Both the position numbers and the translations under genes were made by a program. This document shows positions 1 to 64,000 of a stretch of 64,000 nucleotides of DNA, piece after piece; the first letter of the stretch is position 1, and each line of letters begins with the position of its first letter. The notes beneath the pieces are model-generated. The model was not told the DNA's origin and made no database searches. It saw nothing but the letters and a program-made list of their open reading frames with translations. This stretch comes from a virus: the IMG/VR virus record IMGVR_UViG_3300047335_000079, positions 1 to 64,000 of that record. One strand, written 5' to 3'.

Positions 1-1
1 C

Positions 2-469
2 TGGAAGCCGCTCAACACCGTTGTGCTTACGGTTGTTCCCAAGGGCTGCTACGATGCCCTTTGTTCAGATTTGCGTGTTTCGCACAACTCACGAGTGGAC
101 GCGGGGGCTGCGGCCATTGCGGGGAACATCGCCTCTTCGCAGGTAGCCATTTTCAACTACGTCGCTCTTTCGACGGACACGGCTACGCCTGTCAAGACGG
201 ATACGGTTTGCCCCTCTGAGATCGTTGGCTCCGGGCTTTCGCGCGAGGTCTCGACGTTTGGGTCTTACACGGCCCCTGCTTCGCTCAACGGTGCCGCGTC
301 GTATTTGATGACGGCTTCGTGGACGGCGACTGCGGCTGCGACGGTGGGCAAGATTTGTATGCTCAACGCCTCGTCTGCTGGCACGCTGGGCTTTGAAACT
401 TTGCTCGGTGCACCTGTCACCGTTGCCAACGGTGACACGATCAACCTCACCTGGACCTTCAACGTCTAA
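2..469 (+). CDS. Tail-associated protein, 5' end outside window
   Basis: The frame is open from the first complete codon of the window, so the start lies upstream. The visible 155 residues are rich in Ala, Thr and Ser with alternating small and hydrophobic residues, as in beta-structured tail or baseplate decoration proteins. No catalytic motif is visible. The gene ends 3 nt before the next tail gene and belongs to the tail/baseplate operon that runs to about 4.7 kb. The role is inferred only from position and composition. Confidence 0.6.
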   Translation, partial: WKPLNTVVLTVVPKGCYDALCSDLRVSHNSRVDAGAAAIAGNIASSQVAIFNYVALSTDTATPVKTDTVCPSEIVGSGLSREVSTFGSYTAPASLNGAASYLMTASWTATAAATVGKICMLNASSAGTLGFETLLGAPVTVANGDTINLTWTFNV

Positions 470-472
470 CTA

Positions 473-1537
473 ATGTCCGTTAATATCTTGCACTCGGACA
501 GTTTCGACCTGTACGATACTGCTCTTATCCCTGGCTACAATGATTTGCTTGTTAATGGCGGCGCAAACTGGCAAATTCAAGCGGGTGCAGGGCGGCGCGG
601 GACGAACGCATTGCAGTTCCCGTCTGGTAACGGCCCGGGTTTCTATGTAGGCAAGGTTTTTCTTTCAACCGCTACTACAATTTCAGTTGGGTTTGCGTAT
701 AGTGCCGCTGCTTTTGACCTTAGCGGGGGCAATGGCGCTCTCTGGGCCCTTGGCTCTGGGAGCCCCACCTACCCCACGCTCTTGTTTTTTTGCGCTACGT
801 CGGGCGGCGCATTGGGCGTGTATAACTATAACGGAACTTTCCAGTTTGCTACACCAACTGGCTTTCTTGAGGCAAACGTCTATCATCACTACGAATTTGT
901 CATCACGGTAAGCACAGACCCAACCGTTGGGCAGGTAGCGTTCTACAAAGACAACGCTCTTGTCTACACGACACCTAATTTCCGCACTCAAGCTGATATT
1001 TCACCAAGCGTTGTTTACTTTGGTGCTCCAAACAGTGCTCCACAGGGCGTCGCGCACGGACTCTACGACGATCTCTTCATCGCCGATAACGCGGGCGGTG
1101 CGGACCTCCCCATCGGGGACACGAAAGTTCTCATCGCTCTGCCCTCTGGCCCAGGTCATGAGACTCAGTGGGCGGTGACGGGTGAATCAGCAAACTGGCA
1201 AGCCACGGGTCAGAACCCATCACTCGGCGACACGGCTTATGTGTCATCTGAGACAGTGGGCCAAAAAGACACCTACGCGCTGTCTGCGCTTGCGTCGAGT
1301 TACACGGAAATTATTGCGGTGGCGGCTAAAGCCTACATGCGAAAAGAGGACGCAGGCAACCGTCAAGTTGGCCTTGGTGTTTCCGATGGAACGACCGATG
1401 CTATTGACTCAGGGCATTCGCTGGGCACCCAATACGGTCTTGTTGAGCGGGTCATGAATCAAAACCCTATCACAAGTTCTGACTGGGCGACCGGCGATAT
1501 TGCAGGCCTGCAAGCCGCTATCGAACTGACCGTCTAA
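473..1537 (+). CDS. Tail/baseplate protein with LamG-like (concanavalin-like) domain
   Basis: 354 residues. Roughly residues 1-215 read like a LamG/concanavalin A-like jelly-roll: an N-terminal FDLYDTALIPGY stretch, alternating strands, and a segment around VGQVAFYKDNALVYTTP of the kind that precedes the last strands of LamG folds. The C-terminal 140 residues are a separate domain with QWAVTGESANWQ. LamG domains in phages usually bind surface glycans, so a host-adsorption or baseplate-decoration role is likely. It lies between two other tail genes on the same strand, with 3 and 18 nt gaps. Confidence 0.65.
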   Translation: MSVNILHSDSFDLYDTALIPGYNDLLVNGGANWQIQAGAGRRGTNALQFPSGNGPGFYVGKVFLSTATTISVGFAYSAAAFDLSGGNGALWALGSGSPTYPTLLFFCATSGGALGVYNYNGTFQFATPTGFLEANVYHHYEFVITVSTDPTVGQVAFYKDNALVYTTPNFRTQADISPSVVYFGAPNSAPQGVAHGLYDDLFIADNAGGADLPIGDTKVLIALPSGPGHETQWAVTGESANWQATGQNPSLGDTAYVSSETVGQKDTYALSALASSYTEIIAVAAKAYMRKEDAGNRQVGLGVSDGTTDAIDSGHSLGTQYGLVERVMNQNPITSSDWATGDIAGLQAAIELTV

Positions 1538-1555
1538 GCGGCCAGGGGCTGCGCT

Positions 1556-3244
1556 GTGTCATATGACTCTGATGTACTAGCCCGAAGTGGGCTAGACCAC
1601 TACATCCCGTTCTCGGAAACTACTGGCACACCAACAGACCATTTTGGGTCGCTGGTTCTTACTGCTAATGGTTCGCCAACGGTCGGCGCGGCTTCGATCA
1701 CCGTTGACACGGAAGCCTCGTGTTCGTTTACGGCAACGGACTATTGGGCGTTTACGAGCGGCGCGGTTGTTGACAACCTTGACGCTGATTTTACGTGCAT
1801 CTTTGTTGCAAAGCTCACCGACCTCACTACTACTCGTATTCTTTTTTCGCTCAACAACATTGACGCAAACACGTCCCAATGGATTGGCCCCTATGCCGAA
1901 GCGAGTGGTCTTTTGCACCTCGTCGCAGGTGGGACGGACCATGCGACGACGACGACAATCAGTGCGGGCATTACTTACCACTTTGCCTACACGTACACGC
2001 TCGCTACGCAACAGATTACCCTGTACCTCAACGGCGAGCCGATTGGCACGTTTGAGGTAGGGCTACTGCCCACCTACACCCCAGCCACTATTCCGGGCAA
2101 CTTTACGGGTGATGGCTTTGTGGGCAGCATGTCCAAAGTTGCGGGGTATAGCGTCGCTCTTGACCGAGGCACGATCTCCGCAGACGCTACCGAAGCGCTT
2201 GGGCTCACCCCTGGCAACTCCCGCGTCGCGCAAAACGGTATTGAGGTCGTAGGTTCAAACCTCGCCAACGCCCGCGTCGCGCAAAACGGTATTGAGGTCG
2301 TAGGTTCAAACCTCGCCAACGCCCGCGTCGCTCAGTATGCACTTGAAGTGCTGGGCATTCAACAGCCTCTGCTGCGCGTCGGTCAAGTCGCACTCGAAGT
2401 CCTTGTGCAAGGTAACATCCCGCACGTCTACGATGTAAACGAGACCGACACCGCCGCTCACCAGGGTGACTCCGCTGTTCTGACGAGCGATATCGTCGAT
2501 ATCAACATCACCGACACCGCGACGAATATCCCCGATGCCCCTGACTCCGCATCCATCCCAACGCAAGAGATTTCGTTCGCGCAGTACGTGTTGGACCTGC
2601 TCCCACACCCTTGGACCAGCGACGTAGCAAAGGTTGCGGGTGGCGTTCTTTACTCGCTCGCCCGCGCACTGGGCATCTCGATCTCGCTGATGAATCAACT
2701 CATCGCGTATGTTCAACCGCAAACTCGCATCGCGACCGCCACGGACACCAACCTCGAACTCATCGCCACGGATTTCCTTCAGCTTCCCTCGGGGCTGTTT
2801 AACCGGCTTCAAGTTTTTGAGGGTGGGCAATTCGAGCCTGAATCAGACGCAGCGTACTCCGCGCGCATTCGGGCTGAAATCATCGCGGCTGAAAACACGC
2901 TCGCCGCTGTTCAGCGGGTGGTCACGGAATACTTCACCTCGTACCCCGATGGCTCAACGGGCGTCAACGTGTTTGACTATATGTCCAACCCCACGCTCTT
3001 TACCAGCCTGGGCGTCCCGCGCGGTCAGGCCATCTTTGTGATTGAAATCGAGTACCCCAGCGCCAACGGGGAGTCGGGGCTGTTCTACTTGGGCCAAGAC
3101 GACTTCGTGGGCCAGACCACCTACGTCACCGGAGGCCAGGGCCTGCCCACCCCATTCGCCCCCTACACCCTGCTCCAGCAGGCCGTGGACTCCGTGCGAG
3201 CGGCGGGCTCGAAGGTCTACTGGCTTCGCAGTTACGCCGACTAA
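1556..3244 (+). CDS. Baseplate protein with N-terminal LamG-like module
   Basis: 562 residues in three parts. Residues 1-215 are a LamG-like module opening with YDSDVLARSGLDHYIPF and closing with ISKVAGY; the same module occurs twice in the gene at 23040-24788. Residues 222-290 are four 17-residue repeats (RVAQNGIEVVGSNLANA twice, then two diverged copies). The last 250 residues (VLDLLPHPWTSDVAK, LLQQAVDSVRAAG) resemble a baseplate wedge or tail protein I type domain. GTG start 18 nt after the previous gene. Probably links the baseplate to receptor-binding modules; the C-terminal family assignment is tentative. Confidence 0.65.
   Translation: MSYDSDVLARSGLDHYIPFSETTGTPTDHFGSLVLTANGSPTVGAASITVDTEASCSFTATDYWAFTSGAVVDNLDADFTCIFVAKLTDLTTTRILFSLNNIDANTSQWIGPYAEASGLLHLVAGGTDHATTTTISAGITYHFAYTYTLATQQITLYLNGEPIGTFEVGLLPTYTPATIPGNFTGDGFVGSMSKVAGYSVALDRGTISADATEALGLTPGNSRVAQNGIEVVGSNLANARVAQNGIEVVGSNLANARVAQYALEVLGIQQPLLRVGQVALEVLVQGNIPHVYDVNETDTAAHQGDSAVLTSDIVDINITDTATNIPDAPDSASIPTQEISFAQYVLDLLPHPWTSDVAKVAGGVLYSLARALGISISLMNQLIAYVQPQTRIATATDTNLELIATDFLQLPSGLFNRLQVFEGGQFEPESDAAYSARIRAEIIAAENTLAAVQRVVTEYFTSYPDGSTGVNVFDYMSNPTLFTSLGVPRGQAIFVIEIEYPSANGESGLFYLGQDDFVGQTTYVTGGQGLPTPFAPYTLLQQAVDSVRAAGSKVYWLRSYAD
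2230..2331 (+). repeat. 51-bp tandem direct repeat inside baseplate gene
   Basis: Two perfect copies of a 51-bp unit (period 51, beginning GCAAAACGGT at 2230 and 2281) encode the 17-residue repeat RVAQNGIEVVGSNLANA. Two further copies downstream are diverged at DNA level. Identical DNA implies a recent duplication, or slippage that lengthens a linker between the LamG module and the baseplate domain. Confidence 0.9.
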
Positions 3245-3280
3245 GAGCATTTCCACCCTCATCTACGAAGTGACTTACCT

Positions 3281-4717
3281 ATGCCTGACCTGACTCAGCC
3301 GTATCTCATAACGCCATACCAAGAGGGCCAACTCGTGGCCCCGGCAGACTTGGTGGCCTTCAACACTAACATCGACTCGGCTATTGGGCTTCTTTTGAGC
3401 GCACTCAACGGCACGGGTGCCATTCCAGCAGTCAACGGCGTTGAAGTCACCGCGACGGGCGGAATGGGCTTTACGGTCGGTGGTACGGGCCAGCGCCTTA
3501 TCTCGCAGGGGCGCTTGCTGGACGTTTGCCCATCCACGGCGTTCACGCTGGCTAACGGTTCAAGTCAGGACCGCATCGACATTCTGTGCGTTCAAGCCAC
3601 GCGGCCTGCGTCAAGCTCTACCATCACGCGCAACGTGCGCGCCGATGGTCTGCCGCAGCCCGTGGGCGGGTATTCACTCACCCTGGCTGCGGGCTCTGGC
3701 ACGTTCACCATTCCATCAGGTCTCACGGGCGTGGTTGTTGTGCTCACCCCGATGGGCGCGGGCACCGGGCAGTTGAGCTATGAAATTTCAGGCACGACCG
3801 TTGGTGTCACGTCGAGTGATTCAGGTGACACCCGCACGGTCTCAGCGATTGTGTTCGCTGTTGTCACGGGTGGCTCGGGCACTGCAACGACCATTGACTT
3901 GCTTCAGAACTCCCCGACGTGGGCAGTTGTGCAAGGCACACCAGGGGCTACCCCCGCGCTCCCCTCGGCCCCATCGGGCTACGATATCTTCGCGCAGTTC
4001 TATGTTCCCGCAGGCGCGACGACGTTGCCGACTGTCGGCTACGACTATCCCATTTTGCCATCGCTCAACACCAACTTTGTGTGCAATGCGCTCACCGTCA
4101 TTACCAATGCAATTGTGGATGGCTCGATCACGGGCAACGGTGGTACGCTTTCAACCACTGGACCAACGGGGGCGTGGACGTTCAAGCCGACGATAGGCCA
4201 CGTCGGCGGCGGGCGCATCTACAACGGCGCAAACGCAGCGGTCATTATCTCGTGGGACGACGATGGAAACCTCACCTGCAATAACCTCACCGCCCTTGAC
4301 GTGATCGCGACGGGTGAGTTCTCGGGACCCGGCACTGGGCTCACGAACATCCCACAGACAGCACTCGTATCCCGCAACCCTATCTTCACTTTTGGGACCA
4401 CCCCTGCTAACTACACGACTGGTCAAAATGCCACCATTGCATTGCCAGATGACGGCCACACTTACAATGTGTACGTTGAGTTTTTTCTCACGGGCACTAA
4501 TGTCACAACGGAAATTTCAAGCCCAACGGGAGGCGGCACGAGTGACTTTGTTGAAGTCAACGGTGTTGGTTACAGTTCGGGGCAGGTCCGGGCGTCGGCT
4601 ATTGTCGTCGCCACGGGCGAGGGCCAGACACTAAGTTTTCCGCTCATCCAAACGGGCGGCACGTATCCATACATTGGGCCCGGCATCTGGCACGCGACCG
4701 CAACACTTGTGAGTTAG
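3281..4717 (+). CDS. Tail fibre-like protein
   Basis: 478 residues. The N-terminus (DLTQPYLITPYQEGQLVAPADL) resembles the attachment end of phage tail-fibre or baseplate-associated proteins. The rest is Gly/Thr/Ser-rich beta-repeat material with TTGPTGAWTFK-type collar motifs and FSGPGTGLTNIPQ, a motif common in fibre shafts. No enzymatic motif is seen. It is the last large gene of the tail block, directly upstream of small membrane and lysis genes. Likely a receptor-binding fibre or its shaft. Confidence 0.7.
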   Translation: MPDLTQPYLITPYQEGQLVAPADLVAFNTNIDSAIGLLLSALNGTGAIPAVNGVEVTATGGMGFTVGGTGQRLISQGRLLDVCPSTAFTLANGSSQDRIDILCVQATRPASSSTITRNVRADGLPQPVGGYSLTLAAGSGTFTIPSGLTGVVVVLTPMGAGTGQLSYEISGTTVGVTSSDSGDTRTVSAIVFAVVTGGSGTATTIDLLQNSPTWAVVQGTPGATPALPSAPSGYDIFAQFYVPAGATTLPTVGYDYPILPSLNTNFVCNALTVITNAIVDGSITGNGGTLSTTGPTGAWTFKPTIGHVGGGRIYNGANAAVIISWDDDGNLTCNNLTALDVIATGEFSGPGTGLTNIPQTALVSRNPIFTFGTTPANYTTGQNATIALPDDGHTYNVYVEFFLTGTNVTTEISSPTGGGTSDFVEVNGVGYSSGQVRASAIVVATGEGQTLSFPLIQTGGTYPYIGPGIWHATATLVS

Positions 4718-4728
4718 GCGTAGTGTGA

Positions 4729-4989
4729 GTGAAGTTCAAGGTCAGCCCCCAGACGCTACAAGATTGGTTCCCCGTCATTTGCCGATATGGTGGACTATTC
4801 GGGGTCATCTACGAGGCGGTCTACGAAAAGTTAGACCGTCCTTATTTGCTGGCAATCTTCGGGGCAATGATGGGGCTGAGCGAATTGACGAGAGCAATGC
4901 GGCCTGGAGTAGTGCCCTCATCGACGTACACAATCGAGAGAGAGCCGATGCCCGAGTTGCCACGGTTGACGCCGCCGTCCGAGGAATGA
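4729..4989 (+). CDS. Small membrane protein, holin-like candidate
   Basis: 86 residues from a GTG start. A hydrophobic stretch around residues 15-50 (GGLFGVIYEAVYE, YLLAIFGAMMGLSEL) suggests one or two membrane segments, followed by a polar, Pro/Glu-rich tail. Its stop overlaps the next start (ATGA). Position immediately before an amidase endolysin makes a holin or holin-partner role plausible; sequence alone does not prove it. Confidence 0.5.
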   Translation: MKFKVSPQTLQDWFPVICRYGGLFGVIYEAVYEKLDRPYLLAIFGAMMGLSELTRAMRPGVVPSSTYTIEREPMPELPRLTPPSEE

Positions 4990-5171
4990 AGTTTGGATTT
5001 GGGACTTCGATCTTGGTAGTTACAGCCGTGTATGGCGCGCAATTCGTTCATCTCTATTCCTATGACGCAGGTCGTCGCGGGGATATTATTCTTCACTACT
5101 TAGAGATTCTTACCGCTTTGGCGCTGGCGAGCGCATGGATGTGCGGGTGGGCTCAACATGCAAAGCACTGA
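4986..5171 (+). CDS. Small membrane protein in lysis region
   Basis: 61 residues. ATG overlaps the upstream stop codon (ATGA). Hydrophobic segments TSILVVTAVYGAQFV and YLEILTALALASAWMC predict two membrane helices with a short charged loop (DAGRRGD). Two-helix small proteins in this position often act as holins or antiholins; function is inferred from context only. A longer reading frame through the same DNA starting at 4725 would overlap the upstream gene completely and was not chosen. Confidence 0.5.
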   Translation: MKFGFGTSILVVTAVYGAQFVHLYSYDAGRRGDIILHYLEILTALALASAWMCGWAQHAKH

Positions 5172-5547
5172 GCGGCGCGGTAAAGGGCACCGGCGAGTCT
5201 CGGACTTGAGCCGTAAGAGCATTCTCATTGCGTTTTTACTTATGGCGACGGTCAATGCCTGGGCACTTTTTGTAGAGCATCAGTCAGCGGTAGCGAATGA
5301 TGTGACGTACAACTTGCTCAAAACACGCACAGACACCCTGTGTCAGTACAACAAGACCGAGCACGATGCACTAAACACCTGGATTAACAGCCTGGAGAAC
5401 GATGACATTAACGCTCTCTTGTGGTCTCCAGCAGTCCCCCAGCGCAACCACTATTTGAAACTTCGCATTGCTGCTTTTGATGTTCTTCGCAAAAGCCGCA
5501 ACTCTGATCTCGCCGCAATCTGTGGCCAAGGAGCCGACTTCAAGTGA
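5158..5547 (+). CDS. Single-pass membrane protein, possible spanin-like lysis accessory
   Basis: 129 residues. The N-terminal basic region is followed by one membrane segment (ILIAFLLMATVNAWALFV), then about 85 residues of polar, helical extracytoplasmic domain with two cysteines. This is the layout of an i-spanin or other lysis accessory protein. It overlaps both neighbours by a few nucleotides and directly precedes the amidase. No family recognised. Confidence 0.5.
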   Translation: MQSTERRGKGHRRVSDLSRKSILIAFLLMATVNAWALFVEHQSAVANDVTYNLLKTRTDTLCQYNKTEHDALNTWINSLENDDINALLWSPAVPQRNHYLKLRIAAFDVLRKSRNSDLAAICGQGADFK

Positions 5548-6083
5548 ACATTATTCAACCCAACTACCCACCACCGAATAACCCGCTCACGCCCCGCAGT
5601 GCGTCGGACATTACCGATCTGGTCATCCATCACTCCGATGGGCCAGTCGATCAGACGCCGCTGGAGATTGACACAGAAGAGCGCAATACGACCACCCAAA
5701 CCCCTTACTCGATGATTCCCTATGAGTACCTCATCGACTCTAAGGGCAATGTCTACAAGGGCCGTCCTGACCTCTTTGAGTCAGGCGCGAGCTTTGGGCG
5801 CAACCCCATGAGCGTGGCTGTGTGTTGCATCGGGGGCTTTCAAGAGGGCGACGGGTACACTGGCCCGCCGTCCGATGCCATGCTCAACTCGCTCTTGGAG
5901 CTTTGTATCTACTTGCATCGGCTCTATCCGACCATCGAGCGGACCTACGCGCATAGAGACATTGCGCCGATGTTCTATCCGAACGACGAGGGTGACTACT
6001 CGACCGCGTGCTGTGGCAACGTGCTCTATGAGCATCTGCCAGACTTAAAATCAAAGATCGCAGCCGCGCTGCACAATACTTGA
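5544..6083 (+). CDS. N-acetylmuramoyl-L-alanine amidase endolysin (Amidase_2/PGRP type)
   Basis: 179 residues, GTG start overlapping the previous stop. Motifs of the zinc amidase/PGRP fold are visible in order: VIHHSDGP (first zinc His), YEYLIDSKGNVYKGRP, an AHRD motif carrying the second His, and a late Cys in TACCGN in place of the usual third ligand region. It should cleave the amide bond between muramic acid and the stem peptide during lysis. No signal peptide is visible, so release through a holin is expected, and two or three small membrane genes sit just upstream. Confidence 0.85.
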   Translation: MNIIQPNYPPPNNPLTPRSASDITDLVIHHSDGPVDQTPLEIDTEERNTTTQTPYSMIPYEYLIDSKGNVYKGRPDLFESGASFGRNPMSVAVCCIGGFQEGDGYTGPPSDAMLNSLLELCIYLHRLYPTIERTYAHRDIAPMFYPNDEGDYSTACCGNVLYEHLPDLKSKIAAALHNT

Positions 6084-6084
6084 A

Positions 6085-6417
6085 ATGTGGTATACTAAAC
6101 TCAGCGGGGCGTACCTCGCGGTCTTGAACTATCTGGGCATTGAGCCCGATACGGTCACGTCTGCGATTCAAAGCTTCGTGCGGTCGTTTGTATTCACCCT
6201 GCCGGGCATGCTCAGCGCATTTTATCTCGTTGACAAGGCGGAAGTTGGCAGTGCGTCGGCACACGACCAGTGGGTCTGGGCATCGCATAACTTCTGGGCC
6301 TTTTTGGAAGCGCAGTTCATTTCACCGGCTATCCGAGGCTCTGCCGCAGGGTTCTATGCACATAGAGCCGCGAACGCTAACCCCCCGCAACCACCACCTA
6401 CTGAACCTAAAACTTAA
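6085..6417 (+). CDS. Membrane protein downstream of endolysin, holin-like
   Basis: 110 residues. Hydrophobic segments around LAVLNYLGI, VRSFVFTLPGMLSAFYLV and FWAFLEAQFISPAI predict two or three membrane passes, followed by a Pro-rich tail. It starts 1 nt after the amidase stop. A holin or lysis regulator is a reasonable reading. The ATG lies inside TGTGGTATACT, which resembles an extended -10 promoter element but without a convincing -35. Confidence 0.5.
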   Translation: MWYTKLSGAYLAVLNYLGIEPDTVTSAIQSFVRSFVFTLPGMLSAFYLVDKAEVGSASAHDQWVWASHNFWAFLEAQFISPAIRGSAAGFYAHRAANANPPQPPPTEPKT

Positions 6418-6430
6418 GTTAGGGGGCCCT

Positions 6431-6871
6431 ATGCTTGAGCGAGAATTTCGCAAGCAAGTTCAGGCCAAGCTGAAAAAAATCCATGAGCAGCGTCTGCCGT
6501 TCATGTTCTTCTCGCTGGCCGATACCTTTACCTCAGGCTACCCGGACCAAGTGTTCTGTCTGGCCGGAACCCTCGTTGCTGTCGAGTACAAGAACGAGGA
6601 CGGTCAGGCTACGCCTCTTCAGCGTAAGTTTCTAGGGGATACAGTCCGGGCTGGCGGAACGGCGGGAGTTTGCCGTCCAGCAACTCGGCCAGGAATGGCT
6701 CTGTGCTGGGAGGAGTACGAGGGTGTGTCTTTCGCCCCACCTCGTGAATTTCAAACGGTTGCGGCATTTCTCCAAGCTCTTGTGGAGGATGCACGAAAGC
6801 GACAGGCAGGGCCTCTTCCGAAATTCGACCTGGACCAGCCTCTGCTCGCCACTTCCGGTAGACGGCGCTAA
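6431..6871 (+). CDS. VRR-NUC domain nuclease
   Basis: 146 residues. Central motif SGYPDQVFCLAGTLVAVEYK, followed by TPLQRKFL and a later GG, matches the VRR-NUC branch of PD-(D/E)XK nucleases: acidic residue in the GYPD strand, E-x-K on the next strand and the Q-x2 motif after it. Phage members are single-domain structure-specific nucleases of replication or recombination. Its 3' half overlaps, on the opposite strand, the end of the gene at 6609-7382. ATG chosen directly after a G-rich leader. Confidence 0.8.
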   Translation: MLEREFRKQVQAKLKKIHEQRLPFMFFSLADTFTSGYPDQVFCLAGTLVAVEYKNEDGQATPLQRKFLGDTVRAGGTAGVCRPATRPGMALCWEEYEGVSFAPPREFQTVAAFLQALVEDARKRQAGPLPKFDLDQPLLATSGRRR

Positions 6872-7382
6872 GTTGATCTAGGGCCGTTGGGCCCCAGGTG
6901 CGCCGCACCGCGTGGTGGAACATGAAGATATTGGCAAAGCCTGGGTGCGCTGCGTTATGCAGGTACTCATCTTCAGTGGGGAGCCACGCGAACACAGGGA
7001 TGTGCAGAGCGAGTGCGGCACCGAGTTCCGTGCTTGCTCCTAAGCGCACGGGGCCAACGATGAAGAATACATCGGCCTTTTGCACCGCGTTGATTTCAAG
7101 ACCCGCGATGCGCTGGCGAGTGGCTTCGGTCCCACCCATCGCCGACTTTTCTTCCTCCTCCCACCACTTGAACGTACAGGTCAGTTCGGGGTGGAGGGTT
7201 TCAAGTAGGCGCGAGATCGTCGCGATGTTGGCGCGATTGTTAAATGCGCCTGCCAGATAGTATTTGACGGGCTTCGGAGTCTTAGACTGGGCGGGCTTTT
7301 GGAGTGCTTTGATGGTGTGAGTGCCTGGGGGCCAAATCTCTTGGCGCATGGTTTGGTGTGCGGGTTCGAGTACAGCGAGCAT
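6609..7382 (-). CDS. Nucleoside 2-deoxyribosyltransferase-like protein
   Basis: 257 residues. The first 160 residues show the deoxyribosyltransferase/DUF4406-like fold: KYYLAGAFNNR near the N-terminal strand, a central NAVQKADVFFIVGP, and GASTELGAALALHIPVF containing the conserved Glu-Gly region. Such enzymes swap or hydrolyse N-glycosidic bonds of nucleotides. The last 90 residues are Pro-rich and lie antisense to the VRR-NUC gene, so they may be only an open extension. It is the last gene of the leftward replication/metabolism block. Confidence 0.6.
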   Translation of the reverse strand: MLAVLEPAHQTMRQEIWPPGTHTIKALQKPAQSKTPKPVKYYLAGAFNNRANIATISRLLETLHPELTCTFKWWEEEEKSAMGGTEATRQRIAGLEINAVQKADVFFIVGPVRLGASTELGAALALHIPVFAWLPTEDEYLHNAAHPGFANIFMFHHAVRRTWGPTALDQLSAVYRKWRAEAGPGRISEEALPVAFVHPPQELGEMPQPFEIHEVGRKTHPRTPPSTEPFLAELLDGKLPPFRQPGLYPLETYAEEA

Positions 7383-7389
7383 GGTTGTC

Positions 7390-7758
7390 CTATCCGGCTT
7401 CTAATGCGCCTTTAATTTGGTCGATGGCTTGGCTTGCCTCTGACTTGGTTATTGTACCACGCTTTTGCAGTTCTAGCACAGGCGTTAGCGCTTTTGACAA
7501 AAGATCACCGCGCTCGGTGCCCAGGGCATTCATGATGGCGTCCTCGGCCTGGCCAATAAGTTTGTTAAGGAACCACAGCTGCTTGGACGACGCTACGTCG
7601 TTGGGGTCGGTGAGCAGGGTCTCTGATTCAACAAACCCGTGATAGACCCGGCCTGTGAGGCACAGTGCTCCCAGATGATGAAGCCCCTTTTCAATCTCTT
7701 GCTTAACGTGCTCGTGGGGCTCGTCCGTGGTTTCAAGCACAAAGACGTAGCGACTCAT
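7390..7758 (-). CDS. Conserved hypothetical protein
   Basis: 122 residues, mostly soluble alpha-helical. The N-terminal strand RYVFVLETTDEP is followed by helices rich in charged residues. No recognised family. ATG overlaps the stop of the upstream gene (ATGA), so it is translationally coupled within the leftward operon. Confidence 0.6.
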   Translation of the reverse strand: MSRYVFVLETTDEPHEHVKQEIEKGLHHLGALCLTGRVYHGFVESETLLTDPNDVASSKQLWFLNKLIGQAEDAIMNALGTERGDLLSKALTPVLELQKRGTITKSEASQAIDQIKGALEAG

Positions 7759-7955
7759 CGAATCAGATGCCGCTTGCGGGCTAGTGCCAACACTTCAGTA
7801 ATAAAGGCGCGCTTGTTGTCCGTGAGAGTGCTCCCGCCGTAGGTGACAGCCCGTGCGTAATTCACCAGGATACCTGAGAGTTGCATGAGTTGAGTAGCCA
7901 AGGGGTTACTCTCAAGTTCCGAATCGGGCGGCTCTTGCGGCACGGTAAGCTCCAT
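7755..7955 (-). CDS. Small hypothetical protein
   Basis: 66 residues, acidic N-terminus then a helix with KRAFITEVLALARKRHLIR. The 5' end overlaps the end of the nuclease gene by 44 nt and the 3' end overlaps the next gene (ATGA). No family recognised; coding is supported mainly by operon packing. Confidence 0.5.
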   Translation of the reverse strand: MELTVPQEPPDSELESNPLATQLMQLSGILVNYARAVTYGGSTLTDNKRAFITEVLALARKRHLIR

Positions 7956-8445
7956 CTAAGATAGCAGATTGGTAGGGGTAATGACACGAGCACCCCTCGA
8001 AAAACTCTTCGGTCACAAGTTTGATTCCGACCTTCGAGCACGTACTGCAATGATACCACGTATACAACCCAGTCATCGAGCCGTCTGGCGTGAGTTTAAT
8101 CATCACGGGCGTTGCAAAACTTGCATAGCCGGAAGAGAAATTTCCAAAAGCGATAAGGCAACTCCGGCGCGTGAGAGCAGCCAACTCGCGTGCCTTTGCA
8201 ATCTCTTCGGCATCGGGGGCATCACCCTTTACCTCAAACCACACGGGACCGCGATCGGGGTCCGGGCGCAGGATGAAGTCGGGGAGATAGGCCCCCCCGA
8301 TGAGAAGCCGCACGCCTTCGGGCTCGTACTCGAATGGGATTTTGAGCATATCAAAGAACACCGCCCAACGCGCTTCGATGCGCGAGCGGAAACGATGACC
8401 CCTGTACTCCGTTTGGAGTGGTGTATACTCAAATTTATCGGGCAT
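7912..8445 (-). CDS. PD-(D/E)XK-type nuclease
   Basis: 177 residues. N-terminal half contains YRGHRFRSRIEARWAVFFD, then GGAYLPDFIL and WFEVKGD. Glu of SRIEARW, Asp of YLPDF and E-x-K of WFEVKG form the catalytic signature of a restriction-like nuclease. The C-terminal half has CSTCSKVG and CSCH, a probable zinc site. The start overlaps the stop of the 26-residue membrane gene upstream (TAATG). It sits next to the polymerase and probably works in phage DNA processing or host DNA degradation. Confidence 0.7.
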   Translation of the reverse strand: MPDKFEYTPLQTEYRGHRFRSRIEARWAVFFDMLKIPFEYEPEGVRLLIGGAYLPDFILRPDPDRGPVWFEVKGDAPDAEEIAKARELAALTRRSCLIAFGNFSSGYASFATPVMIKLTPDGSMTGLYTWYHCSTCSKVGIKLVTEEFFEGCSCHYPYQSAILDGAYRAARAARFGT

Positions 8446-8525
8446 TACTTACCAGGATAGCCAGCACAAACCCCAGCGATGTAAAGCAAAACAAACACGC
8501 TCAAGACTCCGATAACGGCGATCAT
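8445..8525 (-). CDS. 26-residue membrane mini-protein
   Basis: A 27-codon frame (ATG at 8525) encoding one hydrophobic helix, MIAVIGVLSVFVLLYIAGVC, and a short tail. Both ends are coupled: its ATG overlaps the stop of the upstream gene (ATGA) and its TAA overlaps the ATG of the nuclease gene (TAATG). That exact packing is the main evidence that it is a gene. Confidence 0.55.
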   Translation of the reverse strand: MIAVIGVLSVFVLLYIAGVCAGYPGK

Positions 8526-8917
8526 ACCACTACCACTTTCTCTGCGTCTGGGTTTTCAACCCCCATGTGATTGCCGATTTTGCACATAGCGCATGGAGTG
8601 TCCTCGGCGTCAGCGGTGTTCATGCACTGCGAGTCACACGCTTCACAGAAGCAGTTGTACGCAAACTGCGGCTCCTCTGGCTCGTTGAGGTTGGCGCGGC
8701 AGAGGAAGTCGAACCACAGGTTTTTCAAGGCGTGCGCGTAGCCCTTCTTGTAGATCATCGCACGCCAAACCGGCTGGTCCTTGCGGTAGTACAGCGTAAT
8801 GTCAATCTCTGCCTCATCGCGCTTGATGCCCAGGGCCGTGTTGACCATGTTCTCAAACTGCGTGCGCGTCATTTCAGGCGTGTTAGCGATGCCAAGTTTT
8901 TTGCGGTTACTCATCAT
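8522..8917 (-). CDS. Hypothetical protein with C-terminal Cys cluster
   Basis: 131 residues. The N-terminal part (TPEMTRTQFENMVNTALG) is helical. Residues about 88-120 contain NCFCEACDSQC and PCAMCKIGNH, a likely zinc-binding cluster. No family recognised. It is followed by the 26-residue membrane gene with an ATGA overlap and preceded closely by the zinc-ribbon gene at 8927-9106. Confidence 0.6.
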   Translation of the reverse strand: MMSNRKKLGIANTPEMTRTQFENMVNTALGIKRDEAEIDITLYYRKDQPVWRAMIYKKGYAHALKNLWFDFLCRANLNEPEEPQFAYNCFCEACDSQCMNTADAEDTPCAMCKIGNHMGVENPDAEKVVVV

Positions 8918-8926
8918 TTTAGCCCG

Positions 8927-9106
8927 TTACAAGCGGAAAAAAGGTGTGTGAGACAGCAGGGGAACACACGGGCACCGAGTTGCCCACGGCGCGTTCCCAC
9001 CCCCGCATGTAGGGCAACGCCAGCCCGTAGCTCCAAGCGGAGGTGCCGTGTTTGGTGTGTTGATCGTGGGCGTCGCGGGTACGGTGTTGTTAGGCGTGGA
9101 CTGCAT
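8927..9106 (-). CDS. 59-residue zinc-ribbon protein
   Basis: ATG overlaps the 3' end of the polymerase gene by 17 nt in another frame. The first 30 residues are Thr/Pro/Asn-rich and unstructured. Residues 31-50 read GWRCPTCGGGNAPWATRCPC, a CxxC...CxC zinc ribbon like those in many short phage proteins. It fills what would otherwise be a gap between polymerase and the next gene. Confidence 0.65.
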   Translation of the reverse strand: MQSTPNNTVPATPTINTPNTAPPLGATGWRCPTCGGGNAPWATRCPCVPLLSHTPFFRL

Positions 9107-11153
9107 CGTAGTTGTATTTCTCCCCCCAATGGGTGCCGTGCGGTGAGACGGATACTTCCGCTTTGAGCGGGACTTTAATCTGCGGGAAATTCGTCATGTG
9201 CTTTACCACTGCATTCGCTACCGACTCGACAAACTCATCTTCTACGTCAAAGATCAACTCGTCATGAACGGTGCCGATGAACTTAACCGCCGCGTCAGGC
9301 TGATTGTAACTTGGTCCGAAGCGGTCGTCAAGGTCTGCGTCAATGGCGATCATGGCCTCTTTGAGCAGGTCCGCCGCGCAGGACTGAATGAGTGCGTTAA
9401 CGGCGACATAGGACTTGCCGGGGCTGATGATGGAGCGACGACCAAAGAGGTTGTCAACGTAGCCCACACCCTCTTCGCGCTGGCGCTTCTCGACGAGTTG
9501 GCTTGCGCGCTTGGTGAACTGACGCACCGATGGGAACGCTCGTTTGTACGTTGCGATGAGTGTGGCCGCGAGGTCCGTGAGCACATCACCCTCAGGGCGC
9601 ACACCGGGCTTGAGAGTAGCCAGCGCCTCCAGGGCTTGCGCGGTCGTCATGGGCTCACCCCCAGAGTCACCTGCGCGAAGTGAATCTGCCACCCGGTCGA
9701 CACCACCGCCGTAGAGGATGGTAAACGACAGCAGTTTACCAAACGACCGCTGTTGTTTCATTTCTGGCGTCAACTCACCACGAAACGCCGCTTCTAACTG
9801 CGCGGGCGTCCACGAAAACATCATCGCCGCGACAACAGAGTGAGGGTCTTGGTCTTTTTCAAAGGCTTCGAGAAGCACGGGGTCGCGTGCGTACTCTGCG
9901 AACAGGCGCATTTCAATAGCGCTCAAGTCAACGAACACAAGCGTTCGACCGGGCTCTGCTTCAACGAGCGAGCGAGCGTGGGTCCACGGCTGGTCGGGGA
10001 CAAAGCGTGAGAGGTTCTGCAACTGCGGGGCTTCCGAGGAGAAGCGGCCCGTGCGCGCGGCGGATTGGTTATAGGTTGAATGCACGCGGTTTGACGCCGT
10101 AAGCGCAGCTTCAAACTCGTTGCACTTATCCAGACACTTGACCCAGCGCCGAATGTTGAGCAAAGGCTCACGCACGGTTTCATCGGGAATATCGCGCAGC
10201 GCAGATTCGTCCGTGGACGGGGCTCCAGACGGTGTGGTATGGGTGCCAATCGGAAAGCCTCGTTGGGTATAGAGGTACTCACCGAGTTGCTGTGAGGAGC
10301 CTGGGTTGACTCCGGGGGCAATGTCCATGAACAGCGAAGTGTTTTCACCGATTTCAAACTGGGCTTGGGCTTTGAGGCGCGCGAGCGTGGTGACATTGAC
10401 CGGCCACCCCATGCGCTCCATTTCAAGTACGACCGCGCAGAGCTTGTGCTCACGCTCGGCGGTGCGCTTGAGCCCTTCGGATGCTTCGATAAGTGGCACC
10501 AGCGCCTCGCGGGCATAGGCCGTAAGCACGGTGTCTTGCGCGGCATACGGCACCATGATTTCAGGTGGAACGTGCGAGTAGTTGGGCTCGAACGTAATGA
10601 CGTACTTGCCGCCAACGCGCTCGCGCTCACGGTGCGAGGACAGCCAGGCCTTCACCGCGCGCTCCGGTCCCACCACGTCGATGCGTGACTCTTCGGGAAT
10701 GTACTGTTGCGAGGCAATTTTGAGTCGCGCTGACTGATGGGGCGTGGCGATGCGCTGAAGGAGCATGGCGTCGGTGAACTTGAGGTTGGACCACAAGGGG
10801 TCAAAGGCAAATCCTTCGCGGGCCATCGCGGCGTCAAACTTGAGGTTCCAACAGGTAATGTCGATGCTGTTGTTTGCGAGTTCAGCGAGCGTTCGACCCG
10901 CAAGGTCAGGTTCACCATAAGTGAAGAACGCACACTGCGTGTTGGGTGAGAACGTCGCCATGAATGGGCGGTCACCCGTTGACCAACGAAGCCCCGTCGT
11001 TTCGGTGTCAAAGCAACAGTAGCCCGATTCGCGCGCGAGGTTAAGCAACTCAACGATTTGGTCCAGCCCCGTAATCTCGACAATCGGAAAAGGTGACGAG
11101 AAGAGTTGGACGTTACTTGACACTCGCCGGCCACCCCGTGCCGTAGTCGGCAT
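9090..11153 (-). CDS. Family A DNA polymerase with 3'-5' exonuclease
   Basis: 687 residues. Exonuclease motifs: CFDTETTGL (Exo I), CWNLKFDAAM (Exo II), YAAQDTVLTAY (Exo III). Polymerase motifs: VFVDLSAIEMRLFAEYA (motif A, a variant of DYSQIELR), RSFGKLLSFTILYGG (motif B with the catalytic Lys and YG) and TVHDELIFDV (motif C, HDE). No 5'-3' exonuclease domain is present, as in T7-like and many other phage enzymes. It replicates phage DNA, presumably with the DUF927 helicase/primase at 19.2 kb. ATG at 11153 overlaps the upstream gene; a GTG about 30 nt downstream is an alternative start. Confidence 0.95.
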   Translation of the reverse strand: MPTTARGGRRVSSNVQLFSSPFPIVEITGLDQIVELLNLARESGYCCFDTETTGLRWSTGDRPFMATFSPNTQCAFFTYGEPDLAGRTLAELANNSIDITCWNLKFDAAMAREGFAFDPLWSNLKFTDAMLLQRIATPHQSARLKIASQQYIPEESRIDVVGPERAVKAWLSSHRERERVGGKYVITFEPNYSHVPPEIMVPYAAQDTVLTAYAREALVPLIEASEGLKRTAEREHKLCAVVLEMERMGWPVNVTTLARLKAQAQFEIGENTSLFMDIAPGVNPGSSQQLGEYLYTQRGFPIGTHTTPSGAPSTDESALRDIPDETVREPLLNIRRWVKCLDKCNEFEAALTASNRVHSTYNQSAARTGRFSSEAPQLQNLSRFVPDQPWTHARSLVEAEPGRTLVFVDLSAIEMRLFAEYARDPVLLEAFEKDQDPHSVVAAMMFSWTPAQLEAAFRGELTPEMKQQRSFGKLLSFTILYGGGVDRVADSLRAGDSGGEPMTTAQALEALATLKPGVRPEGDVLTDLAATLIATYKRAFPSVRQFTKRASQLVEKRQREEGVGYVDNLFGRRSIISPGKSYVAVNALIQSCAADLLKEAMIAIDADLDDRFGPSYNQPDAAVKFIGTVHDELIFDVEDEFVESVANAVVKHMTNFPQIKVPLKAEVSVSPHGTHWGEKYNYDAVHA

Positions 11154-11778
11154 AATACAGTTCGTTTACAACCGCAGGTGCGTGGTTGCGGTCACCCCGG
11201 ATAGCCGCATAGACGGGCCGAAGTCCCGCGATGGAGTAGTCGCCTACAAGACCACCGCCGAAGAGCTCTTTTGCGGCAAGTTTGAAGTCAATCGGCATCG
11301 GTGATTCCAGAGATTTCACACCCGCATCATAGCACACAAAGTTCAGCGCCGCTTTGTGGTTCTCGGGCTTGAGGTACACCTCACCAATTTGCAAGACGAG
11401 CGCGTCAAAATACACCTTGTGCGAGCCTGCATAAATAGCCGCGCGGTAGGAGTAGCGTTGCATTTCTTCAACGAAGTTGGACCATCCGTCACAGTAGTCG
11501 AGTTGAACGACCGACGCGAGCTTATCCCCATGCTCAAAGAAATGCTGGTGCGGTGATGGCAACTCTAAAGCATCTTTGAAACCTTGCACGTAGTTCACGG
11601 GGCGGTTGCGCGAGGCGACGAGGTTGTACTGCGGCTCTTTGATGATGAGTTGCAGGCCAACGATTTCGGAATAGTTCGGAGAGCCAATAGTGCGGTACTG
11701 TGGCTCCAGAAGCGTTCGGATAAGGGAGTAGTAGGCTAGACCGCAGGTGCGGCCATAAAGTTCAGCGCCGACATTCAT
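11113..11778 (-). CDS. Possible thymidylate synthase-like protein (divergent)
   Basis: 221 residues. The segment EIVGLQLIIKEPQYNLV followed by RNRPVNYVQGF recalls the N-terminal third of thymidylate synthases, and VYFDALVLQIGEVYLKPENH could match the dimer-interface strands. The usual PCH catalytic motif is not obvious. Overlap with the dTMP-kinase-like gene (ATGA) and closeness to the polymerase favour nucleotide metabolism, either dTMP synthesis or a base-hydroxymethylating relative. A structure-based search would be needed to settle it. Confidence 0.4.
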   Translation of the reverse strand: MNVGAELYGRTCGLAYYSLIRTLLEPQYRTIGSPNYSEIVGLQLIIKEPQYNLVASRNRPVNYVQGFKDALELPSPHQHFFEHGDKLASVVQLDYCDGWSNFVEEMQRYSYRAAIYAGSHKVYFDALVLQIGEVYLKPENHKAALNFVCYDAGVKSLESPMPIDFKLAAKELFGGGLVGDYSIAGLRPVYAAIRGDRNHAPAVVNELYYADYGTGWPASVK

Positions 11779-12410
11779 CGAGGAAGTATCACATCGACGT
11801 AGACGGGAATCTCTTTTTCCGTCGCAACTTTGGTAGCCACTTCTTTTTCAACTTCTCTCATTGTACGTGGCACTTTGGGATACGAAATCGCCGCGAGGAG
11901 ATCATCGCAGTGTGCATCTAAGAAATGCTCGGGCGTACAGCGCGAGGAGTCATATGTCAGCACCCGCGCGGCGTTGGCGTCACGAATGGCATCAAAGAAG
12001 CGACGGTACCGCCGCGCGGTGTCAATAAGCGTGGTCGGGTTGATTTGCTCTGCCTCATCACCATTGGCTGCGTAGCGAGCTAAGATAACGTCGTCAGGCG
12101 CATCCGCGTGGATGAGAACGGAGTCGGTGTGGCGCAGATACGCCATGAAGGTGAGAAGGTTGAGAAACGTGTTGGGCTTTTGACTCGGCCAGATGGGTGC
12201 ATACGCATAGTTGGAAATAACGAGCCTGTCAAAGACGAGATCGTTGCGGTGCTCAAATTCGGACAATATGCGTGTGGCCTGTGCCCAATCCCCGCGTTCG
12301 TCAGGAGCACTCATATGAACGTAAGGCACGGCAAAACGACGCGACAGGTACTCTGCCAACGTCGTTTTCCCTGTGAGATCACAGCCCTCTAATACGATCA
12401 CTCTTCCCAA
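11775..12410 (-). CDS. dTMP kinase-like P-loop nucleotide kinase
   Basis: 211 residues. Walker A is LEGCDLTGKTTLAEYLS near the N-terminus. LVFDRLVISNYAYAP supplies the DR(Y/H)-type motif of thymidylate kinases, and LIHADAPDDVILARYA the LID-proximal strand. It likely phosphorylates dTMP or another dNMP for phage DNA synthesis. It overlaps the upstream small gene by 13 nt and the downstream gene by 4 nt. Confidence 0.75.
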   Translation of the reverse strand: MGRVIVLEGCDLTGKTTLAEYLSRRFAVPYVHMSAPDERGDWAQATRILSEFEHRNDLVFDRLVISNYAYAPIWPSQKPNTFLNLLTFMAYLRHTDSVLIHADAPDDVILARYAANGDEAEQINPTTLIDTARRYRRFFDAIRDANAARVLTYDSSRCTPEHFLDAHCDDLLAAISYPKVPRTMREVEKEVATKVATEKEIPVYVDVILPR

Positions 12411-12610
12411 ACCTCTTCGAGTCTGTTAAGGGCATCCCGCAGTGAACTTGCGTAGACCCCCACGGGGGGTGCTCCTGGAATGCTAAGACGAACCCAGTTT
12501 CGATTCCGAAACCCCGCCGTAGCGGTTAGCGTGACCCCCCCACAAGAAGAGATATGGACGATGCGCTCGTCAGTGACTTTGACGATAGGTTCTTCTGCGT
12601 AAACCGGCAT
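12398..12610 (-). CDS. Small hypothetical protein
   Basis: 70 residues, predicted beta-rich: HISSCGGVTLTATAGF and WVRLSIPG, then a C-terminal helix RDALNRLEEVWEE. No family recognised. It shares one nucleotide with the upstream gene and overlaps the kinase gene start. Confidence 0.55.
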   Translation of the reverse strand: MPVYAEEPIVKVTDERIVHISSCGGVTLTATAGFRNRNWVRLSIPGAPPVGVYASSLRDALNRLEEVWEE

Positions 12611-13440
12611 TAGAAGCCCGGTGCGTCGAGGTCGTCGTGCTTGTGGAACGACGACTCAAAAGCGTCCTCGTCGGGGATGCCCTGGAGTTTGTCCTGGACG
12701 GCTTTCATATCCGTGTACATCTTGCGAAGGTACGAGAACGAAGCCGCGTCGGGCACCATGCCGTGACGGGAGAACTTCGGCACAAAGTACGTGCCCTTCT
12801 CCGATGCAATCCGGTTGGACTCCATCTTGTACACCGATGCAAACAGCGGGGCTGGCTTGCCACCGATACGAAGCATCGACGCCATCGTGACCAACTCTTG
12901 CGCGGCGGGCGTGGCCGTGCGCTTGGCGGAGTACAGCACGGGCGAGGTGTTCAGCAGCTCTTCCGCGATGTTGGTGGGGTCTTTGATGGGCATGAGCAGG
13001 ATGTTCATGAACAGCGTGCACAGCGGCGGAACGCCATCCACCCATTTGGCCAGCGGACACGCCGCGCAGTTGCCGCCCGCGTGACGTGCGTCTTTGTTGG
13101 AGCCATGGATGCCGTCCGAGGACCGACACTCAATGGGGGCTGAGATATCGGACTTCGCGGCCCACTGTGTGCGCGAGCGCCAATAGAACAGACCCGCGAA
13201 GTACAGGCTTCGACCGTAGTTTTCTTTGGTCGTTGCGTTGACGATGTTGCCCGACTGATAGCCCTCTTCGTTAGAGAGCGGTGAGGTCGGCTGGAGCAGG
13301 GTGAGGCGCGGGATGACGAGTTCGTCAGCACCGACGTTTTCAAGACCCTCGGCACCAATGCCTCCGATGAGGGCTTCGAGTTCGGCGTCGAGTGCGAGGG
13401 GGTTCTCCGCAATGACTGCGGGCGACTTGGTGGTTGCCAA
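12610..13440 (-). CDS. Conserved phage protein, possible ssDNA-binding/recombination factor
   Basis: 276 residues from a TTG codon preceded by TTGGAGAACTAAA. Features: IPRLTLLQPTSP near residue 45, YFAGLFYWRSRTQW, a Cys cluster (CRSSDG, then GNCAACPLAKW and a later PPLC) that could hold a metal ion, and a soluble C-terminal half. Proteins of this layout occur in phage replication modules and may bind ssDNA, but no diagnostic fold motif is visible. The promoter TTGTCA-18-TATACT lies just upstream. Confidence 0.5.
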   Translation of the reverse strand: MATTKSPAVIAENPLALDAELEALIGGIGAEGLENVGADELVIPRLTLLQPTSPLSNEEGYQSGNIVNATTKENYGRSLYFAGLFYWRSRTQWAAKSDISAPIECRSSDGIHGSNKDARHAGGNCAACPLAKWVDGVPPLCTLFMNILLMPIKDPTNIAEELLNTSPVLYSAKRTATPAAQELVTMASMLRIGGKPAPLFASVYKMESNRIASEKGTYFVPKFSRHGMVPDAASFSYLRKMYTDMKAVQDKLQGIPDEDAFESSFHKHDDLDAPGF

Positions 13441-13471
13441 TTTAGTTCTCCAAGATTGAGGTTGGGAAGTT

Positions 13472-13501
13472 AGTATATCACAGACTAGAGGTCGATGACA
13501 A
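13472..13501 (-). promoter_or_regulatory. Promoter TTGTCA-18-TATACT (leftward)
   Basis: On the minus strand -35 TTGTCA (13496-13501), an 18-nt spacer ending TGTGA, and -10 TATACT (13472-13477). It lies at the 3' end of the metallophosphoesterase gene, 32 nt upstream of the TTG start of the gene at 12610-13440, so transcripts from here have a leader with a GGAG ribosome-binding site. Confidence 0.6.
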
Positions 13502-14228
13502 TGGGTTTGTTGAGCGGAACATATGAATTGGTGTTCAGGGCGGCGTTGACGAACGTGGTAGGCTCACCGCCATGACCGTCGAGAGGTAGGTCGATGTTGC
13601 CGTAGCCCGCGTGCAGATGCCCAAAGACGTGCAGGCGGAGTTGTTTTAAGTCCTCGATGCGCGTCCGCAAAAGGTAGTCACCAGCGCGGTTGTCGCCCTG
13701 GTGCCTGTGTTCAAAGTCAACAATGTCAAGGATGCCCCACGGCGGGGTGTGGGTGACGAGGATATTGGTGTCAAGGGGAATGGTCGCCCATCGCATTTTG
13801 GCTTCCTGGCGACCTTTTTCACTGTCACTGAACTGAAATGCCCAATCCCCGAATGCTGGTTGCCACGGTGAGCCATGCACTTTGTACTTACCGACCATCG
13901 TTGAGCGGTCGATGAGCACGTCAATGTCAGGAAACTCTGCCAGCAACTCTTGCACCGAAATTGGGCGGTCAATTCGCCAACTACGAAAAATATGACCGTC
14001 CTTAAAGCGTTCGTCAAAGAAGAAATCGTGGTTACCCGGCACCACGATCTTACGACGATGTGGCAAAGCAGAGATTGCTTTCAACTCCGCGCGCACTTCT
14101 TTGAGAACCCCCGTGAACGTGAGATCGCCCGCATGAATGAGAACGTCGCCGTCAGGAACAACAATCGGAACGCCGTCCTGGGGTTTTGACAGCATCGTGT
14201 GGCTGTCACTGATGGCGACAATTTTCAT
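13485..14228 (-). CDS. Calcineurin-like metallophosphoesterase
   Basis: 247 residues with the full metal-binding signature in order: ISDSH (D-x-H), HAGDLTF (GD), VPGNHDFFF (GNHD), VTHTPPWG (His) and FGHLHAGYG (GHLH). Binuclear metal centre hydrolysing phosphomonoesters or diesters; phage members act on nucleotides, RNA 2',3'-cyclic ends or signalling molecules. The substrate cannot be read from the sequence. It is packed between replication genes and abuts the Gp157-like gene. Confidence 0.85.
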   Translation of the reverse strand: MKIVAISDSHTMLSKPQDGVPIVVPDGDVLIHAGDLTFTGVLKEVRAELKAISALPHRRKIVVPGNHDFFFDERFKDGHIFRSWRIDRPISVQELLAEFPDIDVLIDRSTMVGKYKVHGSPWQPAFGDWAFQFSDSEKGRQEAKMRWATIPLDTNILVTHTPPWGILDIVDFEHRHQGDNRAGDYLLRTRIEDLKQLRLHVFGHLHAGYGNIDLPLDGHGGEPTTFVNAALNTNSYVPLNKPIVIDL

Positions 14229-14708
14229 TTATGCTCTCCGTAGGTTGACGGACTTGTCGTAGTAGATGGACACGACAGATTCGTCGGGGATGGGCTCACC
14301 CGTTTCCAAGCGCTCTTTGATGAAGCTCTTGAGCGTCTGCGGATGGACGCCAACTTTCACGATCTCCGGCGCAAACTCGCGCGCCCATTCCAGCAGGGCA
14401 TCGGGGTCTTTGACGGACGGGTACAAGGACGTGTGCTGGTATGCCAGGCCAATGCCTTCGACGCGGATGTTCTGGATGCCCGAGGCCTCCATGAGTTCAA
14501 GCGCGATCTTGGTGTAGTGCTCGATTTGCTTGTTGACTGATTTCAACTCTGCTTCGAGCGTGGCCTTTTTGTCTTTCTCGGCACGCAGTTGCCCAATGAC
14601 CTCTTTGATTCCAGGCAACTCCGTTGCGTCAACGGTCAGTTCGGCTTCGCCCAACGCCTCGGTGGTCTCGGCGATGAGGGCTTCGAGTTCTAAGGAGGTG
14701 TCAGCCAT
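14229..14708 (-). CDS. Siphovirus Gp157-like / host-nuclease-inhibitor-like protein
   Basis: 159 residues from ATG 14708, which overlaps the end of the upstream gene by 8 nt. The N-terminal 70 residues form a coiled coil (LRAEKDKKATLEAELKSVNK). The rest has EASGIQNIRVEGIGLAYQ, LLEWAREFAP, GVHPQTLKSFIKERLETGE and VSIYYDKSVNLRR, the arrangement of Gp157-type proteins that accompany phage recombination/replication genes. Role probably in DNA metabolism or protection; biochemical function unknown. Confidence 0.65.
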   Translation of the reverse strand: MADTSLELEALIAETTEALGEAELTVDATELPGIKEVIGQLRAEKDKKATLEAELKSVNKQIEHYTKIALELMEASGIQNIRVEGIGLAYQHTSLYPSVKDPDALLEWAREFAPEIVKVGVHPQTLKSFIKERLETGEPIPDESVVSIYYDKSVNLRRA

Positions 14709-14904
14709 GAAAGGCAGCTTTCCACGAAAAGACGGCCTTACCCGAACTATCATGAGCGATGTGCCAGGCATCATGGGTGGCGGGTTCAAGCGTGCAGATA
14801 AAAGTTTTGAGGTTTGGGGTCGTGTGCAAGTGGCCGCACGCCCGACCATCTTCTCGGACAAGCTCAGCAATTTCGGCTGGCTTAAGTGTGTTCTTTGTAC
14901 TCAT
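14701..14904 (-). CDS. Small Cys/His protein, leaderless gene
   Basis: 67 residues. The C-terminal half contains CGHLHTTPNLKTFICTLEP and THDAWHIAHD, a Cys-x-His...Cys...His...His arrangement like the modules repeated in the large amidoligase at 36-38 kb. The start ATG lies only 6 nt downstream of a consensus -10 (TATAAT), so the mRNA is probably leaderless. Opens a leftward transcription unit. Confidence 0.6.
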   Translation of the reverse strand: MSTKNTLKPAEIAELVREDGRACGHLHTTPNLKTFICTLEPATHDAWHIAHDSSGKAVFSWKAAFHG

Positions 14905-14910
14905 GGCGTC

Positions 14911-14940
14911 ATTATACCACGCCGAGCTTCACGTAGTCAA
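14911..14940 (-). promoter_or_regulatory. Strong promoter TTGACT-18-TATAAT, leaderless start
   Basis: Minus-strand -35 TTGACT (14935-14940) and extended -10 GTGGTATAAT (hexamer 14911-14916) with an 18-nt spacer. Only 6 nt separate the hexamer from the ATG at 14904, so transcription should start at or next to the start codon. Confidence 0.75.
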
Positions 14941-15628
14941 GATAGAAATTGTAAACACTCATACCGTACCCAAAATCACCCTTGGTGGCATCGGTTGCGC
15001 GTTCCAAAGCGCCGGTTTGGCCAGAGTTATAGGCCTGGAAGCCTAGCACCGTGGCCGATGGGTAGAGCACCTTGGTGCCTGCGGCTTTGAACTTTGCGTC
15101 CTGCTCGGACGCCCATTTCAAGTTATTGGCCACAAACTGTGCCATCGCAGGCACAGCCCAGTTGGGGTCTTGGCCCTTTTCGACCATTTGGTCCACGCTT
15201 AGACCTTGAAACTCAGGTCGCGCGGCGAGGCCCGCGCCGGAGAACTGGGCGATGCCAATATCGGTGTGCTTGAAAATCTCAAGCGGAGTTTCACCTGCGG
15301 GGTAGTGGTTTTCGTTGTTGGGGTCGGTAGCGAGCGGGTCGAAGCGGCTCTCTTGGCGCATTTGGGCTGCGAGCATGCGAACGTCCAGACCGTAGTCTTT
15401 CGCCGCTTGGCGCATCAGTGGAGCGATCACTGCGGCTTGCGCGGCGGTGACTTTGTGAATAGTGCCGCCCGAGCCTTTGAAGGGGCCTTCGTTGACGGAC
15501 TCTTGGACGATGAGCGTTTCGAGGGTTGTTCCGGTCGGGTCTGTAACCACTTCAATCTCCGATTTAGCAAGCCCGAAGGCGGTGACGAGCCAGCCGATGG
15601 CTCCGAGAACTACTTGACCGAGTTTCAC
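14912..15628 (-). CDS. Lytic transglycosylase-like protein with N-terminal signal/anchor
   Basis: 238 residues. Hydrophobic N-terminus LGQVVLGAIGWLVTAFGLA, then a domain with LDVRMLAAQMRQESRFDP (catalytic Glu of SLT-type enzymes in the ES motif), DIGIAQFSG and VLGFQAYNSG, matching the goose-lysozyme/SLT fold. It probably cleaves glycan strands at the cell wall, during DNA entry or lysis. Placement inside the replication block rather than the tail or lysis block is unusual. The 3' end abuts a strong promoter on the same strand. Confidence 0.7.
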   Translation of the reverse strand: MKLGQVVLGAIGWLVTAFGLAKSEIEVVTDPTGTTLETLIVQESVNEGPFKGSGGTIHKVTAAQAAVIAPLMRQAAKDYGLDVRMLAAQMRQESRFDPLATDPNNENHYPAGETPLEIFKHTDIGIAQFSGAGLAARPEFQGLSVDQMVEKGQDPNWAVPAMAQFVANNLKWASEQDAKFKAAGTKVLYPSATVLGFQAYNSGQTGALERATDATKGDFGYGMSVYNFYLDYVKLGVV

Positions 15629-15978
15629 GCTGGTGCCTCTTCGCGGTAGAACTGCTCGACGTAGCCGTCGAGGCGGCGCGCGATGTACTTGTTGATGCCC
15701 GCATGGAAAAGAAGCACGTTAATCGACTCTAACCCATAGGTCTCTTTGAGCACACACAGCGCGATGCCGGTGAGCACGGGCGAGCCTGACAAAAGCAAGT
15801 AGTCGTACTCGGGATGGAAGTTTTGAAGTTTTTCGGCAAACTCCGCTGTTATCTGAGAGGTGTCGAAGATATTGACTCGTCCCTCTGACAGATGCACCAT
15901 TGGATGTGGGGAGAACTCATGGGCGGCATCGTAGGAGTGCCCTGCGGCGTTGACGACATAGATGGTTGGCTTGTGCAT
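15625..15978 (-). CDS. Conserved hypothetical phage protein
   Basis: 117 residues with a Rossmann-like alternation: TIYVVNAAGHSYDAA, RVNIFDTSQ, YDYLLLSGSPVLTGIAL and SINVLLFHAGINKYIARR. Such short proteins recur in phage genomes beside helicases, function unknown. It overlaps the downstream gene by 4 nt. Confidence 0.6.
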   Translation of the reverse strand: MHKPTIYVVNAAGHSYDAAHEFSPHPMVHLSEGRVNIFDTSQITAEFAEKLQNFHPEYDYLLLSGSPVLTGIALCVLKETYGLESINVLLFHAGINKYIARRLDGYVEQFYREEAPA

Positions 15979-15986
15979 TTCTTTCC

Positions 15987-17513
15987 TTAGAGGGTGGCGA
16001 CGAATTCTCGTAATTCGTCCAGAGTTGAAACAGCGATGTTTTCTTTTTCGCTGACCTTGAAACGGATTTGGTTGTCCACGGGTGCCGCGAGCAGATCATA
16101 GTAGCGCACGGGGCGCGTCTGACCGATGCGGTGGATGCGCTTGAGTGCCTGTACCCGCAAATCGTAGCGGTGTGAGTGGGAGAAAAAGGTCGCCGTGTCA
16201 GCGGCAGTCATTGTGAACCCTGCACCAGCGACAGCGACATTACCCACTAACAACCGCACGCGGGGGTCGGTTTGCAGTTGGGCGACAATATCTTCAGCGG
16301 ACTTTGACGTTGAGCCGTCAAGTCGGACCGCCCCGATATCCAACTTTTCGGCAAGTTCCATGATCGACTCTACGTCGTGAATAAACGTGCAGAAGATGAC
16401 GTGCTTGTGATCTCCGTCTGGCTCGGTGAGCATGGGAAGGTTATCGGCGAGCCATTCGTGCTTGATGCTTGGGATGGATACAAGCGCGCCAGTTTCCGTC
16501 TTAACGAAGCCCGATGTAATCTGCTGAAGGCGTAGCAAAAGGGTAGTAGCCAAGGTACTGGCAACGGTAAAATCATCCTCCGTGAGTTTGAGTGGGCGAA
16601 TGCCATAGGTGGACAGGATACCACGAGTCACGTCGTCTGCGGCTTCGTGGGAAAGGGTGGCCACCATATCCTTTTTGAGTGCATTGTAGAGTCGCTTTTG
16701 TTCTGCGCCCATTTCAAGTGAGATCGGAACGAACGACTGTTTTGGTAGCTCGGGAAGCACGTCTTGAGAGCGAATGACAACGGTGTAGGGGGCCATGCGC
16801 TCGATGACTTTGGAGACTTCGCTTGGAATGAACGTGTGAATGGGTGCCCGCATACCGTAGCGTGGGTGCGGGATGACGCGACTCACGGCCCGCTCGTAAG
16901 CTCGGAAAGACCCAAAACCAAGGGGGTGCTCGGATGGGCGACTTCCTGGATAGAGAACGTCGGACTGACTCCAAAGATCAAGCACGTTTTTAGTGATCGG
17001 GGTGCCTGACATAATGGCGCGTCGGCCTTTAAGGATTCGCGTGGCCTCGGCAATTTTTCGTACCGCCCTTGTCTGCTGGCTTGTGCGATGCTTGATGTTC
17101 TGGCTCTCGTCGATGATGAGCATTTGGGGGCGCTCACGCACGATGTTTGCCCACAGCCCGCGCACAGCTTCGTAGTTAATAATGAGCACGTCCCAATCGC
17201 CTGCTTCAATCTCGGCGATGCGCTTGGGGCGAGAACCTGGTTGGAGTGCGTGGACACGAAGCGGGGAATTCCACTTCGCAAACTCCCGCGCCATCGTGCC
17301 ACGAAGCGCGTTGGGGCACACGTAAATAGCCTTGCGAAGGCCCACCGAGTACCAAAACTCGATAAGAGAAATGGCCATGACAGACTTGCCCGTCCCCATA
17401 TCAGCAAAAACAGCGCAGCCAGGTTTGTCTTTTACGTATTCGAGCGCCTTGACTTGGTAGTCGTGGAGATCGGGTCGCCAGAGGCTAGGCAGAGGTAGCG
17501 TATTTACGCTCAA
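15987..17513 (-). CDS. SNF2-family DNA helicase/translocase
   Basis: 508 residues. Motif I VFADMGTGKSVMAI, Ia YVCPNAL, II LIIDESQNIKH, III AIMSGTPITKN, V GNVAVAGAGFTMTAAD and VI LRVQALKRIHRIGQTRPV. The last is the typical SNF2 arginine-finger block. An N-terminal LHDYQVKALEYV supplies the Q-like motif. It is a dsDNA translocase likely acting in phage replication, recombination or fork restart, in the same operon as the polymerase. Confidence 0.9.
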   Translation of the reverse strand: MSVNTLPLPSLWRPDLHDYQVKALEYVKDKPGCAVFADMGTGKSVMAISLIEFWYSVGLRKAIYVCPNALRGTMAREFAKWNSPLRVHALQPGSRPKRIAEIEAGDWDVLIINYEAVRGLWANIVRERPQMLIIDESQNIKHRTSQQTRAVRKIAEATRILKGRRAIMSGTPITKNVLDLWSQSDVLYPGSRPSEHPLGFGSFRAYERAVSRVIPHPRYGMRAPIHTFIPSEVSKVIERMAPYTVVIRSQDVLPELPKQSFVPISLEMGAEQKRLYNALKKDMVATLSHEAADDVTRGILSTYGIRPLKLTEDDFTVASTLATTLLLRLQQITSGFVKTETGALVSIPSIKHEWLADNLPMLTEPDGDHKHVIFCTFIHDVESIMELAEKLDIGAVRLDGSTSKSAEDIVAQLQTDPRVRLLVGNVAVAGAGFTMTAADTATFFSHSHRYDLRVQALKRIHRIGQTRPVRYYDLLAAPVDNQIRFKVSEKENIAVSTLDELREFVATL

Positions 17514-17745
17514 TGTCTTGTACTTTCACTTCGTAGTCACTATACAACTTCTCGACGGCCCTGTCAAATGCCTCGTCGTTGTGCTTGGTAAGGAAGGCAT
17601 AGAGGCCGTCCAAAGATACAATGGGTGCGATTCGCATATCGTCGATCATGGCTTGAGCCCTGCGGTGGCCGCAAATCCAGCGATCTTCAAGTTCTTCAAA
17701 AGTAGCGGCGGTTTGCTTTGTGAGTGCTTCGAGTTCGTCGAGCAT
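17485..17745 (-). CDS. Small hypothetical protein
   Basis: 86 residues, almost entirely helical and acidic (LDELEALTKQTAATFEELED, LYSDYEVKVQDIERKYA). It overlaps the helicase start by 29 nt and has an AAAGGA ribosome-binding site 5 nt upstream of ATG. No family recognised. Confidence 0.6.
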   Translation of the reverse strand: MLDELEALTKQTAATFEELEDRWICGHRRAQAMIDDMRIAPIVSLDGLYAFLTKHNDEAFDRAVEKLYSDYEVKVQDIERKYATSA

Positions 17746-17754
17746 CGGTGTCCT

Positions 17755-18147
17755 TTACGGTGGATAGGCGAGTGAGATAATCTTGCGGGCTTTTTCGAGG
17801 GCTTCGAGGTACAATACCTCCCGGACAAGGGGACGATTGAGTTGGCTTGCGGATGCGTACATGGACAGAAACCACAGTGCATACTCTTCCAGCGCGGGCC
17901 CCATAACAAACCCGTTCTCGGGGTCGTAGAGGTTTTCAAGTCGGTACTTGCGGATAAGGTCACCGAGGTACTGAGCGATGACGGTGAGTTTATCGTAGCC
18001 CCGCGCTTGGCTGTGGCTACGAATCTTGTGAGGAACTAACCACTCGATTGCATCGAGGACCTCCTCGGGAGTAAGTTTAGCAAGGTGGGCGCGCAGGCGC
18101 TCTTTGGCTCCGGGTGGGACGCCGGTGCTACGTTTCGAGTTCGACAG
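17755..18147 (-). CDS. Open frame without a canonical start; possible +1 frameshift extension
   Basis: The frame between the two neighbouring genes encodes a coherent ~120-residue protein (LAKLTPEEVLDAIEWLVPHK, YLGDLIRKYRLENLYDP, EALEKARKIISLAYPP) and ends just before the AAAGGA of the next gene. It has no ATG, GTG or TTG until very late. Upstream it is closed by a stop inside the gene at 18128-18391, so initiation must use CTG (18147) or another rare codon, or ribosomes must shift +1 at the ACG-TAG-C end of the upstream gene. A base error in the assembly is the third option. Confidence 0.5.
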   Translation of the reverse strand: MSNSKRSTGVPPGAKERLRAHLAKLTPEEVLDAIEWLVPHKIRSHSQARGYDKLTVIAQYLGDLIRKYRLENLYDPENGFVMGPALEEYALWFLSMYASASQLNRPLVREVLYLEALEKARKIISLAYPP

Positions 18148-18391
18148 TTTGGGCCCACTTACGATAGGTGGCTACTTGTTCGGAGATCAGAAGATAGTCC
18201 GGGTCTTTGTTCGAGAGGATGAAGTCTTGTTCGAGCATGGCACGTAGCCACTTGCACCCCTCATATACCCCGAACGCCGTTGCCCAGGTGCCCGTGCCGT
18301 CGTCCTTCTCTTCAACGAGGAGCTTGGATAGCATCGCCTCATGACGTTCAAAGTCATAGACGGTGCCGGGGAGTGCGAGTTGGTCAGTCAC
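18128..18391 (-). CDS. Hypothetical protein, possible frameshift donor
   Basis: 87 residues, soluble, with helical segments VYDFERHEAMLSKLLVEEKD and KWLRAMLEQDF. It ends at ACG TAG C directly in front of the start-less frame described next to it, so it may be read through by +1 slippage at the stop. The start is 1 nt downstream of the previous stop. No family recognised. Confidence 0.55.
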   Translation of the reverse strand: MTDQLALPGTVYDFERHEAMLSKLLVEEKDDGTGTWATAFGVYEGCKWLRAMLEQDFILSNKDPDYLLISEQVATYRKWAQTVELET

Positions 18392-19060
18392 TTACAGACG
18401 CGGAACGTTGGTGAACTCACGTTCGAGCTTAGCCAACTTGAAACGCTCGTGAGCGTCCTCGATGGCTTCGTTCGCGCACGTCCAGAAGGCGTCACGCACC
18501 TCTTTGGGTGGGTGCATGTTGGAGAGGTGAGCATCGCGCAACTGCTTAAAGAAGTCAATCGGCGAAAGTTGGATGACGCCATCTTTTTTGGTTACGTTAA
18601 CGCTGAGTTGATTGGAGTGAATGGCGTGAATCATGACGTGGATGAGTTCGTCTGCTTCGCCCAGCACATCGAGAGTGGCCTGGTCAATCGGAGCGGCTTC
18701 AGTCGCCGCTTCAAGTTTAGCCGCGATACGGTCGTGGGTGAACTGCACGATGCGAACAGCGTCTGCAAACGTGGACGCAAGGGCGACCGCATACGGGACA
18801 GCGGCTTGAGAGTCCTTGCCTACTGCGACGGGTTGGGGCGGCGCATTCTGTGCTTCAACCGCCTCCTCTTGACAGGCACCACAGTCGCACTCGTCAAGTT
18901 CACCCTCGACTTCGGTGAGAGCACCAAAAACCTCACCGAGCTTTGCGCGGACTTTGCGCTCCTCTTTTGCGAGCATGTATCGTCCCAAGGCCAGCACGGC
19001 CAAAAACGTAGTGGGAACCGCCAGGACAACACCCAGACCAAAGGCAAAAGCAGGCTTCAT
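18392..19060 (-). CDS. Membrane-anchored hypothetical protein
   Basis: 222 residues from ATG 19060, with GGAG 8 nt upstream. An N-terminal transmembrane segment FGLGVVLAVPTTFLAVLALG is followed by a charged helix and an acidic DECDCGACQEE Cys cluster, then a helical domain with an IHVMIHAIHSNQLSV stretch. No catalytic motif recognised. First gene of the leftward operon that starts at the divergent promoter region around 19.2 kb. Confidence 0.55.
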   Translation of the reverse strand: MKPAFAFGLGVVLAVPTTFLAVLALGRYMLAKEERKVRAKLGEVFGALTEVEGELDECDCGACQEEAVEAQNAPPQPVAVGKDSQAAVPYAVALASTFADAVRIVQFTHDRIAAKLEAATEAAPIDQATLDVLGEADELIHVMIHAIHSNQLSVNVTKKDGVIQLSPIDFFKQLRDAHLSNMHPPKEVRDAFWTCANEAIEDAHERFKLAKLEREFTNVPRL

Positions 19061-19192
19061 TGTGAAATCTCCATATCGTGGTCCCCTGTAGAATTGGCCA
19101 TCGGGCAATTGTTTCCTTTGCGGGAGGTGGGTCCGCCTTCACGGGGAAGTCAGTACGTGTTATACTTGGCGCTCTGAATAGGGCGCTTCCCC

Positions 19193-19221
19193 ATTCTACC
19201 ATAAAACTAAGGGCTAGACAA
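19193..19221 (-). promoter_or_regulatory. Promoter TTGTCT-17-TAGAAT for leftward operon
   Basis: Minus-strand -35 TTGTCT (19216-19221), 17-nt spacer ending TATGG, -10 TAGAAT (19193-19198). It lies in the short gap between the divergent membrane-protein gene and the primase/helicase gene. A rightward TATACT at 19161-19166 may serve the opposite strand but its -35 is poor. Confidence 0.55.
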
Positions 19222-19222
19222 C

Positions 19223-21814
19223 TTGCTTATTGAGGAACTTGAGGGGGTCGAGCTTACCGACGCCCACATTGCCCGTCTAACGAAGGCGAGTGGCATTGCG
19301 CCAGAAGTCATCCGGGCCCGTGGCTACCGTTCCGCCGCCGTGGCGGATGCTGAATACTACAAAGAGAACCATTGGGACAACCTCGCCAAAGCGCTGCCGG
19401 GATTAGAAATCCCGCTGTGGGGCGTGAACGGCAAATCGTCCAAGATTCAACTCCGTCCCGACGCCCCGCCGTCCGTCAAGGGCCCTGATGGCAAAATCCG
19501 CACGCAGAAGTACCTCTATCCAGCGGGCGAGGTTATGTCCATTGACGTTAACCCGCTTATCGCCGAGAGGGTGCGCGGGATAGAGCCCCTGTGGATTACC
19601 GAGGGCATTCTCAAGGCGGACTCAGCCATCAGCCACGGCCTGGTCTGCATTGCCCTGCTGGGTGTGTGGAATTGGCGCGGTCTCAATGAGTCAGGCGGCT
19701 CGACGGCGCTTGGGGATTGGGATGAGATTGCGCTCTCGGGGCGCGATGTGTACATCGTCTTTGATTCGGACCTCAAAACCAATCGTGGTGTTCAGACCGC
19801 GCTCGGTCGGCTCGCGAGTTTCCTCACGCATCGTGGTGCGCGCGTGTCGGCGACTCTTTTGCCCGAAGCATCTGATGGTACGAAAGTTGGCCTTGATGAT
19901 TGGTTCGTCGCCGGTCACACTGTCCCGGACCTTATGGCCTGTGCACGCAAGGACTTCTTTGAAGATGAAGAGGACCTTGGCATTTTCACCGAACAAGCGC
20001 CGGTCATCTACGGTGCGGACTCGGTGCTGTGGCGTCAGATCACGAAAAATAACGAGCCCGTTGGCGAGCGCCAAAACCTTGGCACCTTTTATGCTCAAGT
20101 GGACCAGCAGATAACGCTTGATGACGGTGTGGCTCCGCCGAGTGTGAGTTTTAGAGTCTCGGGTCGCACGCTCGCGGGTGCTCCACTGCAAAGCACGGAG
20201 ATTGGCTCGCTCACGGAAGTGGTTTCAACTCTCATCGACGGTAAAAACCCCGTGTGGTCTCGACCCGGCGTTGCGATCAACAACAGCATTCGCTCAGTTG
20301 AAAAAGAAGTCGCCAACTGCCTGCGCGTCCAGATGGAACAGCGCGGCGTTGAAGAGATCAACAAATTCACCCACTCGGGCTGGCGCGAGATTGACGGTGT
20401 GCCCGTGTACCTCACGACCGCAGGAGCAATTACGCCCGAAGGCATCGACCCCGCGATCATCGTTGACTTAGAAGAAGCGCAACTTGAAATCAACGTCCGC
20501 GAAATCGGCGAGGCGTCAGACGTGCGTCATTCGCTGGATATCATCAAAGCTGGTGACGGGCGCGTGTTGGGGACGCTGTTGGCGGGAGTGTACGCGGCAC
20601 CTTTACGCGAGGTGCTGGACGTTGGGTTCTCGCTTCATCTGTACGGACATACGGGCACGTTCAAAACTGAAATCTCGCGCATTATGGCATCGCACTTTGG
20701 GCGCGTCGTTGCCCAGCGCGTCGGTCATGGCCTGGGGAGTTGGACGAGCACGCAGAACGCGATCACCAAGATGGCTTCAGCGGCCAAAGACGCGCTCTAC
20801 GTCATCGACGACCTTGTGCCGGACTCCATGAATTCATACGAACTGCGCGCCAAGACCGATACGGTGTTTCGCGCGGCGGGTAACGCTTCGGGCCGAGCGC
20901 GTATGAACCGCGACTCGACCATGCGGATGACCTATGTGCCTCGGTGCTTGATTCTTTCCACGGGTGAGGACTTGCCTCCGGGTGAGTCGGTCATCGCGCG
21001 CCTGGTCGCCGTTGAAGTCGATGAGGGTTGGCTTTCGTCAGCGGAGCTTTTGCAGATGCAACAACACGCCGAGCGAGGTGTGTACGAGCGCGCGATGGGT
21101 GCGTACTTGAAGTGGCTGGCGCAGAACTACACGAACTTGAAAAGCCTTGTCGCCGAAATGATATCAGTTGAAACCAAGCTCGGCGCGATTGGCGCGGGTG
21201 GTCATGCGCGGCTTGTCTATAACAACCGTGCGCTGCTCATTGGGGCGGGGATGTTCTTGCTCTTTGCACAAAGCACGGGGGTCATTACGACAGAGGAAGC
21301 ACGCGAGTACATGGACCTTTTTCGCACGGCGTTAGCCAAGAACTCACTTTCAAGTGAGGAGTCCGTGGAGTCAGCATCGACGGTTAACCGCGTGTCCGAT
21401 GTGATCTCGTCCACCATTGCGCGTCAAGAGGCGCACTTTGCGTCCATTAAAAGTGACGGGTTTGAGCCGGGGCTGGAAGCCCTGGGCTGGTCGCTGGTGG
21501 GTGATGACTATCGACCGCACGGGCCGCGCCTTGGCTTCTTTGATAAAGCCAAGGACGTGGTGCTCATTCAAGTCGGGGTGCTGGTGACTGAGCTTGCCAA
21601 GAACCGCGTGACGATGACGAAAAAGCAACTCCTCAAAGAGTTGGTGTCGGCTGGGTTCGTTGACACAAAGTACGTGGAGGGTGCCAAAGAGTCCAACACT
21701 CACAACGTCTACATCAACAAGACCCAGCAGCGGGTCACGGCGATTAAACTTTCCAAGCTCATGCCGTACCTGGCGTTCGCCGCTGATACGAGCGCGGCTG
21801 GACCTGAGTTCTAA
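19223..21814 (+). CDS. DUF3854-DUF927 primase/helicase
   Basis: 863 residues, TTG start. Residues 30-260 resemble DUF3854, a TOPRIM-like domain of primase-type proteins: WITEGILKADSAI, YIVFDSDLKTN and KVGLDDWFVAG. Residues about 380-640 form a DUF927-type helicase ATPase: Walker A YGHTGTFKTEI, Walker B ALYVIDDL, then RARMNRDSTMRMTYVPR carrying arginine-finger candidates. The C-terminal 200 residues are a helical winged-helix-like tail. It most likely primes and unwinds DNA for the family A polymerase. It is the only large rightward gene between 6.9 and 42 kb. Confidence 0.8.
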   Translation: MLIEELEGVELTDAHIARLTKASGIAPEVIRARGYRSAAVADAEYYKENHWDNLAKALPGLEIPLWGVNGKSSKIQLRPDAPPSVKGPDGKIRTQKYLYPAGEVMSIDVNPLIAERVRGIEPLWITEGILKADSAISHGLVCIALLGVWNWRGLNESGGSTALGDWDEIALSGRDVYIVFDSDLKTNRGVQTALGRLASFLTHRGARVSATLLPEASDGTKVGLDDWFVAGHTVPDLMACARKDFFEDEEDLGIFTEQAPVIYGADSVLWRQITKNNEPVGERQNLGTFYAQVDQQITLDDGVAPPSVSFRVSGRTLAGAPLQSTEIGSLTEVVSTLIDGKNPVWSRPGVAINNSIRSVEKEVANCLRVQMEQRGVEEINKFTHSGWREIDGVPVYLTTAGAITPEGIDPAIIVDLEEAQLEINVREIGEASDVRHSLDIIKAGDGRVLGTLLAGVYAAPLREVLDVGFSLHLYGHTGTFKTEISRIMASHFGRVVAQRVGHGLGSWTSTQNAITKMASAAKDALYVIDDLVPDSMNSYELRAKTDTVFRAAGNASGRARMNRDSTMRMTYVPRCLILSTGEDLPPGESVIARLVAVEVDEGWLSSAELLQMQQHAERGVYERAMGAYLKWLAQNYTNLKSLVAEMISVETKLGAIGAGGHARLVYNNRALLIGAGMFLLFAQSTGVITTEEAREYMDLFRTALAKNSLSSEESVESASTVNRVSDVISSTIARQEAHFASIKSDGFEPGLEALGWSLVGDDYRPHGPRLGFFDKAKDVVLIQVGVLVTELAKNRVTMTKKQLLKELVSAGFVDTKYVEGAKESNTHNVYINKTQQRVTAIKLSKLMPYLAFAADTSAAGPEF

Positions 21815-21993
21815 AGCCCAAACAGGCCGTGGGTGTAGGACTCGTAGAGCCCGACCGCCGCGACGATCACGATGAGGATGAGTTCAATCACCCCTGGTGT
21901 GGTGCGGGGGTTGGCTGAGAAGGCGCGGAACAGCGCCTGGATAAGCCAGATGACAAGGACAGCGGCAAAGAGGATGGCGACAGCGGTGTTCAT
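21811..21993 (-). CDS. Small two-helix membrane protein
   Basis: 60 residues from ATG 21993: NTAVAILFAAVLVIWLIQAL and VIELILIVIVAAVGLY are membrane helices joined by a short basic loop. It converges on and overlaps by 4 nt the end of the primase/helicase gene. It lies just after a terminator, so it may need its own promoter or read-through. Confidence 0.5.
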   Translation of the reverse strand: MNTAVAILFAAVLVIWLIQALFRAFSANPRTTPGVIELILIVIVAAVGLYESYTHGLFGL

Positions 21994-22009
21994 TGTCACC
22001 TTGTACCCC

Positions 22010-22038
22010 CAAAAAAGCAAAAGCCCCAAAAAGGGGCT
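22010..22038 (-). terminator. Rho-independent terminator
   Basis: Minus-strand hairpin AGCCCC-TTTTT-GGGGCT (22022-22038) followed by a T-rich tract including TTTGCTTTTTT. It overlaps the stop of the gene at 22037-22240 and ends the leftward unit coming from 23 kb. Confidence 0.8.
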
Positions 22039-22240
22039 AAGCTTGTAGTTCGCCTGGCGAGTAAATCTTCTCGAACATGTACGTCGCTGTGCCTTCGGAC
22101 TCGTTGTATCGCTCTAGTGTGTACTGAGCGATCTGTCGGCGGTCGCCGCCGCGTACGGGGGCTGACCACTCTTGTGGAAGGCGTCCCGACCAAAAAGTTT
22201 GGCCATCGTGTGGGCCCCCCACAAGCTCAATTTGGGCCAT
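22037..22240 (-). CDS. Small conserved phage protein
   Basis: 67 residues beginning AQIELVGGPHDGQTFW, an opening (ELVGGPxDG) that I recognise from many short proteins of actinobacterial and other phages, function unknown. Predicted beta-rich. The start overlaps the upstream stop (TAATG). Confidence 0.65.
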   Translation of the reverse strand: MAQIELVGGPHDGQTFWSGRLPQEWSAPVRGGDRRQIAQYTLERYNESEGTATYMFEKIYSPGELQA

Positions 22241-22659
22241 TAAACCGCTACACTGTCCTCATAGAGGGTCGGGGGCTCGGAGTCCATGACCTCTAAGAGT
22301 TGTTCCGTGAAGCGGGGATAGCCAAGTGTGTTGACGTAGTGCAAAAGTCCATCCTTGGTGAGCGACCATTCGGTGTGCTTGCGGAAAAGTTCACCGATGT
22401 TGGCGAGCATATCATGACAACCCCGGTCGGGTGCCAGACGTTGCGCCTGTGCTAGGGCCTCACGGCCCTCTGGGAAGGTTTGATTTGCCTCTATGAGGTT
22501 GGTGTCCCGGAGGACCTCCACAACCTCACAGGGCCCGTGCAAGCGCTCGATTTCAGCGGGCGCAAACACGAAAGCGAGAAAATCAAGTCCCAGAAATAGC
22601 GATTGGCGTTCTTGGCGTGACAACTGCGGCGGGGTAGAACTCCCGCTCGTGGGGTTCAT
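22240..22659 (-). CDS. Hypothetical protein
   Basis: 139 residues from ATG 22659. The hydrophobic stretch SLFLGLDFLAFVFAPAEIE is followed by a helical, soluble C-terminus (GLLHYVNTLGYPRFTEQLLE). The first 77 nt overlap the preceding gene in another frame. An internal methionine start cannot be excluded. No family recognised. Confidence 0.5.
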   Translation of the reverse strand: MNPTSGSSTPPQLSRQERQSLFLGLDFLAFVFAPAEIERLHGPCEVVEVLRDTNLIEANQTFPEGREALAQAQRLAPDRGCHDMLANIGELFRKHTEWSLTKDGLLHYVNTLGYPRFTEQLLEVMDSEPPTLYEDSVAV

Positions 22660-22996
22660 CCTTTGGTGTCGGGGCACAGTAGTAGTATTCCCCACTCCAA
22701 CGTTCGTCCTCCACCGAGGAAGCAGAAACGCTCGGCGGGCAAAATTGTGCATCGGGAATGTCAGCATCTTTCTTGGTGAGGGTTTCGACCATACCGTCAA
22801 AGCGGTCTACGTCTTGGAGAAGGAAGTCAACGTCAACGAGAATGCCTTGAAGGAGACTACGAACTTTGTCTGGGTAGGCATCACAGCGACCTTCGAGGTC
22901 CTCTAATGAATCTCTCACAAAGTTGAGATCGGCCCAGAAGCTGTCCGCATCTTCTTTTTCAGCGGCGTCGATGAATTCTGTGGTTGCGGTGGTCAT
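22583..22996 (-). CDS. Hypothetical protein, leaderless gene
   Basis: 137 residues; ATG 22996 was chosen because a strong promoter ends 7 nt upstream. N-terminal helices (FIDAAEKEDADSFWADL, VRDSLEDLEGRC, ILVDVDFLLQDVDRF), then a Pro/Tyr-rich C-terminus. No family recognised. First gene of a short leftward unit of three genes ending at the terminator at 22010-22038. Confidence 0.55.
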   Translation of the reverse strand: MTTATTEFIDAAEKEDADSFWADLNFVRDSLEDLEGRCDAYPDKVRSLLQGILVDVDFLLQDVDRFDGMVETLTKKDADIPDAQFCPPSVSASSVEDERWSGEYYYCAPTPKDEPHEREFYPAAVVTPRTPIAISGT

Positions 22997-23003
22997 AAGT
23001 GAT

Positions 23004-23032
23004 ATCATACTACTTTCTTGATGGTTTGTCAA
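23004..23032 (-). promoter_or_regulatory. Promoter TTGACA-17-TATGAT, leaderless start
   Basis: Minus-strand -35 TTGACA (23027-23032) and -10 TATGAT (23004-23009), 17-nt spacer. Seven nucleotides separate the -10 from ATG 22996 and no ribosome-binding site fits in between, which predicts a leaderless transcript. Confidence 0.75.
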
Positions 23033-23039
23033 GTGATTC

Positions 23040-24788
23040 TTAGAACGGCCCCGTTTCTGGCTGTTGGTCGTCTTTGGCCGCGATGAGCGCCGCCGCCAGC
23101 GCTGATGCCGAGAGCCCACTTAACTCAACCGACGAGAGGATGGTGTAGGGGACAAAGGCAGTCTCATTGGGAGCCACCACCCATTGACCGGCGTACCCAA
23201 CGTAGATAGAGTACCCAGAGCGCGCACCAGTGCCGTTGGCCGCAACATAGGCATTAGCGGCGGACGTGCATCCAGCGTTAAGGATTTCGACGCGAGTGGC
23301 GTTGACGAACGGTGGGAGAGCGACCACTTGGGCTGAGTCACTAGGGGTGACGGCGGTGTCGGTGGATGTTTCATTCCAAGTAATACTCGCTCCGGTTGCG
23401 GCACGGTAGTCAGTCGCAAACTCACCAGCCGAAAGCGCACGCTGGTAGCCTGCGACTTTAGAGATATTGCCGGTGAAGTAGTTGTTGGGGGAGTCGGTTT
23501 GGTCAACGGCGATGCTGGTTTGTGAGGCATTGCCGCCGTTGTTAAAGTTGCCAGCCCCGCCGCCTGCGGGTGCACCAAGCTGCTGGCCGTTAATGTACAC
23601 ACGCACCGTTCCGCCGTTTTCAGCGGCGGTGTAGGAGATACCGATGTGAGTTGGATTGTACCACAACGACTCCGCTGGTGCACCAAAGACGACCCCGAAG
23701 TTATCAGCTAGAATACTGATATTTGTGCCGTCGTAAATCAGAAAGGCCACGTCGCCAGGGTTGATGGGGTTGATGTACTGGTTGAGGATGATCGGAATAG
23801 GCCCGCCCGACCCATAGTTGAATTCAACCATGAAGTGAGTTGACCAATCTTGAGTGAGATCGGGGATAATTTGGCTCGACGTAATGTAGGAGGCATTGCC
23901 ATCAAAATAGGCAGACGTTTCGCCATCGGAGGTGAGCGAAGTTGAACCAAGTGTCGGCGGGTCGTTGCTCGACGGTGCGACTGACACAATGCGTGTGCCG
24001 TCTTTAGCGTCAACGGGCGTACCCGAGGCTTCATTAAAGGGGATGAAACTCGTGCAGTTTGCGCGGTTAAGCACCTGCTCGTCATAGGCCGAGAGGGTCG
24101 GTCCTGTTGCTTGACTCGCGGCGTAGTCAGCGGCAAACTCTGGCCCTGAGAGAATACGCTGGTAGCCTGCAACTTTGGAAATGTTGCCCGTCATGTAGTC
24201 GGGCGTATCGGCACTTGAAACACCGATAGACGACGAGCCAGTGTTGTAGAGGTTGCCAAGGTAATTGGGGTAACTACCGAGCAAAACCCCATTCACATAG
24301 GCCGTAATCGTACCGTTGTTCGTTGCAGGGTCGTAGGTGATGCCAATGTGGGTTGGGTTGTAGTAGAGATTTGAGGTGCCACCAAGCACTTGGTCCCAGG
24401 TGTTTGCATAAAAACGAAGCCCACTGCCGTTGTAGTACAAAAAGGCGAGGCGGGCGGGGTCGGTGGGGTTAGGGAACTCGTTGAGCATGAGCGGGATGGG
24501 GTTAGAGGAGCCGTAGTTGAACTCCACCATGAAAATCAACGACCATGCCGCTGTGAGGTCGGGGATGATTTGCGTTGAAGTTTTGAAAACGTCCGTGCCT
24601 GAAAAGTACGCGCTGGTCTCACCGTCGGCGGTGAGCGAGGTCGAGCCCATCGTGGGCGTGCCCTCGGAAATAGAGATTGTCCGCGTGCCATCAAACTGGT
24701 CCACGGGGAGTACCCCAGCGGGTTCCAGAAGCGGGATGTAGCTCGTCAGCCCAGAGCGGGCAAGGACTTGAGCGTCATAGGCGGACAT
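23040..24788 (-). CDS. Tandem LamG-like domain protein (adsorption/decoration)
   Basis: 582 residues with two LamG-like modules. Module 1 (about residues 1-235) opens YDAQVLARSGLTSYIPL and ends ISKVAGYQRILSG. Module 2 (about 236-470) opens YDEQVLNRANCTSFIPF and ends ISKVAGYQRALS. Each contains a PDLT-W...FMVEFNYG strand pair and an NPTHIGI(T/S)Y motif. The C-terminal 110 residues are a separate domain. The modules match the N-terminus of the baseplate protein at 1556-3244. A surface-glycan-binding virion protein encoded far from the tail operon is likely. Confidence 0.7.
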   Translation of the reverse strand: MSAYDAQVLARSGLTSYIPLLEPAGVLPVDQFDGTRTISISEGTPTMGSTSLTADGETSAYFSGTDVFKTSTQIIPDLTAAWSLIFMVEFNYGSSNPIPLMLNEFPNPTDPARLAFLYYNGSGLRFYANTWDQVLGGTSNLYYNPTHIGITYDPATNNGTITAYVNGVLLGSYPNYLGNLYNTGSSSIGVSSADTPDYMTGNISKVAGYQRILSGPEFAADYAASQATGPTLSAYDEQVLNRANCTSFIPFNEASGTPVDAKDGTRIVSVAPSSNDPPTLGSTSLTSDGETSAYFDGNASYITSSQIIPDLTQDWSTHFMVEFNYGSGGPIPIILNQYINPINPGDVAFLIYDGTNISILADNFGVVFGAPAESLWYNPTHIGISYTAAENGGTVRVYINGQQLGAPAGGGAGNFNNGGNASQTSIAVDQTDSPNNYFTGNISKVAGYQRALSAGEFATDYRAATGASITWNETSTDTAVTPSDSAQVVALPPFVNATRVEILNAGCTSAANAYVAANGTGARSGYSIYVGYAGQWVVAPNETAFVPYTILSSVELSGLSASALAAALIAAKDDQQPETGPF

Positions 24789-24832
24789 AGAGTTTGGACT
24801 TCGAGGCCCAACCCCCCAAACCTAGAGGGTAC

Positions 24833-24867
24833 AAAAAGAGAGCGCCCTCGAACAGAATCACGCTCTC
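24833..24867 (-). terminator. Rho-independent terminator after amidoligase 1
   Basis: Minus-strand stem GAGAGCG / CGCTCTC (24838-24844 and 24861-24867) with a 16-nt loop, followed by TTTTTG. Positioned after the stop at 24902 and before the LamG gene. Confidence 0.75.
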
Positions 24868-24901
24868 ATCTTGCATCCGACCACCATAGCACGGAATAGC
24901 C

Positions 24902-26521
24902 CTATTCTACCACAGCCTCGTACTCTGCGTGAGTGGGCCCGCCGTGGTCGGGGTTGTTCGGGTTGAGGAAACTCCCTGCAAGCCCACTGGGGAATGGGGT
25001 GGTGTCGTATGTTGATCTCGCGATGATCTCCTCGGAGGTTTCTAGCGGGCTTGGGTCGGGCTCTCGGTTGGTCAGGAGACGATCGAGGACTTCGGACGCG
25101 AGGACTTCGGACGCGAATGAGTGGGCGTTTTCCCAATCCCTCAAGTATGCCAGGTATGTAATAAACCGCACCGGCGCGGACCCACGAAATTGGGTAAATC
25201 GGCGGGTTGCGAGTCGTCGTGCAAGTGCAGGCCAGGTTGAGCAAGAGTTGACAAAGTTGACAAAGTTGTCAAACGAAATTGCCATTTCGGTCGCCGAGAA
25301 TTCGATGAGTGCGTCGATGAACTCCACATTGGTCCGCAGAGTTGAAGGTTCGGTCGAAGAGGCAAAAATACGGAATTCAACGGTGGGATGGCGGCGCGAA
25401 AAGTGCACGGCCTGATGATGGTCGTTGCTTCTCACGTTGTCTCCGTTGGAGAACAGCCACGCCCACTCGGCAAGCAGAATTGGTGATGCGAGCCGCTGGC
25501 AGTAATGGTTGGCTTGACGACGAGCCAACGTGTCGATAAACTCGCGCATAGCGGGGTCGTAGATGAACGCGAGCATCCGAAGCACCTCGGTCGCAGAGGG
25601 GCGCGCGGATTGACCTTGCGCATTGCGCATGAGCCCTGCGTGAACGTGCATGCCACATGCGCGCGTCGAACGAGCGTGGGAGAGGCGAGCGAGGCCATCG
25701 GAGAAAAAGCCCTGCAACTCACTCAAGAGTAAGGGTGCCGTGACGATCTCCGAGCCGTCGTTAGGGATAGAGCCATCGTACTTACAGATAAAGATAGGGT
25801 GCTCTTGGAAAACTTCAAACAACTCCGAGCGGAACTGATTTCTCGTTGAAGTGCGCCGGGGAGCGAGTTCAAGTTCGACCCCATAACGAAGCCCCGCTGC
25901 GGGCGGGTTGATGCGCGAGTAATTGGTCAGCGTGAAGTCAGACACGTTGGTGGAGTAGTCCAGGTTCTCCTCCATGCCGTAGCGCTGGTAGAACGGGCTG
26001 GCCCGCGAAACGAGGACGTGGTAGCGCGTGCTCGTCGGAAACGGCTGGGGCTCACGGTGGGGTGGTTCGCTCGGCGCGCCTGCGACGGGGGAGTCGTCGA
26101 GGCGGCGCGCAAGGCGAGTTCGAGGGGCCGAGAGGTCTTGAGGATAGAAGTTGTACTCTTCACGAAGGAATTCACTCGCGTTGATATCACGATCAGCGAG
26201 GAACGAGTAAAACGACGGCATGAGAAACGCCGCTCCGTCGCCACATTCAACGAGATAGTCAACAAGCGATTCGAGAATCTGCTGGCGCACCGCCGCCGAG
26301 CGCGTCAGCCGCCGAAAAACACGATTGACGTGAAGAACCAGCCGCACGGCGGGAAGCAGTGGGGTGTGATTCGTCGTCGTGTTTTCCGCAAGCACGCCGG
26401 AAAGCCACGACGTAAAGATTGCCGAACGCATGGCGCGCGGAAAGTGGCGGGGCTCATTCCAGAGCGCCGTGGTGAGGAGTTCTTCGTTGAGTTCAGGTGG
26501 GACTTCAGGTCTTACGGGCAT
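24902..26521 (-). CDS. Putative amidoligase (PF12224-type), copy 1
   Basis: 539 residues. The central 300 residues carry the motifs of the putative amidoligase family related to the glutamine synthetase fold: RYGVELELAP, HPIFICKYDGSIPNDG, SEIVTAPLL, ACGMHVHAGL and PTVEFRIFAS. Family members are predicted to form amide bonds between a carboxylate and an amine at the expense of ATP; the substrate is unknown. Flanking regions are Arg/Pro-rich. An AAGGAG site lies 9 nt upstream of ATG 26521, and a large inverted repeat lies just beyond. It is paralogous to the gene at 36111-38399. Confidence 0.7.
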   Translation of the reverse strand: MPVRPEVPPELNEELLTTALWNEPRHFPRAMRSAIFTSWLSGVLAENTTTNHTPLLPAVRLVLHVNRVFRRLTRSAAVRQQILESLVDYLVECGDGAAFLMPSFYSFLADRDINASEFLREEYNFYPQDLSAPRTRLARRLDDSPVAGAPSEPPHREPQPFPTSTRYHVLVSRASPFYQRYGMEENLDYSTNVSDFTLTNYSRINPPAAGLRYGVELELAPRRTSTRNQFRSELFEVFQEHPIFICKYDGSIPNDGSEIVTAPLLLSELQGFFSDGLARLSHARSTRACGMHVHAGLMRNAQGQSARPSATEVLRMLAFIYDPAMREFIDTLARRQANHYCQRLASPILLAEWAWLFSNGDNVRSNDHHQAVHFSRRHPTVEFRIFASSTEPSTLRTNVEFIDALIEFSATEMAISFDNFVNFVNSCSTWPALARRLATRRFTQFRGSAPVRFITYLAYLRDWENAHSFASEVLASEVLDRLLTNREPDPSPLETSEEIIARSTYDTTPFPSGLAGSFLNPNNPDHGGPTHAEYEAVVE

Positions 26522-26540
26522 CTAGCATTTACTCCTTGAG

Positions 26541-26614
26541 ACAACCTTGTTTAGTTTATTTGGTATTATCGGAATATGGCTCCGATAAGTCGCCATAAGC
26601 TAAGCAAGGTTGTA
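26541..26614. promoter_or_regulatory. Nested inverted repeat upstream of amidoligase 1
   Basis: ACAACCTTGTTTAG at 26541 pairs with CTAAGCAAGGTTGT ending at 26614 (one G-T), and inside it TTATCGGA / TCCGATAA form a second perfect 8-bp arm pair around ATATGGC. It sits between the 31-codon gene and the amidoligase start and covers likely leftward promoter or leader sequence. Candidate operator, attenuator or terminator; no U-tract supports simple termination. Confidence 0.5.
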
Positions 26615-26695
26615 TCGAGCCTTGAGTGCGTTTAAATTGCGAAGCTGGTCTTTGTAAATAAGATTGAGGTAGTTATCGTGAAACGCCGTACTCAT
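26600..26695 (-). CDS. Small hypothetical protein (31 residues)
   Basis: ATG 26695 to TAG. Composition is normal for a soluble helix (DNYLNLIYKDQLRNLNALKA). It follows closely on other very short frames in the same strand and operon. Evidence is packing only. Confidence 0.4.
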   Translation of the reverse strand: MSTAFHDNYLNLIYKDQLRNLNALKARYNLA

Positions 26696-26750
26696 AATCA
26701 TCGTCCTCGTGCAAGTGCTCACACGCACGGACAATTTCAGCGGCGGTCAA
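26673..26750 (-). CDS. Very small acidic ORF (25 residues)
   Basis: TTG start overlapping the end of the 59-codon gene; encodes TAAEIVRACEHLHEDDDYEY and ends next to the following small gene. Too short to classify; listed because neighbours are packed in the same way. Confidence 0.3.
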   Translation of the reverse strand: MTAAEIVRACEHLHEDDDYEYGVSR

Positions 26751-26916
26751 GGTACACCCAAGGTTGCCGAAGTGCTACATCCTCAAACTTAAAAGACACG
26801 GGGTAGTACGAAGGCTGGTTATTCGCCCAATGCTTGCGGGCGCGCTGACTTTGCGAGACAGCGATGCACTCTTTGTGAGTTTGAATGCCCAAGAGGCGAC
26901 GAATGAGCTTAACCAC
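26737..26916 (-). CDS. Small basic hypothetical protein (59 residues)
   Basis: GTG start overlapping the stop of the upstream gene. Begins VKLIRRLLGIQTHKE and contains ARKHWANNQPSYYP. No family recognised. It sits in the chain of coupled small genes running leftward from 29 kb. Confidence 0.5.
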   Translation of the reverse strand: MVKLIRRLLGIQTHKECIAVSQSQRARKHWANNQPSYYPVSFKFEDVALRQPWVYLDRR

Positions 26917-27127
26917 AGGCGCGGTGTATACGATCTAACTCATCGAAGTCGTCGTCGAGTCGGTCGTACATTTCTTCAAGCTCTTTGAGTTCGTACAGAG
27001 CCCGCAAGAGAAGCTGCGTCAGTTTTTTGACTTGAAAGCCAGCCTCTTTCCAAACGGCGAGTTCAGACTCATTGAGGTTGAAGTTTGGGGGTTCCGTAGT
27101 TGTCGGCGAATCGGTTGATTTTGTCAT
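26909..27127 (-). CDS. Small coiled-coil protein
   Basis: 72 residues: Thr/Pro-rich N-terminus, then a long acidic helix with heptad spacing (LTQLLLRALYELKELEEMYD, DDDFDELDRIH). Probably a small oligomeric protein. It overlaps the stop of the KOW-like gene upstream. Confidence 0.55.
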   Translation of the reverse strand: MTKSTDSPTTTEPPNFNLNESELAVWKEAGFQVKKLTQLLLRALYELKELEEMYDRLDDDFDELDRIHRACG

Positions 27128-27338
27128 ACACACTCTTTTTCAGCCTTGAGTCGTTTGGCCGGCGCTCGAATTCTTGGTTGGGGAGATCGTCGTCGGTGGG
27201 TGAGAGGTCAGAGCTTTGAATAGGGTAGTGCTCCCACTCCCCAAAGCGCACGAACCACCCAAACGGGCCTTTGCGATGGATTGTACCACGCGCACCCGTC
27301 TTTGTCAAGATGACCTCATCACCAACTTGAAAACTCAT
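27069..27338 (-). CDS. Small KOW/SH3-like protein
   Basis: 89 residues from ATG 27338 (ATGA overlap with the upstream gene). The opening FQVGDEVILTKTGARGTIH followed by GWFVRFGEWEHYP has the pattern of a KOW or SH3-like barrel found in short nucleic-acid-binding phage proteins. C-terminal half is charged and helical. Binding partner unknown. Confidence 0.55.
   Translation of the reverse strand: MSFQVGDEVILTKTGARGTIHRKGPFGWFVRFGEWEHYPIQSSDLSPTDDDLPNQEFERRPNDSRLKKSVYDKINRFADNYGTPKLQPQ
27280..27308 (-). promoter_or_regulatory. Internal promoter TTGACA-17-TACAAT
   Basis: Minus-strand -35 TTGACA (27303-27308), spacer of 17 nt ending GCGTGG and -10 TACAAT (27280-27285). It lies inside the KOW-like gene and would drive the downstream small genes and possibly amidoligase 1. 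Confidence 0.65.
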
Positions 27339-27505
27339 CGCTCCACCCATGCTAAGCAGTCACAGTGAGTCTTTTCTTTTGTAAAGTCATCAACGCGGTT
27401 GGGGTTGCAGGGGCCTGGCTTTGTTGAAACGCCAAGGCCTCTGCGTCTAAACTCCGCATGCCAGTTTTTAGGGTGACCACAAACGCCGCAACGCTTTGAT
27501 TTCAT
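27335..27505 (-). CDS. Small Cys/His-rich protein (56 residues)
   Basis: ATG 27505 overlaps the previous stop (ATGA), and its own stop overlaps the next ATG. Cys/His pattern CGVCGHPKNWH...GPCNP...THCDCLAW suggests a zinc fold. One of many short metal-binding-type proteins in this strand. Confidence 0.6.
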   Translation of the reverse strand: MKSKRCGVCGHPKNWHAEFRRRGLGVSTKPGPCNPNRVDDFTKEKTHCDCLAWVER

Positions 27506-28527
27506 GACTTCTCCAGCAGGGCGAGAACGATGCCAAACGCCGTTTCTTGGCCGTGAAGAAACGAACCAGCCTGCGCTAAGGGATTTTTCTCGGCCTCGTC
27601 GCGCAACGCTTCGATCTTCTCTCGGAGCGACGACCGTTGGGCTTCCAACCCGGCAGCACGCTTGCGGAGGTGGTCGTTGTCACGCACCAGCATCGCGCAA
27701 GTGATTTCAGAGCGAAGCGGATTGTCGCACCGCTCAGCCTCGGCTTCGTCGGCGAGCGCAATCTGAATCTCGACGACGGCCGCGCGCATACCGCCGCGAC
27801 GGACCGGGTTCGTCGCTTCATTGGCGTCGGCAAGAACATCGTCAACGGCATCTGTCACGCGCGCAATCTTGGCGTTCGCTTCGGCGAGAGCGTCCCGTAA
27901 GTCGCGGATGAGGCGCATATCGGCCTCGCCGCCCTCCGGGTAGCCGTCCTCCGATACGATGTACTCGCCGCGCAATATGCGCTCCGCTCTCGCGATGAGC
28001 CCTGGTGTCTGCTCGCGCAACAGGCGCAGTTGTTCGAGCTCTTCTCGATTTTCTTCGACTGCTCTCGCGCGGGCTTCCTCGACACCCTTGGCTCCGCCAG
28101 GAATCGCGGCGATAAGAGCATCAGTCCGTGCGATTTCTTTTTTTAGCCAGGATGGAGCCGCCTCGTTGGAGCCTCGGGCGGCGAGCGATGTTGTGGAATC
28201 CACAAGGCCCTTGTTAGAGCCCTCCAACGGTTGATGCGCCAGCCATCCGCCACTCATCTGGGAAAGGCACTCCACGTTGCCCTCGCTATCGACGGCATGT
28301 GTGCCGCCGCACCAACCTTCGTGAACCGCCATCTTCACACAGCAACGGGCGTTCGCTTCGGCGAGAGCGCGCTTGGCAAAGATGAGCGCACCTTCGGACA
28401 GTACGAGCGCGTCCCGTAAGTCGCAGACCATTCGGCGCGCGAACTCTTGGTCGATACGGTTGCCGTAGCCTATCAGCCCGACGAAGTGGTCCGCTCTCGC
28501 GATGAGGTCGGCGTGGTCTTTGCTCAT
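27502..28527 (-). CDS. Coiled-coil protein with repeated motif
   Basis: 341 residues from ATG 28527, which overlaps the acetyltransferase stop (ATGA). A motif LIARADHF...CDLRDALVLSEG (N-terminal) recurs as LIARAERILRGEY...IRDLRDALAEAN (middle), indicating an internal duplication. Long charged helices (ARARAVEENREELEQLRLL, LREKIEALRDEAEKN) predict coiled coil. A CVKMAVHEGWCGGTH segment may bind metal. Function unknown. Confidence 0.55.
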   Translation of the reverse strand: MSKDHADLIARADHFVGLIGYGNRIDQEFARRMVCDLRDALVLSEGALIFAKRALAEANARCCVKMAVHEGWCGGTHAVDSEGNVECLSQMSGGWLAHQPLEGSNKGLVDSTTSLAARGSNEAAPSWLKKEIARTDALIAAIPGGAKGVEEARARAVEENREELEQLRLLREQTPGLIARAERILRGEYIVSEDGYPEGGEADMRLIRDLRDALAEANAKIARVTDAVDDVLADANEATNPVRRGGMRAAVVEIQIALADEAEAERCDNPLRSEITCAMLVRDNDHLRKRAAGLEAQRSSLREKIEALRDEAEKNPLAQAGSFLHGQETAFGIVLALLEKS

Positions 28528-28979
28528 TCTAAGTTCGTTTCTTTGAAGAGAGTGGCCGTGAATTCCCCCGAGCGCCGGGTGCGCGTGAGTGTCTGCACCG
28601 GTTTTAAGTTGTTCTTCACGCAGATGCGCTGAGAGGGGGCGTTGTCGTCGGCGACGATGGCCTCGTACTCTTGGCCCATGCGGGCGAGGCACGAAATCTT
28701 GAAGTTAAGCACGTCTGTGCCATAGCCCTTATTTCGGTGATCGCGCGAGGTGACGGTAATGGAGTGTTCAACTTTAAAGTCTTTGCCAGTGATCTTCGCC
28801 AGCGAAAGAGCGAGCGGTGCTCCGTGGTCCACCTCGCGCACAACAGCGATGTACGAAGCATCGGGGTGTGCATAGAAGTCAAACGCACTCTGCGTGATGC
28901 GACGATCACCGTTGGCGCGAAGGAAATCCAAATAGCCCTGCGGCAGAGGGGTGTCCCAGATGTACACAGCTAGACTCAT
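28524..28979 (-). CDS. GNAT-family N-acetyltransferase
   Basis: 151 residues. SITVTSRDHRNKGYGTDVL provides the beta4 strand and the acetyl-CoA pyrophosphate loop (R-x-x-G-x-G), followed by EAIVADDNAPSQRICVKN, the usual beta5-alpha region ending with the N-x-x-S/A motif. It probably acetylates a small molecule or protein; substrate unknown. Coupled to both neighbours by 4-nt overlaps in the accessory operon. Confidence 0.75.
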   Translation of the reverse strand: MSLAVYIWDTPLPQGYLDFLRANGDRRITQSAFDFYAHPDASYIAVVREVDHGAPLALSLAKITGKDFKVEHSITVTSRDHRNKGYGTDVLNFKISCLARMGQEYEAIVADDNAPSQRICVKNNLKPVQTLTRTRRSGEFTATLFKETNLE

Positions 28980-29302
28980 GCGAGCATCCTTGCAACGATG
29001 TTGTCGTAGGGCTCGTTGTCGATGCCGTCCTCTGCGTCCATCATCGCCTCCAAGTTACGCCGCTGTTGAACTTTTGCGCGCATCTGAGCACGCACTTTAA
29101 TGCCTCGCGCGACGGCCTCTTTTGCTACCTGCTGGCGGCGCGTGAGAATAGTCACACAGGCCACACACGCGGACTCAAAAAGCACGGGGTCACCGACTGG
29201 ACCTAAGGGCTTGCAGGAGGGGAGGCGGCACACGGGGCACTGACGCCAAGTGCGTCCAAAGAGCACGGTGTCGGGCTTGGTGGGTTTGGTGGCAAAGGGC
29301 AT
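28976..29302 (-). CDS. Small Cys4-type protein, leaderless gene
   Basis: 108 residues. CPVCRLPSCKPLG and SACVACVTI form a four-cysteine zinc site in the first half; the rest is a basic helix (VRAQMRAKVQQRRNLEAMM) suited to nucleic acid or membrane contact. ATG 29302 lies 7 nt after a TACAAT -10 element, predicting a leaderless mRNA. Confidence 0.6.
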   Translation of the reverse strand: MPFATKPTKPDTVLFGRTWRQCPVCRLPSCKPLGPVGDPVLFESACVACVTILTRRQQVAKEAVARGIKVRAQMRAKVQQRRNLEAMMDAEDGIDNEPYDNIVARMLA

Positions 29303-29307
29303 TTCTT

Positions 29308-29526
29308 TTATTGTACCGTATCCTGGGCCATGAGGTCAAGGCCCTTGATTTCAAATTTGAGTGCTTGAAGTGCGAACTTTTTCGAGCGCGCGGCTTGGTG
29401 CCGGGCTTGGTGCTCGACGAGATTGGTGGGGTCGAACGCGATCGCTCGAACGGCGTCGCGCTCGCTTGCCTCATAGCGAGCAATTTCGCGGTCAATGATG
29501 TGCACCACGTCGGCGTACTCGATCAT
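29308..29526 (-). CDS. Small helical hypothetical protein
   Basis: 72 residues from ATG 29526 (TGATG overlap with the upstream stop). Sequence IEYADVVHIIDREIARYEAS then basic helices AARSKKFALQALKFEIKG. No family recognised. Its last codons contain the promoter for the next gene. Confidence 0.5.
   Translation of the reverse strand: MIEYADVVHIIDREIARYEASERDAVRAIAFDPTNLVEHQARHQAARSKKFALQALKFEIKGLDLMAQDTVQ
29310..29339 (-). promoter_or_regulatory. Promoter TTGACC-18-TACAAT, leaderless start
   Basis: Minus-strand -35 TTGACC (29334-29339), 18-nt spacer, -10 TACAAT (29310-29315), then 7 nt to ATG 29302. Same geometry as the promoters at 14.9, 23.0 and 42.05 kb. Confidence 0.7.
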
Positions 29527-29795
29527 CAGAAGCACACCGAGCAAGAGCAGTGGGTATTGAGCCCGCCCGACGCGAGTGCGCCTGATCGACAGTAGCGGCT
29601 CCCGTAGTGGCTGGGGCCGAAGGTGACCGTGCCTGCGGCCATTTCCTGGCATGACAAGCACGCGGCGGGGGACAGGCATTTGACCGTGCCGTCCATGAGC
29701 CGCTGGGTGGGGGAGGAGTGGGCCGCACAGTACATATTGTTAGCGATGAAGTTACAGGGGCCTGGGGTGTCATCGACACCAAGAAGGTCAAACAT
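29526..29795 (-). CDS. Small Cys/His-rich protein
   Basis: 89 residues with PCNFIANNMYCAAH, KCLSPAACLSCQE, SRYCRSG and HCSCSVCF, probably two zinc sites. No family recognised. Ends in TGATG overlap with the next gene. Confidence 0.55.
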   Translation of the reverse strand: MFDLLGVDDTPGPCNFIANNMYCAAHSSPTQRLMDGTVKCLSPAACLSCQEMAAGTVTFGPSHYGSRYCRSGALASGGLNTHCSCSVCF

Positions 29796-29798
29796 ACT

Positions 29799-30101
29799 TT
29801 AATCCTCGTGTGGGGTGAAAATGGAGTTGGGTTGGTGCTCGAATTGGTCGATGAGGTAGCGAATCTCCTCGATGCGACCCGCAAGCAGGCCTGCGCGATA
29901 CTCGTCGAATTGCTCTTGCTCGCGCCCGCACTCTGTGTGGTTGAACGCCGCGCGCTCGTTGAGTAGCTCACGCTTGCGATCGGCGAGGTAGTGGCGCAGG
30001 CGTGTGCGAAAGTTGGAAAACGCCGGGCGGTTTACCAAATGGTTGATCGTTTGGTCGGGGGCTCGCACGACTTGGAATGGTGCGCGTGGTCGGTCGTTCA
30101 T
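29799..30101 (-). CDS. Hypothetical helical protein downstream of tRNA-Pro
   Basis: 100 residues from ATG 30101, just after the tRNA-Pro gene on the same strand. Basic N-terminus, then RTRLRHYLADRKRELLNERA and IEEIRYLIDQFEHQ helices. Probably transcribed from the promoter at 30.3 kb together with the tRNA. Confidence 0.5.
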   Translation of the reverse strand: MNDRPRAPFQVVRAPDQTINHLVNRPAFSNFRTRLRHYLADRKRELLNERAAFNHTECGREQEQFDEYRAGLLAGRIEEIRYLIDQFEHQPNSIFTPHED

Positions 30102-30120
30102 GGTTTGTCTTTCTCTGAAA

Positions 30121-30197
30121 TGGTATACCCTCAGGGATTTGAACCCTGAACCTCTTGGTCCCAAACCAAGCGCGCTACCAAATTGCGCCAAGGGTAT
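30121..30197 (-). tRNA. tRNA-Pro (anticodon TGG)
   Basis: Cloverleaf with acceptor stem ATACCCT/AGGGTAT, D stem GCGC/GCGC, anticodon stem CTTGG/CCAAG around loop TTTGGGA (anticodon TGG complementary to 30161-30163), T arm CAGGG-TTCAAAT-CCCTG, discriminator A and encoded CCA. All stems pair perfectly. Confidence 0.95.
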
Positions 30198-30310
30198 TTA
30201 TGATGGGGCTTTTCGCGGCCCAGACGCCCCAGCCTGGTTTGCTACTCGTCATACAACAACTTGCGGTAGCCGCGATAAGGGATGGCAGCCCGTGTCATAG
30301 GTGCACAATG

Positions 30311-30340
30311 ATCTTAGCACATTGGACGCGCGGGTGTCAA
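30311..30340 (-). promoter_or_regulatory. Promoter TTGACA-18-TAAGAT for tRNA-Pro unit
   Basis: Minus-strand -35 TTGACA (30335-30340), 18-nt spacer and -10 TAAGAT (30311-30316), overlapping the stop region of the upstream gene and about 110 nt before the tRNA-Pro 5' end. Confidence 0.7.
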
Positions 30341-30640
30341 GCCCCTTTTTTGCGTTCTCTGATACCAGTCAAGCAGGTCGGCGCGGCCATTAGTGCAGTC
30401 GCAGGGCCTTGAACTGTGGCGGGTGACGCCGCCCTTGGTGGTTTCGGTGATCGGTATGCGCTCCATGCAGTAAGAAATTTTGAGAGTGCTGCCGAGGACC
30501 TGGTGGGAGAGCCAAAAGTGGTTGCAGTCGGGGCAGGTAATATCAAGTTTTTGGTAACTTGCGGGCCAGCCGGCGGCATTGGTGAACAAGGCCTCGCCGA
30601 TGACCTCTTTGAGGCCTTGGAAAAAGGACTTGAAGATCAT
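30314..30640 (-). CDS. Hypothetical protein with Cys motifs
   Basis: 108 residues. ITCPDCNHFWLSHQ and RPCDCTNGRADLLDWY suggest one zinc site assembled from two Cys pairs. The N-terminus is a short amphipathic helix. ATG overlaps the stop of the 53-residue membrane gene (ATGA). Confidence 0.6.
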   Translation of the reverse strand: MIFKSFFQGLKEVIGEALFTNAAGWPASYQKLDITCPDCNHFWLSHQVLGSTLKISYCMERIPITETTKGGVTRHSSRPCDCTNGRADLLDWYQRTQKRGLTPARPMC

Positions 30641-30798
30641 TGGAAGATGCGTTCGTAGTTGTGGATGAAGTCACCGAGCACCATGCACGATGCAACGATG
30701 GCCTCGAAAATGAACACGCCCCACATGAGCCGATAGGCAAAGCGGTGGAAGTCCTCAGGTGTGCCCCAGAGGTCCTCATCGTCACCTGGCCCGGTCAC
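30637..30798 (-). CDS. Small membrane protein (53 residues)
   Basis: GTG 30798 overlaps the stop of the 31-residue membrane gene (GTGA). Acidic N-terminus TGPGDDEDLWGTPEDFHRF, then one membrane helix LMWGVFIFEAIVASCMVL. Coupled downstream by ATGA. Confidence 0.55.
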   Translation of the reverse strand: MTGPGDDEDLWGTPEDFHRFAYRLMWGVFIFEAIVASCMVLGDFIHNYERIFQ

Positions 30799-30890
30799 AG
30801 GTATTTTACCGCAAGCACAGCTAAGACGACCGCGATGATCGCGACGACTATGAGTTCAAAGAAGATTTCGCCTTCGTCATCAGGTTCCAT
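30795..30890 (-). CDS. Very small membrane protein (31 residues)
   Basis: ATG 30890. Acidic EPDDEGE followed by a single hydrophobic helix FFELIVVAIIAVVLAVLAV and KYL. Overlaps both neighbours, which supports translation. Confidence 0.55.
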   Translation of the reverse strand: MEPDDEGEIFFELIVVAIIAVVLAVLAVKYL

Positions 30891-31017
30891 TACACACCGT
30901 GCAGTCGTCGTCGATGTTCCTACCGTGACAGCCGCAATCTGCCTGCGGGCAGTGCACCACGAGAGGGCCGTCCAAGTGAGGGTCGTCCCAGTCGAGGCAG
31001 TCGTCGTCATCAGTCAC
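30880..31017 (-). CDS. Small acidic Cys-rich protein (45 residues)
   Basis: GTG 31017 overlaps the stop of a 14-codon frame (GTGA). Contains DDDDCLDWDDP, HCPQADCGCHG and DDDCTVC, a likely metal site. The gene pair here resembles the pair at 31906-32186. Confidence 0.45.
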   Translation of the reverse strand: MTDDDDCLDWDDPHLDGPLVVHCPQADCGCHGRNIDDDCTVCNGT

Positions 31018-31058
31018 TTCGAGTACTCCGTGGCGCATGCCAGCGTGGGACAAGTCAT
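31014..31058 (-). CDS. 14-codon frame, partial paralogue of the gene at 32010-32186
   Basis: Encodes MTCPTLACATEYSK; its end matches the C-terminus CPTLACGDSEYSK of the 58-residue membrane protein at 32010-32186, including the GTGA overlap with the next small Cys protein. It may be a truncated duplicate or a tiny coupling leader. Confidence 0.3.
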   Translation of the reverse strand: MTCPTLACATEYSK

Positions 31059-31082
31059 AGTTTTCAACTTTCTGGGTAGAAG

Positions 31083-31424
31083 ATGGGTATGGAACACTTA
31101 GCCACCATTGAGGTCATTTTCCAAGCCAAGGACGCAGGCTCTGGGGCTGCTGTCGCCAAGAATATCGCGAAACTCGCTGTAAACAATGCGGGCACCAATG
31201 CGAGACTTGGGAAGGTTGAGGTTCGTGACTACGGTGACGCTCTCCTACCTGAACACCGCACGAAGGTCGGTGGTCCAGACGACGCTCCTCGCTTGAGCGA
31301 TGAGACCCTCGATGCCACCAAGGTTGAAAACACTCCGTCTTGGGACCCCCACCCCCCAGCGGTCGGTGGGGTGGGTTCACTGCCTACGGGCCAAGGCCCT
31401 GCGGAATCGGGACGACCCGTCTAA
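31083..31424 (+). CDS. Hypothetical protein on opposite strand
   Basis: 113 residues; ATG 31083 or 31089. Residues 1-60 have an alpha/beta pattern (LATIEVIFQAKDAGSGAAVA, NARLGKVEVRDYG); the C-terminal 50 are Pro/Asp/Gly-rich and unstructured. A lone rightward gene between leftward genes; ends convergently, overlapping the next gene by 4 nt. The minus-strand reading of the same DNA has a less natural composition. Confidence 0.5.
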   Translation: MGMEHLATIEVIFQAKDAGSGAAVAKNIAKLAVNNAGTNARLGKVEVRDYGDALLPEHRTKVGGPDDAPRLSDETLDATKVENTPSWDPHPPAVGGVGSLPTGQGPAESGRPV

Positions 31425-31645
31425 GCCCGATTAGCCAATAGTTCTATCTTATTTATCACACTATCAAGAACTACTTCCATTGGTGGCTTCTCACATCCAC
31501 AATCATGCTCATATCGAATACCACGGGGATCATGAACCCATATATTACATCCAATATGCTCATCTGATCTCTTAGTCTTTGCAATATGTAAATCAGCCCT
31601 ATGGCCACAACCACAAACTATATTCTCATACTTACCTAGATTCAC
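31421..31645 (-). CDS. Small Cys/His zinc-type protein
   Basis: 74 residues. ENIVCGCGHRADLHIA and GCNIWVHDPRGIRYEHDCGC give an alternating Cys-Cys-His-His pattern typical of short phage zinc proteins. The C-terminal helix is EVVLDSVINKIELLAN. GTG start shortly after the upstream stop. Confidence 0.6.
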   Translation of the reverse strand: MNLGKYENIVCGCGHRADLHIAKTKRSDEHIGCNIWVHDPRGIRYEHDCGCEKPPMEVVLDSVINKIELLANRA

Positions 31646-31651
31646 TTTGAA

Positions 31652-31903
31652 TTACCTACCTTCTCGGTTCCCGCGTTGCGAACGAGGCTTAAAAGCCAGC
31701 GGCGACGGCGGCCCAATCCCGCTGCACAACCAATCGCCGTACACGCCTGGAAAGTCGGCGTGCCATTCATGCGGCATGTGGTCCATGGGCCATGTGCAGC
31801 GTAACTCGGTGGGCTCCTTGCCCGGAGGCTTCTCCGGCCCGCACAGCGCCGCAACCTCTAGCGCCAGCCAGCGCATGGCCAACGTCATCATAGGGCTGGT
31901 CAC
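31652..31903 (-). CDS. Small protein with one Cys/His module
   Basis: 83 residues from GTG 31903, 2 nt after the upstream stop. Contains AALCGPEKPPGKEPTELRCT then WPMDHMPHEWHADFPGVYGD: Cys...Cys-x(4)-H-x2-H...H and an aromatic end, a version of the module repeated in amidoligase 2. The rest is a hydrophobic N-terminal helix and a basic tail. Confidence 0.55.
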   Translation of the reverse strand: MTSPMMTLAMRWLALEVAALCGPEKPPGKEPTELRCTWPMDHMPHEWHADFPGVYGDWLCSGIGPPSPLAFKPRSQRGNREGR

Positions 31904-31905
31904 GG

Positions 31906-32013
31906 CTATCCCCTGCGCGCACGGATATGCGCCGCTCGGCAAGAGTAGCACCAAATGCCGTCCATGTAACGTGGGCGGCGTTTGCATTTTGTGCAGTTGA
32001 GTTCGTCTTTCAC
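31906..32013 (-). CDS. 35-residue zinc-ribbon protein
   Basis: GTG 32013 overlaps the stop of the upstream membrane gene (GTGA). Sequence NCTKCKRRPRYMDGIWCYSC is a compact CxxC...CxxC ribbon with a basic tail (HIRARRG). Confidence 0.55.
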   Translation of the reverse strand: MKDELNCTKCKRRPRYMDGIWCYSCRAAHIRARRG

Positions 32014-32186
32014 TTGGAATACTCCGAGTCGCCACACGCGAGCGTGGGGCAGTAGTGCGTTGCACCATGCGGCAAGGGCGCACAGTCCGCACCTAGTATA
32101 GCAATCACTGCAGACATGCCCAAGGTGATGCCGATCAATGTGCCCATGATGCCTGGTGAGATTCTCACGGGGTATAGTTTTGACAT
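32010..32186 (-). CDS. Small membrane protein with Cys tail (58 residues)
   Basis: ATG 32186. Hydrophobic segment GIMGTLIGITLGMSAVIAIL then a tail with DCAPLPHGATHYCPTLACGD. Coupled by GTGA to the zinc-ribbon gene. The tail recurs in the 14-codon frame at 31014-31058. Confidence 0.5.
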   Translation of the reverse strand: MSKLYPVRISPGIMGTLIGITLGMSAVIAILGADCAPLPHGATHYCPTLACGDSEYSK

Positions 32187-32230
32187 GGCTCCGTCATTAT
32201 TTGAGCTTATGCTATTGATTGTGGCAATAC

Positions 32231-32647
32231 TCAGCCATAAATCCGTGGTTGTTTCCTCTTTTCAAGATACGCGGCGGTGGCCACGTCGAGCTTGTCTTGG
32301 TCGAGGATGATTTCGGCAATCTCCTCAAACGGCGTCGGTGGGAAGGCGTCGTTGAGCGCGGCGAGCGCCAACTGCTGGTCGGTGGTTAGCCCAAGGTAGT
32401 CGAGGGCTTCGTCGTTGAGAAAGGCGTCGCCGGCGCTCTGCCAGGGATGAGTAGGGGAGGCGTCGGGCTCGCCGATGTAGTGCGCGGGGCGAAACTCCCA
32501 GCCATCGGGCCTGAAAACGTCACATGCGACACCAAGGCAACAGAACGCGCCATCGCCTGAGCGAAGATAGCCCGAGCCTTGGGTATAGCGGCGCGAAAGC
32601 AGGGCCTGTGCCCAAGCCTCGCGGCGGAGTTGAATTTCGTGCGTCAT
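32231..32647 (-). CDS. Conserved phage hypothetical protein
   Basis: 138 residues. Motifs QALLSRRYTQGSGYLRSGDG, FCCLGVACDVF and LALAALNDAFPPTPFEEIAE match a widespread small family of phage and bacterial proteins of unknown function. ATG overlaps the previous stop (ATGA). Confidence 0.7.
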   Translation of the reverse strand: MTHEIQLRREAWAQALLSRRYTQGSGYLRSGDGAFCCLGVACDVFRPDGWEFRPAHYIGEPDASPTHPWQSAGDAFLNDEALDYLGLTTDQQLALAALNDAFPPTPFEEIAEIILDQDKLDVATAAYLEKRKQPRIYG

Positions 32648-33105
32648 TCCTGATTCCTCGCGGCGCGCTCGGGCTGTTCGTAGTGACCAAAGTCAATCAT
32701 GCGACTTTCAACTGTGAGCGGGCTATTGTGAACGGCGGTCTTGATGAGACACGCCGCAGGCACACGGAGCAGTCCGACGCGCGTTGAGCCTAACGGCGCG
32801 AGATCGAGGCGAATGGTGACGTTGGTGCGTCCGAACTTGATAACGACGCCAGTCTGTCCGTGGTAGCGGCTATCGGAGCGGGGTCCAAGGTTGACGCGAA
32901 CGCGATCACCGATCTGCAACGCCGCCATAGCGAGAGTTGAATCGGCGGCTCGCTTGTCTTTGATGGTTCGCACAACGTCGCGGTTGAGTCGAACAAGATG
33001 GTCCAGACTCATATTGTGAAGCAGTGCGGCGGCTTGAATGTAGGTTGAGACTGAACTCCGGCTCGCTTCGGTGGTTGTAGCTTGGCGAGTTTCGGTGGGT
33101 GGCAT
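32644..33105 (-). CDS. Hypothetical protein with KOW-like segment
   Basis: 153 residues from ATG 33105. Helical N-terminus (STYIQAAALLHNMSLDHLVR), then QIGDRVRVNLGPRSDSRYHG and TGVVIKFGRTNVTIRLDL, a KOW/SH3-like pattern seen in nucleic-acid-associated proteins. No further family evidence. Confidence 0.55.
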   Translation of the reverse strand: MPPTETRQATTTEASRSSVSTYIQAAALLHNMSLDHLVRLNRDVVRTIKDKRAADSTLAMAALQIGDRVRVNLGPRSDSRYHGQTGVVIKFGRTNVTIRLDLAPLGSTRVGLLRVPAACLIKTAVHNSPLTVESRMIDFGHYEQPERAARNQE

Positions 33106-33109
33106 TTCT

Positions 33110-33349
33110 TTAGTCCTCAATTTGGGGTTTGTAGCCATCGGGTGGGATGACGTAGGCGATAGCGGAAAATGGAATGAGCACTTGCTCGCGGTCTTGGTAG
33201 CCGTACTTGAAAAGCACGCAGTCGTCAGCGAGTTCTTCAACTTTGCCGTAGAACTGCGTGTGTCCGACGTTGATTACGAAGCCATTGTTGGCAAGGTCGC
33301 GGGTTTTGTAGTCCCAGAGGCGACGATGAAGATCATACGGGCGGGGCAT
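33110..33349 (-). CDS. Small hypothetical protein
   Basis: 79 residues, beta-rich (NNGFVINVGHTQFYGKVEEL, VLFKYGYQDREQVLIPFSAI), ending GYKPQIED. The end and the following intergenic bases resemble those of the next gene (CYKPETED), suggesting duplication of the gene junction. Confidence 0.55.
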   Translation of the reverse strand: MPRPYDLHRRLWDYKTRDLANNGFVINVGHTQFYGKVEELADDCVLFKYGYQDREQVLIPFSAIAYVIPPDGYKPQIED

Positions 33350-33352
33350 CTT

Positions 33353-33655
33353 TTAGTCCTCAGTTTCAGGTTTGTAGCAGTTGGGGTTGGTTTGGACCAT
33401 TTTTACTCGTGCCGCGTTTACTCGTGCCGCGCTCGTTGCTCGTTTGATATCGAACGCGGCTTGGCACCGTGTATCATATTCGTCCGTGCCTCGACGCGGG
33501 TCGAAGTCGCAGGCACACTTGGAATTGCCCTCGGGCACCCCGTAGTGCCAATCACAGAGCCACAGGTCGGCGGCGTCCGCGAGCGAAACACCAGGGTAGG
33601 TGGTTTGGATGAAACTCACCGAGAGTTCTTTTGGGGTCATGGTGTACTCGGTCAT
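33353..33655 (-). CDS. Hypothetical protein with Cys pair
   Basis: 100 residues from ATG 33655 (ATGA overlap). LWLCDWHYGVPEGNSKCACD could bind metal; C-terminus RATSAARVNAARVKMVQ is basic and helical. No family recognised. Confidence 0.5.
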   Translation of the reverse strand: MTEYTMTPKELSVSFIQTTYPGVSLADAADLWLCDWHYGVPEGNSKCACDFDPRRGTDEYDTRCQAAFDIKRATSAARVNAARVKMVQTNPNCYKPETED

Positions 33656-33900
33656 GAGGCGCGCCTGGGTTTCGGGTCCCACGCGCCGTGGTCGATTTCG
33701 TACTGCGGGTCGAGGGGATAGCCGCAGCCCTCACAGGTGATGTACTCCCCTTCTTGGAAGTTGTGAATATCCGCTTGCGTCCGAGGGGTGGCAAACGACT
33801 CGGAATAATACGCGGCGTAACACGCCGGGCAGGCCATTTCGCCTATAAACTCGTTGTCACTCTCGAACTCGTAGGCAACGATGGTTGCTTCAGTAATCAT
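33652..33900 (-). CDS. Small zinc-ribbon protein
   Basis: 82 residues. MACPACYAAYY and ITCEGCGYPLD form a CxxC...CxxC ribbon separated by about 35 residues. A GGAG site precedes ATG 33900 by 7 nt. Coupled to both neighbours. Confidence 0.6.
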   Translation of the reverse strand: MITEATIVAYEFESDNEFIGEMACPACYAAYYSESFATPRTQADIHNFQEGEYITCEGCGYPLDPQYEIDHGAWDPKPRRAS

Positions 33901-34061
33901 AAATCTTCTCCGGTAAGTGCGTCATGCACGGTGCATCGCACGTTTTGTGCGAGAGTTGGGAACTGTGCACACTGATAGATAGCGGGCACCAGCCGGTCGG
34001 CGACTTGAATCCCAAGTTCGAGAAAGGCGAGTGCGAGGACGAGGATTTTTAAGTTTCGCAT
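33897..34061 (-). CDS. Small exported or membrane-anchored protein
   Basis: 54 residues from ATG 34061 (TAATG overlap). N-terminal basic residues and hydrophobic helix LKILVLALAFLELGIQVA, then a short domain with two cysteines. Signal anchor likely. Confidence 0.5.
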   Translation of the reverse strand: MRNLKILVLALAFLELGIQVADRLVPAIYQCAQFPTLAQNVRCTVHDALTGEDL

Positions 34062-34201
34062 TAGTCGGGGTGCCCCGCGTTCATGCGGGCTTCGATTTCT
34101 TCGAGGATCAGGTCTTGGAAGGTTGCACTTAATGTGCACTCTTGGAGGTAGAGTTCAATAAGGTCACTGTTGGAGATATTCTTGACGTAGCGCAAGAGCA
34201 T
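34061..34201 (-). CDS. Small acidic helical protein (46 residues)
   Basis: ATG 34201 overlaps the previous stop. SNSDLIELYLQECTLSATFQ and LILEEIEARMNA are amphipathic helices. No family recognised; support comes from coupling at both ends. Confidence 0.5.
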   Translation of the reverse strand: MLLRYVKNISNSDLIELYLQECTLSATFQDLILEEIEARMNAGHPD

Positions 34202-34464
34202 TACTTCGGCTGGGTGCATTTATCCTCCGTCATTTTACGAATCTGATCTTTAAGTTCTTTAAGTTCTTTGAGTGCCAGCCGATGCTCTACAATGAGTTTA
34301 TCAAGGGCCATCCGATGCTCTACAATGAGTTTATCAAGGGCCCTGTCTGTCTCATCTGAAGCCGTATAGTGGTACTCGCCACGGGCTACAAGGCCACGCT
34401 CTTTGGTGAGGGCATGGCGGACTTTATCACCGCCGAGTTGGTGGCGGAATTCGGTGATGGTCAT
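34201..34464 (-). CDS. Small protein with internal 11-residue repeat
   Basis: 87 residues. Starts TITEFRHQL, shared with the gene at 34657-34827. Middle contains ALDKLIVEHRM and ALDKLIVEHRL in tandem, encoded by a 33-bp direct repeat (about 34288-34343), then a Lys/Glu helix. Probably a short coiled coil. Confidence 0.5.
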   Translation of the reverse strand: MTITEFRHQLGGDKVRHALTKERGLVARGEYHYTASDETDRALDKLIVEHRMALDKLIVEHRLALKELKELKDQIRKMTEDKCTQPK

Positions 34465-34656
34465 TTAGGCCTCCGTCGTTTTGGTGAGTACGACGCCGCG
34501 CTCGAAAGGCTGTTCAATGACCACAACGTCAACGAGCGGGTACAGCCATTCGGTGTTAGCGACGACGACTGCATCCTCGGGACTGCTAGCGATCACCGCC
34601 TGTTGTACATAGTCCCGCCCGATCGGGGTGCGGGCTTCGATGAAATAGAGTGTCAT
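34465..34656 (-). CDS. Small hypothetical protein
   Basis: 63 residues: LYFIEARTPIGRDYVQQAVI and SPEDAVVVANTEWLYPLVDV show alternating strand-helix segments of a small alpha/beta domain. Abuts both neighbours. Confidence 0.5.
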   Translation of the reverse strand: MTLYFIEARTPIGRDYVQQAVIASSPEDAVVVANTEWLYPLVDVVVIEQPFERGVVLTKTTEA

Positions 34657-34827
34657 TTAGTCGTATACTTCCACTTCCACGTTGAAGGTGTTTTTGGCGG
34701 GGTTATAAATGAGCCCCGCGACGTGTACAGCGCGCGGACAATGACCGTCGTAAATTTTAACGAGGAGCTCGGTGTTGTCCGGGTCGTCAATTTGAGCGAG
34801 TTGGTGGCGGAATTCGGTGACGGTCAT
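34657..34827 (-). CDS. Small hypothetical protein
   Basis: 56 residues from ATG 34827. Starts TVTEFRHQL like the gene at 34201-34464; the shared start region is a 31-bp near-identical DNA repeat. The C-terminal half is beta-rich (FNVEVEVYD). Confidence 0.5.
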   Translation of the reverse strand: MTVTEFRHQLAQIDDPDNTELLVKIYDGHCPRAVHVAGLIYNPAKNTFNVEVEVYD

Positions 34828-34828
34828 T

Positions 34829-34948
34829 TTACTTTGCACCTTGTTCGTAGACGACGTATTCGCCATAGGCGGTGAGTTTACCACACGCCAGGCAAGAGAT
34901 TACTTTGGGCGCGATCACGACGAGACCGCAGTGAGTGCATCGGGTCAT
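34829..34948 (-). CDS. 39-residue zinc-ribbon protein
   Basis: ATG 34948 overlaps the previous stop (ATGA). RCTHCGLVVIAPKVISCLAC is a CxxC...CxxC rubredoxin-like knuckle, with a short tail. Followed after 1 nt by the next gene. Confidence 0.55.
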   Translation of the reverse strand: MTRCTHCGLVVIAPKVISCLACGKLTAYGEYVVYEQGAK

Positions 34949-35145
34949 TTGAGTTCCTCTTCTTTGATGCCGCGAATACGCGCGGCGTGTTTGTAGTCAG
35001 CCTCGATCATTTCGACGATCAGACTTGAAATGGAGTCGCCAGAGACTTTAGATATGAAGGCGAGCTTGGCAAAGAGCGCGGAATCCAGCCGGAGCGGGAA
35101 GTCCTTGCGCTCGATGCCTTGCGCCTTGAACTCAGATCGTGCCAT
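34945..35145 (-). CDS. Ribbon-helix-helix-like DNA-binding protein
   Basis: 66 residues. FPLRLDSALFAKLAFISKVS followed by GDSISSLIVEMIEADYK fits an Arc/MetJ-type ribbon-helix-helix: an N-terminal beta strand with alternating residues and two helices joined by a G-x-S turn. Candidate repressor for this region, perhaps acting at one of the palindromes upstream. Coupled to the amidotransferase gene. Confidence 0.6.
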   Translation of the reverse strand: MARSEFKAQGIERKDFPLRLDSALFAKLAFISKVSGDSISSLIVEMIEADYKHAARIRGIKEEELK

Positions 35146-36053
35146 TAGTCGTCATGCCCAAAGGGCAGTGAGTTAATTGCATCAACTTGAGCGTCGATGG
35201 GTAAGCCGGATTTGTACATGATTTCATGTACTGCGTCCATGAGCCGGGCGTTGGACGGGCGTTCGTCGCGCAAGCGTCCGGCCTGCGAGCGGGCTCCCAG
35301 GGGAGTCAGCCGCCCGTAGGTCTTGGCTTTTTGTGCGTGACGCTGGCGACGCCGGGCCCAACGATCACACTTCTTGCAGAAGCGGTCGTTTGCGATGCCG
35401 TGGTCACACGAGGTCAGGAACTTATTGGTTCGCGCCTGCCATTGTGCGAAGGTTTCAAGTGTGCCCGCTTGCGCGGTCAACTTAGACCCACCCGCCCAAT
35501 ACAGGGGCTCGAACGCGGAGTGGTTGGAGTACCAATTGCCGTCGCGCTTTACGCCCGCCTTATCGTTGAAGATGATCGTTGTGCCGTCTACGTCCATGAT
35601 GACGAACTTGGATGCCTCTTTCTTGGCATAGGCATCGACGTGCGCGATGAACTCTTCGTTTTGGAGGATGCCGGGTGCGGCTTCGAGCAGTGGTTCAAGT
35701 GAGCGAGCGTAGTGCCAAGTGTCACTCATCGAGGAGTCAATGTCACACTTGACCTCGCGCAGGATGCCGTTATGAAACAGCAGTGTGCCGGGCCTGACCG
35801 TAAACGGGTGGGTGTTTTTCAAGTTGATACTACCCGCCGTTGCGATTCGTGCGTGGAACACGATTTCAGTCGCACCTTGGGTTTTGTAGTGCGCCATTTC
35901 AGAGAGCAGCTTGTCCGTGGAGAAGCCCCGGGAGACTGCAATCCCGCCGTTGACACGCGCGGCTAGGCCCCACCCATGCGGGTTGGAGGAATTAGCGCGG
36001 CGGAGTTGATCGTCGGGGATGTTGGCGGTCGGGGATACGATGATGATGCAGAT
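35145..36053 (-). CDS. Class II glutamine amidotransferase, apparent ATC start
   Basis: 302 residues. The frame extends upstream of the first ATG (35897) to a Cys codon preceded by ATC (36053), with AGGAG 9 nt before it. This gives the expected N-terminal nucleophile Cys followed by NPHGWGLAARVNGGI, HARIATAGSINLKNTHPF (oxyanion/glutamine-binding Arg), LFHNGILREV and SDTWHYA, the full class II (Ntn) GATase signature. Starting at ATG 35897 would remove the nucleophile. It should release ammonia from glutamine for a partner synthetase, and amidoligase 2 lies immediately upstream. The C-terminus has CDHGIANDRFCKKCDRW, a possible zinc site. Confidence 0.75.
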   Translation of the reverse strand: MCIIIVSPTANIPDDQLRRANSSNPHGWGLAARVNGGIAVSRGFSTDKLLSEMAHYKTQGATEIVFHARIATAGSINLKNTHPFTVRPGTLLFHNGILREVKCDIDSSMSDTWHYARSLEPLLEAAPGILQNEEFIAHVDAYAKKEASKFVIMDVDGTTIIFNDKAGVKRDGNWYSNHSAFEPLYWAGGSKLTAQAGTLETFAQWQARTNKFLTSCDHGIANDRFCKKCDRWARRRQRHAQKAKTYGRLTPLGARSQAGRLRDERPSNARLMDAVHEIMYKSGLPIDAQVDAINSLPFGHDD

Positions 36054-36085
36054 TGTACTATGCTCCTGGGTTGGTTAGTGTGTCC

Positions 36086-36114
36086 ATGATATCACAGAAC
36101 GAGGTGAGTGTCAA
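36086..36114 (-). promoter_or_regulatory. Promoter TTGACA-17-TATCAT
   Basis: Minus-strand -35 TTGACA (36109-36114) overlaps the stop codon of amidoligase 2; -10 TATCAT (36086-36091), 17-nt spacer ending TGTGA. It drives the amidotransferase gene, whose leader carries an AGGAG site before the ATC start. Confidence 0.75.
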
Positions 36115-38399
36115 GCGGGCCACCGCACGAACCGGGCGGTGCGTCGTTCAACTTCTTGCGCGTTCTCGTTCTCGTAGCCGTAGTGCGGTCCGCTGTGCCC
36201 GATGGGCAGGGAGCAAGTCCACCAGGGACTCCCAGGCCAAGTGCCCTGAGCGGTGCCATCCAGGATGGCGGACCCCACACCTTGCGAGCATCGTGCCAGG
36301 CCTCGGTCGGCGTTGGGTCCTTCGTTGTAGCCGATTGGAAAATCGGGGGTGGGTTCAGGTTCAGGTTCAGTACTGGAATCGTTGGGCCAGGTGCGCCAGC
36401 CAAGTTCGCCTCTTTCAAGTGCCACTTCGCGAGAGTCGAACATGTAGCCGTAGTGCGGCCCGGAGTGATAGGCAGGGAGCGAGCAGTGCCAAGCCTCAGG
36501 GCCGCTTCGGTCATTACAGAGGTTGGCTTCGGTTTGGCTTTCAAGTGGTAACTGCGGGGCGGGCGTGGTTTCAAGAACCTCACGCCCACACTCGTTACCG
36601 CTGCCGTAGTGCCCGATGTGCGGCACACTTGAATCGTGGCGCGCTCGGGTGCATATGTAGATCATGCGGTTTTGACTCACGAAGTCCGCGCCGCACCGAT
36701 TGGAGAGGTCCGGTTCAAATTGCTCGCTTGGGTTCGTTTGTTGCTCCTGCGCCCAGGTGTGAGCGGGTGTTGCGTCCGGGTCAGTGTGAGCGTGGTGGTC
36801 GCCGTCGTGGCCTCGGGTGCGGGTGCAGGCCCAGCGCCCATGGTCGCTCTCGCTGCACTGATTGGTGTGGCTGAAAGTTGAAATCGTGGGCGGTGTCGCC
36901 TGCGCCCAGGTGTGAAAGGGCGGTGCGTTCGGATTGGTGAGAGCCTGGTGGTCGCCTGGATGCCCTGGGATGCGGGTGCAGGTGAACCCACGGTCGCTCT
37001 CTCCGCATAGAGGGTCGTCAGTTGAGCCAGGCGGCGGCGTTGGCGGAGTTGGAACAGGTGCGGTCCGAACCTCGAAGGTATACGCCCGTGACCAGGGCTG
37101 GGCGTTGCGCACAAAGCCTGCGTGTTGCAGGACTTGGTTTGCGTGGTACACCGCGTGTTCGTTGAGCCGATCGCCGGTTCGCACGACGCCACGGTCCGAG
37201 CGATGCTGGCCGTTGCAGTAGGAGGAGTACCAGCGATGCAGTGCGTGACGGTCAAACGTCCAGCAGTTGGGCCGCACGGTGCTGCTGTTGTTCACTATCC
37301 ACAGTGCTACTTCACGATTGGTGGGTCCGTTGCCGTTTGCGTGCGATGCGCGATGCACGCGCTCGGGAATGAGTCGAGCGGTGAGCGGCTCGCCGTCTGC
37401 GCCTGGCATGACGGGGGCAACGCGGTTGGCGCGATTGCGCCGCCCGTAGGTGCGCGTCGGCCCGCCCCACCCTATGCCATAGGGGGTCGAAGTTGGACTT
37501 TGTGCGATGCGCGGCCGTGCAGGTGCGTCCTCGGATTGGTCACGGCGCAGGTGCGTCGGGTAGCGGTTGGCAATCACCTTTTTCAAGTTGGAGAATTGCT
37601 CGCCGCGACTCTCGATGAAGGCTTGAAATTCTGCGAACGTGCGGGGTTGAACGGGCGCACCCGAATCGGTGAGCATCGTGCCATAGGCAATGATGGCATC
37701 GACGAACTCGATGTAGCCTCGAAGCCGGGTCCGATGCAAGGTCGAGGAGAACATACGGAACTCCAACGTCCCATGATGCTCGGAGATTGAGATCGCGTGG
37801 CCGTGGGAGGTGCGGATGGGTTGGTATTGGCCCCAGGTGCACTCCGCGCGTCCTGCGATGTTCTCGAATTCGGGTTTGTTGGGCGCATGGGCGATGAGAG
37901 AGGACATATGCTTTTCGATGCGCGAGAGGGGTTGGGGGCGGGGGTAGTAGCCGAAGCGGTCGGGCGTGAGTTCAGATGGGCTGATGGGTTCGGGCACGCC
38001 TGGGCGCGTCGTGTGGATGTGCGTCCCGCAACTTGAATGGGACGATGCGAAGCGGCGCAAGATTGGCGCGACTTCTGTGACGTATCGCAGGGCTTCGTGA
38101 CGGGGGAGCGGCGCGTGCACCATCTCGAACCCGGGCGCGCCCGTGGAAACGTCGGACTTGCAGATGAAGATCGGGTGCTCGGCGAAAGTTGAAAGAATGT
38201 CGCCAGCGGCGGATTCGACGCCACCGTGCGCCTGCAATTCAAGCTCGATGCCAAAGAGGCGCATGGTCGGGTCATACGGGTTGTTGACGCCGGGGCTTGC
38301 GTCCGTGAGCATTTCTAAGATGTTCTCGGAGTAGGCGCGCAGGGTTCGGTATCTCGTGAGCGGGCCCAGATCGGGCCGGACCTCGTTTAAGTAGGGCAT
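36111..38399 (-). CDS. Putative amidoligase (PF12224-type) with five C-terminal Cys/His modules, copy 2
   Basis: 762 residues. Residues about 40-290 repeat the amidoligase motifs of copy 1: LFGIELELQA, HPIFICKSDVS, FEMVHAPLP, SCGTHIHTTR and TLEFRMFSST. A linker domain follows, then from about residue 480 five copies of a Cys/His module, for example CGESDRGFTCTRIPGHPGDH and CSESDHGRWACTRTRGHDGD; the last two have CSLPAYHSGPHYGY and CSLPIGHSGPHYGY. Such modules probably bind zinc and may bind the carrier or substrate. The catalytic part is predicted to ligate an amine to a carboxylate using ATP. GAGG lies 4 nt before ATG. Confidence 0.7.
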   Translation of the reverse strand: MPYLNEVRPDLGPLTRYRTLRAYSENILEMLTDASPGVNNPYDPTMRLFGIELELQAHGGVESAAGDILSTFAEHPIFICKSDVSTGAPGFEMVHAPLPRHEALRYVTEVAPILRRFASSHSSCGTHIHTTRPGVPEPISPSELTPDRFGYYPRPQPLSRIEKHMSSLIAHAPNKPEFENIAGRAECTWGQYQPIRTSHGHAISISEHHGTLEFRMFSSTLHRTRLRGYIEFVDAIIAYGTMLTDSGAPVQPRTFAEFQAFIESRGEQFSNLKKVIANRYPTHLRRDQSEDAPARPRIAQSPTSTPYGIGWGGPTRTYGRRNRANRVAPVMPGADGEPLTARLIPERVHRASHANGNGPTNREVALWIVNNSSTVRPNCWTFDRHALHRWYSSYCNGQHRSDRGVVRTGDRLNEHAVYHANQVLQHAGFVRNAQPWSRAYTFEVRTAPVPTPPTPPPGSTDDPLCGESDRGFTCTRIPGHPGDHQALTNPNAPPFHTWAQATPPTISTFSHTNQCSESDHGRWACTRTRGHDGDHHAHTDPDATPAHTWAQEQQTNPSEQFEPDLSNRCGADFVSQNRMIYICTRARHDSSVPHIGHYGSGNECGREVLETTPAPQLPLESQTEANLCNDRSGPEAWHCSLPAYHSGPHYGYMFDSREVALERGELGWRTWPNDSSTEPEPEPTPDFPIGYNEGPNADRGLARCSQGVGSAILDGTAQGTWPGSPWWTCSLPIGHSGPHYGYENENAQEVERRTARFVRWPA

Positions 38400-38435
38400 T
38401 GTACCTCGTACTTTGGAGATTTGTGGTGTTTTCCA

Positions 38436-38464
38436 AGTTTAGCGTACTTGGGTGGGGTTGTCAA
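38436..38464 (-). promoter_or_regulatory. Promoter TTGACA-17-TAAACT for amidoligase 2
   Basis: Minus-strand -35 TTGACA (38459-38464), 17-nt spacer, -10 TAAACT (38436-38441). Gives a leader of about 30 nt with GAGG before ATG 38399. Confidence 0.7.
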
Positions 38465-38472
38465 CCCTAGGT

Positions 38473-38844
38473 TCAGGTCACGGACTTCAACTTCGGCGAT
38501 TGCTCGTTCAGGAACTCCATGAGCTTCTGCTTTGCTTCACCGGCACCCGCACTATCGCGTACGAACTCGTCGTCGAACCCAAAGCCACCGTTGGCGGCGC
38601 GATGACGCAGCGCCGCCAGCGTCGTTTCTTCAGGCTCCCATTGACCTTCGAGCCCGAAGCACGAGCAGTGGCTGCCGTTGACTTCGTACAGTTGCTCGCC
38701 GATTCTATAGAGCACGAACGAGTTACCGCAGTACGAGCCGTAGCCGTACCATGCGATGAGAATTTCGACATCATCGGCGAGCTTGACGCCGTACTCTTGT
38801 TCGATCGACGCGCGGCTGGAGAATTCTTCGAGATAGCAACTCAT
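38473..38844 (-). CDS. Conserved phage hypothetical protein
   Basis: 123 residues. ILIAWYGYGSYCGNSFVLYR, YEVNGSHCSCFGLEGQWEPE and a C-terminal helix. This motif set (WYGYGSYxGxxFVL, NGSHCSCxGLExQWEPE) recurs in phage and prophage proteins of unknown function. ATG overlaps the preceding 27-codon gene (ATGA). Confidence 0.7.
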   Translation of the reverse strand: MSCYLEEFSSRASIEQEYGVKLADDVEILIAWYGYGSYCGNSFVLYRIGEQLYEVNGSHCSCFGLEGQWEPEETTLAALRHRAANGGFGFDDEFVRDSAGAGEAKQKLMEFLNEQSPKLKSVT

Positions 38845-38924
38845 GGTTTAACCTCTTCAACCTCGTTGAGGTAGTACCGCTGTGCGCGGTTGAACAGTTC
38901 GTCGAAGTCGAGTGTGTAACACAA
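38841..38924 (-). CDS. Very small protein (27 residues)
   Basis: TTG start, sequence CYTLDFDELFNRAQRYYLNE, ATGA-coupled to the next gene. First frame after the iteron region on its left side. Confidence 0.4.
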   Translation of the reverse strand: MCYTLDFDELFNRAQRYYLNEVEEVKP

Positions 38925-39591
38925 TATGTTACTGCACGCTTGCCTTGCCCTCCAGGCAACTCTACACCATTTTTAAATCCTTACACCATTTTCGGGCGTT
39001 TTTAAGATGGTGTAAGAAGATTGTGTAGGAACCGAAAACCGCGTGGTTACGCGGTTTTTTGAGCAAGGCAAGCGTGGTTTCTACACTATTACACCATTTC
39101 TAGAGTAGGTGCGGCGTTTTGCATAGGTAGGGGCTCTAATGTAACGTTAATGAGTGATTTCCTCGCGTTATGCGATCACCCTTATATAATAGTGTAATAG
39201 TGTAGGAAACACCTATCTATCTATCTATATATAGGGACTTTCACCCATTTTCCCTCGTGAAACACGGTTGCTCTGCCCACCGGACCAAGCCTTACACAAT
39301 GTTTTAAAATCGTGTAGGAACAGCCCCAGATGGTGCAAGAGCCCGTCAGATCGTGTAAGAACTCTGCGTTGCAAAGTTCAACGTGCAAAGCACAAAGTAC
39401 CCATGCACAAAGAGCCTCGCAAGCGCGTCCAAGGTACCAGAACACCCTGGCCCACCCTATCGCCCGTCTGGAGACAATCTAGACCACTTTACGGCCTATT
39501 CGGGACAATGGGTGCTACGAACCGTGCGGGATTAGTAACCGCCGACCGGACGAAGTTGCATCGCCCCCGGTTCGTAGCACACCTATTTCGC
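38925..39591. other. Iteron-like AT-rich intergenic region, candidate replication origin
   Basis: No convincing gene. Five direct copies of a GATnGTGTARGAAC-like iteron start near 39006, 39019, 39308, 39328 and 39348. Inverted copies occur near 38961, 38980, 39078 and 39290. Between them are a perfect hairpin (39034-39061), an AT-rich stretch with CTAT repeats (39212-39234) and TATATAAT. The arm TTTCTACACTATTACAC (39078-39094) is repeated inverted at 39192-39209. This looks like a replication origin or a multi-site regulator region. From 39363 to 39591 only short repeats of CGTGCAAAGCACAAAG are seen. Confidence 0.55.
39034..39062. terminator. Hairpin with T-tract, likely terminator
   Basis: GAAAACCGCG-TGGTTA-CGCGGTTTTTTG: 9-bp stem with A-run on one side and T-run on the other, so it can terminate in either direction. 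Lies in the iteron region. Confidence 0.65.
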
Positions 39592-39822
39592 TTATTCTGG
39601 GCAATCGCGTTGTGCCTTGCGTTTGGACTCCGCGTGCAAAGCACAAAGATATTGTGACCCACCCGTGGGGAGATCGACCTCCGTGATTGCGCGGTTAGGA
39701 CAGTCGAACTCATAGCACGGATGCCGCTTGGCCTCCGCCACCCGTGCAAAGAGGCGCTGCTCGAAGGTCCGATAATCAACGGGCTTGGAATTGGGCCTTC
39801 GCCCCGCGCGCGCCCTACCCAA
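39592..39822 (-). CDS. Small Cys/His protein
   Basis: 76 residues, TTG start. Helical YRTFEQRLFARVAEAKRHP then CYEFDCPNRAITEV and YLCALHAESKRK: a Cys-Cys...Cys-x2-His zinc pattern with basic tail. The 3' part contains a copy of the CGTGCAAAGCACAAAG repeat. Confidence 0.55.
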   Translation of the reverse strand: MGRARAGRRPNSKPVDYRTFEQRLFARVAEAKRHPCYEFDCPNRAITEVDLPTGGSQYLCALHAESKRKAQRDCPE

Positions 39823-39904
39823 CTTGAATCAACTTTGGGCGACGCACAACGTAGCAAGGTGCCACGTCGAAAGTTAAAAGTTTGCGGCGTTCTTCGCGCG
39901 TCAT
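39815..39904 (-). CDS. Very small basic protein (29 residues)
   Basis: ATG 39904 overlaps the previous stop (ATGA). TREERRKLLTFDVAPCYVVR. Support comes from coupling only. Confidence 0.4.
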   Translation of the reverse strand: MTREERRKLLTFDVAPCYVVRRPKLIQVG

Positions 39905-40095
39905 TTCAGACACTCCGCACACCCATGCGGGGCGATGCGGGGCTTCCCTGGGCAAGCGGAGCACTCACCCATCGAAAGCTGGAAATAGAACGCAGCGACC
40001 GCAGTAGCGGTGCGCGCCATTTCAAGTTTTCGCTCGGCCTGGACTTCGGCCTCGAAGGCCGCAAGGTAGGCCTCGCGCGCTTGTGTTTTGGTCAT
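39901..40095 (-). CDS. Small helical protein with C-terminal Cys cluster
   Basis: 64 residues from ATG 40095 (ATGA overlap). A long helix (TKTQAREAYLAAFEAEVQAE) then GECSACPGKPRIAPHGCAEC, a CxxC...CxxC zinc knuckle. No family recognised. Confidence 0.55.
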   Translation of the reverse strand: MTKTQAREAYLAAFEAEVQAERKLEMARTATAVAAFYFQLSMGECSACPGKPRIAPHGCAECLK

Positions 40096-40232
40096 ACACC
40101 CTCCCAAGGGGGTAGGTCGGTCGCGTCGTTGAGCGCGACGAGATCAGCGTTGAGCGACTTTAAACGGATGCCGAATAGGGCGAACCCTATGGCGATCGCG
40201 CGTAAAACTTGAATTAAGGGTCGGTCGATCAT
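40092..40232 (-). CDS. Small membrane protein (46 residues)
   Basis: ATG 40232 overlaps the previous stop. IQVLRAIAIGFALFGIRL is a membrane helix; the tail NADLVALNDATDLPPWEG is acidic. Confidence 0.5.
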   Translation of the reverse strand: MIDRPLIQVLRAIAIGFALFGIRLKSLNADLVALNDATDLPPWEGV

Positions 40233-40357
40233 GGATTACCCCATTCGCGCACGACAACGCCCCCGAAAAGGCGTGCGTAACGCTCGGCGTCCGAGCGAGA
40301 GTTAAATCTCCGTGCTTTGTACTTTGCACCTAGCACGCGGTAGCTGCCGGGTGCCAC
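40229..40357 (-). CDS. Small basic protein (42 residues)
   Basis: GTG directly after the previous stop. YKARRFNSRSDAERYARLFG followed by GVVVREWGNP resembles a half SPOR-like or small nucleic-acid-binding fold. Coupled downstream by ATGA. Confidence 0.45.
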   Translation of the reverse strand: MAPGSYRVLGAKYKARRFNSRSDAERYARLFGGVVVREWGNP

Positions 40358-40561
40358 CTAGGGCTCCGAGAGGGCGAGGATGTGCTCCGCCTCGGTGATC
40401 GCGCGTTCGAGGTGCGCTGCAACCTTGTCCCCGTAGGGGAGTGATTGCATGGCGTTGGCGATGCGGCACAGCGTGTGGATATCGTGCCCGAGAATTTGTC
40501 GCTGGGCCTCGGGTATTTCAAGCCCGGTCGGCGTTGCGAGAACGTCGCAGAGGCGGCACAT
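40358..40561 (-). CDS. Small hypothetical protein
   Basis: 67 residues. MCRLCDVLATPTGLE then helices with GHDIHTLCRIANAMQSLPYG. The opening CxxC and later Cys may form a metal site. Starts right at the upstream stop. Confidence 0.55.
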   Translation of the reverse strand: MCRLCDVLATPTGLEIPEAQRQILGHDIHTLCRIANAMQSLPYGDKVAAHLERAITEAEHILALSEP

Positions 40562-40747
40562 CTAGGCGGTCTCCTCAAGAAAGTAGGCGACCAGGCGCGT
40601 CCAATACGCGATCGCAAAGGCCTCGTCGTAGGTGCGCGTGTACCCGCGTTTCCGCAGGTCGGCTAGGAATTCGTCGCGCGTTTGGCCCATCCCGAAGGCG
40701 GCGCACGCGCGTTTGGCGATTACACTTTTTGCCGTGCTTTGATTCAT
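40562..40747 (-). CDS. Small helical protein
   Basis: 61 residues: KSVIAKRACAAFGMGQTRDE, FLADLRKRGYTRTYDEAFAI. The start overlaps the previous stop (TAATG). No family recognised. Confidence 0.5.
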   Translation of the reverse strand: MNQSTAKSVIAKRACAAFGMGQTRDEFLADLRKRGYTRTYDEAFAIAYWTRLVAYFLEETA

Positions 40748-40869
40748 TATCGCAGGGCCTCCAACTCGTTCGAGAGCTTCGCTGCGGAGATCAAGTCCCC
40801 GCGTTCGAGAGCGGCGCAGATCAGGGCGCGGAGATCACGCGCACGGATGCGGATTGCTTGCCGGTCCAC
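40747..40869 (-). CDS. Very small helical protein (40 residues)
   Basis: GTG 40869 shares its first base with the upstream stop. RQAIRIRARDLRALICAALE and GDLISAAKLSNELEALR form two helices. Coupled on both sides. Confidence 0.5.
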   Translation of the reverse strand: MDRQAIRIRARDLRALICAALERGDLISAAKLSNELEALR

Positions 40870-41150
40870 TAGCGCATCCCCTCGGCGATCTTGAAACGTT
40901 TGGCATCGCCGTTACGGCGCGCAAAATTGTGAGACGCGTTCGCGACATTGGCGGCTTGGGCAAGGCTATGGCAGGTTGCGATTCTCTTCCAGCGACCAAG
41001 TTCATTGTCAACGCAAACGATCAGATTTCGCTTGCGGTTGATGAGGCCTCGCGGGCCACGCTCGGTGCGGTCGAGGATGGGGTACACGCTGTCCTGGCCC
41101 GTGATTTCAAGTTCCAGGACGTGGTACACGCGTTGCTTTGCTTTTGGCAT
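40869..41150 (-). CDS. Hypothetical protein
   Basis: 93 residues: YHVLELEITGQDSVYPILDR, RNLIVCVDNELGRWKRIATC, then a helix SLAQAANVANASHNFARRNG. Possibly a small alpha/beta domain. A GAAACGGAGTCGATC leader precedes the ATG, nearly identical to that of the next gene upstream. Confidence 0.55.
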   Translation of the reverse strand: MPKAKQRVYHVLELEITGQDSVYPILDRTERGPRGLINRKRNLIVCVDNELGRWKRIATCHSLAQAANVANASHNFARRNGDAKRFKIAEGMR

Positions 41151-41182
41151 GATCGACTCCGTTTCTGTGCCGAGTGAAGTTT

Positions 41183-41410
41183 TTAGGCGTCCAATCCCAG
41201 AACGTTTGAAGTGTCGAATTTTGCGTCCAGGGTGTTCGACCGCACGACCGCATAAACGTTGAACGTTCCTGCATTTTTCGTCATGGTAGCCGCGAAGCGT
41301 TCGGCCTGTTTTTTCGTGTTGAACGTTGCCGAAACGGAGTAGCCAGCATTGCCTCCGCCGTTTAGCGTCCAGGTGACGGAATCAAAGGAGGTAACAGCAT
41401 ACTTTTTCAT
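41183..41410 (-). CDS. Hypothetical SPOR-like small protein
   Basis: 75 residues: YAVTSFDSVTWTLNGGG, AGYSVSATFNTKKQAERFAA, GTFNVYAVVRSNTLDA. The strand-helix-strand layout with a KKQAERFAATM helix resembles a small repeat fold. The first gene of the leftward unit; leader GAAACGGAGTTGATCT. Confidence 0.55.
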   Translation of the reverse strand: MKKYAVTSFDSVTWTLNGGGNAGYSVSATFNTKKQAERFAATMTKNAGTFNVYAVVRSNTLDAKFDTSNVLGLDA

Positions 41411-42047
41411 AGATCAACTCCGTTTCTTTGTGCTATGTACGAAGCACGGGGGCCTTGCGACCCCCCGTGCTCGGTTAAAGTGTAACGATCATTTGTCTTC
41501 CCTACTGCACCCTGACCCCTCGTCCGCGTTATCCCCGCTTGCAGGCGACCGCATTGTAAGAGCGTACCTGCGCCGATTCGGTTGGTGCTTGGCTTCGGTT
41601 GCTAACCTTCGCATCGTGCGTTGGCGAGTCCCTTATCCCTGTCGAGGCACCTGTCGGTGTTCCCCCCTGCGTTAAGGCGTCAGCCCGTTGCAGTTCCTGA
41701 CCGTCCCCCCTCCCCACAGATCGTGGGCTCTCTCAGGTCGGTCCATGAAGTGGCACCTTGCGTTTGCGACTGCTTCGCCCCGCCCGCTACTGTCCACCGC
41801 ACGAGAAAACTTCAGACTTAGATCGTTGACTGTCGTCCTGGTCTTGCTGAACCGTTCGTTCAGTGACCGTTTCCATGTCCTTAGTATGACAGGTCCAGAT
41901 TCGACTTTCCATTAAAAAGAGAGGGTCTATACCCCTTTTTGAGGCGGCCGGCTCTCCACTCCGCACCCTTAGAGAATTTTCAAAAAGGGTTGTGATATCA
42001 CAAGAAAAATTGGCCTAAATCCCATTGCCAAAAATCAAAAAGGGTGG
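41411..42047. other. Divergent control region without convincing genes
   Basis: Lies between leftward genes (from 41410) and the rightward operon (from 42061). Contains a perfect 10-bp hairpin AGCACGGGGG/CCCCCGTGCT (41443-41471), about 450 nt with only weak minus-strand frames (29-62 codons), two CAAAAAGGG elements here (41981 direct, 41933 inverted), and the perfect palindrome TTGTGATATCACAA (41990-42003). A third CAAAAAGGG sits in the promoter at 42036-42044. Probably the early/late switch region or an operator cluster. Confidence 0.5.
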
Positions 42048-42053
42048 TACAAT
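42025..42053 (+). promoter_or_regulatory. Promoter TTGCCA-17-TACAAT, leaderless start
   Basis: -35 TTGCCA (42025-42030), spacer containing CAAAAAGGGTGG, -10 TACAAT (42048-42053), then 7 nt to ATG 42061. Drives the rightward operon with the DNA methyltransferase. Confidence 0.7.
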
Positions 42054-42060
42054 GGGTCCC

Positions 42061-42309
42061 ATGAGCTTACCGACCAAAGCCGAAGTGCTCGCCTACTACG
42101 ATGGCCAGCCGCACAAACACAAAACAAGTAAGGGCTTTGAGAGGGGGTCAGTCGCTCGCGCGGTCTATATCGACTGGTTTGTCAACCAAATCCCCGATGG
42201 CTTCACCTCACCGCGCGGCCATGCGCGCACGAGCCGCCAAGATAAGCGCTTTGCGGCCCTTTACACCCTCGAAAGGGCCCTCTACGACCGCGCACGAGGC
42301 AAAATCTAG
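42061..42309 (+). CDS. Hypothetical protein, leaderless first gene of rightward operon
   Basis: 82 residues from ATG 42061, 7 nt after the -10; an in-frame ATG at 42052 overlaps the -10 and is unlikely. SLPTKAEVLAYYDGQPHKHK and DKRFAALYTLERALYDRARG are soluble and basic. Stop overlaps the next GTG (TAGTG). No family recognised. Confidence 0.6.
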   Translation: MSLPTKAEVLAYYDGQPHKHKTSKGFERGSVARAVYIDWFVNQIPDGFTSPRGHARTSRQDKRFAALYTLERALYDRARGKI

Positions 42310-42593
42310 TGGTAAACCTTGATCTCATCGAGCAAATGGTCAAAAAGGGCGCGAAAGTCGTGCTTTTTTACCCCGAGAACCGCCACGACGGTGCTCTGGA
42401 GCCCTATTTGTCGTATTCTGCGGTCATTTTGGGGCCCCACTCGACCGATACCACCCAACTTTCGACCACAGCCAAGATCGCCGAGGCTGCTTTTAAGGGC
42501 CAACGCGACCTCGCTCGCGCCCAGCGGGAGTCCTCAATTAACCGCCTCGGTCAACTCGTCACCCAGGAGATTTACGGTGTCACTCACAACTAG
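42309..42593 (+). CDS. Hypothetical protein
   Basis: 94 residues, GTG start. VNLDLIEQMVKKGAKVVLFY then a Pro-rich loop and helix TAKIAEAAFKGQRDLARAQR. No family recognised; an AGGAG site for the next gene lies in its 3' end. Confidence 0.55.
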   Translation: MVNLDLIEQMVKKGAKVVLFYPENRHDGALEPYLSYSAVILGPHSTDTTQLSTTAKIAEAAFKGQRDLARAQRESSINRLGQLVTQEIYGVTHN

Positions 42594-42810
42594 CGAGCGC
42601 AAAGAAAAACGCAAACTCCTCGCCGAGTCCCTCGATGACCTTCTCAACTCCATCGAGCAAGAGGGCAAAAAAGGCTTCATTGCGCCCACCACGACCGCGC
42701 TCATCGGCATTGGGGCCGAGACTGCGATTCTCGAACTTCTCTACCACCAAAACGAGCGCATCATTGAGTTGCTTGAAAAAATCTCCGAGCAAGGCGGGTT
42801 GAGTAGCTAA
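42577..42810 (+). CDS. Hypothetical protein with hydrophobic centre
   Basis: 77 residues from GTG 42577 with AGGAG 8 nt upstream. KEKRKLLAESLDDLLNSIEQ helix, then TTTALIGIGAETAILELLYH and EKISEQGG. The central stretch may be a short membrane-associated helix. Confidence 0.5.
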   Translation: MSLTTSERKEKRKLLAESLDDLLNSIEQEGKKGFIAPTTTALIGIGAETAILELLYHQNERIIELLEKISEQGGLSS

Positions 42811-42995
42811 TGGAATTTGGTCTCTACTTTCACCTCTTTGTCGCGCTACTCGCATTTGGCGTCAACCTCACAGTCGCCATTCGGAACTATGAGTATCCCG
42901 CGCGGTTCTGGGCCTGCTTTTTCTTTGCGGCTTTTTCGGCTACCTACGCAGTGGGCATTACTTTGCACCTTGTACGTGAGGTCGTGTTTCACTAA
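42810..42995 (+). CDS. Small two-helix membrane protein
   Basis: 61 residues. FGLYFHLFVALLAFGVNLTV and FWACFFFAAFSATYAVGITL are membrane helices. TAATG overlap upstream and downstream. Confidence 0.55.
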   Translation: MEFGLYFHLFVALLAFGVNLTVAIRNYEYPARFWACFFFAAFSATYAVGITLHLVREVVFH

Positions 42996-43282
42996 TGCCC
43001 TTTAGTCTCGACGAATTCTCCCTTGACGAGCACCAACTCAAAGTTCTCGGAGACCTCAACTTGCGCCCCGGACAGCGCGATACCCTCAAGCGCGCAGGGG
43101 CCCTGTTCACCGAAGCCATTTCGTACTTCCACCAACTCGGGGACGCCGCAGTTGGGGACGAAAAAACCAAACTTCTCTACAACCGCAACAACGCCTACGA
43201 GCGCGCTCGGCTGTGCTTCCAACTCGCGGGGGAGCCGGAGCTTGACGAAGGGCTCGCGGCTTTCTGGAGGGCGTTGGAGTGA
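42995..43282 (+). CDS. Hypothetical helical protein
   Basis: 95 residues: LDEHQLKVLGDLNLRPGQRD, GALFTEAISYFHQLGD, NNAYERARLCFQLAGEPEL. TPR-like pairing of helices is possible. The end overlaps the methyltransferase start by 4 nt. Confidence 0.5.
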   Translation: MPFSLDEFSLDEHQLKVLGDLNLRPGQRDTLKRAGALFTEAISYFHQLGDAAVGDEKTKLLYNRNNAYERARLCFQLAGEPELDEGLAAFWRALE

Positions 43283-44409
43283 AAGTAATCGACCTTTTCG
43301 CAGGTATGGGCGGCTGGGACCTAGCCGCGCGTGAACTCGGGTTACGACCCCACTCCATCGAGTGGGACCCCATTATCACCGCGACCAATAACGCCGCTGG
43401 CGGCGACTGCATAACCGCTGACGTATCGAGTGTTCCCCTTGAAGGGCTGAAGTGTGATCTGCTCATCGCAAGCCCACCGTGTCAGTCATTCTCTATGGCA
43501 GGCAAGCGCGCGGGACTCTCGGACCCACGGGGCCAACTCGTGTGGGAGCCGCTGCGGTGGATTAAAGCGCTTCGCCCCGACTATGTAGCACTCGAACAGG
43601 TACCACCCGTGCTCCCCATTTGGCGCGAATATGGGGCTATTCTGCAAGAGCTAGGCTATTGCAGTTGGGCGGGCATCTTGCAGGCGGAAGCCTATGGCGT
43701 CCCCCAAACACGCAAGCGCGCTATTTTCATGGCACGCCGTGATAAAAACGGCGTGTTTCCACCTGCCCCTACGCACTCTAAATACTACTCCCACAACCCG
43801 ACTAAACTCGATGAGGGCGTCTTACCTTGGATTAGTATGGCCGAGGCTCTGGGGTGGGTGGGAGCCGAGCACCCCGCACCAACACTTGCGCTCTCCGGCT
43901 CCACATCACCCATTGGTGGCTCGGGCAGTCGCGCGGCATGGGAGGTGCGGACTCGTGGGGCGAGTGAGCGGCCCAACGATATCTTCTCTGCTGACGCCCC
44001 CGCGCGCACGGTCACGCACTCGGTGGACTATTGGGAGACTCGCCCTGCATCCACTATCGTAACGACGCGGCGCTCAAAAGACGGCATCATCGTGGGGCGT
44101 CAACTTCCCGAGGGTGAGCAGTCCAACCCCGAGCGTGGGTGGACCGCACGTCGGCCAAGCACCACGATTGTAGGCTCGTTCTCACCCGATATCGTCGCGC
44201 CACCCACCTACCGCAAGGCAGGCGATGGCCCGCGCCAGAATCAAAAGGGTGGTGTGAAGATCACACTTCAACAGGCACTAATCTTGCAGGGCTTCCCACC
44301 CGACTACCCCGTGATGGGCAAAAAGACCAAGCAGTTCTTGCAAGTCGGCAACGCTATCCCACCACCCTTGGCTTTGGCCATTCTCAAGGCACTGATAGTG
44401 AAAAAATGA
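43279..44409 (+). CDS. C5-cytosine DNA methyltransferase
   Basis: 376 residues. Motif I IDLFAGMGGWDLAARE, motif IV SPPCQSFSMAG (catalytic Cys), motif VI EQVPPVL (variant of ENV), motif VIII QTRKRAIFMAR and motif X QVGNAIPPPLALAIL. A target-recognition region of about 130 residues lies between VIII and X. It should methylate cytosines, most likely to shield phage DNA; no cognate restriction enzyme is adjacent. GTG start overlapping the upstream stop. Confidence 0.9.
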   Translation: MKVIDLFAGMGGWDLAARELGLRPHSIEWDPIITATNNAAGGDCITADVSSVPLEGLKCDLLIASPPCQSFSMAGKRAGLSDPRGQLVWEPLRWIKALRPDYVALEQVPPVLPIWREYGAILQELGYCSWAGILQAEAYGVPQTRKRAIFMARRDKNGVFPPAPTHSKYYSHNPTKLDEGVLPWISMAEALGWVGAEHPAPTLALSGSTSPIGGSGSRAAWEVRTRGASERPNDIFSADAPARTVTHSVDYWETRPASTIVTTRRSKDGIIVGRQLPEGEQSNPERGWTARRPSTTIVGSFSPDIVAPPTYRKAGDGPRQNQKGGVKITLQQALILQGFPPDYPVMGKKTKQFLQVGNAIPPPLALAILKALIVKK

Positions 44410-44621
44410 GCCTCTTTGCCGAAACAACCAACGACCCACTCGTGCGCACACGCGAGGAGTTGGCCTGGGCCAACGAACGCTATATTGCGTACAAAGTACA
44501 TACGGAACAGTACATCAAAGAGCTGCGCGCGGAGTTGGCTGAACTCTCTCTGAAAACCTTTGAACTCCAAGCCGAAGTCGAACGCCACCGCGAAACGCTG
44601 GGCATTGTGAGGGGCTCGTAA
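44406..44621 (+). CDS. Small coiled-coil protein
   Basis: 71 residues from ATG 44406 (ATGA overlap). EQYIKELRAELAELSLKTFE and LQAEVERHRETLG form a long coiled coil. Followed by TAATG to the next gene. Confidence 0.55.
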   Translation: MSLFAETTNDPLVRTREELAWANERYIAYKVHTEQYIKELRAELAELSLKTFELQAEVERHRETLGIVRGS

Positions 44622-44719
44622 TGGGCATCGCACTAGGAGTCATCGCCACTTTGCTCGTAGTCGCTGGCCTGTGGCTCATCTTCCGCGCCATCGTAGTGTG
44701 GCTGTTTCGGATTGAGTAG
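44621..44719 (+). CDS. Very small membrane protein (32 residues)
   Basis: ATG shares bases with the previous stop (TAATG). GIALGVIATLLVVAGLWLIF is one membrane helix with a basic end (VVWLFRIE). The stop directly abuts the next ATG. Confidence 0.55.
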   Translation: MGIALGVIATLLVVAGLWLIFRAIVVWLFRIE

Positions 44720-44833
44720 ATGACTCTCGACCCCGTAACGCTCATCTTCATTGGTGGCGGATGTGTTATCCTTGGATGGCTTATCGCTTGTGCGTTGAAC
44801 TGGGCTATTGACCGCATCTTTGAGGAGAACTAA
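44720..44833 (+). CDS. Very small membrane protein (37 residues)
   Basis: LDPVTLIFIGGGCVILGWLI plus ACALNWAIDRIFEEN: one membrane helix and an amphipathic end. TAATG overlap with the protease gene. Confidence 0.55.
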   Translation: MTLDPVTLIFIGGGCVILGWLIACALNWAIDRIFEEN

Positions 44834-45633
44834 TGCCGCCTGCCCCACGTAAGCCCTTTGTCGAACGCTACCGCGCTACCCCCAAATACGGTCTGCGCCC
44901 CGGACCCGACCCCATGCGCGAGCATTATCCAAAGTTCAAAGCTTCCAATGTGACCAAGGTCAAGACCTTCTTCACGCCTAGCGTGAGCTACGACTACCTC
45001 TTTGGTCCGGTCTTTGACCAAGGCCAAGAGGGCTCGTGTGTGTCCAATGGGTCCGCCGCGCTGATGCTCGCCTATCGCTCCAAGCGCCAGCACGAAATCC
45101 TCATGCCGTCGCGCCGAGCGATCTACACCCAGGCCCTTCTCAACAACGACGAGCCTCTCGAAGATAGTGGCCTCAATGTGTCCGATGGGCTCACGGTGTG
45201 CGAAGCGGGCTATATCCCCGAAGCCCTTTGGCCGTATACGGGCATTGGGACGCCGACTTTCTTTGACACCCCACCCGCGAGCCTGTGGCGTAGCGACTTC
45301 CATTTGACCAACTATGCCACCGTTGCACCTGACGTTCTCTCGATGCAACGGGCGCTCGTCGCGCATGGCCCAATCATCATCGGCATCGCCTTTGCCAATG
45401 AGTGGATGAACACGGGCGAGGACGGCATCCTCATTGGTGACCCGACGCAGTTGACCGTCGATGGCGGGCATTGCATGGTCATCACCGGATATAAGTCAAT
45501 CGGCGGTGTCGTGCACTTTCGGGTGCGTAACTCCTGGGGCGCGGCCTGGGCCGACAACGGGTACTGCTGGCTCCCCGCAACCCTTGCTGGGTCGCAGTTC
45601 TGGCCTACGGACTTGTTCGTTGTTCAAGCCTGA
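44833..45633 (+). CDS. Papain-like (C1) cysteine peptidase
   Basis: 266 residues. VFDQGQEGSCVSNGSAALM carries the oxyanion Gln and catalytic Cys of papain-fold enzymes, TVDGGHCMVITGY the catalytic His, and FRVRNSWGAAWADNGYCWLP the Asn motif (NSWG). No propeptide or signal peptide is obvious apart from a 60-residue N-terminal extension. C1 peptidases are rare in phages of bacteria; possible roles are prohead maturation, host-protein shutoff or a virion component. Confidence 0.8.
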   Translation: MPPAPRKPFVERYRATPKYGLRPGPDPMREHYPKFKASNVTKVKTFFTPSVSYDYLFGPVFDQGQEGSCVSNGSAALMLAYRSKRQHEILMPSRRAIYTQALLNNDEPLEDSGLNVSDGLTVCEAGYIPEALWPYTGIGTPTFFDTPPASLWRSDFHLTNYATVAPDVLSMQRALVAHGPIIIGIAFANEWMNTGEDGILIGDPTQLTVDGGHCMVITGYKSIGGVVHFRVRNSWGAAWADNGYCWLPATLAGSQFWPTDLFVVQA

Positions 45634-45814
45634 ACAAGGTGAGGACCTGCTCCGCACCTATATCAACGCCTATGATAAACCCTGCGATCACCTCGCCACG
45701 CGCGCGTGCATCCAATGTCGCTACGAGCGACTTGAAAGTTACGCAGATGTGGCTGACGTGTTTATCGCCGAAACGCTCGCCCACCACGGGCCAGGGAAGT
45801 GTGTTGAACGATGA
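45620..45814 (+). CDS. Small zinc-type protein
   Basis: 64 residues from TTG 45620, overlapping the protease 3' end. DKPCDHLATRACIQCRYERL gives a C-x-H...CxxC zinc pattern. Overlaps the next gene by 4 nt. Confidence 0.5.
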   Translation: MFKPEQGEDLLRTYINAYDKPCDHLATRACIQCRYERLESYADVADVFIAETLAHHGPGKCVER

Positions 45815-46008
45815 AATACGTCTGCCCCTGGGGCCACGTCACCGAGCTTCGTCTGCCGGTGGTCCTGTACTTAGAGGACTACGCGGTGCCTGCTCCCTAC
45901 GTCCCCTGCACTCATTTTGTTGATCTCATCGACGGTGAGTGGCGCTTCAAGTGTGACCAGCGAGCTATCCCCGAGCACCACAATACGCCCCAGCGGGTGT
46001 GGGACTAA
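45811..46008 (+). CDS. Small Cys/His protein
   Basis: 65 residues. KYVCPWGHVTELRLP, VPCTHFVDLIDGEWRFKCDQ: CxxxH...CxH...C zinc pattern. TAATG with the next gene. Confidence 0.55.
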   Translation: MKYVCPWGHVTELRLPVVLYLEDYAVPAPYVPCTHFVDLIDGEWRFKCDQRAIPEHHNTPQRVWD

Positions 46009-46205
46009 TGGGCAACCCCGTAAGCCTCACGGTCTCTTATAGTCTGGGCGGAGCAGGCAAGCCCTGCTGGACCGTCGATGCGGGATTCGATTCGCATCTT
46101 GCGGCGTTTGATGTTATACTAACAGACGCAGATGGCAAATACACCGTCGTCCCATCCTGCAATCTCCACGTTGAACAACTCTTCGATAAGGAAAAAAACT
46201 CGTGA
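46008..46205 (+). CDS. Small beta-rich hypothetical protein
   Basis: 65 residues from ATG 46008. PVSLTVSYSLGGAGKPCWTV, GKYTVVPSCNLHVEQLFDKE. No family recognised. Overlaps the next gene by 4 nt. Confidence 0.5.
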   Translation: MGNPVSLTVSYSLGGAGKPCWTVDAGFDSHLAAFDVILTDADGKYTVVPSCNLHVEQLFDKEKNS

Positions 46206-46477
46206 GCTTGAAACCTACTGCTATTTCTGCCCTGAAACTTCGCAAGCAACGCAAAGTGTTCGCCGAAACTGCAGGGGCCGTCGTGCTCGTTGCGATGGTG
46301 GTGGCATTTATCGGCGCAGTGTATCTGGGCCTCCTGTTCGCCGTGTTTCACGCGATCAAATTCGTGTGGGCGACCTACCCCCTGAACTACTGGCAGACCG
46401 TCGTTGGGGTCTTTCTCATCGCCTTTGTCGCCAACCTCGTGGCCGCGCCATTTCGACGGAAAAGCGAGCCGGAGTAG
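46202..46477 (+). CDS. Membrane protein
   Basis: 91 residues, GTG start. Two membrane helices, VVLVAMVVAFIGAVYLGLLF and TVVGVFLIAFVANLVAA, with basic flanks. Function unknown. Confidence 0.55.
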   Translation: MSLKPTAISALKLRKQRKVFAETAGAVVLVAMVVAFIGAVYLGLLFAVFHAIKFVWATYPLNYWQTVVGVFLIAFVANLVAAPFRRKSEPE

Positions 46478-46503
46478 GGCTGTGTCTCGAATTTTTTGGC
46501 GTC

Positions 46504-46602
46504 GTGTGTGGCGCTCTCTTTGGCATGGCCCTATCGCTGCTACTGCGTAGGTGTGATATAGTAGACCCTAATCACCTCTTTGATAAAGGAGAACAACCTT
46601 GA
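46504..46602 (+). CDS. Very small membrane protein (32 residues)
   Basis: GTG start; CGALFGMALSLLLRRCDIVD with a polar tail. Its TGA overlaps the TTG start of the next gene (TTGA), which supports translation. Confidence 0.4.
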   Translation: MCGALFGMALSLLLRRCDIVDPNHLFDKGEQP

Positions 46603-46796
46603 AAACGACCATCGCTTCCAAAGCTCGCGCGGCAATCACCCGCAAACGCGGTATTACCTCGCACGAATTCACCAAAGTTGCTAAGACGAGTCGAGGCACG
46701 GCATCGAGCGCCCTTGCGCGCATCCGCCACGCCAAAGTCGGTGGCTTCCGCCAGAACCCACGCACCGGGCGGTTCAACATCGTCTACGTCGCGTAA
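46599..46796 (+). CDS. Small basic helix-turn-helix-like protein
   Basis: 65 residues from TTG 46599 with AAAGGAG 8 nt upstream. Basic N-terminus, then ITSHEFTKVAKTSRGTASSA and LARIRHAKVGGFRQN: two helices joined by a short turn as in HTH regulators. It lies 5 nt before the promoter of the noncoding RNA and may regulate it through the palindrome there. Confidence 0.55.
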   Translation: MKTTIASKARAAITRKRGITSHEFTKVAKTSRGTASSALARIRHAKVGGFRQNPRTGRFNIVYVA

Positions 46797-46801
46797 GGCC
46801 C

Positions 46802-46831
46802 TTGACAACAGGCCCCGGCCTGTGGTACAAT
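46802..46831 (+). promoter_or_regulatory. Consensus promoter with palindromic spacer
   Basis: -35 TTGACA (46802-46807), 18-nt spacer, extended -10 TGGTACAAT (hexamer 46826-46831). The spacer is almost wholly the perfect palindrome ACAGGCC-CC-GGCCTGT (46808-46823), an obvious site for a dimeric regulator such as the HTH-like protein encoded just upstream. Confidence 0.8.
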
Positions 46832-46837
46832 GCCCAA

Positions 46838-47083
46838 GCGAGGTTGAGGCTCGGCGACCCTGCGGCTCTGAACCGCTAAAGGGCACGCCACAAGAAATGC
46901 CGGATATTCCCCGGCAGACGGTACTCCGAGGCCGTTACCACCAAACATCGTGAAGGCCCCGCCCTCGGGTAGTAGTTAGGCACGCAGCTAACAGAGGGCA
47001 CAATTTCTTTCCACTCTAAAACTGTTCGCTGACAGGGGAGCAACAAAAACACCGCTTGACTAATCGTCGGCGGTGTTTTTGTT
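46838..47083 (+). ncRNA. Unidentified structured noncoding RNA, about 245 nt
   Basis: The stretch runs from a consensus promoter to a strong terminator and has no convincing gene. Hairpins seen: CGAG/CTCG (46839-46853), CCCT-GCGG/CCGC-AGGG (46858-46883), TGCCGG/CCGGCA (46898-46916), ACGG/CCGT (46918-46935) and GTTAG/CTAAC (46975-46992). It lacks the landmarks of tmRNA, RNase P RNA, SRP RNA and a tRNA. Its product could be a trans-acting RNA, a decoy or a packaging RNA. Confidence 0.65.
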
Positions 47084-47085
47084 TA
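47045..47085. terminator. Strong rho-independent terminator
   Basis: 11-bp stem AAAAACACCGC/GCGGTGTTTTT (47045-47055, 47070-47080) followed by GTTT on the plus strand, with an A-run on the other side so it can work in both directions between the convergent transcripts. Two further inverted repeats lie at 47130-47155 (CAGAAAAG/CTTTTCTG) and 47180-47200. Confidence 0.85.
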
Positions 47086-47230
47086 GATGGGCCTTGATTT
47101 GAGATCGCTTTTCTCGGCGCTTGTCAGAAAAGAAGCCTGCTTTTCTGAAACGGGACCACGCCACGCCTAGTCGGCCTGTCAATAACCTAACGGGTTGTTG
47201 AGTTTTTGGCTTAGACACCGCAGTACCCCA

Positions 47231-48697
47231 CTACTTAAACGAGGTCATTCTGTTCAAGCGCTGTCTGAGTGCAACGGCTCGCTCGAACTCAATTTGGTAG
47301 CCCAGCGCGTCGGAAACGTGAGTGCGCTCGGGGTCGGACTTTTTGTCGAGGTCGTTGGTGCCCTCGACGTACTTGACCATTTCAACGTCCTTGATGGTTT
47401 CGACACAGCGTGGGTGGAACCACATGCCGTAGCGGCCATCTGCTGCTTTCAAGTGAGCGTTGAACGCGCCGATGCGGTCTCCTACGCTCGATGACTTCAT
47501 TCGGATACGTGGCTCAAACCTAATACCGGCAAGGCGAAGTCTCTCGAAGATGACACCCCAGTTGGAACGGTTAGCTGATTGGGAGGAAATCTGCTGGCTT
47601 CGAGCCCCGCCTGCCGGGTCTCCGTAGATCACCACACCTTTCTTACGGGCTTGCTCACCGAACCTACGGATGAATTCATCAGCCACATCCGGGGCTCCTG
47701 CATCGTGCATGATGATCTCGTCGATGACATAGGTGATTTGCTCTTGGGCCGCAGGCACGGTCCAGTTGCGGAATTTCCGCATTTCTTCAATCGTCGAGCC
47801 CGCGACTTTGTGATAGTCCATGCCGCGACGGTCAATGGTGTGCGGTGCAACGAACGTCTGAGAGATCGTGCTGGCCATGTAGCCCACGTTAAAGTCCAGC
47901 GCCCATTGGAGTGGCAGGCCGTCGATGTACTCAATAGGCGGCAACCCCGCAAGTGGTTCGAGGTGGATGCGCCGGTCAAAGGCCTTGTAGACACGGCCCC
48001 GCACGGCATAGCCCCATTGCCCATCCACGAGAACATGTGCTTCGTCCTCGCTCATTGAGCGAAGCAGCATCGGTAGGTACTCGGGGTCAGCGTCGAGCAA
48101 GAACACGTTGTCTCGCACACTGACCTGCTGGTAGGTGCAAAAGTGCTGTTCTTCAAGAAGTTCGTAGAGCCAATGCGCGATCGTCTCAGGCGGGTTCGTT
48201 GAGAAGCGCAGTTGGGGTGAAAGATCGTCGTACTTTGCAGCTTTGCCTTCGGGTGAAGGACGCAAACGCGGGGTAAGGTACTTAACGAAGGCCTCGTTTG
48301 TTGGGCCCCAATCTGAGATTTCGTCGGCGTAGATGGAGTCCGCTTCCAAGGAGCGAAATGACTCGAAGTTTTCAGCCGTCAGTGGAAACAGCCGCGCATC
48401 CACCCCAGGGACCACAATGGTATTATCGGAGCGGTTATGAACGGCCTTGATGTTGCGCCGCGCGAACTCCGCCATAATCGACGGAATGGTGCCGCGCTTC
48501 AACTGTGGGGTGTCGCGACCTGCAAAGCAGTGCTTGGCGTGGGGGAACTTCATCACCCGGTCGATCAGCCACGAACAGCACACCTGCGTTTTGCCAGAGC
48601 CCAGGCCCCCAATGACGCCGTGAATACGGTTCTGATTGCCCAGGAACTCGGCCTGCCAGGGCAATACCTGGAGGCGATGTTCAACTACGTTTGGCAT
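47231..48697 (-). CDS. Terminase large subunit
   Basis: 488 residues from ATG 48697; an upstream TTG at 48730 would add 11. LPWQAEFL opens the ATPase; Walker A GVIGGLGSGKTQV; Walker B SIYADEIS; coupling motif LRFSTNPPE; nuclease motifs WALDFNVGY and VIYGDPAGG, then HVSDALGY with late acidic residues. It cuts and pumps DNA into proheads. It is encoded opposite to the small terminase, portal and head genes, which is unusual. Confidence 0.9.
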   Translation of the reverse strand: MPNVVEHRLQVLPWQAEFLGNQNRIHGVIGGLGSGKTQVCCSWLIDRVMKFPHAKHCFAGRDTPQLKRGTIPSIMAEFARRNIKAVHNRSDNTIVVPGVDARLFPLTAENFESFRSLEADSIYADEISDWGPTNEAFVKYLTPRLRPSPEGKAAKYDDLSPQLRFSTNPPETIAHWLYELLEEQHFCTYQQVSVRDNVFLLDADPEYLPMLLRSMSEDEAHVLVDGQWGYAVRGRVYKAFDRRIHLEPLAGLPPIEYIDGLPLQWALDFNVGYMASTISQTFVAPHTIDRRGMDYHKVAGSTIEEMRKFRNWTVPAAQEQITYVIDEIIMHDAGAPDVADEFIRRFGEQARKKGVVIYGDPAGGARSQQISSQSANRSNWGVIFERLRLAGIRFEPRIRMKSSSVGDRIGAFNAHLKAADGRYGMWFHPRCVETIKDVEMVKYVEGTNDLDKKSDPERTHVSDALGYQIEFERAVALRQRLNRMTSFK

Positions 48698-48820
48698 TTT
48701 GTTAAAAGGTTCCGCAGTCCCTTCTCGCAACCTTTAGGGTTGTGATAAAATGAAATTCGGACCTTTTCGAGAATTAACAGTACGCTTACGAACAATTTGG
48801 TCGCGAGGACACAACCCCAC

Positions 48821-48964
48821 ATGAACCTGCCTGTGCCTCCAACCGAGGCCGAAAACATCATTTCCGACACGAATGCCGCGCTGGGCAACGCCATGAGTAA
48901 GTCTATCCTCGCTGGGGTATCGTTTCTGGGACTCGTTGTGCTGGTTGCCTGCCTTGCCCCGTAA
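48821..48964 (+). CDS. Small membrane protein (47 residues)
   Basis: ATG 48821. Polar N-terminus (PPTEAENIISDTNAALG), then one membrane helix SILAGVSFLGLVVLVACLA. First gene of the rightward unit that begins in the divergent gap after the terminase gene; TGTGATAAAAT at 48744-48754 could be its -10. Confidence 0.5.
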   Translation: MNLPVPPTEAENIISDTNAALGNAMSKSILAGVSFLGLVVLVACLAP

Positions 48965-49079
48965 ACCGTCTTGGACGTGCCCGTATTGCTCCGCCGCTGG
49001 TACAGCGGACGATCAACGAACCGCTGATGCTTCTCGAAAGTGGCACGTAGATCAGTACCACGCCAAGAAGAAGCGTTAA
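48954..49079 (+). CDS. 41-residue zinc-finger/HNH-like mini-protein
   Basis: TTG start inside the end of the membrane gene. SWTCPYCSAAGTADDQRTAD then KWHVDQYHAKKKR: a CxxC...H-x4-H zinc finger with basic tail. TAATG overlap with the next gene. Confidence 0.45.
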   Translation: MPRKPSWTCPYCSAAGTADDQRTADASRKWHVDQYHAKKKR

Positions 49080-49549
49080 TGTCTTTCATTACCAGGACCA
49101 TTCAAGGCGTCGTCGAATCGAGTGAGCGAAAGTTCATCATCGACAACTTCGTCCCTTACACCAACTCCCAAGGAGTCACCGTCTTGCCACCCTTCCTCAA
49201 AGAGATTCTCGCGCTGCTCGGCGGCGAAGTTGTCGCTTATCTCAACAGCCATGAGGCTGAGTTCATTGCCGCCGCGCAGGCCGCAGGGACGACTGGCGCT
49301 TCTGCGCTCAAGGCCTACATCAACAAGATCGTCGCTGGTGATGCGCTGCTCGCCCCGTTTGCTTCGCTCATCGACGCGGCGATTGACGCGGCGCTGCCCA
49401 AACTCCTCGCGGCTGCTGGCGGCGACGAGAAACTGCTCTACGCCGCAGTCCTGGCCTATGTGAGCAAAGAGCTTGGCTACTTGAGTGCCCCAAACCCAGC
49501 CTCGGCTATCCCTGGGCTGGTCGGCGCGCGCCCAATCGGAGCGGACTAA
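49079..49549 (+). CDS. Hypothetical protein, possibly virion-associated
   Basis: 156 residues. N-terminal FITRTIQGVVESSERKFIID, then Ala-rich helices (HEAEFIAAAQAAGTTGAS, SLIDAAIDAALPKLLAAAGG). No family recognised. Followed by the structured RNA and tRNA cluster. Confidence 0.5.
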   Translation: MSFITRTIQGVVESSERKFIIDNFVPYTNSQGVTVLPPFLKEILALLGGEVVAYLNSHEAEFIAAAQAAGTTGASALKAYINKIVAGDALLAPFASLIDAAIDAALPKLLAAAGGDEKLLYAAVLAYVSKELGYLSAPNPASAIPGLVGARPIGAD

Positions 49550-49551
49550 GC

Positions 49552-49686
49552 TTCTAGCGCCTACACCTTCCGGGGAAACTTCTGGCAAAAAACGGGTAAA
49601 GCCGCTTCACTGGGCCAGCGGGAAAGAACCGATTGGGGTTTGACGACTAACGAGGAGTGGCGTTAGGGGCGCTAGAATACCACTCC
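49552..49686 (+). ncRNA. Putative structured RNA with pseudoknot, upstream of tRNA cluster
   Basis: A perfect 10-bp long-range helix TTCTAGCGCC (49552-49561) / GGCGCTAGAA (49668-49677) encloses four hairpins: CCGG/CTGG (49570-49585), CCGC/GCGG (49602-49621), AACC/GGTT (49627-49640) and CTAACG/CGTTAG (49647-49666). The loop of the last, GGAGTGG (49654-49660), pairs exactly with CCACTCC (49680-49686), forming a pseudoknot. No coding frame fits. The class is not recognised; it ends 5 nt before the tRNA-Trp-like element. Confidence 0.6.
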
Positions 49687-49691
49687 ATCAA

Positions 49692-49763
49692 GCCGCTAGT
49701 GCAAGGACACAGACGGGTCTCCAAAACCAGTCGAGCTTCGGGCAGTACGAAGGGGCGGTGCCA
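49692..49763 (+). tRNA. tRNA-Trp-like element (anticodon CCA), atypical
   Basis: Anticodon loop CTCCAAA (anticodon 49721-49723) on a stem with one mismatch. The acceptor stem GCCGCTA/GGGCGGT has two G-T pairs and one A-G mismatch, discriminator G and encoded CCA (49761-49763). T stem CTTCG/CGAAG is perfect but the loop GGCAGTA lacks TTC, and the D arm is short (GTG/CAC). Its CCA directly abuts the next tRNA. Degenerate or specialised tRNA. Confidence 0.45.
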
Positions 49764-49837
49764 TGCGGGGAGAAGCGGCTCTTCACCAGTGTCTCATAAG
49801 CACTCGGGATTAGGTTCAACTCCTGGCCCCGCATCCA
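49764..49837 (+). tRNA. tRNA-Met (anticodon CAT), compact D arm
   Basis: Perfect acceptor stem TGCGGGG/CCCCGCA with T discriminator and encoded CCA; anticodon stem AGTGT/GCACT with loop CTCATAA (anticodon 49795-49797); T arm TTAGG-TTCAACT-CCTGG with two G-T pairs; D stem GAAG/CTTC with a 5-nt loop CGGCT. A CAT anticodon could also be tRNA-Ile2 after lysidine modification. Confidence 0.75.
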
Positions 49838-49838
49838 A

Positions 49839-49885
49839 AAGACCCCTTGCCCCAGACCAACTTTGGGGATGTAGGGGTCTTTTTA
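49839..49885 (+). terminator. Hairpin with T-tract between tRNA-Met and tRNA-Asn
   Basis: AAGACCCC (49839-49846) pairs with GGGGTCTT (49874-49881), with an inner CCCC/GGGG stem, followed by TTTTTAT. Either a partial terminator or a processing hairpin between the tRNAs. Confidence 0.65.
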
Positions 49886-49963
49886 TGAGAGGTAGCTCAG
49901 TTGGTATAGAGCACCCGCCTGTTAAGTGGGTTGTCGCTGGTTCGAGCCCAGCCCTCTCAGCCA
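49886..49963 (+). tRNA. tRNA-Asn (anticodon GTT)
   Basis: Acceptor TGAGAGG/CCTCTCA, D arm GCTC-AGTTGGTATA-GAGC, anticodon stem CCCGC/GTGGG with loop CTGTTAA (anticodon 49921-49923), T arm GCTGG-TTCGAGC-CCAGC, discriminator G and encoded CCA. Canonical. Confidence 0.95.
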
Positions 49964-49966
49964 CTG

Positions 49967-50015
49967 CCCCAGTGTAGCCTCTGCTTTACGACACGTTCCT
50001 GGGGTTTTTCTTTTT
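49967..50015 (+). terminator. Rho-independent terminator of tRNA cluster
   Basis: CCCCAG (49967-49972) pairs with CTGGGG (49999-50004) around a 26-nt loop, followed by TTTTTCTTTTT. Confidence 0.75.
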
Positions 50016-50058
50016 CCTAAAGGCTTGAGCACTCGTGCGGCTAACTTAAAAGTTGCCT

Positions 50059-50607
50059 ATGTCATCGTATCATTGGGAGGAGCTAGACAAACTCTATCCC
50101 AAGCAGGCAGACAAATTCAGTCGTGCTCGCTCCCGCGTAATCTCAAACGGGACTCCGTTGGAGACTCTCGCGGCGATGCTTGACCTCCCACTTGAAATGC
50201 TGCGTGCTCGGTCCTCGGATGAGGGGTGGGAATCGCTTCGCTTTGAGCACCTCAAAAGTTCGTCGGTTGAAGCCGCCGAAGCCATACTTGCAGCCACGCA
50301 AGCCACCCTCGCCTCTTCCCCCGACAACGACCTCGAACGCCACATCACCTCGGCTGACGCGGCTGTCCGAATGGGTGAAAACCTCATCCTCGCGCTCGCC
50401 AACTCCGAGACCAACGAGCGAGACTTGAAAATCATCCGTGCAAAGATCGAGGCATTTCGTTCGCTGGCCGAAGGCCTGGAGTCCGTCATCAAAACTTCGC
50501 GCTCTGTTCGTGGTATCAAAAACGACCAACCCTCTAAAGTGGTCGAGAAGGAATCCACCAAAGTCATCTACGAGACCGTCATTGTGCCTGCGAGACAGAC
50601 GGCATAA
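50059..50607 (+). CDS. Terminase small subunit (probable)
   Basis: 182 residues from ATG 50059; a TTG two codons upstream is an alternative. N-terminal HTH-like part (GTPLETLAAMLDLPLEMLRA), central helices (TSADAAVRMGENLILALANS), C-terminal basic/Pro tail. This size, domain order and position directly before the portal gene fit a DNA-recognising small terminase. TAATG overlap with portal. Confidence 0.65.
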   Translation: MSSYHWEELDKLYPKQADKFSRARSRVISNGTPLETLAAMLDLPLEMLRARSSDEGWESLRFEHLKSSSVEAAEAILAATQATLASSPDNDLERHITSADAAVRMGENLILALANSETNERDLKIIRAKIEAFRSLAEGLESVIKTSRSVRGIKNDQPSKVVEKESTKVIYETVIVPARQTA

Positions 50608-52265
50608 TGGGCTTCAAAGAGATCAAGCGCGCCTGGTCAAACAAGTACCCCAAGGGCACGCCACCGCGCGTGAAGGACCTCGACGCCTACGACAAGATGC
50701 TCGCAGGCGACTTCTACGATATTCTCCCGCACCCGTTTGAAAAAGAGAAGAACGGCGACCAGGAGATTCCGCTCTACGAGCGCCGCCCTAACGTCCAGTA
50801 CAACATGTGCGAAATGCTCACCCACCAGCAGGCGTCCCTGCTTTTTGGTGACAAGCATCGCCCATCCATTCGCGTGTACGACCCAAAGCAGCCCGACGCC
50901 CCGCCCGATGACCTCAAGCAGTCGCAAATCGTCATCGACGCACTGCACGATCAACTCGACCTAGATGAAGTTCTCTTAGAGGCCGTCATCAAAGGCCAAT
51001 CGGGCTCGGTCGCGCTTATCGTGTCGATGGTAGCAGATGAGCTGCCGTTTATCGACGTGGTTGAAGGCAAGAAATGCCAACCGAAGTTCAACCCCGCTAA
51101 CCCCCGCGAACTCATTGCACTGGTGCGTGAGTACACCACGCTGGGCGCTGAGCTTTCGACTTTAGGCTACGATATCCCAGATGAAAACTTGCAAAAGACG
51201 TACTGGGTACGCATGGTTCTCGACGCAGCCCGAGACACATGGTACATCCCCATGCTCAATGAAAAACACGAACGGTTAGGCGAGAAAGACCTCTCCGAGC
51301 CGGGCGGCGTCATTGCATGGCGCGAGGACCTCGAACGCTCGCGCAACCACCCATTCAAAGTCGTTCCGTGCGTGTGGATTCGTAACTTGAACGAGCGCCG
51401 CAAGATCGACGGCAAGTGCACGTTCCAGTCCATCGTGGACATTCAAGTCGCGCTGGACTACCTTGCTTCGCAGATCACGCGCGGCTTCCACTACACCGCA
51501 GACCCCTTTCTTGCCGTTCAACGCGGTGAGCTGGACTCGATGATTCCTATCGGTGGTTCCGCGCTTGACCCGCTTACAGAGATGGATGCGCCAGTCAACA
51601 TTGACGTAAAGGGCACCCCTGCGCGTACAATGTCCATCCCTCATGGTGCAAAAGCCGAACTGCTCGAAATCGAGGGCGGTGGGCTGGCCGGGGCCAAGGA
51701 CTGGTTCATTACGCTGCGGGAAGCCGCACTTGAAATCATGAGTGGCTCCAAGGCCATGCAAGAGCGCACCAGCGGCAACCCGCACTCAGGCAAAGCGCTA
51801 GAGATTCTCCAACAGGCGCTCGTGTGGCTCATTGAGCGCCAGCGCCTTGCCTATGGCGAGCACGGGCTCATTCCACTGCTCCGCCTGCTCATGACGGCGT
51901 ATCAGAGTGATCTCTACGACCTCGATGGCATTTCGGGCGGCTTGAAAAACCCCAACGTGCCACTCAAACTCATTTGGCCGTCGTGGATGACCCCGACCGG
52001 AGATGAGTTGCTCTCGACGGTTACGGCCCTGCAACTCGCGGCTGGTGGCTCGGTCCGCGAGCCGCGTCAAATCGCCCCGATGGACGTGGTGATTCGCCAG
52101 GCCCTCATGGCCCTGGGCTACCCCGACCCCTCACCCGCCATCAACCAGGCGCTGGAAGAGAGTCGTGAGTTCTTGGAGGATAAAGCCGAGCATGAGCTTG
52201 CGGTCGAGGCTATCGGACCGAAGATCGCCGCGAGCGCCCCGGCAAGCAAGCCCGCCTCCAAATAG
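50607..52265 (+). CDS. Portal protein
   Basis: 552 residues. VQYNMCEMLTHQQASLLFGD near residue 70, FKVVPCVWIRNLNERRKIDG, FQSIVDIQVALDYLASQITR, a KAMQERTSGNPHSGKALEIL segment and ALVWLIERQRLAYGEHGLIP fit SPP1-type portal proteins. It forms the dodecameric ring through which the terminase packages DNA. C-terminus ends in an Ala/Lys-rich tail. Directly after the small terminase and before the scaffold. Confidence 0.85.
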   Translation: MGFKEIKRAWSNKYPKGTPPRVKDLDAYDKMLAGDFYDILPHPFEKEKNGDQEIPLYERRPNVQYNMCEMLTHQQASLLFGDKHRPSIRVYDPKQPDAPPDDLKQSQIVIDALHDQLDLDEVLLEAVIKGQSGSVALIVSMVADELPFIDVVEGKKCQPKFNPANPRELIALVREYTTLGAELSTLGYDIPDENLQKTYWVRMVLDAARDTWYIPMLNEKHERLGEKDLSEPGGVIAWREDLERSRNHPFKVVPCVWIRNLNERRKIDGKCTFQSIVDIQVALDYLASQITRGFHYTADPFLAVQRGELDSMIPIGGSALDPLTEMDAPVNIDVKGTPARTMSIPHGAKAELLEIEGGGLAGAKDWFITLREAALEIMSGSKAMQERTSGNPHSGKALEILQQALVWLIERQRLAYGEHGLIPLLRLLMTAYQSDLYDLDGISGGLKNPNVPLKLIWPSWMTPTGDELLSTVTALQLAAGGSVREPRQIAPMDVVIRQALMALGYPDPSPAINQALEESREFLEDKAEHELAVEAIGPKIAASAPASKPASK

Positions 52266-52341
52266 CTTTCAAGTGTGCTAGACTCTAGCCACTGAGACAC
52301 ACGCCCTAGTGTTTAGGGCATCTTACCTCAGGAGAACCCCT

Positions 52342-53010
52342 ATGGCTGACCAAACGGACACTACGGTGTCAGCGGATGGCACCTCAGTAACCCCCGACCC
52401 CAAAGACCAGCAAGTTCAAGCCACTGACAAGACCCAGCACGACGCGGGCGACGGTGGTGGTGAAGATACCCCCAAGACCTTCAAAAAGGAGTACGTTGAC
52501 CGACTCCGCTCTAGCGCCGATAACGCGCAGAAAGAGGCGAAGGAGCTTCGTGCAAAGTTAGAGGCCATCGAGAAGGCCAAGCTCGAAGAGACTGGTCAAT
52601 TCAAAGACCTCTACGAAAAAGAGAAGGCCAAGGCCGCAGAGATCGAGGCCGCTCGTCAAGCGGACCTTTCTCAAGCCGACCAGCGCTACATCCGGGCCGA
52701 GGTCAAAGCCGCAGCCGCCGCTGCTGGCATCCAGGACCCCTCGGACGTTGCACTTTTGGACTTCTCGAAGTTCAAGATCAACGCCGATGGCGATGTTGAG
52801 GGTGTCACCGAGGCGATCACCGCGCTCAAGGCCTCCAAGCCATATCTCTTCAAAGGCACCCGCCAAGCCGCCGCTGTCGATGTGGCGGGCAAACCCATCC
52901 CACCAGTTGGTGGTGGCGAGGGTGAGAAGAAGAACGCGATGGATATGACCCCGGAAGAGTGGCGCAAAGCCTGGGCCAATGTCTCGAAGCCCAAGCGGGT
53001 TCCAGCCTAA
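52342..53010 (+). CDS. Capsid scaffolding protein
   Basis: 222 residues from ATG 52342 with AGGAG 8 nt upstream. Acidic, disordered N-terminus; coiled coil AQKEAKELRAKLEAIEKAKL and LYEKEKAKAAEIEAARQADL; then VKAAAAAAGIQDPSDVALLD and a C-terminal TPEEWRKAWANVSKPKRVP, the helix-turn-helix plus basic tail that docks to the capsid in scaffolds. Located between portal and capsid genes. Confidence 0.8.
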   Translation: MADQTDTTVSADGTSVTPDPKDQQVQATDKTQHDAGDGGGEDTPKTFKKEYVDRLRSSADNAQKEAKELRAKLEAIEKAKLEETGQFKDLYEKEKAKAAEIEAARQADLSQADQRYIRAEVKAAAAAAGIQDPSDVALLDFSKFKINADGDVEGVTEAITALKASKPYLFKGTRQAAAVDVAGKPIPPVGGGEGEKKNAMDMTPEEWRKAWANVSKPKRVPA

Positions 53011-53012
53011 CC

Positions 53013-53042
53013 TTGACAGGCACCCCCGTGGTGTGCTATAAT
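53013..53042 (+). promoter_or_regulatory. Consensus promoter with -10 inside an inverted repeat
   Basis: -35 TTGACA (53013-53018), 18-nt spacer, -10 TATAAT (53037-53042), both perfect matches. The -10 sits in the loop of a perfect 11-bp inverted repeat CACCCCCGTGG (53021-53031) / CCACGGGGGTG (53045-53055), which can be a terminator-like hairpin for upstream transcripts and an operator for this promoter. Confidence 0.8.
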
Positions 53043-53074
53043 ATCCACGGGGGTGTTTGCCTCCCACTTTTACC

Positions 53075-53089
53075 ATGGCCTTTGAGTGA
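53075..53089 (+). CDS. Four-codon leader ORF
   Basis: ATGGCCTTTGAGTGA: M-A-F-E-stop. The TGA overlaps the GTG start of the endonuclease gene by two bases, so translation of the leader could couple or limit endonuclease expression. Confidence 0.35.
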   Translation: MAFE

Positions 53090-53988
53090 AATCTAGCACA
53101 GCCGCAGTTTCTCGATTGCGCTTACGACGACTAACCTCGGGCCTTTGTCAGCTTTGCGGCAGGCGTCCGTGCCTGCCTGAACTAAAGTCATGTGGTGCCT
53201 GCTCACTGCGCAACCAGGAAAAAACCAAGGCTGATTGGGTTAAAACGAAATCACAAGAGAGCGAGACCGCTAAGTCAGCGCGCCGAGCGCAAAGCCGTGA
53301 GGCTACCCGCAAACTTCGCGAGGCGCGGCTTGCTAATAATAAGTGTGTTCTGTGCGGCGACTACCCCCCACGCCCAGGGTTTACGCAATGCGAAGCATGC
53401 GCTCAACTCCGCCGCGACCGCGCGCGGGAGTACGAGGCTAAGAGGCGCGCAAATGGAGAGTGTCGTCGATGCCGGAACCCAATTCGCCCTGGAACTCAGC
53501 AGTGTGAGGCTCACTTAGCACTCGATGCAGAGCGCCAGCAAAACCGAATGCCAACCCTACGGTCCCAGCAGCGCGCGGCGGGTATTTGTATTTATTGTGG
53601 CACCCAGCCCGCTCGCGAGGGTCGCGTGGGGTGTGCTATTTGTGCTACAAAAAATAAGGTTTCTTACGACAAGCGGGGTCGGCGGTGGGCACTAAACGTC
53701 CTTTCGCGAAGCCGATGGTCCGCGACTCAGCATGGGGGCAAGCCCCTACTAGTCACCCCCGAATGGCTGGTGGAGTCTCGCTTACAGGCAAATGATACGT
53801 GTGAAGGATGCCTTAAAGTTACTGAAAAACTCCGGCCAGACCACAGCCATCTCGACGGAACCTTCCGAGCATGGTTGTGTGGAACGTGCAACAGCGCGCT
53901 TGGAATGGTTAAGGATAATGACAAAACCCTAGAGCGCTTAGCCCAGATCGTAAAAAGACACGCGGCGGGCACTAGCGAAGAGGCTTAA
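53086..53988 (+). CDS. Endonuclease VII-like nuclease with four Cys repeats
   Basis: 300 residues, GTG start. Four zinc-knuckle repeats: CQLCGRRPCLPELKSCGAC, CVLCGDYPPRPGFTQCEAC, CRRCRNPIRPGTQQC and CIYCGTQPAREGRVGCAIC. The C-terminal 100 residues have CEGCLKVTEKLRPDHSHLDG, FRAWLCGTCNSALG and a D-x(n) helix, the signature of recombination endonuclease VII/HNH enzymes (DH plus N catalytic residues). It has its own consensus promoter and interrupts the scaffold-capsid gene order, as mobile phage endonuclease genes do. It could resolve DNA junctions or act as a homing enzyme. Confidence 0.8.
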   Translation: MKSSTAAVSRLRLRRLTSGLCQLCGRRPCLPELKSCGACSLRNQEKTKADWVKTKSQESETAKSARRAQSREATRKLREARLANNKCVLCGDYPPRPGFTQCEACAQLRRDRAREYEAKRRANGECRRCRNPIRPGTQQCEAHLALDAERQQNRMPTLRSQQRAAGICIYCGTQPAREGRVGCAICATKNKVSYDKRGRRWALNVLSRSRWSATQHGGKPLLVTPEWLVESRLQANDTCEGCLKVTEKLRPDHSHLDGTFRAWLCGTCNSALGMVKDNDKTLERLAQIVKRHAAGTSEEA

Positions 53989-53989
53989 A

Positions 53990-54280
53990 ATGGCCAAGCC
54001 TACACCCGCCTTGCTCAAGCGCCTCAAACCCTGGCAGGTGCTCGTGGTGACCTGGAAAGACTTTCACTCCATGCAAGGCTCGTTTCGAGGCTCGCAGTTT
54101 TTTGATGAGTCGTTCTCGCCGTGTATCCGAAAGACCGTTGGCTTTTACGTCGGTCAGAACGACGAGTGGCTTACCGTCGCGTCCACTGACGACCGTAATG
54201 CGGGCACTGGTGTGAACGATATCGAGGACCTCACCGTGTTCATCATTGCGGGTATTGTTGATATTCAAGTTCTTGAATGA
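53990..54280 (+). CDS. Conserved phage hypothetical protein
   Basis: 96 residues. LKRLKPWQVLVVTWKDFHSM, QFFDESFSPCIRKTVGFYVG, DEWLTVASTDDRN: a small beta-rich protein of a type found in several phages, function unknown. Starts 1 nt after the endonuclease stop. The next 160 nt to the capsid gene hold no gene that I can support. Confidence 0.6.
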   Translation: MAKPTPALLKRLKPWQVLVVTWKDFHSMQGSFRGSQFFDESFSPCIRKTVGFYVGQNDEWLTVASTDDRNAGTGVNDIEDLTVFIIAGIVDIQVLE

Positions 54281-54443
54281 AAACTTAAAAGGTTAGCAAT
54301 ACAAAAAGTATAAACAACAATCAAGACTCCAAGCCATGCTCCTACGCTCTGGTTAAGCCAGCCGGGAGGGATGAGGGTCGCAAAAACTCGTTTGCATTCT
54401 CTCTTCCGTCTTTAGTGCACAGCACTAGGAGCTTTCAACCTCA

Positions 54444-55913
54444 ATGTCTTTTGAGAACATGCCCTCGGCGCTTCTGGATATCTTCCAGCAAAACATGCTG
54501 GACCGCGCATTCCAGGAGTCCCTTGAAGCCATCAACGTCTTTCGGCGCACCACGTATAAGCTTCCGCTCCCCGTTCGCTCGGGCGAGCAGATGATCTATA
54601 CCCGCGCTGGCAAAATCTCGCCAGTGTTCGAGGACCTCGCGCCTTCGGTCAACGTCCCGCTGGACAACGGCCTTACGCAAGGTGGCGTTGGCACGGCCAA
54701 CCCTGCCCCGTACCCCTTCGAGCAGTTCTCGGTCACCATCGGCATGCTGCCGGGGTCGCCGATTGACCTGAACCTCGTGCAGAACCAAGAGACCATCGCG
54801 TCGTTGTTCGCTCAGAACATGATCGAACTCGGCGAGAACGCGGCTCTCTCGATGGACCTGCGCGCAATTCGCGTTGCTCTGCAAGCCTATGAGGGTGGCA
54901 ACACTTTCGCGACGGCTGCGAGCGCGGGCACGGGCCCAACGACCGTTACGGTTGACAACGCCATTGGCTTCGCCACGGCGTTCGCGACTGCGACGTTCCA
55001 GAACGGCGCGACCTTCCCCTATGGCCTGCCAGCGCTGGTGTCGAGCGGCAACCCGCTCGCGGCGGTGCTCAACCATGCGGGTACCAAGACCAATATCTCG
55101 GTTATCGGTGTGGCGTATGACAACGCCTCGGTCGGTGCCAACGGACTGCCCACAAACGTCACGGGCGCGAACAACTCCTCGATGGCGGCTAACGGCCTCA
55201 ACGCGGGTTGGAGCGGCACGCTGACGATTTCGGGCGCGGTCACGATTGACGAAGGTGACAGCATCAGTGCTGTTGACGGCTCGGCCATTCTGCGCCCGAA
55301 CGGCAAGCTCACGCGCTATGCGATGGATGCCTCTGACACCATCGGTGCTCAGTTGGTCATCAACGCGGTCGCGGCGCTTCGTCGGAACGGCGTCAAACCT
55401 CCGCTGTCGGACGGCACGTATCCGTGCTATATCGACCCGGTTGTGGACGCTCAGTTCTTCACTGACCCGCAGTACCAGATCATGAGCCAAGGGCAAGTCG
55501 CTTCGGCGGACTTCCACAACGCTCGGGTCTCGCGGAACTTTGGTGTGACGTTCATCCCGACGACCAACCTCCCGGCCTACACCCTCACCAACCACGCAGC
55601 CGTGTCGCTCACGACCCGCCGCGCGCTGGTCTGCGGTGAGAAATGGCTCCAGGAGTCGCCGTTCGCGGGCGTGGGCCCTGCGATTGCCTCGCTCCCCGAT
55701 ATGGGTGTGGCGGACTACCGTGTGGTCGATGACATTGTGTTCGTCAACCGCATGCCGCTGGACCGTGCCGGTCAGATTCTCTCGGCCATGTGGTACTGGA
55801 TTGGCGGGTTCGTCGTCCCGACGTTCGCGACCATCACTCCAGCCGTCATCCCGACAGCGACTGCCGCGCGGTACAAATCCGCCGTCATCATCGAAGTCGC
55901 GAGCGCGAGCTAA
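54444..55913 (+). CDS. Major capsid protein
   Basis: 489 residues. Order portal, scaffold, then this large beta/alpha protein identifies it. LDIFQQNMLDRAFQESLEAI at the N-terminus, YKLPLPVRSGEQMIYTRAG, FAQNMIELGENAALSMDLRA (spine helix-like), a Gly/Asn-rich insertion around residues 150-280, and the P-domain-like VINAVAALRRNGVKPP followed by YPCYIDPVVDAQFFTDPQYQ. Probably the HK97 fold. A 12-bp hairpin follows the stop. Confidence 0.8.
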   Translation: MSFENMPSALLDIFQQNMLDRAFQESLEAINVFRRTTYKLPLPVRSGEQMIYTRAGKISPVFEDLAPSVNVPLDNGLTQGGVGTANPAPYPFEQFSVTIGMLPGSPIDLNLVQNQETIASLFAQNMIELGENAALSMDLRAIRVALQAYEGGNTFATAASAGTGPTTVTVDNAIGFATAFATATFQNGATFPYGLPALVSSGNPLAAVLNHAGTKTNISVIGVAYDNASVGANGLPTNVTGANNSSMAANGLNAGWSGTLTISGAVTIDEGDSISAVDGSAILRPNGKLTRYAMDASDTIGAQLVINAVAALRRNGVKPPLSDGTYPCYIDPVVDAQFFTDPQYQIMSQGQVASADFHNARVSRNFGVTFIPTTNLPAYTLTNHAAVSLTTRRALVCGEKWLQESPFAGVGPAIASLPDMGVADYRVVDDIVFVNRMPLDRAGQILSAMWYWIGGFVVPTFATITPAVIPTATAARYKSAVIIEVASAS

Positions 55914-55923
55914 CTAGGAGTTG

Positions 55924-55955
55924 GGTCACCACTGATGTAGAAGTCAGTGGTGACC
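55924..55955 (+). promoter_or_regulatory. Hairpin after capsid gene
   Basis: GTCACCACTGA (55925-55935) and TCAGTGGTGAC (55944-55954) pair perfectly (12 bp including flanking G-C) around TGTAGAAG. No U-tract follows. Likely an RNA processing or stability element that raises capsid mRNA over downstream genes. The loop resembles that of the hairpin at 61912-61938. Confidence 0.65.
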
Positions 55956-55975
55956 TAGTTCTTGGAGACAACTAA

Positions 55976-56218
55976 ATGGCTTTAGACGCATCCGCCCACC
56001 CTGGGACCCCCGCGTTCAACCCAGAATACACTGCCACGACCCTCGCGGGTACGGGGCCTGCTGACATTGCGGGGCTCACGGACACCAACTTGGTGACCCC
56101 ACTTTCTTCGTTTGGCTACGTCTACGGTGGCCAAGCCCTCTCGTTTCAGAAAAGCATGCCTCGCATCGTTGACCCTGCGCTGAAAGCGGAGCTTCTGGCT
56201 GCTGGATTGGTGGACTAA
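55976..56218 (+). CDS. Small structural protein, possible head-decoration or fibritin-like factor
   Basis: 80 residues: ALDASAHPGTPAFNPEYTAT, ALSFQKSMPRIVDPALKAEL. GGAG lies 9 nt upstream of the ATG. Position right after the capsid suggests a head-associated protein. TAATG to the next gene. Confidence 0.5.
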   Translation: MALDASAHPGTPAFNPEYTATTLAGTGPADIAGLTDTNLVTPLSSFGYVYGGQALSFQKSMPRIVDPALKAELLAAGLVD

Positions 56219-56508
56219 TGCCTGGAGAGTCAATGGGTGCAGACGGGGCGTTTATGGAAACGCTTCTTCGTAGCCAGCAAATGCGCGAGTACGTCGAGCG
56301 CGGGCACATGGGCGAAGCCACCGACCTTGAAATCAAGCCGCCTAAGAAAGGCACCAAGCACGTCGCCTGGATTCTTGTTCGCGACTGCACGGCTGTGTCT
56401 GATGGCTCGGGTCCGATTCGCTTTAAGGCTGGATATCGCGTCACCGATCTCGCGGTGAAAAAGATGCTCGAAGGCGCGGGAGCCAAACTCAAACCAACGG
56501 CGGCGTAA
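56218..56508 (+). CDS. Hypothetical structural protein
   Basis: 96 residues. Helical N-terminus (METLLRSQQMREYVERGHMG), then KHVAWILVRDCTAVSDGSGP and AGYRVTDLAVKKMLEGAGA. Probably part of the neck/connector set. No family recognised. Confidence 0.5.
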   Translation: MPGESMGADGAFMETLLRSQQMREYVERGHMGEATDLEIKPPKKGTKHVAWILVRDCTAVSDGSGPIRFKAGYRVTDLAVKKMLEGAGAKLKPTAA

Positions 56509-56511
56509 GCC

Positions 56512-57342
56512 ATGCTGTTGGAAATGGACAAAGCTGCAATTCGCCGCCATCTTGGCATCGCGTTTGCGGGCATCGGGGGCTTTCAGGACACTATTGGGAT
56601 TCGCACGGTCACACGTGCGGGCCAATTAGAGTGGTACATGAACGCACTCCAGCCGCCCGAGGAGTCCATTTTACTTGGTGCTCCGTTTGGTCAGGCACTG
56701 CTCTTTGGGCCAGTTGTCTTGAACCAAGTGCTGGGCTTCACCATCACGACCAACCTCACGGCAGTGTCCCCGTATTCACCGACCGTGTGGCCGACGATCT
56801 TTTACACCGTCACGCAAGACGACTTGAATTCGCAGTACCCATTGGCCCAAGTTGCAGCGAACGCAGCACTCGCAATCAACCAGGCGGGCACGGGCGTCAT
56901 CTGTGCGACGGGCAAAATCTCAACTGCCGACGCCAACATTGGCGGCTATCCGGGCTTTGCTGAAATGTACTTCATGGCTGCGAACCGCCAGACGTTTCAA
57001 CTCGTTACCACGGGCCCGCTGCAACTGGGTGCTGATGGTACGGTGCTCCCGTATCCGCAGTTGTCCGTTGAGTCAGAGACTTCGGCGACCAACACCGTGT
57101 ACAGCGGGATGCTCCCTCTGTGCAACTACCTTGAATCTTCGATGTACGGTGTCGATGCGCGGCTTGCCTTCTGGCAGGCTGGTGCCAGTTCAACTGGTCA
57201 GGTGAACTTCAATCGCATGGAGCTTCGCCAGCGCCAGGCGCTGTATCGCTATACCGTTCGCCAAATGGCCGTCTTGCTTGGATTCACCCTCGGGGAGCAC
57301 CAAGGCGTCGGGCCTCAGGCCTACGGTATTCCTGGTACGTAA
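56512..57342 (+). CDS. Neck/connector protein
   Basis: 276 residues. RRHLGIAFAGIGGFQDTIGI at the start, YSPTVWPTIFYTVTQDDLNS, then a beta-rich middle and a C-terminal helix RMELRQRQALYRYTVRQMAV. Gene position between capsid and sheath makes it a head-tail connector or head completion protein. TAATG overlap with the next gene. Confidence 0.55.
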   Translation: MLLEMDKAAIRRHLGIAFAGIGGFQDTIGIRTVTRAGQLEWYMNALQPPEESILLGAPFGQALLFGPVVLNQVLGFTITTNLTAVSPYSPTVWPTIFYTVTQDDLNSQYPLAQVAANAALAINQAGTGVICATGKISTADANIGGYPGFAEMYFMAANRQTFQLVTTGPLQLGADGTVLPYPQLSVESETSATNTVYSGMLPLCNYLESSMYGVDARLAFWQAGASSTGQVNFNRMELRQRQALYRYTVRQMAVLLGFTLGEHQGVGPQAYGIPGT

Positions 57343-58094
57343 TGTCCGTCAAGGTTGTAGACAACGCCCTGCGCCAAGCGCTGGGCCAGGGCGTGCCTGT
57401 CATTGCAGAAACGTACCAAGTCTATCGGCTCTCATCTACTTCAACTGGCCAGTACATGGCACCAGAGAATCTGGTCATTCCGTATTTTCAAGCCCGTATT
57501 GTGTTCAAGCCACCCTCTGTCCTTGCTGAGCAAATCATGCTCTACAAGATGTACTATTCAGGTATGTGCGACACAAGAAGCTTGCAAATCGGCGATGTGT
57601 TAGTTCAAACGGGCCCGCAGTTAACGGGCATTCCCGATGGCCGCATCTTTGTGCTTGCAGATGTTCAGCCCCTGCTTGCACCCTTATTCATTCGTACCGA
57701 AGTGCCTGGCTCGATCTCACGCCCTCACTCGCCCTCGCAAGAAGCAGAACCCCTCTTGGGTGACGGCGGTGAGGCTCGCGTGACCAAAGAGACTGAGTGG
57801 CTGCTCACGCTCAACAACGGGCTGTTTGACTTCACCCCTACGGGACCCGCTTGCACGGTACCACTGGGTATTGCCCTGCGTGAACGTGGTGGCTCGGCGC
57901 AAGAGTTGAAATACCCAACCGCTGCTCCACGCGGCGAATACGATTGCTTCATTCCTGAGTTGCCTGGTTACCAAGCCCAGGTGAACGATATGCTCTCTGA
58001 CGCGCACGGCAATCGCTTTCGCATTACCGTCGTCGTGCTCTATGATGTTGGTGTGCGTGGCTGGCAGTGCCGTGCGGAGACCATGTTTATCTAA
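57342..58094 (+). CDS. Neck/head-closure protein
   Basis: 250 residues: NALRQALGQGVPVIAETYQV, GDVLVQTGPQLTGIPDGRIF, and C-terminal GNRFRITVVVLYDVGVRGWQ. Beta-rich as expected for a tail-terminator or head-closure protein. Its stop overlaps the receiver-domain gene (TAATG). Confidence 0.5.
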   Translation: MSVKVVDNALRQALGQGVPVIAETYQVYRLSSTSTGQYMAPENLVIPYFQARIVFKPPSVLAEQIMLYKMYYSGMCDTRSLQIGDVLVQTGPQLTGIPDGRIFVLADVQPLLAPLFIRTEVPGSISRPHSPSQEAEPLLGDGGEARVTKETEWLLTLNNGLFDFTPTGPACTVPLGIALRERGGSAQELKYPTAAPRGEYDCFIPELPGYQAQVNDMLSDAHGNRFRITVVVLYDVGVRGWQCRAETMFI

Positions 58095-58456
58095 TGATTA
58101 CCGCAATCATCGCAGACGACGCCAAGCTCATGCGTGATCGCTGTATTCAAGTCTGCCGCAACACCAGAGTCGTTGAAGTTATTGGTGAGGCTGAGACCGG
58201 CCAAGAAGCCTATGACTTAGTGCATAAATTGAAGCCGGAGTTGCTGCTCACCGACGTGCAAATGCTCCAGATGACGGGGCTTGAAGTGGCGCGCAAACTC
58301 GCCGCCGAGGGCAGCGAAACCAAGATTATCCTCGTCACTTCAATGGCCCAGAAGGGCTCGGGCGGGGACGAGTTCTTGCGGCTCATCAAACCGTTCCATG
58401 CCTTGCAAATGCAGGCGCTCTTGTGGCAGTTGTTCGGCGAGCGGGCGCGTGCCTAG
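58094..58456 (+). CDS. Stand-alone response-regulator receiver (REC) domain
   Basis: 120 residues. ITAIIADDAKLMRDRC supplies the acidic pair (DD), LLTDVQMLQMTGLEVARKL the phosphoacceptor Asp in beta3, IILVTSM the conserved Ser/Thr of beta4 and RLIKPF the Lys of beta5: all residues needed for aspartyl phosphorylation are present. No output domain. It is translationally coupled between head-tail genes, which is highly unusual. Confidence 0.8.
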   Translation: MITAIIADDAKLMRDRCIQVCRNTRVVEVIGEAETGQEAYDLVHKLKPELLLTDVQMLQMTGLEVARKLAAEGSETKIILVTSMAQKGSGGDEFLRLIKPFHALQMQALLWQLFGERARA

Positions 58457-59273
58457 TTTAGACACCATCCTGACGGATTTGAAAAACGATCTCGTTCAGG
58501 CGCTCCAACCCTATCAGCCAAACCTGCCGCCGCTGTATCCCAACGCGGACCCGCGCGCGGGCGCTATTCCGCCTACGCTCATTACGATTGGCGAGGTCAA
58601 CCAGTACCCAACGCTTGAAAGATTAGAGAATCATTACGCGCAGGTCACCATGTACTTTCAGCATGGTCGCTCCTCGCCGATGCCCTACATCAACAATACG
58701 GCGACGTTCCAGACTCCTCTCCTTGGCTCGCCGTCGAGTGGCATTCGCTACATGCCGTTTGCGCGCATGACAAAGCAGGTCTACATTGAGGTGTGGAGTT
58801 ACGACTCCCCCACCCGTGACGCCATTGCCCTGCTTATCCACCAGCACTTGGGCGACTACTATCGCATCATCAACAGCGTAGATAAAACGGTTGAACTTTT
58901 CGTTTTTGAAGCTCGGGACGATGAGGATATGGAGCAGTTGGACTCGGTGTATGTCGCTGAGTTCACCTATCGCTGTGACTTCATGCAAACCGTCGAGGAC
59001 GATATCACCGTCGTCGAACAGGTCGAGGAGCGCCTTACCACCCCGGCTGAAGAGATCATTTCAACCCTGCCGAAGGATACGCTCAACATCATCGCCGGTG
59101 AAACCGCCGTGGCCGGTGGCGACGAGGTGGTCACCCCCGTTACCCGGCCTATTGAAGAGACCGATACGGCGTCGAATTGGCAAGAGGCGTCTGCTCTTTT
59201 GCGGGGCATTGCCGACTCGTCCATCAACATCACTGAAACGGCTACCACGCCAGGAGACACCCCGACTCTATGA
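58449..59273 (+). CDS. Tail completion/neck protein
   Basis: 274 residues from GTG 58449, overlapping the receiver gene by 8 nt. DTILTDLKNDLVQALQPYQP, RLENHYAQVTMYFQHGRSSP, YIEVWSYDSPTRDAIALLIH and YVAEFTYRCDFMQTVEDDIT resemble tail terminator-like proteins; the last 90 residues are Thr/Glu-rich and disordered. Confidence 0.55.
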   Translation: MPSLDTILTDLKNDLVQALQPYQPNLPPLYPNADPRAGAIPPTLITIGEVNQYPTLERLENHYAQVTMYFQHGRSSPMPYINNTATFQTPLLGSPSSGIRYMPFARMTKQVYIEVWSYDSPTRDAIALLIHQHLGDYYRIINSVDKTVELFVFEARDDEDMEQLDSVYVAEFTYRCDFMQTVEDDITVVEQVEERLTTPAEEIISTLPKDTLNIIAGETAVAGGDEVVTPVTRPIEETDTASNWQEASALLRGIADSSINITETATTPGDTPTL

Positions 59274-59488
59274 AATACCTCGTCCGCCACGGCTTCCTAA
59301 AACACAAGCCAGGAGACCTCCTGGACAAGGACCCCGGTCGCCATTGGCGGGACCGGAACTTTGTCATGGCCGTGGATATGGAAGAAACGGTAAAACTTGA
59401 GAGTAAAACCGAGCCCGAAGTCAAACCAAACAGAGACCGCGTTCGCACCTTCCGTGAGCGCAATCCAGTGCCGGAGCAGACCGACTAA
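59270..59488 (+). CDS. Small hypothetical protein
   Basis: 72 residues. KYLVRHGFLKHKPGDLLDKD followed by charged, disordered sequence. It links the neck genes to the sheath and overlaps both neighbours by a few nucleotides. Confidence 0.5.
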   Translation: MKYLVRHGFLKHKPGDLLDKDPGRHWRDRNFVMAVDMEETVKLESKTEPEVKPNRDRVRTFRERNPVPEQTD

Positions 59489-61374
59489 TGGCCCAAGTTA
59501 TCTATGGTAATGTGAACCCTTCTGGGCTCATCTTAGACGACGTTTATATTGCCGTCCTGGCTCCGGGCGCTGTCTCGGGCAACAACAACGAGAACTACAA
59601 CGGCGGCTGCGTCGGCGCGGCTGGCTGGGGCCCTAAAAACTCCCCACAATTTTGCTATACACCACAGGACCTAGTAGCGACTTACGGCGTCCCGATTAAC
59701 TCGGGCTTTGACGTTGTACAAGAAGGCGCGCTTTTCCTCGCTCAGGCCCCCATTGGTGGTGTGTATGCTGTTCGAGTCACCGATAACACGGATACAGCGG
59801 CTACGGGCTTTCTGCCTGACTCCTCTGCCGCTCACGGTGTGAACCTCACGGGTAAGTACACGGGCTCGTATGGCAACACGATTCGCGTCGTGCTGACCCC
59901 CGGCACCAACTCCACGAGCGGCACGCCGACGTGGAAAGTTGTCGTTCAACTCGGCTCCAACCAGCCTGAAACTTTTGACCGCATTCCCCAGGGCACTGGC
60001 GGTGCGGTTTGGGCGAACATTGCTGCGGCGATTAATAACACGATCACCGGCTCGCAGTACATCATCGCCGCTCTCCCCGGCACCCCCTCGACGCTTAACC
60101 CTGGTGCCGCTGGCGCTTCGGTGACGCTCTCGGGCGGCACTGACGGTGCGGCGCTGGACGATGCAAATGTCCCGCCCGTTGCTGCGACGGGCACGTTTAC
60201 CTTTGCAACGTATGACGCGGGCCAAGTGCTCGAAGTCTTTGTCGGCGGCATCCCCTACTCGTACACGCAAGCCACGGACCTGCCGACCAGCGTTGCTGGT
60301 CTTGCGGGTGTCATTGGTTCGAGCGGAGTGACTACGGCCACGGCGAGCGGCGACGTTCTGACCTTGACTGCAAATACGCCAGGCGCGGCGGGCAACTCGA
60401 TTTCAATCGACTGTGCGACGCCTCAGGGCACCACGACTGTCGTCAAGTCGGGCGCGTTTCTCACGGGCGGCGTTGACGCGATTCCGAACGTGCTCATCGG
60501 TCAAGACGGCAACGCTGGGGACCGCACGGGCATGTACACGCTTCGTGGCCTGCCAGGCCTCGATGTTGTGTGGCTGTGCGGCTTCCACGACTCGGAAAAC
60601 TGGGCCACCATTGGTGAGTTCGCGCAGAGCGAACAGGCGACGGGCTTTGCGTCCTTTGCCCCCAACCAGACCGTCGCACAGGTCGTATCGGCCAAACTTG
60701 AAGCGGAGCTTGACAGCCCGTATCTGGTCATGCTCAAAGATTGGGTCACGTATGCTGACTCGTTCTTGAACTTGAATGTCTCGGTTCCGCCTGCCTGCGT
60801 GGCGGCTGGTATCTCGGCGAGCCTTTCGCCGGAACAAAGCCCTGGCAACAAGGCGGTCAACGGCATCATCGGAACGGACGCGACTCTGGGTGCGAACCCA
60901 CAGCCGTACTCCAATTCGGACCTCTCGGTCCTGCAAGCCAACGGCATCAACCTCATCTGCAACCCCATCCCGCTGGGTCAGGTGTTCGGCCTGCGTCACG
61001 GGCTCAACACGTCGTCCAACTCCGGCACCAACGAGATTTCTTACTCGCGTAAGACCAACTCGATTATCCGTGACCTGTCCACTTTGCTGGGTCAGTTCGT
61101 GGATATGGTTCAGGGCACCTCGCCTCAGGACCCCGTGCGTCTGGCGGTCAACTCGACGCTGACGGGCTACTTCCAGCCGCAGGTCAAAGCGTTTGAGATC
61201 GACGCCTACACGGTCAAGTGCGACCTGACCAACAACTCGGTGGCCAACATCAAACGTGGCCTTCTGGTGGCGGACATTGCTGTTGCCTACATGAACGTGA
61301 TCTCGAAGTTCATCGTGAACCTGACCGCTGGTCAGACGGTTACGATCTCCACTTCCTCGGTCACGAGTTCTTAA
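59488..61374 (+). CDS. Contractile tail sheath protein
   Basis: 628 residues. N-terminal SGLILDDVYIAVLAPG and GAAGWGPKNSPQFCYTPQDL resemble the opening of sheath proteins; GVYAVRVTDNTDT and GKYTGSYGNTIRVVLTPG are typical sheath strands; the C-terminal third has KTNSIIRDLSTLLGQFVDMV, FQPQVKAFEIDAYTVKCDLT and the terminal strand VISKFIVNLTAGQ used for inter-subunit linkage. Defines the virion as contractile-tailed. Followed 24 nt later by the tube gene. Confidence 0.85.
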   Translation: MAQVIYGNVNPSGLILDDVYIAVLAPGAVSGNNNENYNGGCVGAAGWGPKNSPQFCYTPQDLVATYGVPINSGFDVVQEGALFLAQAPIGGVYAVRVTDNTDTAATGFLPDSSAAHGVNLTGKYTGSYGNTIRVVLTPGTNSTSGTPTWKVVVQLGSNQPETFDRIPQGTGGAVWANIAAAINNTITGSQYIIAALPGTPSTLNPGAAGASVTLSGGTDGAALDDANVPPVAATGTFTFATYDAGQVLEVFVGGIPYSYTQATDLPTSVAGLAGVIGSSGVTTATASGDVLTLTANTPGAAGNSISIDCATPQGTTTVVKSGAFLTGGVDAIPNVLIGQDGNAGDRTGMYTLRGLPGLDVVWLCGFHDSENWATIGEFAQSEQATGFASFAPNQTVAQVVSAKLEAELDSPYLVMLKDWVTYADSFLNLNVSVPPACVAAGISASLSPEQSPGNKAVNGIIGTDATLGANPQPYSNSDLSVLQANGINLICNPIPLGQVFGLRHGLNTSSNSGTNEISYSRKTNSIIRDLSTLLGQFVDMVQGTSPQDPVRLAVNSTLTGYFQPQVKAFEIDAYTVKCDLTNNSVANIKRGLLVADIAVAYMNVISKFIVNLTAGQTVTISTSSVTSS

Positions 61375-61398
61375 GAGGGGAACGTCTAAGAGACTATC

Positions 61399-61878
61399 AT
61401 GGCACAACAGAACGTAGGCCGCGACCTCACAATCTCGTTTAGCATCGGTGGCGTTTCCGTTGCGGACTTCGGTCTGTACACCGACACGCACTTCCAGCCC
61501 CAGTGGACGGAAGTTCGCACGCGCCCGACGAACAACAACGGCATCCCGGAAGCCCGTTCGGTGTTTGGCGGCTACGATGTGACCATCGCGTTTGACCGTG
61601 TGAACGGTATCGCGGAATCGCTCATTCAGTTCTTCGAGGACAACTGGATTGCGGGTAACCCCGACGTGGCCGTTAACCTCTACGTCACCATCCGCAACTC
61701 GGACGGCACGACCGATCAAATCGTCTACTCCGAAGGCATCATGTACCCCACGGACGGTGGGTCGTACAAGGGCACGGATGTGGTCCCGATGACGTTCAAA
61801 TGCTTCTTCAAGAGCCGCACGACCCTCTCGGCGGCTGCGGCGTCCTTCTCGGGAGCAGCACTCACCTTCGCGAGCTAA
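61399..61878 (+). CDS. Tail tube protein
   Basis: 159 residues. QQNVGRDLTISFSIGGVSVA, GYDVTIAFDRVNGIAESLIQ, FFEDNWIAG and YPTDGGSYKGTDVVPMTFKC match the two-sheet beta layout of myovirus tube proteins. Length is normal. Immediately downstream of the sheath and followed by a promoter-hairpin element. Confidence 0.8.
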   Translation: MAQQNVGRDLTISFSIGGVSVADFGLYTDTHFQPQWTEVRTRPTNNNGIPEARSVFGGYDVTIAFDRVNGIAESLIQFFEDNWIAGNPDVAVNLYVTIRNSDGTTDQIVYSEGIMYPTDGGSYKGTDVVPMTFKCFFKSRTTLSAAAASFSGAALTFAS

Positions 61879-61883
61879 GTCCC

Positions 61884-61938
61884 TTAGAAAGTTTCGTTAG
61901 GGAGTGGTATAATGAGTCTGATGTAAAGTCAGGCTCAT
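61884..61938 (+). promoter_or_regulatory. Promoter overlapping a hairpin after tail tube gene
   Basis: TTAGAA (61884-61889), 18-nt spacer, extended -10 GTGGTATAAT (hexamer 61908-61913). The -10 runs into the hairpin ATGAGTCTGA/TCAGGCTCAT (61912-61921, 61929-61938), followed by TTTGCCTTTT, a possible terminator. The loop and inner stem (CTGATGTAAAGTCAG) resemble the hairpin after the capsid gene. Confidence 0.55.
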
Positions 61939-61957
61939 TTGCCTTTTAGGAGAGAAC

Positions 61958-62431
61958 TTGCCCGCTACCGTCAAAGTGAAGCCCGTCGCAGCCCCTGAGG
62001 CCGATGCGGCTCCCGAGAACCCAACGTCGTTCACCATCCAACTGTCCAACGGCTCGATGGTGACCTGCCACAAACCCACGACGGTCCTCAAACTGCGCCT
62101 GCGGCGCATACTCTCGAAAGAAGAGTTAGAGGACAACGAGCTTCGTGAGATCGCAAAGGCGCTGCTTTGCATCACGGACTTCGATGGTATTAAACCGCCA
62201 CTTCGCACGCCAGCGGAGTTCGAGATTTTCCTCTCGCGCTTCTCCACCGATGACGACGTGGACCGCTTCATGAGTGAGTGGCAGAAGCTCAACTACCCCG
62301 ACGTGTATGACGCCCTCACGGCGGCGGTCAGCGAGGGCACGGAGCAGGGGCTCTATGGAACGGAGCTTGAGTCCTTTGTCGCGGCCAAGATTCAAACCTT
62401 GGCTCGGGAGCGCGCTGAGCAGGTAAAATAG
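61958..62431 (+). CDS. Tail assembly chaperone (short form)
   Basis: 157 residues, TTG start with TAGGAG upstream. TSFTIQLSNGSMVTCHKPTT, LRLRRILSKEELEDNELREI, FLSRFSTDDDVDRFMSEWQK. Position between tube and tape measure is that of lambda gpG-like chaperones. Ends GTA AAA TAG, where the next frame continues in -1, so a longer fused form is likely. Confidence 0.7.
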   Translation: MPATVKVKPVAAPEADAAPENPTSFTIQLSNGSMVTCHKPTTVLKLRLRRILSKEELEDNELREIAKALLCITDFDGIKPPLRTPAEFEIFLSRFSTDDDVDRFMSEWQKLNYPDVYDALTAAVSEGTEQGLYGTELESFVAAKIQTLARERAEQVK

Positions 62432-62652
62432 TAGCGCTCGACCCGGAGTTCTCGTCCATTGCGTCGTTGGCGACCCCGACGCTGGCCGAGGTGCGAGCGA
62501 TGGACCCTATCGAACGGGACGCCTTTAACATCGTCAAGGGACAGATGCAGGGCGATGAGTACCTTTGGGACGCCGTGTGGTACACCCCAGAGGGCGAGCA
62601 GGTCATCGGGGGCTGGAAGTCTCAGATTGAGAAACACGGAAACTCTGCCTAG
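62428..62652 (+). CDS. -1 frameshift extension of tail assembly chaperone
   Basis: A frame open across the stop of the short chaperone in the -1 register, encoding about 74 residues (LDPEFSSIASLATPTLAEVR, IERDAFNIVKGQMQGDEYLW). It lacks an ATG; a TTG at 62467 exists but has no ribosome-binding site. The overlap A-AAA-TAG lets tRNA-Lys slip back one base with full re-pairing. Equivalent to the gpT part of gpG-T fusions. Confidence 0.6.
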   Translation: MVALDPEFSSIASLATPTLAEVRAMDPIERDAFNIVKGQMQGDEYLWDAVWYTPEGEQVIGGWKSQIEKHGNSA

Positions 62653-62686
62653 AAGATTGGGTGGCCCCACCCTGAAGTCCTAGACA

Positions 62687-63403
62687 ATGTACACCACTAT
62701 GTCGATGGACCAGTTCGTCGATAAAGTCATGACGATGAAGGGCACGTTCTCCGACCCCAACTTGCTCAAGAACGCCGCTCGCGCGGCTCTTGTTGAGGTC
62801 AAAGACGAGCTTCGGCATCGCTTTGGTGTATACCCCGCCATCGTCCCGGCTGGCTTTGAGCCCTGGCAGCAACTGCGCTACAAGACCAAGTGGAATCGCC
62901 GTAAACTTGGATTCCCCGCCAACCAGCCTTTGCTGCGTACTGGTGCACTCAAGAACTCGTACCAAATCACCGAGATTGACGGCAACCCCGCTCTCGGCTC
63001 AAACTCTGACTACGCCCAAATACAAGAAGAAGGCTCGGGCTCTATTGCTCGTCGCCTTCGTGGCATCAAGGCCGTGGGCGGCGGTGCCGCTATTGGTGCA
63101 AAGCACGCCGCAAACCAAGTCGCGTCGATGGGCATCCCGCCCCGTTCGACCATCGGTATTGCCTTTGCCAAGCGAGAGAGCCGTGCATTCGATAAGGCGC
63201 TGAAGTACATTCAGAAAAAGGGCGAGCTTCGCAACATCGACCTTGGCCTTGCCTTTGTCGAGAAGGGCGCAAGCATCGACGCTAAGCGCTTTGCACGCGA
63301 CCCCAACTATCGCCTCCTCGGCGACAAAAAGGCACCAGGAGAGGGCAAGTCGTTCAAGACGAACGACGCGGCACCTATTGGTAAAAAGGTCTACGGACGC
63401 TAA
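62687..63403 (+). CDS. Virion morphogenesis/tail completion-like protein
   Basis: 238 residues. LRHRFGVYPAIVPAGFEPWQ, then NQPLLRTGALKNSYQITEID and ALGSNSDYAQIQEEGSGSI match the phage virion morphogenesis (gpG/minor tail) pattern LLRTG.L..S....GS...YA.I...G. The C-terminal half is Lys-rich. It lies between the chaperones and the tape measure, not its commonest position. Confidence 0.65.
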   Translation: MYTTMSMDQFVDKVMTMKGTFSDPNLLKNAARAALVEVKDELRHRFGVYPAIVPAGFEPWQQLRYKTKWNRRKLGFPANQPLLRTGALKNSYQITEIDGNPALGSNSDYAQIQEEGSGSIARRLRGIKAVGGGAAIGAKHAANQVASMGIPPRSTIGIAFAKRESRAFDKALKYIQKKGELRNIDLGLAFVEKGASIDAKRFARDPNYRLLGDKKAPGEGKSFKTNDAAPIGKKVYGR

Positions 63404-63407
63404 GTAG

Positions 63408-64000
63408 ATGACCGGCGGCTGGAAGATCAGTCTTGCGTTTGTAGCGCAAAACTTAACGTCGCGAGCGTTCTCGCAAATGTCCTACGATGCACTCTCGTCG
63501 CGCAAGCACGTTGATGAGTTGCAACGCTCGGTCAACTCCCTGCGCCTTGTCGGTGTGGCCGCACTGGGTGGCTTTGGCGCTGCCGCTACGAACGTCTTTG
63601 TCCAGGTTGGTAAGTCCGCTGCCAACTACCAAGATCAAATGCTCACGCTCCAGCAAATTCTGGGTGCAACAAAAGAGCAAATGGTTGGGCTTGACAAGGC
63701 TATCACGGGCGTCACCATCGGTGACAACGCCACAATTTTCAACCAAGTGCAAGCCTCGGGCATCGCTCGCGCCCTTGCTTCGCGCGGTTTCAACATCAAC
63801 CAAATTGAGAGCTTGATGCCGATTGCCGCTAACGCGGCGGAAGTCATTACTCACCGTAATCCAGGTCTGTCGCCGGAAGATTCAACTCGCTCGATGTTCG
63901 GCGCGCTCCGAGCATTTGGCTACACGGATGGCTCAAAGAAAACTCAAGACGCCGTAGACACTGCCATCAAGGCAATGTCGATCACCCACCTGAGCCCTGC
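63408..64000 (+). CDS. Tail tape measure protein, 3' end outside window
   Basis: ATG 63408; open to the window end (197 codons visible). Opening TGGWKISLAFVAQNLTSRAF, then a hydrophobic helix LRLVGVAALGGFGAAATNVF and repeated helical TMP-like text (YQDQMLTLQQILGATKEQMV). The position after the tail chaperones and the amphipathic character support the call. Its full length would give the tail length. Confidence 0.75.
   Translation, partial: MTGGWKISLAFVAQNLTSRAFSQMSYDALSSRKHVDELQRSVNSLRLVGVAALGGFGAAATNVFVQVGKSAANYQDQMLTLQQILGATKEQMVGLDKAITGVTIGDNATIFNQVQASGIARALASRGFNINQIESLMPIAANAAEVITHRNPGLSPEDSTRSMFGALRAFGYTDGSKKTQDAVDTAIKAMSITHLSP

What the first reader, a model, noticed from the sequence alone, without database searches (positions are those of the whole stretch)
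24902..38399. Two amidoligase paralogues plus a class II glutamine amidotransferase: a possible amide-conjugation system
Seen: genes at 24902-26521 and 36111-38399 share G(V/I)ELEL, EHPIFICK, a CG(M/T)H(V/I)H motif and (V/L)EFR(I/M)F. A class II GATase with complete catalytic residues (35145-36053) follows the second copy with its own promoter, and a GNAT enzyme lies between the two. Known: PF12224-type amidoligases are predicted GS-fold, ATP-dependent carboxylate-amine ligases, and class II GATases supply ammonia from glutamine. Inferred: the phage amidates or conjugates a carboxylate on a protein, nucleotide, metabolite or envelope component. Two diverged ligases plus a tailored ammonia source in one phage suggests a dedicated pathway, perhaps for host takeover or DNA/capsid modification.
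Basis: partly seen in the sequence, partly recalled or inferred. Interest (0 to 1): 0.85.

Follow-up and report, generated by a model that had tools for sequence, protein, structure and literature searches.

The report
Phage amidoligase–glutaminase cassette, duplicated ligase
A novel tailed phage carries two related glutamine-synthetase-fold ligases and a matching ammonia-making enzyme; nearly every related phage ligase sits next to such a partner, so the pair is real, but it was predicted in 2009 and what it modifies is still unknown.

Summary
Both genes are PF12224 amidoligases above Pfam's cut-off (29.0 and 28.4 bits; cut-off 22). Both AlphaFold models match glutamine synthetases or YbdK in the PDB. 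The third gene is a class II GATase with a complete active site. One detail was missed: its only possible start that keeps the nucleophile Cys2 is AUC, not AUG. The GS-like fold is there, and the genes co-occur: 76/79 GATase-anchored and 79/80 and 72/75 ligase-anchored viral loci hold both, almost always ligase first. At 60% identity, 89 of 93 ligase lineages have the partner. The two window ligases are probably an in-genome duplication; at least four other phage lineages also duplicated the ligase. The idea is not new. Such pairs were noted in phiEco32, LUZ24-like phages, Marvin and OM43 phages, with cell-wall modification against superinfection as the standing prediction. The rest of that cassette (COOH-NH2 ligase, ATP-grasp, GGCT) was not found here. 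Most likely mechanism: glutamine-derived ammonia, or another amine, is coupled to an ATP-activated carboxylate, perhaps on envelope peptides. The substrate is undetermined. DNA or capsid modification has no support. New member of a known, biochemically untested kind.

The parts
36111..38399 (-). amidoligase B (winB, 762 aa); GS-like domain about residues 45-285 (37545-38267)
   Evidence: PF12224 28.4 bits, cut-off 22; invariant residues G50,E52,E54,D83,E92,G125,H127,R184,E213,R215,F217; AF2 pLDDT mostly 75-97 over the domain, Foldseek hits are glutamine synthetases, best E=1.1e-5
36183..37007 (-). C-terminal tail of winB with five Cys/His (zinc-knuckle-like) modules at residues 465-484, 515-536, 569-594, 628-649, 704-739
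   Evidence: sequence pattern only; AF2 does not resolve the tail (pLDDT mostly <45)
35145..36053 (-). class II glutamine amidotransferase (winG, 302 aa), directly downstream of winB (57 nt gap), same strand
   Evidence: PF13230 26.7 bits, cut-off 23; family profile matches GlmS and PurF structures; complete catalytic set
36051..36053 (-). inferred AUC start codon of the GATase, followed by the Cys2 codon at 36048-36050
   Evidence: no canonical start in frame before Cys2; about 250 tallied relatives use ATG, two loci use GTG, and L128/L135 use ATT at the same position
36063..36067 (-). Shine-Dalgarno-like AGGAG, 9 nt before the AUC
   Evidence: sequence
36086..36114 (-). sigma70-type promoter of the GATase, TTGACA-N17-TATCAT, TG before the -10
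   Evidence: 11/12 consensus; 16 promoter-like sites found in the region against 6.0±2.5 in shuffles
38436..38464 (-). promoter-like site upstream of winB, TTGACA-N17-TAAACT
   Evidence: 10/12 consensus
24902..26521 (-). amidoligase A (winA, 539 aa); GS-like domain about residues 208-445 (25187-25900)
   Evidence: PF12224 29.0 bits, cut-off 22; AF2 pLDDT about 74-97 over the domain, Foldseek best hits YbdK and glutamine synthetases, best E=1.2e-6

Best explanation
This is a minimal phage amidoligase–glutaminase cassette. The GATase (class II, Ntn fold) hydrolyses glutamine and supplies ammonia. The adjacent GS-fold ligase (winB) activates a carboxylate with ATP and joins it to that ammonia, or to another amine, giving an amide. 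The second ligase (winA) is a diverged duplicate that probably does the same chemistry on a second substrate or step, sharing the GATase. Shown here: homology, predicted fold, active-site residues, and conserved adjacency in other phages. Inferred from enzyme families: ATP-dependent amide formation and ammonia supply. Inferred from the literature only: the target is a host cell-envelope peptide, and the benefit is exclusion of superinfecting phages. My confidence is about 0.85 that the ligases form amides and work with the GATase, about 0.6 that the product is amidation with ammonia rather than joining of another amine, and about 0.35 for an envelope target.
For: Pfam above cut-off for all three genes. 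GS/YbdK-like structures for both ligases, and a weak YbdK-family match of winA (TIGR02050, E=0.0025, far below its cut-off). Invariant G-x-E-x-E, D, E, G-x-H, R, E-x-R-x-F in 86 and 78 aligned ligases. Both genes present in 76/79, 79/80 and 72/75 loci, ligase first in 76, 78 and 67 of these; 89/93 lineages at 60% identity. Median ligase-stop to GATase-start gap of 15 nt, with 43 of 150 pairs overlapping, which suggests translational coupling. The same pair is annotated in Marvin, MEP401/402 and ctgrD200. In some phages it sits with ATP-grasp (31 loci) or GGCT genes, and once as a GATase–GGCT fusion. Published reports describe such sets as a peptidoglycan-modification cassette.
Against: I found no report of an assayed member of this phage ligase family, and no solved structure by sequence. 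The window lacks the COOH-NH2 ligase, GGCT and ATP-grasp genes of the published cassette, so the cell-wall reading is weaker here. The GATase's AUC start could mean low expression or a sequence error. winA has no GATase next to it.
Confidence: 0.7

Rival explanations
1. The ligases join an amine-bearing amino acid or peptide to a carboxylate, making a small peptide, metabolite or protein tag, and the GATase acts as an Ntn hydrolase or transferase on gamma-glutamyl amides rather than as an ammonia source.
For: The best structural match of winA is YbdK, a carboxylate-amine ligase rather than a GS. Some relatives sit with RimK-like ATP-grasp and gamma-glutamylcyclotransferase genes, and one GATase is fused to GGCT.
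Against: The GATase keeps the whole glutaminase residue set and its family matches GlmS and PurF domains best. The pair usually stands without detected ATP-grasp or GGCT in the flanks examined.
Confidence: 0.25
2. The set modifies the phage's own DNA or a virion protein.
For: The phage also carries a deoxyribosyltransferase-like gene (6609-7382, E=6e-6, below cut-off) and a thymidylate-kinase-like gene (11775-12410, below cut-off). GS-fold ligases could in principle act on nucleotides.
Against: No base-hypermodification enzyme appeared in the Pfam scans of about 30 window proteins. The published cassettes are read as wall modification, and no link to virion genes was found.
Confidence: 0.07
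3. An auxiliary metabolic set that moves glutamine nitrogen into amino acids for the host cell.
For: Proposed for Phage-ZRK32, whose genome carries amidoligase, GATase, glutathione synthase and GGCT genes and whose presence aided growth with nitrate or ammonium (PMC10945688).
Against: That growth effect was not tied to these genes by deletion in the passages read. A ligase plus a glutaminase without a known acceptor gives no obvious nitrogen gain.
Confidence: 0.08

Closest known systems
Mycobacteriophage Marvin gp105-gp106 and its relatives (Marvinvirus)
   Same: PF12224-like ligase followed by a class II GATase, same order; the window GATase aligns over 76% of its length at 28.7% identity
   Different: One ligase, with an N-terminal zinc-ribbon-like stretch; ATG start; no duplication seen in the stretch examined
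OM43 phages MEP401/MEP402 (gp05-06, gp06-07)
   Same: Amidoligase directly before a GATase; GATase E=9e-15 to the window; the authors name both families (PMC10580990)
   Different: Genes overlap; single ligase in the stretch examined; different phage family (Zobellviridae)
Podovirus 'peptidoglycan modification cassette' (phiEco32, LUZ24, RIO-1, PSA-HP1, UFV-P2; Iyer 2009, Hardies 2013)
   Same: Amidoligase_2 plus glutamine amidotransferase
   Different: The published set also has a COOH-NH2 ligase, ATP-grasp and GGCT; none of these found in the window's genome
YbdK and glutamine synthetase (GS/GCS superfamily)
   Same: Predicted fold of both ligase domains
   Different: Sequence identity about 10-14%; accessory N- and C-terminal regions; the paired external glutaminase
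MurT/GatD amidation of peptidoglycan in Staphylococcus aureus
   Same: ATP-dependent ligase plus glutaminase that amidates a cell-wall peptide (PMC3267633); an analogy only
   Different: Mur-ligase relative with a different kind of glutaminase (own knowledge); unrelated folds

Membership tests
PF12224 Amidoligase_2 | score above Pfam gathering cut-off | tested here: met
   29.0 and 28.4 bits against 22
PF12224 Amidoligase_2 | conserved GxExE, D, GxE, CGxHxH, R, ExR residues | tested here: met
   all invariant columns present in winA and winB
PF12224 Amidoligase_2 | GS-like fold | tested here: met
   AF2 models and Foldseek against PDB; a prediction, whole-chain TM-scores low (0.2-0.4)
PF12224 Amidoligase_2 | ATP-dependent carboxylate-amine ligase activity | not testable with these tools
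   needs biochemistry
class II glutamine amidotransferase | score above Pfam cut-off (PF13230) | tested here: met
   26.7 bits against 23
class II glutamine amidotransferase | Arg, Asn-Gly and Asp glutamine-binding residues | tested here: met
   R69, N95-G96, D111 in the family alignment; R and NG aligned with GlmS
class II glutamine amidotransferase | Cys as N-terminal nucleophile after the initiator Met | tested here: inconclusive
   Cys2 encoded and conserved, but only reachable from an AUC start codon
phage peptidoglycan-modification cassette (phiEco32/LUZ24 type) | Amidoligase_2 with GATase nearby | tested here: met
   winB 57 nt upstream of winG
phage peptidoglycan-modification cassette (phiEco32/LUZ24 type) | COOH-NH2 ligase (PF14395) | tested here: not met
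   no match in the 70,979-bp record
phage peptidoglycan-modification cassette (phiEco32/LUZ24 type) | gamma-glutamylcyclotransferase | tested here: not met
   no PF06094 match; no match to relatives' GGCT model
phage peptidoglycan-modification cassette (phiEco32/LUZ24 type) | ATP-grasp ligase | tested here: not met
   no PF14398 match; no match to relatives' ATP-grasp model; other ATP-grasp families not tested
phage peptidoglycan-modification cassette (phiEco32/LUZ24 type) | acts on cell-wall peptides | not testable with these tools
   not shown for any phage in the passages read

The most novel reading that the evidence does not exclude
A glutamine-dependent amide ligase unlike characterised ones: a GS-fold ligase fed by a separate class II glutaminase rather than by free ammonia, with two paralogous ligases sharing one glutaminase whose synthesis is held down by a non-AUG (AUC/AUU) start, giving the phage a two-substrate amidation system.
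Probability: 0.25. Interest if true: 0.7.

Novelty: new member of a known kind. Interest (0 to 1): 0.38.

Why it matters
The pair recurs across many diverged phage lineages (89 of 93 ligase lineages sampled), including podo- and myovirus-like phages and actinobacterial and marine hosts, so it probably does something useful during infection, yet I found no report of any member assayed biochemically. The two-gene unit is small enough to test directly, and the repeated ligase duplications suggest that the ligase decides the substrate while the GATase can be shared.

Tried and rejected
Single-protein scans of IMG/VR with winA (no confirmed relative) and winB (no match), and with winG (two): this phage has no close relatives there. 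Nucleotide search of 24 kb against INPHARED: none. A second, winG-led GATase alignment was too diverged to scan. Defence library: no hit for the three proteins. The idea that GATase and ligase merely happen to be neighbours was rejected by the co-occurrence counts. The idea that the GATase is dead (start at 35897) was rejected because the sequence from Cys2 onward keeps the invariant residues. The DNA-modification reading was set aside for lack of partner enzymes. AF2 of the winB tail gave no usable fold.
Full report
WHAT IS THERE. The window is 64 kb of a 70,979-bp virus record whose two ends repeat about 175 bases with one visible mismatch (read), so the genome is probably complete. It is a myovirus by its tail sheath, with portal, capsid and DNA polymerase genes, and has no nucleotide match in INPHARED for the 24 kb searched. 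Both ligases pass the PF12224 cut-off. They are homologous to each other (28% identity, E=2e-15; alignment score 167 against at most 51 in 300 shuffles). EHPIFICK occurs only in these two among 153 ligase domains.

THE GATASE AND ITS START. The GATase has every class II residue: Cys2, HxRxxT, HPF, HNG, SDT. A profile of the family finds GlmS and PurF structures. Between the upstream in-frame stop and Cys2 no ATG, GTG or TTG exists, and the first in-frame ATG (35897) would remove Cys2 and the invariant N24, G27, G29. AGGAG lies 9 nt before the ATC, under a near-consensus promoter. Almost all relatives have ATG there: 177 in one tally and 74 in another. Two loci (L036, L240) have GTG. L128 and L135, nearly identical contigs from two samples, have ATT with no canonical alternative. 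So an AUH start before Cys2 appears in two lineages; in the window a base-call error cannot be excluded.

FOLD. AlphaFold2 with 86- and 78-row alignments gives mostly confident ligase domains in both proteins. Foldseek against the PDB returns the GS/GCS superfamily: YbdK family at 1.2e-6 for winA and glutamine synthetase at 1.1e-5 for winB. Whole-chain TM-scores are low (0.2-0.4) because large parts are not modelled well. No PDB chain matches convincingly by sequence. The N-terminal part of winA (helical, medium confidence) and the long tail of winB have no assigned role. The tail carries five Cys/His modules. Relatives often carry CxxC zinc-ribbon-like motifs: 159 of 192 ligase reading frames have at least two.

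CO-OCCURRENCE. I built profiles from annotated phage pairs and searched loci fetched from IMG/VR. Of 79 GATase-anchored loci, 76 hold the ligase, always upstream on the same strand. Of 80 ligase-anchored loci, 79 hold the GATase. Of 75 further loci found with a winA-led alignment, 72 do. Ligase-first order holds in 76, 78 and 67 of these; GATase-first in 0, 1 and 5. The sets overlap in contigs; counted by lineage at 60% ligase identity, 89 of 93 have the partner. The median gap from ligase stop to GATase start is 15 nt and 43 of 150 pairs overlap. In the window the gap is 57 nt and the GATase has its own promoter. The retrieval is ranked by similarity to paired genes, so these rates hold for this subfamily, not for all PF12224. 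Isolated or deposited phages show the same: Marvin, MEP401/402, ctgrD200, C75C1, and probably ChaoS9.

DUPLICATION. In the tree of 153 ligase domains winA and winB are sisters (SH-aLRT 82, long branches, so with caution), backed by the shared EHPIFICK. Sister copies also occur in L003/L004/L097, L020, L117/L119/L122 and L149, so the ligase has duplicated at least four other times. In L117/L119/L122 and L149, as in the window, two ligases accompany one detected GATase in the order ligase–GATase–ligase. In L003/L004/L097 and L020 there are two GATases too.

WHAT IS KNOWN. Iyer et al. 2009 suggested that phiEco32's amidoligase and GATase modify the cell wall to block superinfection; I could not read that paper and rely on PMC10580990 citing it. 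LUZ24-like UFV-P2 has COOH-NH2 ligase, Amidoligase_2, GATase, ATP-grasp and GGCT-like genes. PMC5498523 calls such a set a peptidoglycan modification cassette and lists phages that share it. ATP-grasp genes occur near 31 of my first set of loci and GGCT near 8, with one GATase–GGCT fusion. In the window's genome PF14395, PF06094 and PF14398 are absent, so it is not filed as a member of the full cassette, only as the ligase–GATase core.

MECHANISM. Shown: homology, predicted fold, active-site residues, adjacency. Inferred from families: ATP activates a carboxylate on the GS-fold ligase; the GATase provides ammonia from glutamine; an amide forms. Inferred from the literature only: envelope target and exclusion of other phages. 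Against: no assay of the family was found, and partner genes are missing here. DNA or capsid modification has no positive support.

VERDICT. Real, well supported as a functional pair, but a diverged new member of a published, untested kind. Interest 0.38.

Noticed in passing
window 36048-36053 (-); L128 and L135: Class II GATase genes whose only start codon before the catalytic Cys2 is AUC (window) or AUU (L128/L135), where nearly all relatives use AUG; reminiscent of the AUU start of infC.
   Followed up: partly
window 36183-37007 (-); also 31652-32092 (-) and 14704-14928 (-): Cys/His modules of the form C-x(5-10)-C-x(3-7)-GHxGxH: five at the C-terminus of winB, and single similar patterns in two other reading frames of the window.
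   Followed up: partly
L011:4001-4897 (Phage C75C1): GATase fused to a gamma-glutamylcyclotransferase (PF06094, 76.8 bits), downstream of an amidoligase gene.
   Followed up: partly
L003, L004, L097, L020: Phages with two ligase genes and two GATase genes, apparently the whole pair duplicated.
   Followed up: partly
window 54444-55913 (+): Major capsid protein is about 35% identical to Komagataeibacter phages phiKX1/phiKX2, the only matches in INPHARED; hints at an alphaproteobacterial host.
   Followed up: no
window 12610-13440 (-) and 14229-14870 (-): Homologues of phage Pam3 gp34 (PF23977) and gp33 (PF23984).
   Followed up: no
window 6609-7382 (-) and 11775-12410 (-): Nucleoside 2-deoxyribosyltransferase-like and thymidylate-kinase-like genes, both just below the Pfam cut-offs.
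   Followed up: no
window 23040-24788 (-): 582-aa protein with two LamG-like (PF13385) repeats, weakly matching a virion structural family.
   Followed up: no

What the first reader, a model, noticed from the sequence alone, without database searches (positions are those of the whole stretch)
49552..49686. Pseudoknotted RNA just upstream of a tRNA cluster
A perfect 10-bp closing helix, four internal hairpins and a 7-bp match between a hairpin loop (49654-49660) and the sequence just 3' of the closing helix (49680-49686) make a compact, multi-branched, pseudoknotted fold. Independent perfect complementarities in 135 nt of noncoding DNA are hard to get by chance. It could be a ribozyme, a tRNA-linked RNA, an intron remnant or a packaging signal.
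Basis: seen in the sequence. Interest (0 to 1): 0.75.

Follow-up and report, generated by a model that had tools for sequence, protein, structure and literature searches.

The report
Orphan pseudoknotted RNA beside phage tRNAs
A phage of unknown host has, just in front of a small group of tRNA genes, a 135-base non-coding stretch that can fold into a compact knotted RNA better than most scrambled copies of itself, but no relative of it could be found, so whether it is a working RNA or a lucky fold stays open.

Summary
The pairings are real. 49552-49561/49668-49677 is a perfect 10-bp helix. Hairpin 49647-49652/49661-49666 presents GGAGTGG (49654-49660), which pairs perfectly with CCACTCC (49680-49686). 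A pseudoknot-aware fold picks exactly this pseudoknot without being told. On an untuned stretch (stop codon to next tRNA, 49550-49691) 17 of 1600 shuffles fold as well and 1 of 1600 gains as much from a pseudoknot. Without the pseudoknot the stretch is unremarkable (z -0.6). Scanning 64 kb would give about one or two such gains by chance, so the case is suggestive, not proven.

The surroundings were incomplete. Between the RNA and the annotated tRNA-Met lies an uncalled tRNA-Trp-like gene (49692-49763, anticodon CCA, encoded CCA end), abutting tRNA-Met base to base. The RNA starts 2 nt after an upstream stop codon and ends 5 nt before this tRNA.

No homologue was found in Rfam, phages, plasmids, related IMG/VR contigs or 1475 sampled genomes, so covariation could not be tested. 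Group I intron, known ribozymes, tmRNA, tRNA and T-box receive no support from Rfam. Most likely: an orphan structured RNA cut from the tRNA transcript, placed like (but far smaller than) GOLLD/ROOL. A chance fold is a serious rival.

The parts
49552..49562 (+). P1 closing helix, 5' strand (10 perfect pairs plus one U-G)
49667..49677 (+). P1 closing helix, 3' strand
49566..49574 (+). P2, weak 3-bp hairpin
   Evidence: pseudoknot-aware fold
49579..49621 (+). P3 (CTGGC 49582-49586 / GCCAG 49614-49618, plus 2 outer pairs) enclosing P4 hairpin (CGG 49593-49595 / CCG 49602-49604)
   Evidence: pseudoknot-aware fold
49626..49641 (+). P5 hairpin GAACC/GGTTT
   Evidence: 17-nt sub-threshold similarity to the gut-2 hairpin (16.3 bits, gathering 39.8)
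49647..49666 (+). P6 hairpin CTAACG/CGTTAG; loop 49654-49660 GGAGTGG is the 5' strand of the pseudoknot
49680..49686 (+). CCACTCC, 3' strand of the pseudoknot
49692..49763 (+). uncalled tRNA-Trp-like gene: acceptor GCCGCTA/GGGCGGT (6 of 7), D-arm GTG/CAC, anticodon arm with loop CTCCAAA (anticodon CCA), T-arm CTTCG-GGCAGTA-CGAAG, discriminator G, encoded CCA; T-loop not canonical
   Evidence: descriptor scan: 23 of 600 shuffled windows have any such locus; cloverleaf appears in the pseudoknotted fold of 49552-49763; not scored by ARAGORN or Rfam
49764..49837 (+). tRNA-Met (CAT) with encoded CCA, short D-loop; below the Rfam gathering score
49837..49888 (+). intrinsic terminator (11-bp perfect stem, then TTTTT) after tRNA-Met
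   Evidence: sequence
49886..49963 (+). tRNA-Asn (GTT) with encoded CCA
49968..50013 (+). likely terminator after tRNA-Asn (CCCCAG...CTGGGG then a T run)
   Evidence: sequence

Best explanation
A phage-encoded, non-coding structured RNA of about 135-142 nt forms the 5' part of the tRNA-Trp/tRNA-Met transcript. A long closing helix (P1) holds a multi-branched junction, and the last hairpin loop (P6) pairs with the tail just 3' of P1, locking the domain into a pseudoknot in which P6 can stack on P1. RNase P cutting at the 5' end of the tRNA-Trp-like unit (49691/49692) would free the RNA with an intact pseudoknot and a 5-nt tail. The mature RNA then acts most likely as a free-standing phage RNA, placed like GOLLD and ROOL. 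Shown here: the pairings, pseudoknot-aware stability above shuffles, non-coding status, and the abutting tRNA-Trp-like unit. Inferred: transcription, processing, function.
For: Perfect P1, P6 and pseudoknot complementarities. An unguided pseudoknot search returns exactly this pseudoknot for 49552-49686 and 49550-49691 and for five of the six larger stretches tried. Gain from the pseudoknot is matched by 1 of 1600 shuffles. The RNA fits between a stop codon (2 nt upstream) and a tRNA-like unit (5 nt downstream) with nothing left over. Folding 49552-49763 with the pseudoknot yields the RNA domain plus a separate tRNA-Trp cloverleaf, -72.7 against -68.3 nested. No frame looks coding. Phage structured RNAs near tRNA islands are a known phenomenon (PMC12286853).
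Against: No homologue, hence no covariation. Nested stability is ordinary. Other 9-bp perfect complementarities in the same region would break the fold (49531-39/49629-37; 49600-08/49772-80). In 49500-49700 P1 has probability 0.02 and a different pseudoknot scores better. With tRNA-Met added, the pseudoknotted MFE no longer shows the Trp cloverleaf. No sigma-70 promoter was found upstream. About one or two equal gains are expected per 64 kb.
Confidence: 0.42

Rival explanations
1. Chance fold: the stretch is an ordinary GC-rich spacer or decaying DNA between a gene and a tRNA cluster, and the pseudoknot was picked out of 64 kb by an attentive reader.
For: Nested MFE unremarkable; 4 of 200 shuffled windows contain a like combination and a larger pseudoknot gain exists elsewhere in the window; no homologues; competing complementarities; complement strand folds as well.
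Against: Untuned segment still at 17 of 1600 for energy and 1 of 1600 for pseudoknot gain; only a small part of the window is non-coding, so the correction for looking elsewhere is smaller than for all 64 kb; boundaries match the neighbours.
Confidence: 0.36
2. Cis-acting leader: the knot is not a free RNA but a device in the transcript that controls maturation, stability or read-through into the tRNAs, for example by blocking 5'-to-3' decay or by switching between P1/P6 and the nested GGAGTGG/CCACTCC hairpin.
For: Position directly upstream of the tRNAs; two mutually exclusive nested folds (P1 against the loop-tail hairpin) of similar energy in longer contexts.
Against: No terminator or ribosome-binding site is controlled by the tail (sequence); no match to T-box or any riboswitch model.
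Confidence: 0.13
3. Remnant of further tRNAs or of a group I intron once inserted in the tRNA array.
For: Neighbouring Trp-like and Met units are divergent; the 8-mer AAGCCGCT is repeated at 49599 and 49690; GACGACTA resembles a group I P7 strand (from memory only).
Against: tRNA and group I models give nothing at E 10 in this stretch; no T-loop, no 7-bp acceptor followed by discriminator and CCA; the tRNAs are not split.
Confidence: 0.06
4. Stop-codon read-through or frameshift signal for the ORF ending at 49549.
For: The frame stays open for 38 codons after the TAA and a structure follows the stop.
Against: Codon usage of that frame scores -6.3, below the 1st percentile of true coding; P1 starts 2 nt after the stop, too close for known stimulators (general knowledge); no slippery heptamer seen at the stop.
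Confidence: 0.03

Closest known systems
GOLLD and ROOL RNAs
   Same: Structured non-coding RNAs of phages and prophages, often beside tRNA islands (PMC12286853); ROOL is predicted to hold several pseudoknots.
   Different: GOLLD often exceeds 800 nt and both form homo-oligomeric cages; this one is about 135 nt and matches no Rfam model.
gut-2 RNA (RF02990)
   Same: 17 nt of P5 (49624-49640) resemble its second hairpin, 16.3 bits.
   Different: Far below the gathering score of 39.8 bits, covers positions 26-42 of 48 only, E 0.15; not a member.
Group I introns
   Same: Pseudoknotted; occur in phages and tRNAs (general knowledge).
   Different: No Rfam match at E 10, no split gene.
T-box leaders
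   Same: The P6 loop region holds UGGC, complementary to a G-CCA tRNA end (inspection).
   Different: No Rfam match; no specifier stem or terminator identified; downstream genes are tRNAs, not synthetases.

Membership tests
GOLLD / ROOL | match to the family covariance model | tested here: not met
GOLLD / ROOL | phage location beside tRNA genes | tested here: met
GOLLD / ROOL | homo-oligomeric assembly | not testable with these tools
   needs biochemistry or cryo-EM
Group I intron | catalytic core model match | tested here: not met
   no match at E 10 in 49450-50060 or 49545-49695
Group I intron | interrupts a gene | tested here: not met
   neighbouring tRNAs are unsplit, upstream ORF ends before it
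Known self-cleaving ribozymes | family model match | tested here: not met
tmRNA | tRNA-like ends plus tag reading frame | tested here: not met
   ARAGORN default and Rfam none; only spurious relaxed calls
tRNA (for 49552-49686) | cloverleaf with T-arm, 7-bp acceptor, discriminator, CCA | tested here: not met
tRNA-Trp (for 49692-49763) | cloverleaf, CCA anticodon, discriminator G, CCA end | tested here: met
tRNA-Trp (for 49692-49763) | canonical T-loop and model score | tested here: not met
   loop GGCAGTA; no Rfam match at E 10
Functional structured RNA in general | covariation in homologues | not testable with these tools
   no homologue found

The most novel reading that the evidence does not exclude
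A new class of small pseudoknotted phage RNA (possibly catalytic or a tRNA-precursor cap) that is cut out of tRNA transcripts by RNase P, unrelated to any Rfam family.
Probability: 0.12. Interest if true: 0.65.

Novelty: new member of a known kind. Interest (0 to 1): 0.32.

Why it matters
Structured RNAs beside phage tRNA islands are among the least understood phage products. A 135-nt example would be far easier to probe than GOLLD-sized ones, and its placement 5 nt before a tRNA makes an excision route testable. As it stands there is one sequence and no covariation, so it is a lead, not a discovery.

Tried and rejected
Rfam at gathering and at E 10: no family. blastn to phages and plasmids: only tRNA matches or chance. 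Relatives by portal and terL: the closest (L002, 80% portal) starts inside the portal gene and so does not reach the RNA; L006/L074 and L073 (43-46% portal or terL) have no tRNA and no match. DNA patterns in viral contigs and genome contigs: 25, 27, 72 and 22 stretches. The contexts of the first two sets were read: the 25 have no matching surroundings, and of the 27 the high scorers lie in open frames. All four sets were run against a single-sequence covariance model; best 16.6 bits, in an open frame. That model in 48 sources (window plus relatives), 11 records and 1475 genomes of four groups: only the window itself, plus 11.8 bits in phiKX1/2 at E 0.05, taken as chance and not inspected. It is a one-sequence model and the host is unknown, so these negatives are weak. 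The 291-nt gap before terS in phiKX1 holds no tRNA and no comparable closing helix; one 135-nt window there does show a pseudoknot gain of 6.7. Readthrough coding rejected by codon usage.

Full report
What the finding says and what is there. The window is part of a 70,979-base IMG/VR virus record. The region lies at the start of the head module. A terL-like gene is on the minus strand (47231-48730), an unknown ORF on the plus strand ends at 49549, then come the stretch in question, tRNA genes, a terS-like ORF (184 aa from TTG 50053; assigned by position only, no PHROG or Pfam match), a portal gene (50607-52265) and a scaffold gene.

Is the fold more than chance? Ordinary nested folding says no: z 0.01 for 49545-49695, -1.46 for P1-bounded 49552-49677. 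To avoid tuned ends the test was repeated on 49550-49691, set by the upstream stop codon and the downstream tRNA: z -2.6, 17 of 1600 shuffles as stable, 1 of 1600 with as large a gain. Across the window the 99.9th percentile of the gain was 6.8 and one window reached 8.9, against 7.9 here. A descriptor of a 10-bp closing helix plus a 7-nt loop-flank match occurs in 4 of 200 shuffled windows. The feature is rare per segment but one or two like it are expected in 64 kb. I treat it as suggestive.

Limits of the fold. With 50 more upstream bases P1 almost vanishes from the nested ensemble, the loop-tail helix forms as a simple hairpin and a different pseudoknot scores best. Two other perfect 9-bp complementarities (49531-49539 with 49629-49637; 49600-49608 with 49772-49780) compete. 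The complement strand folds nearly as well. The fold is therefore most credible if the RNA is made or cut with a 5' end near 49530-49552.

The surroundings hold an uncalled tRNA. 49692-49763 reads as a tRNA-Trp: acceptor GCCGCTA/GGGCGGT, D-stem GTG/CAC, anticodon loop CTCCAAA with anticodon CCA, 5-bp T-stem with a 7-nt loop, discriminator G and an encoded CCA that ends exactly where tRNA-Met begins (49764). A cloverleaf descriptor finds four loci in the window (Trp-like, Met, Asn, Pro) and any locus at all in only 23 of 600 shuffled windows; the descriptor was loosened after a stricter version missed the Trp-like and Met units. Neither ARAGORN nor Rfam calls it, and its T-loop (GGCAGTA) is not canonical, so it may be a pseudogene or an odd tRNA. 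Folding 49552-49763 with the pseudoknot gives the RNA domain followed by this cloverleaf as the best structure, though not when tRNA-Met is appended. The RNA thus fills the space between stop codon and tRNA with 2 nt and 5 nt to spare.

Not coding. The frame of the upstream ORF stays open for 38 codons after the stop, but its codon score (-6.3) lies below the 1st percentile of true coding windows of the same length (-1.6); the other frames are worse or have stops.

Relatives. None of the RNA was found: Rfam down to E 10, blastn in phages and plasmids, a covariance model from the single sequence in related loci and records, in pattern-matched loci and in 1475 genomes from four groups. The phage itself has few relatives: portal and capsid match only Komagataeibacter phages phiKX1/2 at 30-35% in the phage collection, an 80% relative is cut off before the RNA, and 43-46% relatives lack tRNAs.

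Mechanism. The best-supported reading is a structured RNA co-transcribed with the tRNAs and freed by tRNA 5' processing. Its position recalls GOLLD and ROOL, described as phage and prophage RNAs often near tRNA islands (PMC12286853), but it is several times smaller and matches neither. Transcription, cleavage and function are inferred. A cis-acting leader and plain chance remain open; intron, ribozyme, tmRNA and packaging readings have no support.

Verdict. Observation confirmed; significance moderate; identity unproven. Interest 0.32.

Noticed in passing
49692-49763 (+): tRNA-Trp(CCA)-like unit with encoded CCA, missed by ARAGORN and Rfam, abutting tRNA-Met without a spacer.
   Followed up: yes
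49837-49888 and 49968-50013 (+): A terminator-like hairpin with T run follows tRNA-Met and another follows tRNA-Asn, although no sigma-70-like promoter was found between the two tRNAs.
   Followed up: partly
47231-48730 (-): The terL-like gene is on the opposite strand to the terS-like, portal and capsid genes; the same opposite orientation of terL and portal is seen in L006 and L073.
   Followed up: no
44833-45633 (+): Papain-family cysteine protease (PF00112), close to a C5 cytosine methylase (43279-44409).
   Followed up: no
53086-53988 (+): Endonuclease VII-like gene (PF02945) lying between the scaffold gene and the capsid-like gene, a possible free-standing nuclease insertion.
   Followed up: no
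35182-35316 (+): Largest pseudoknot gain of the window scan (8.9 kcal/mol, 9-bp helix), overlapping a minus-strand ORF (35145-35897).
   Followed up: no
49624-49640 (+): Sub-threshold 17-nt resemblance to the gut-2 RNA hairpin (16.3 bits, E 0.15).
   Followed up: partly
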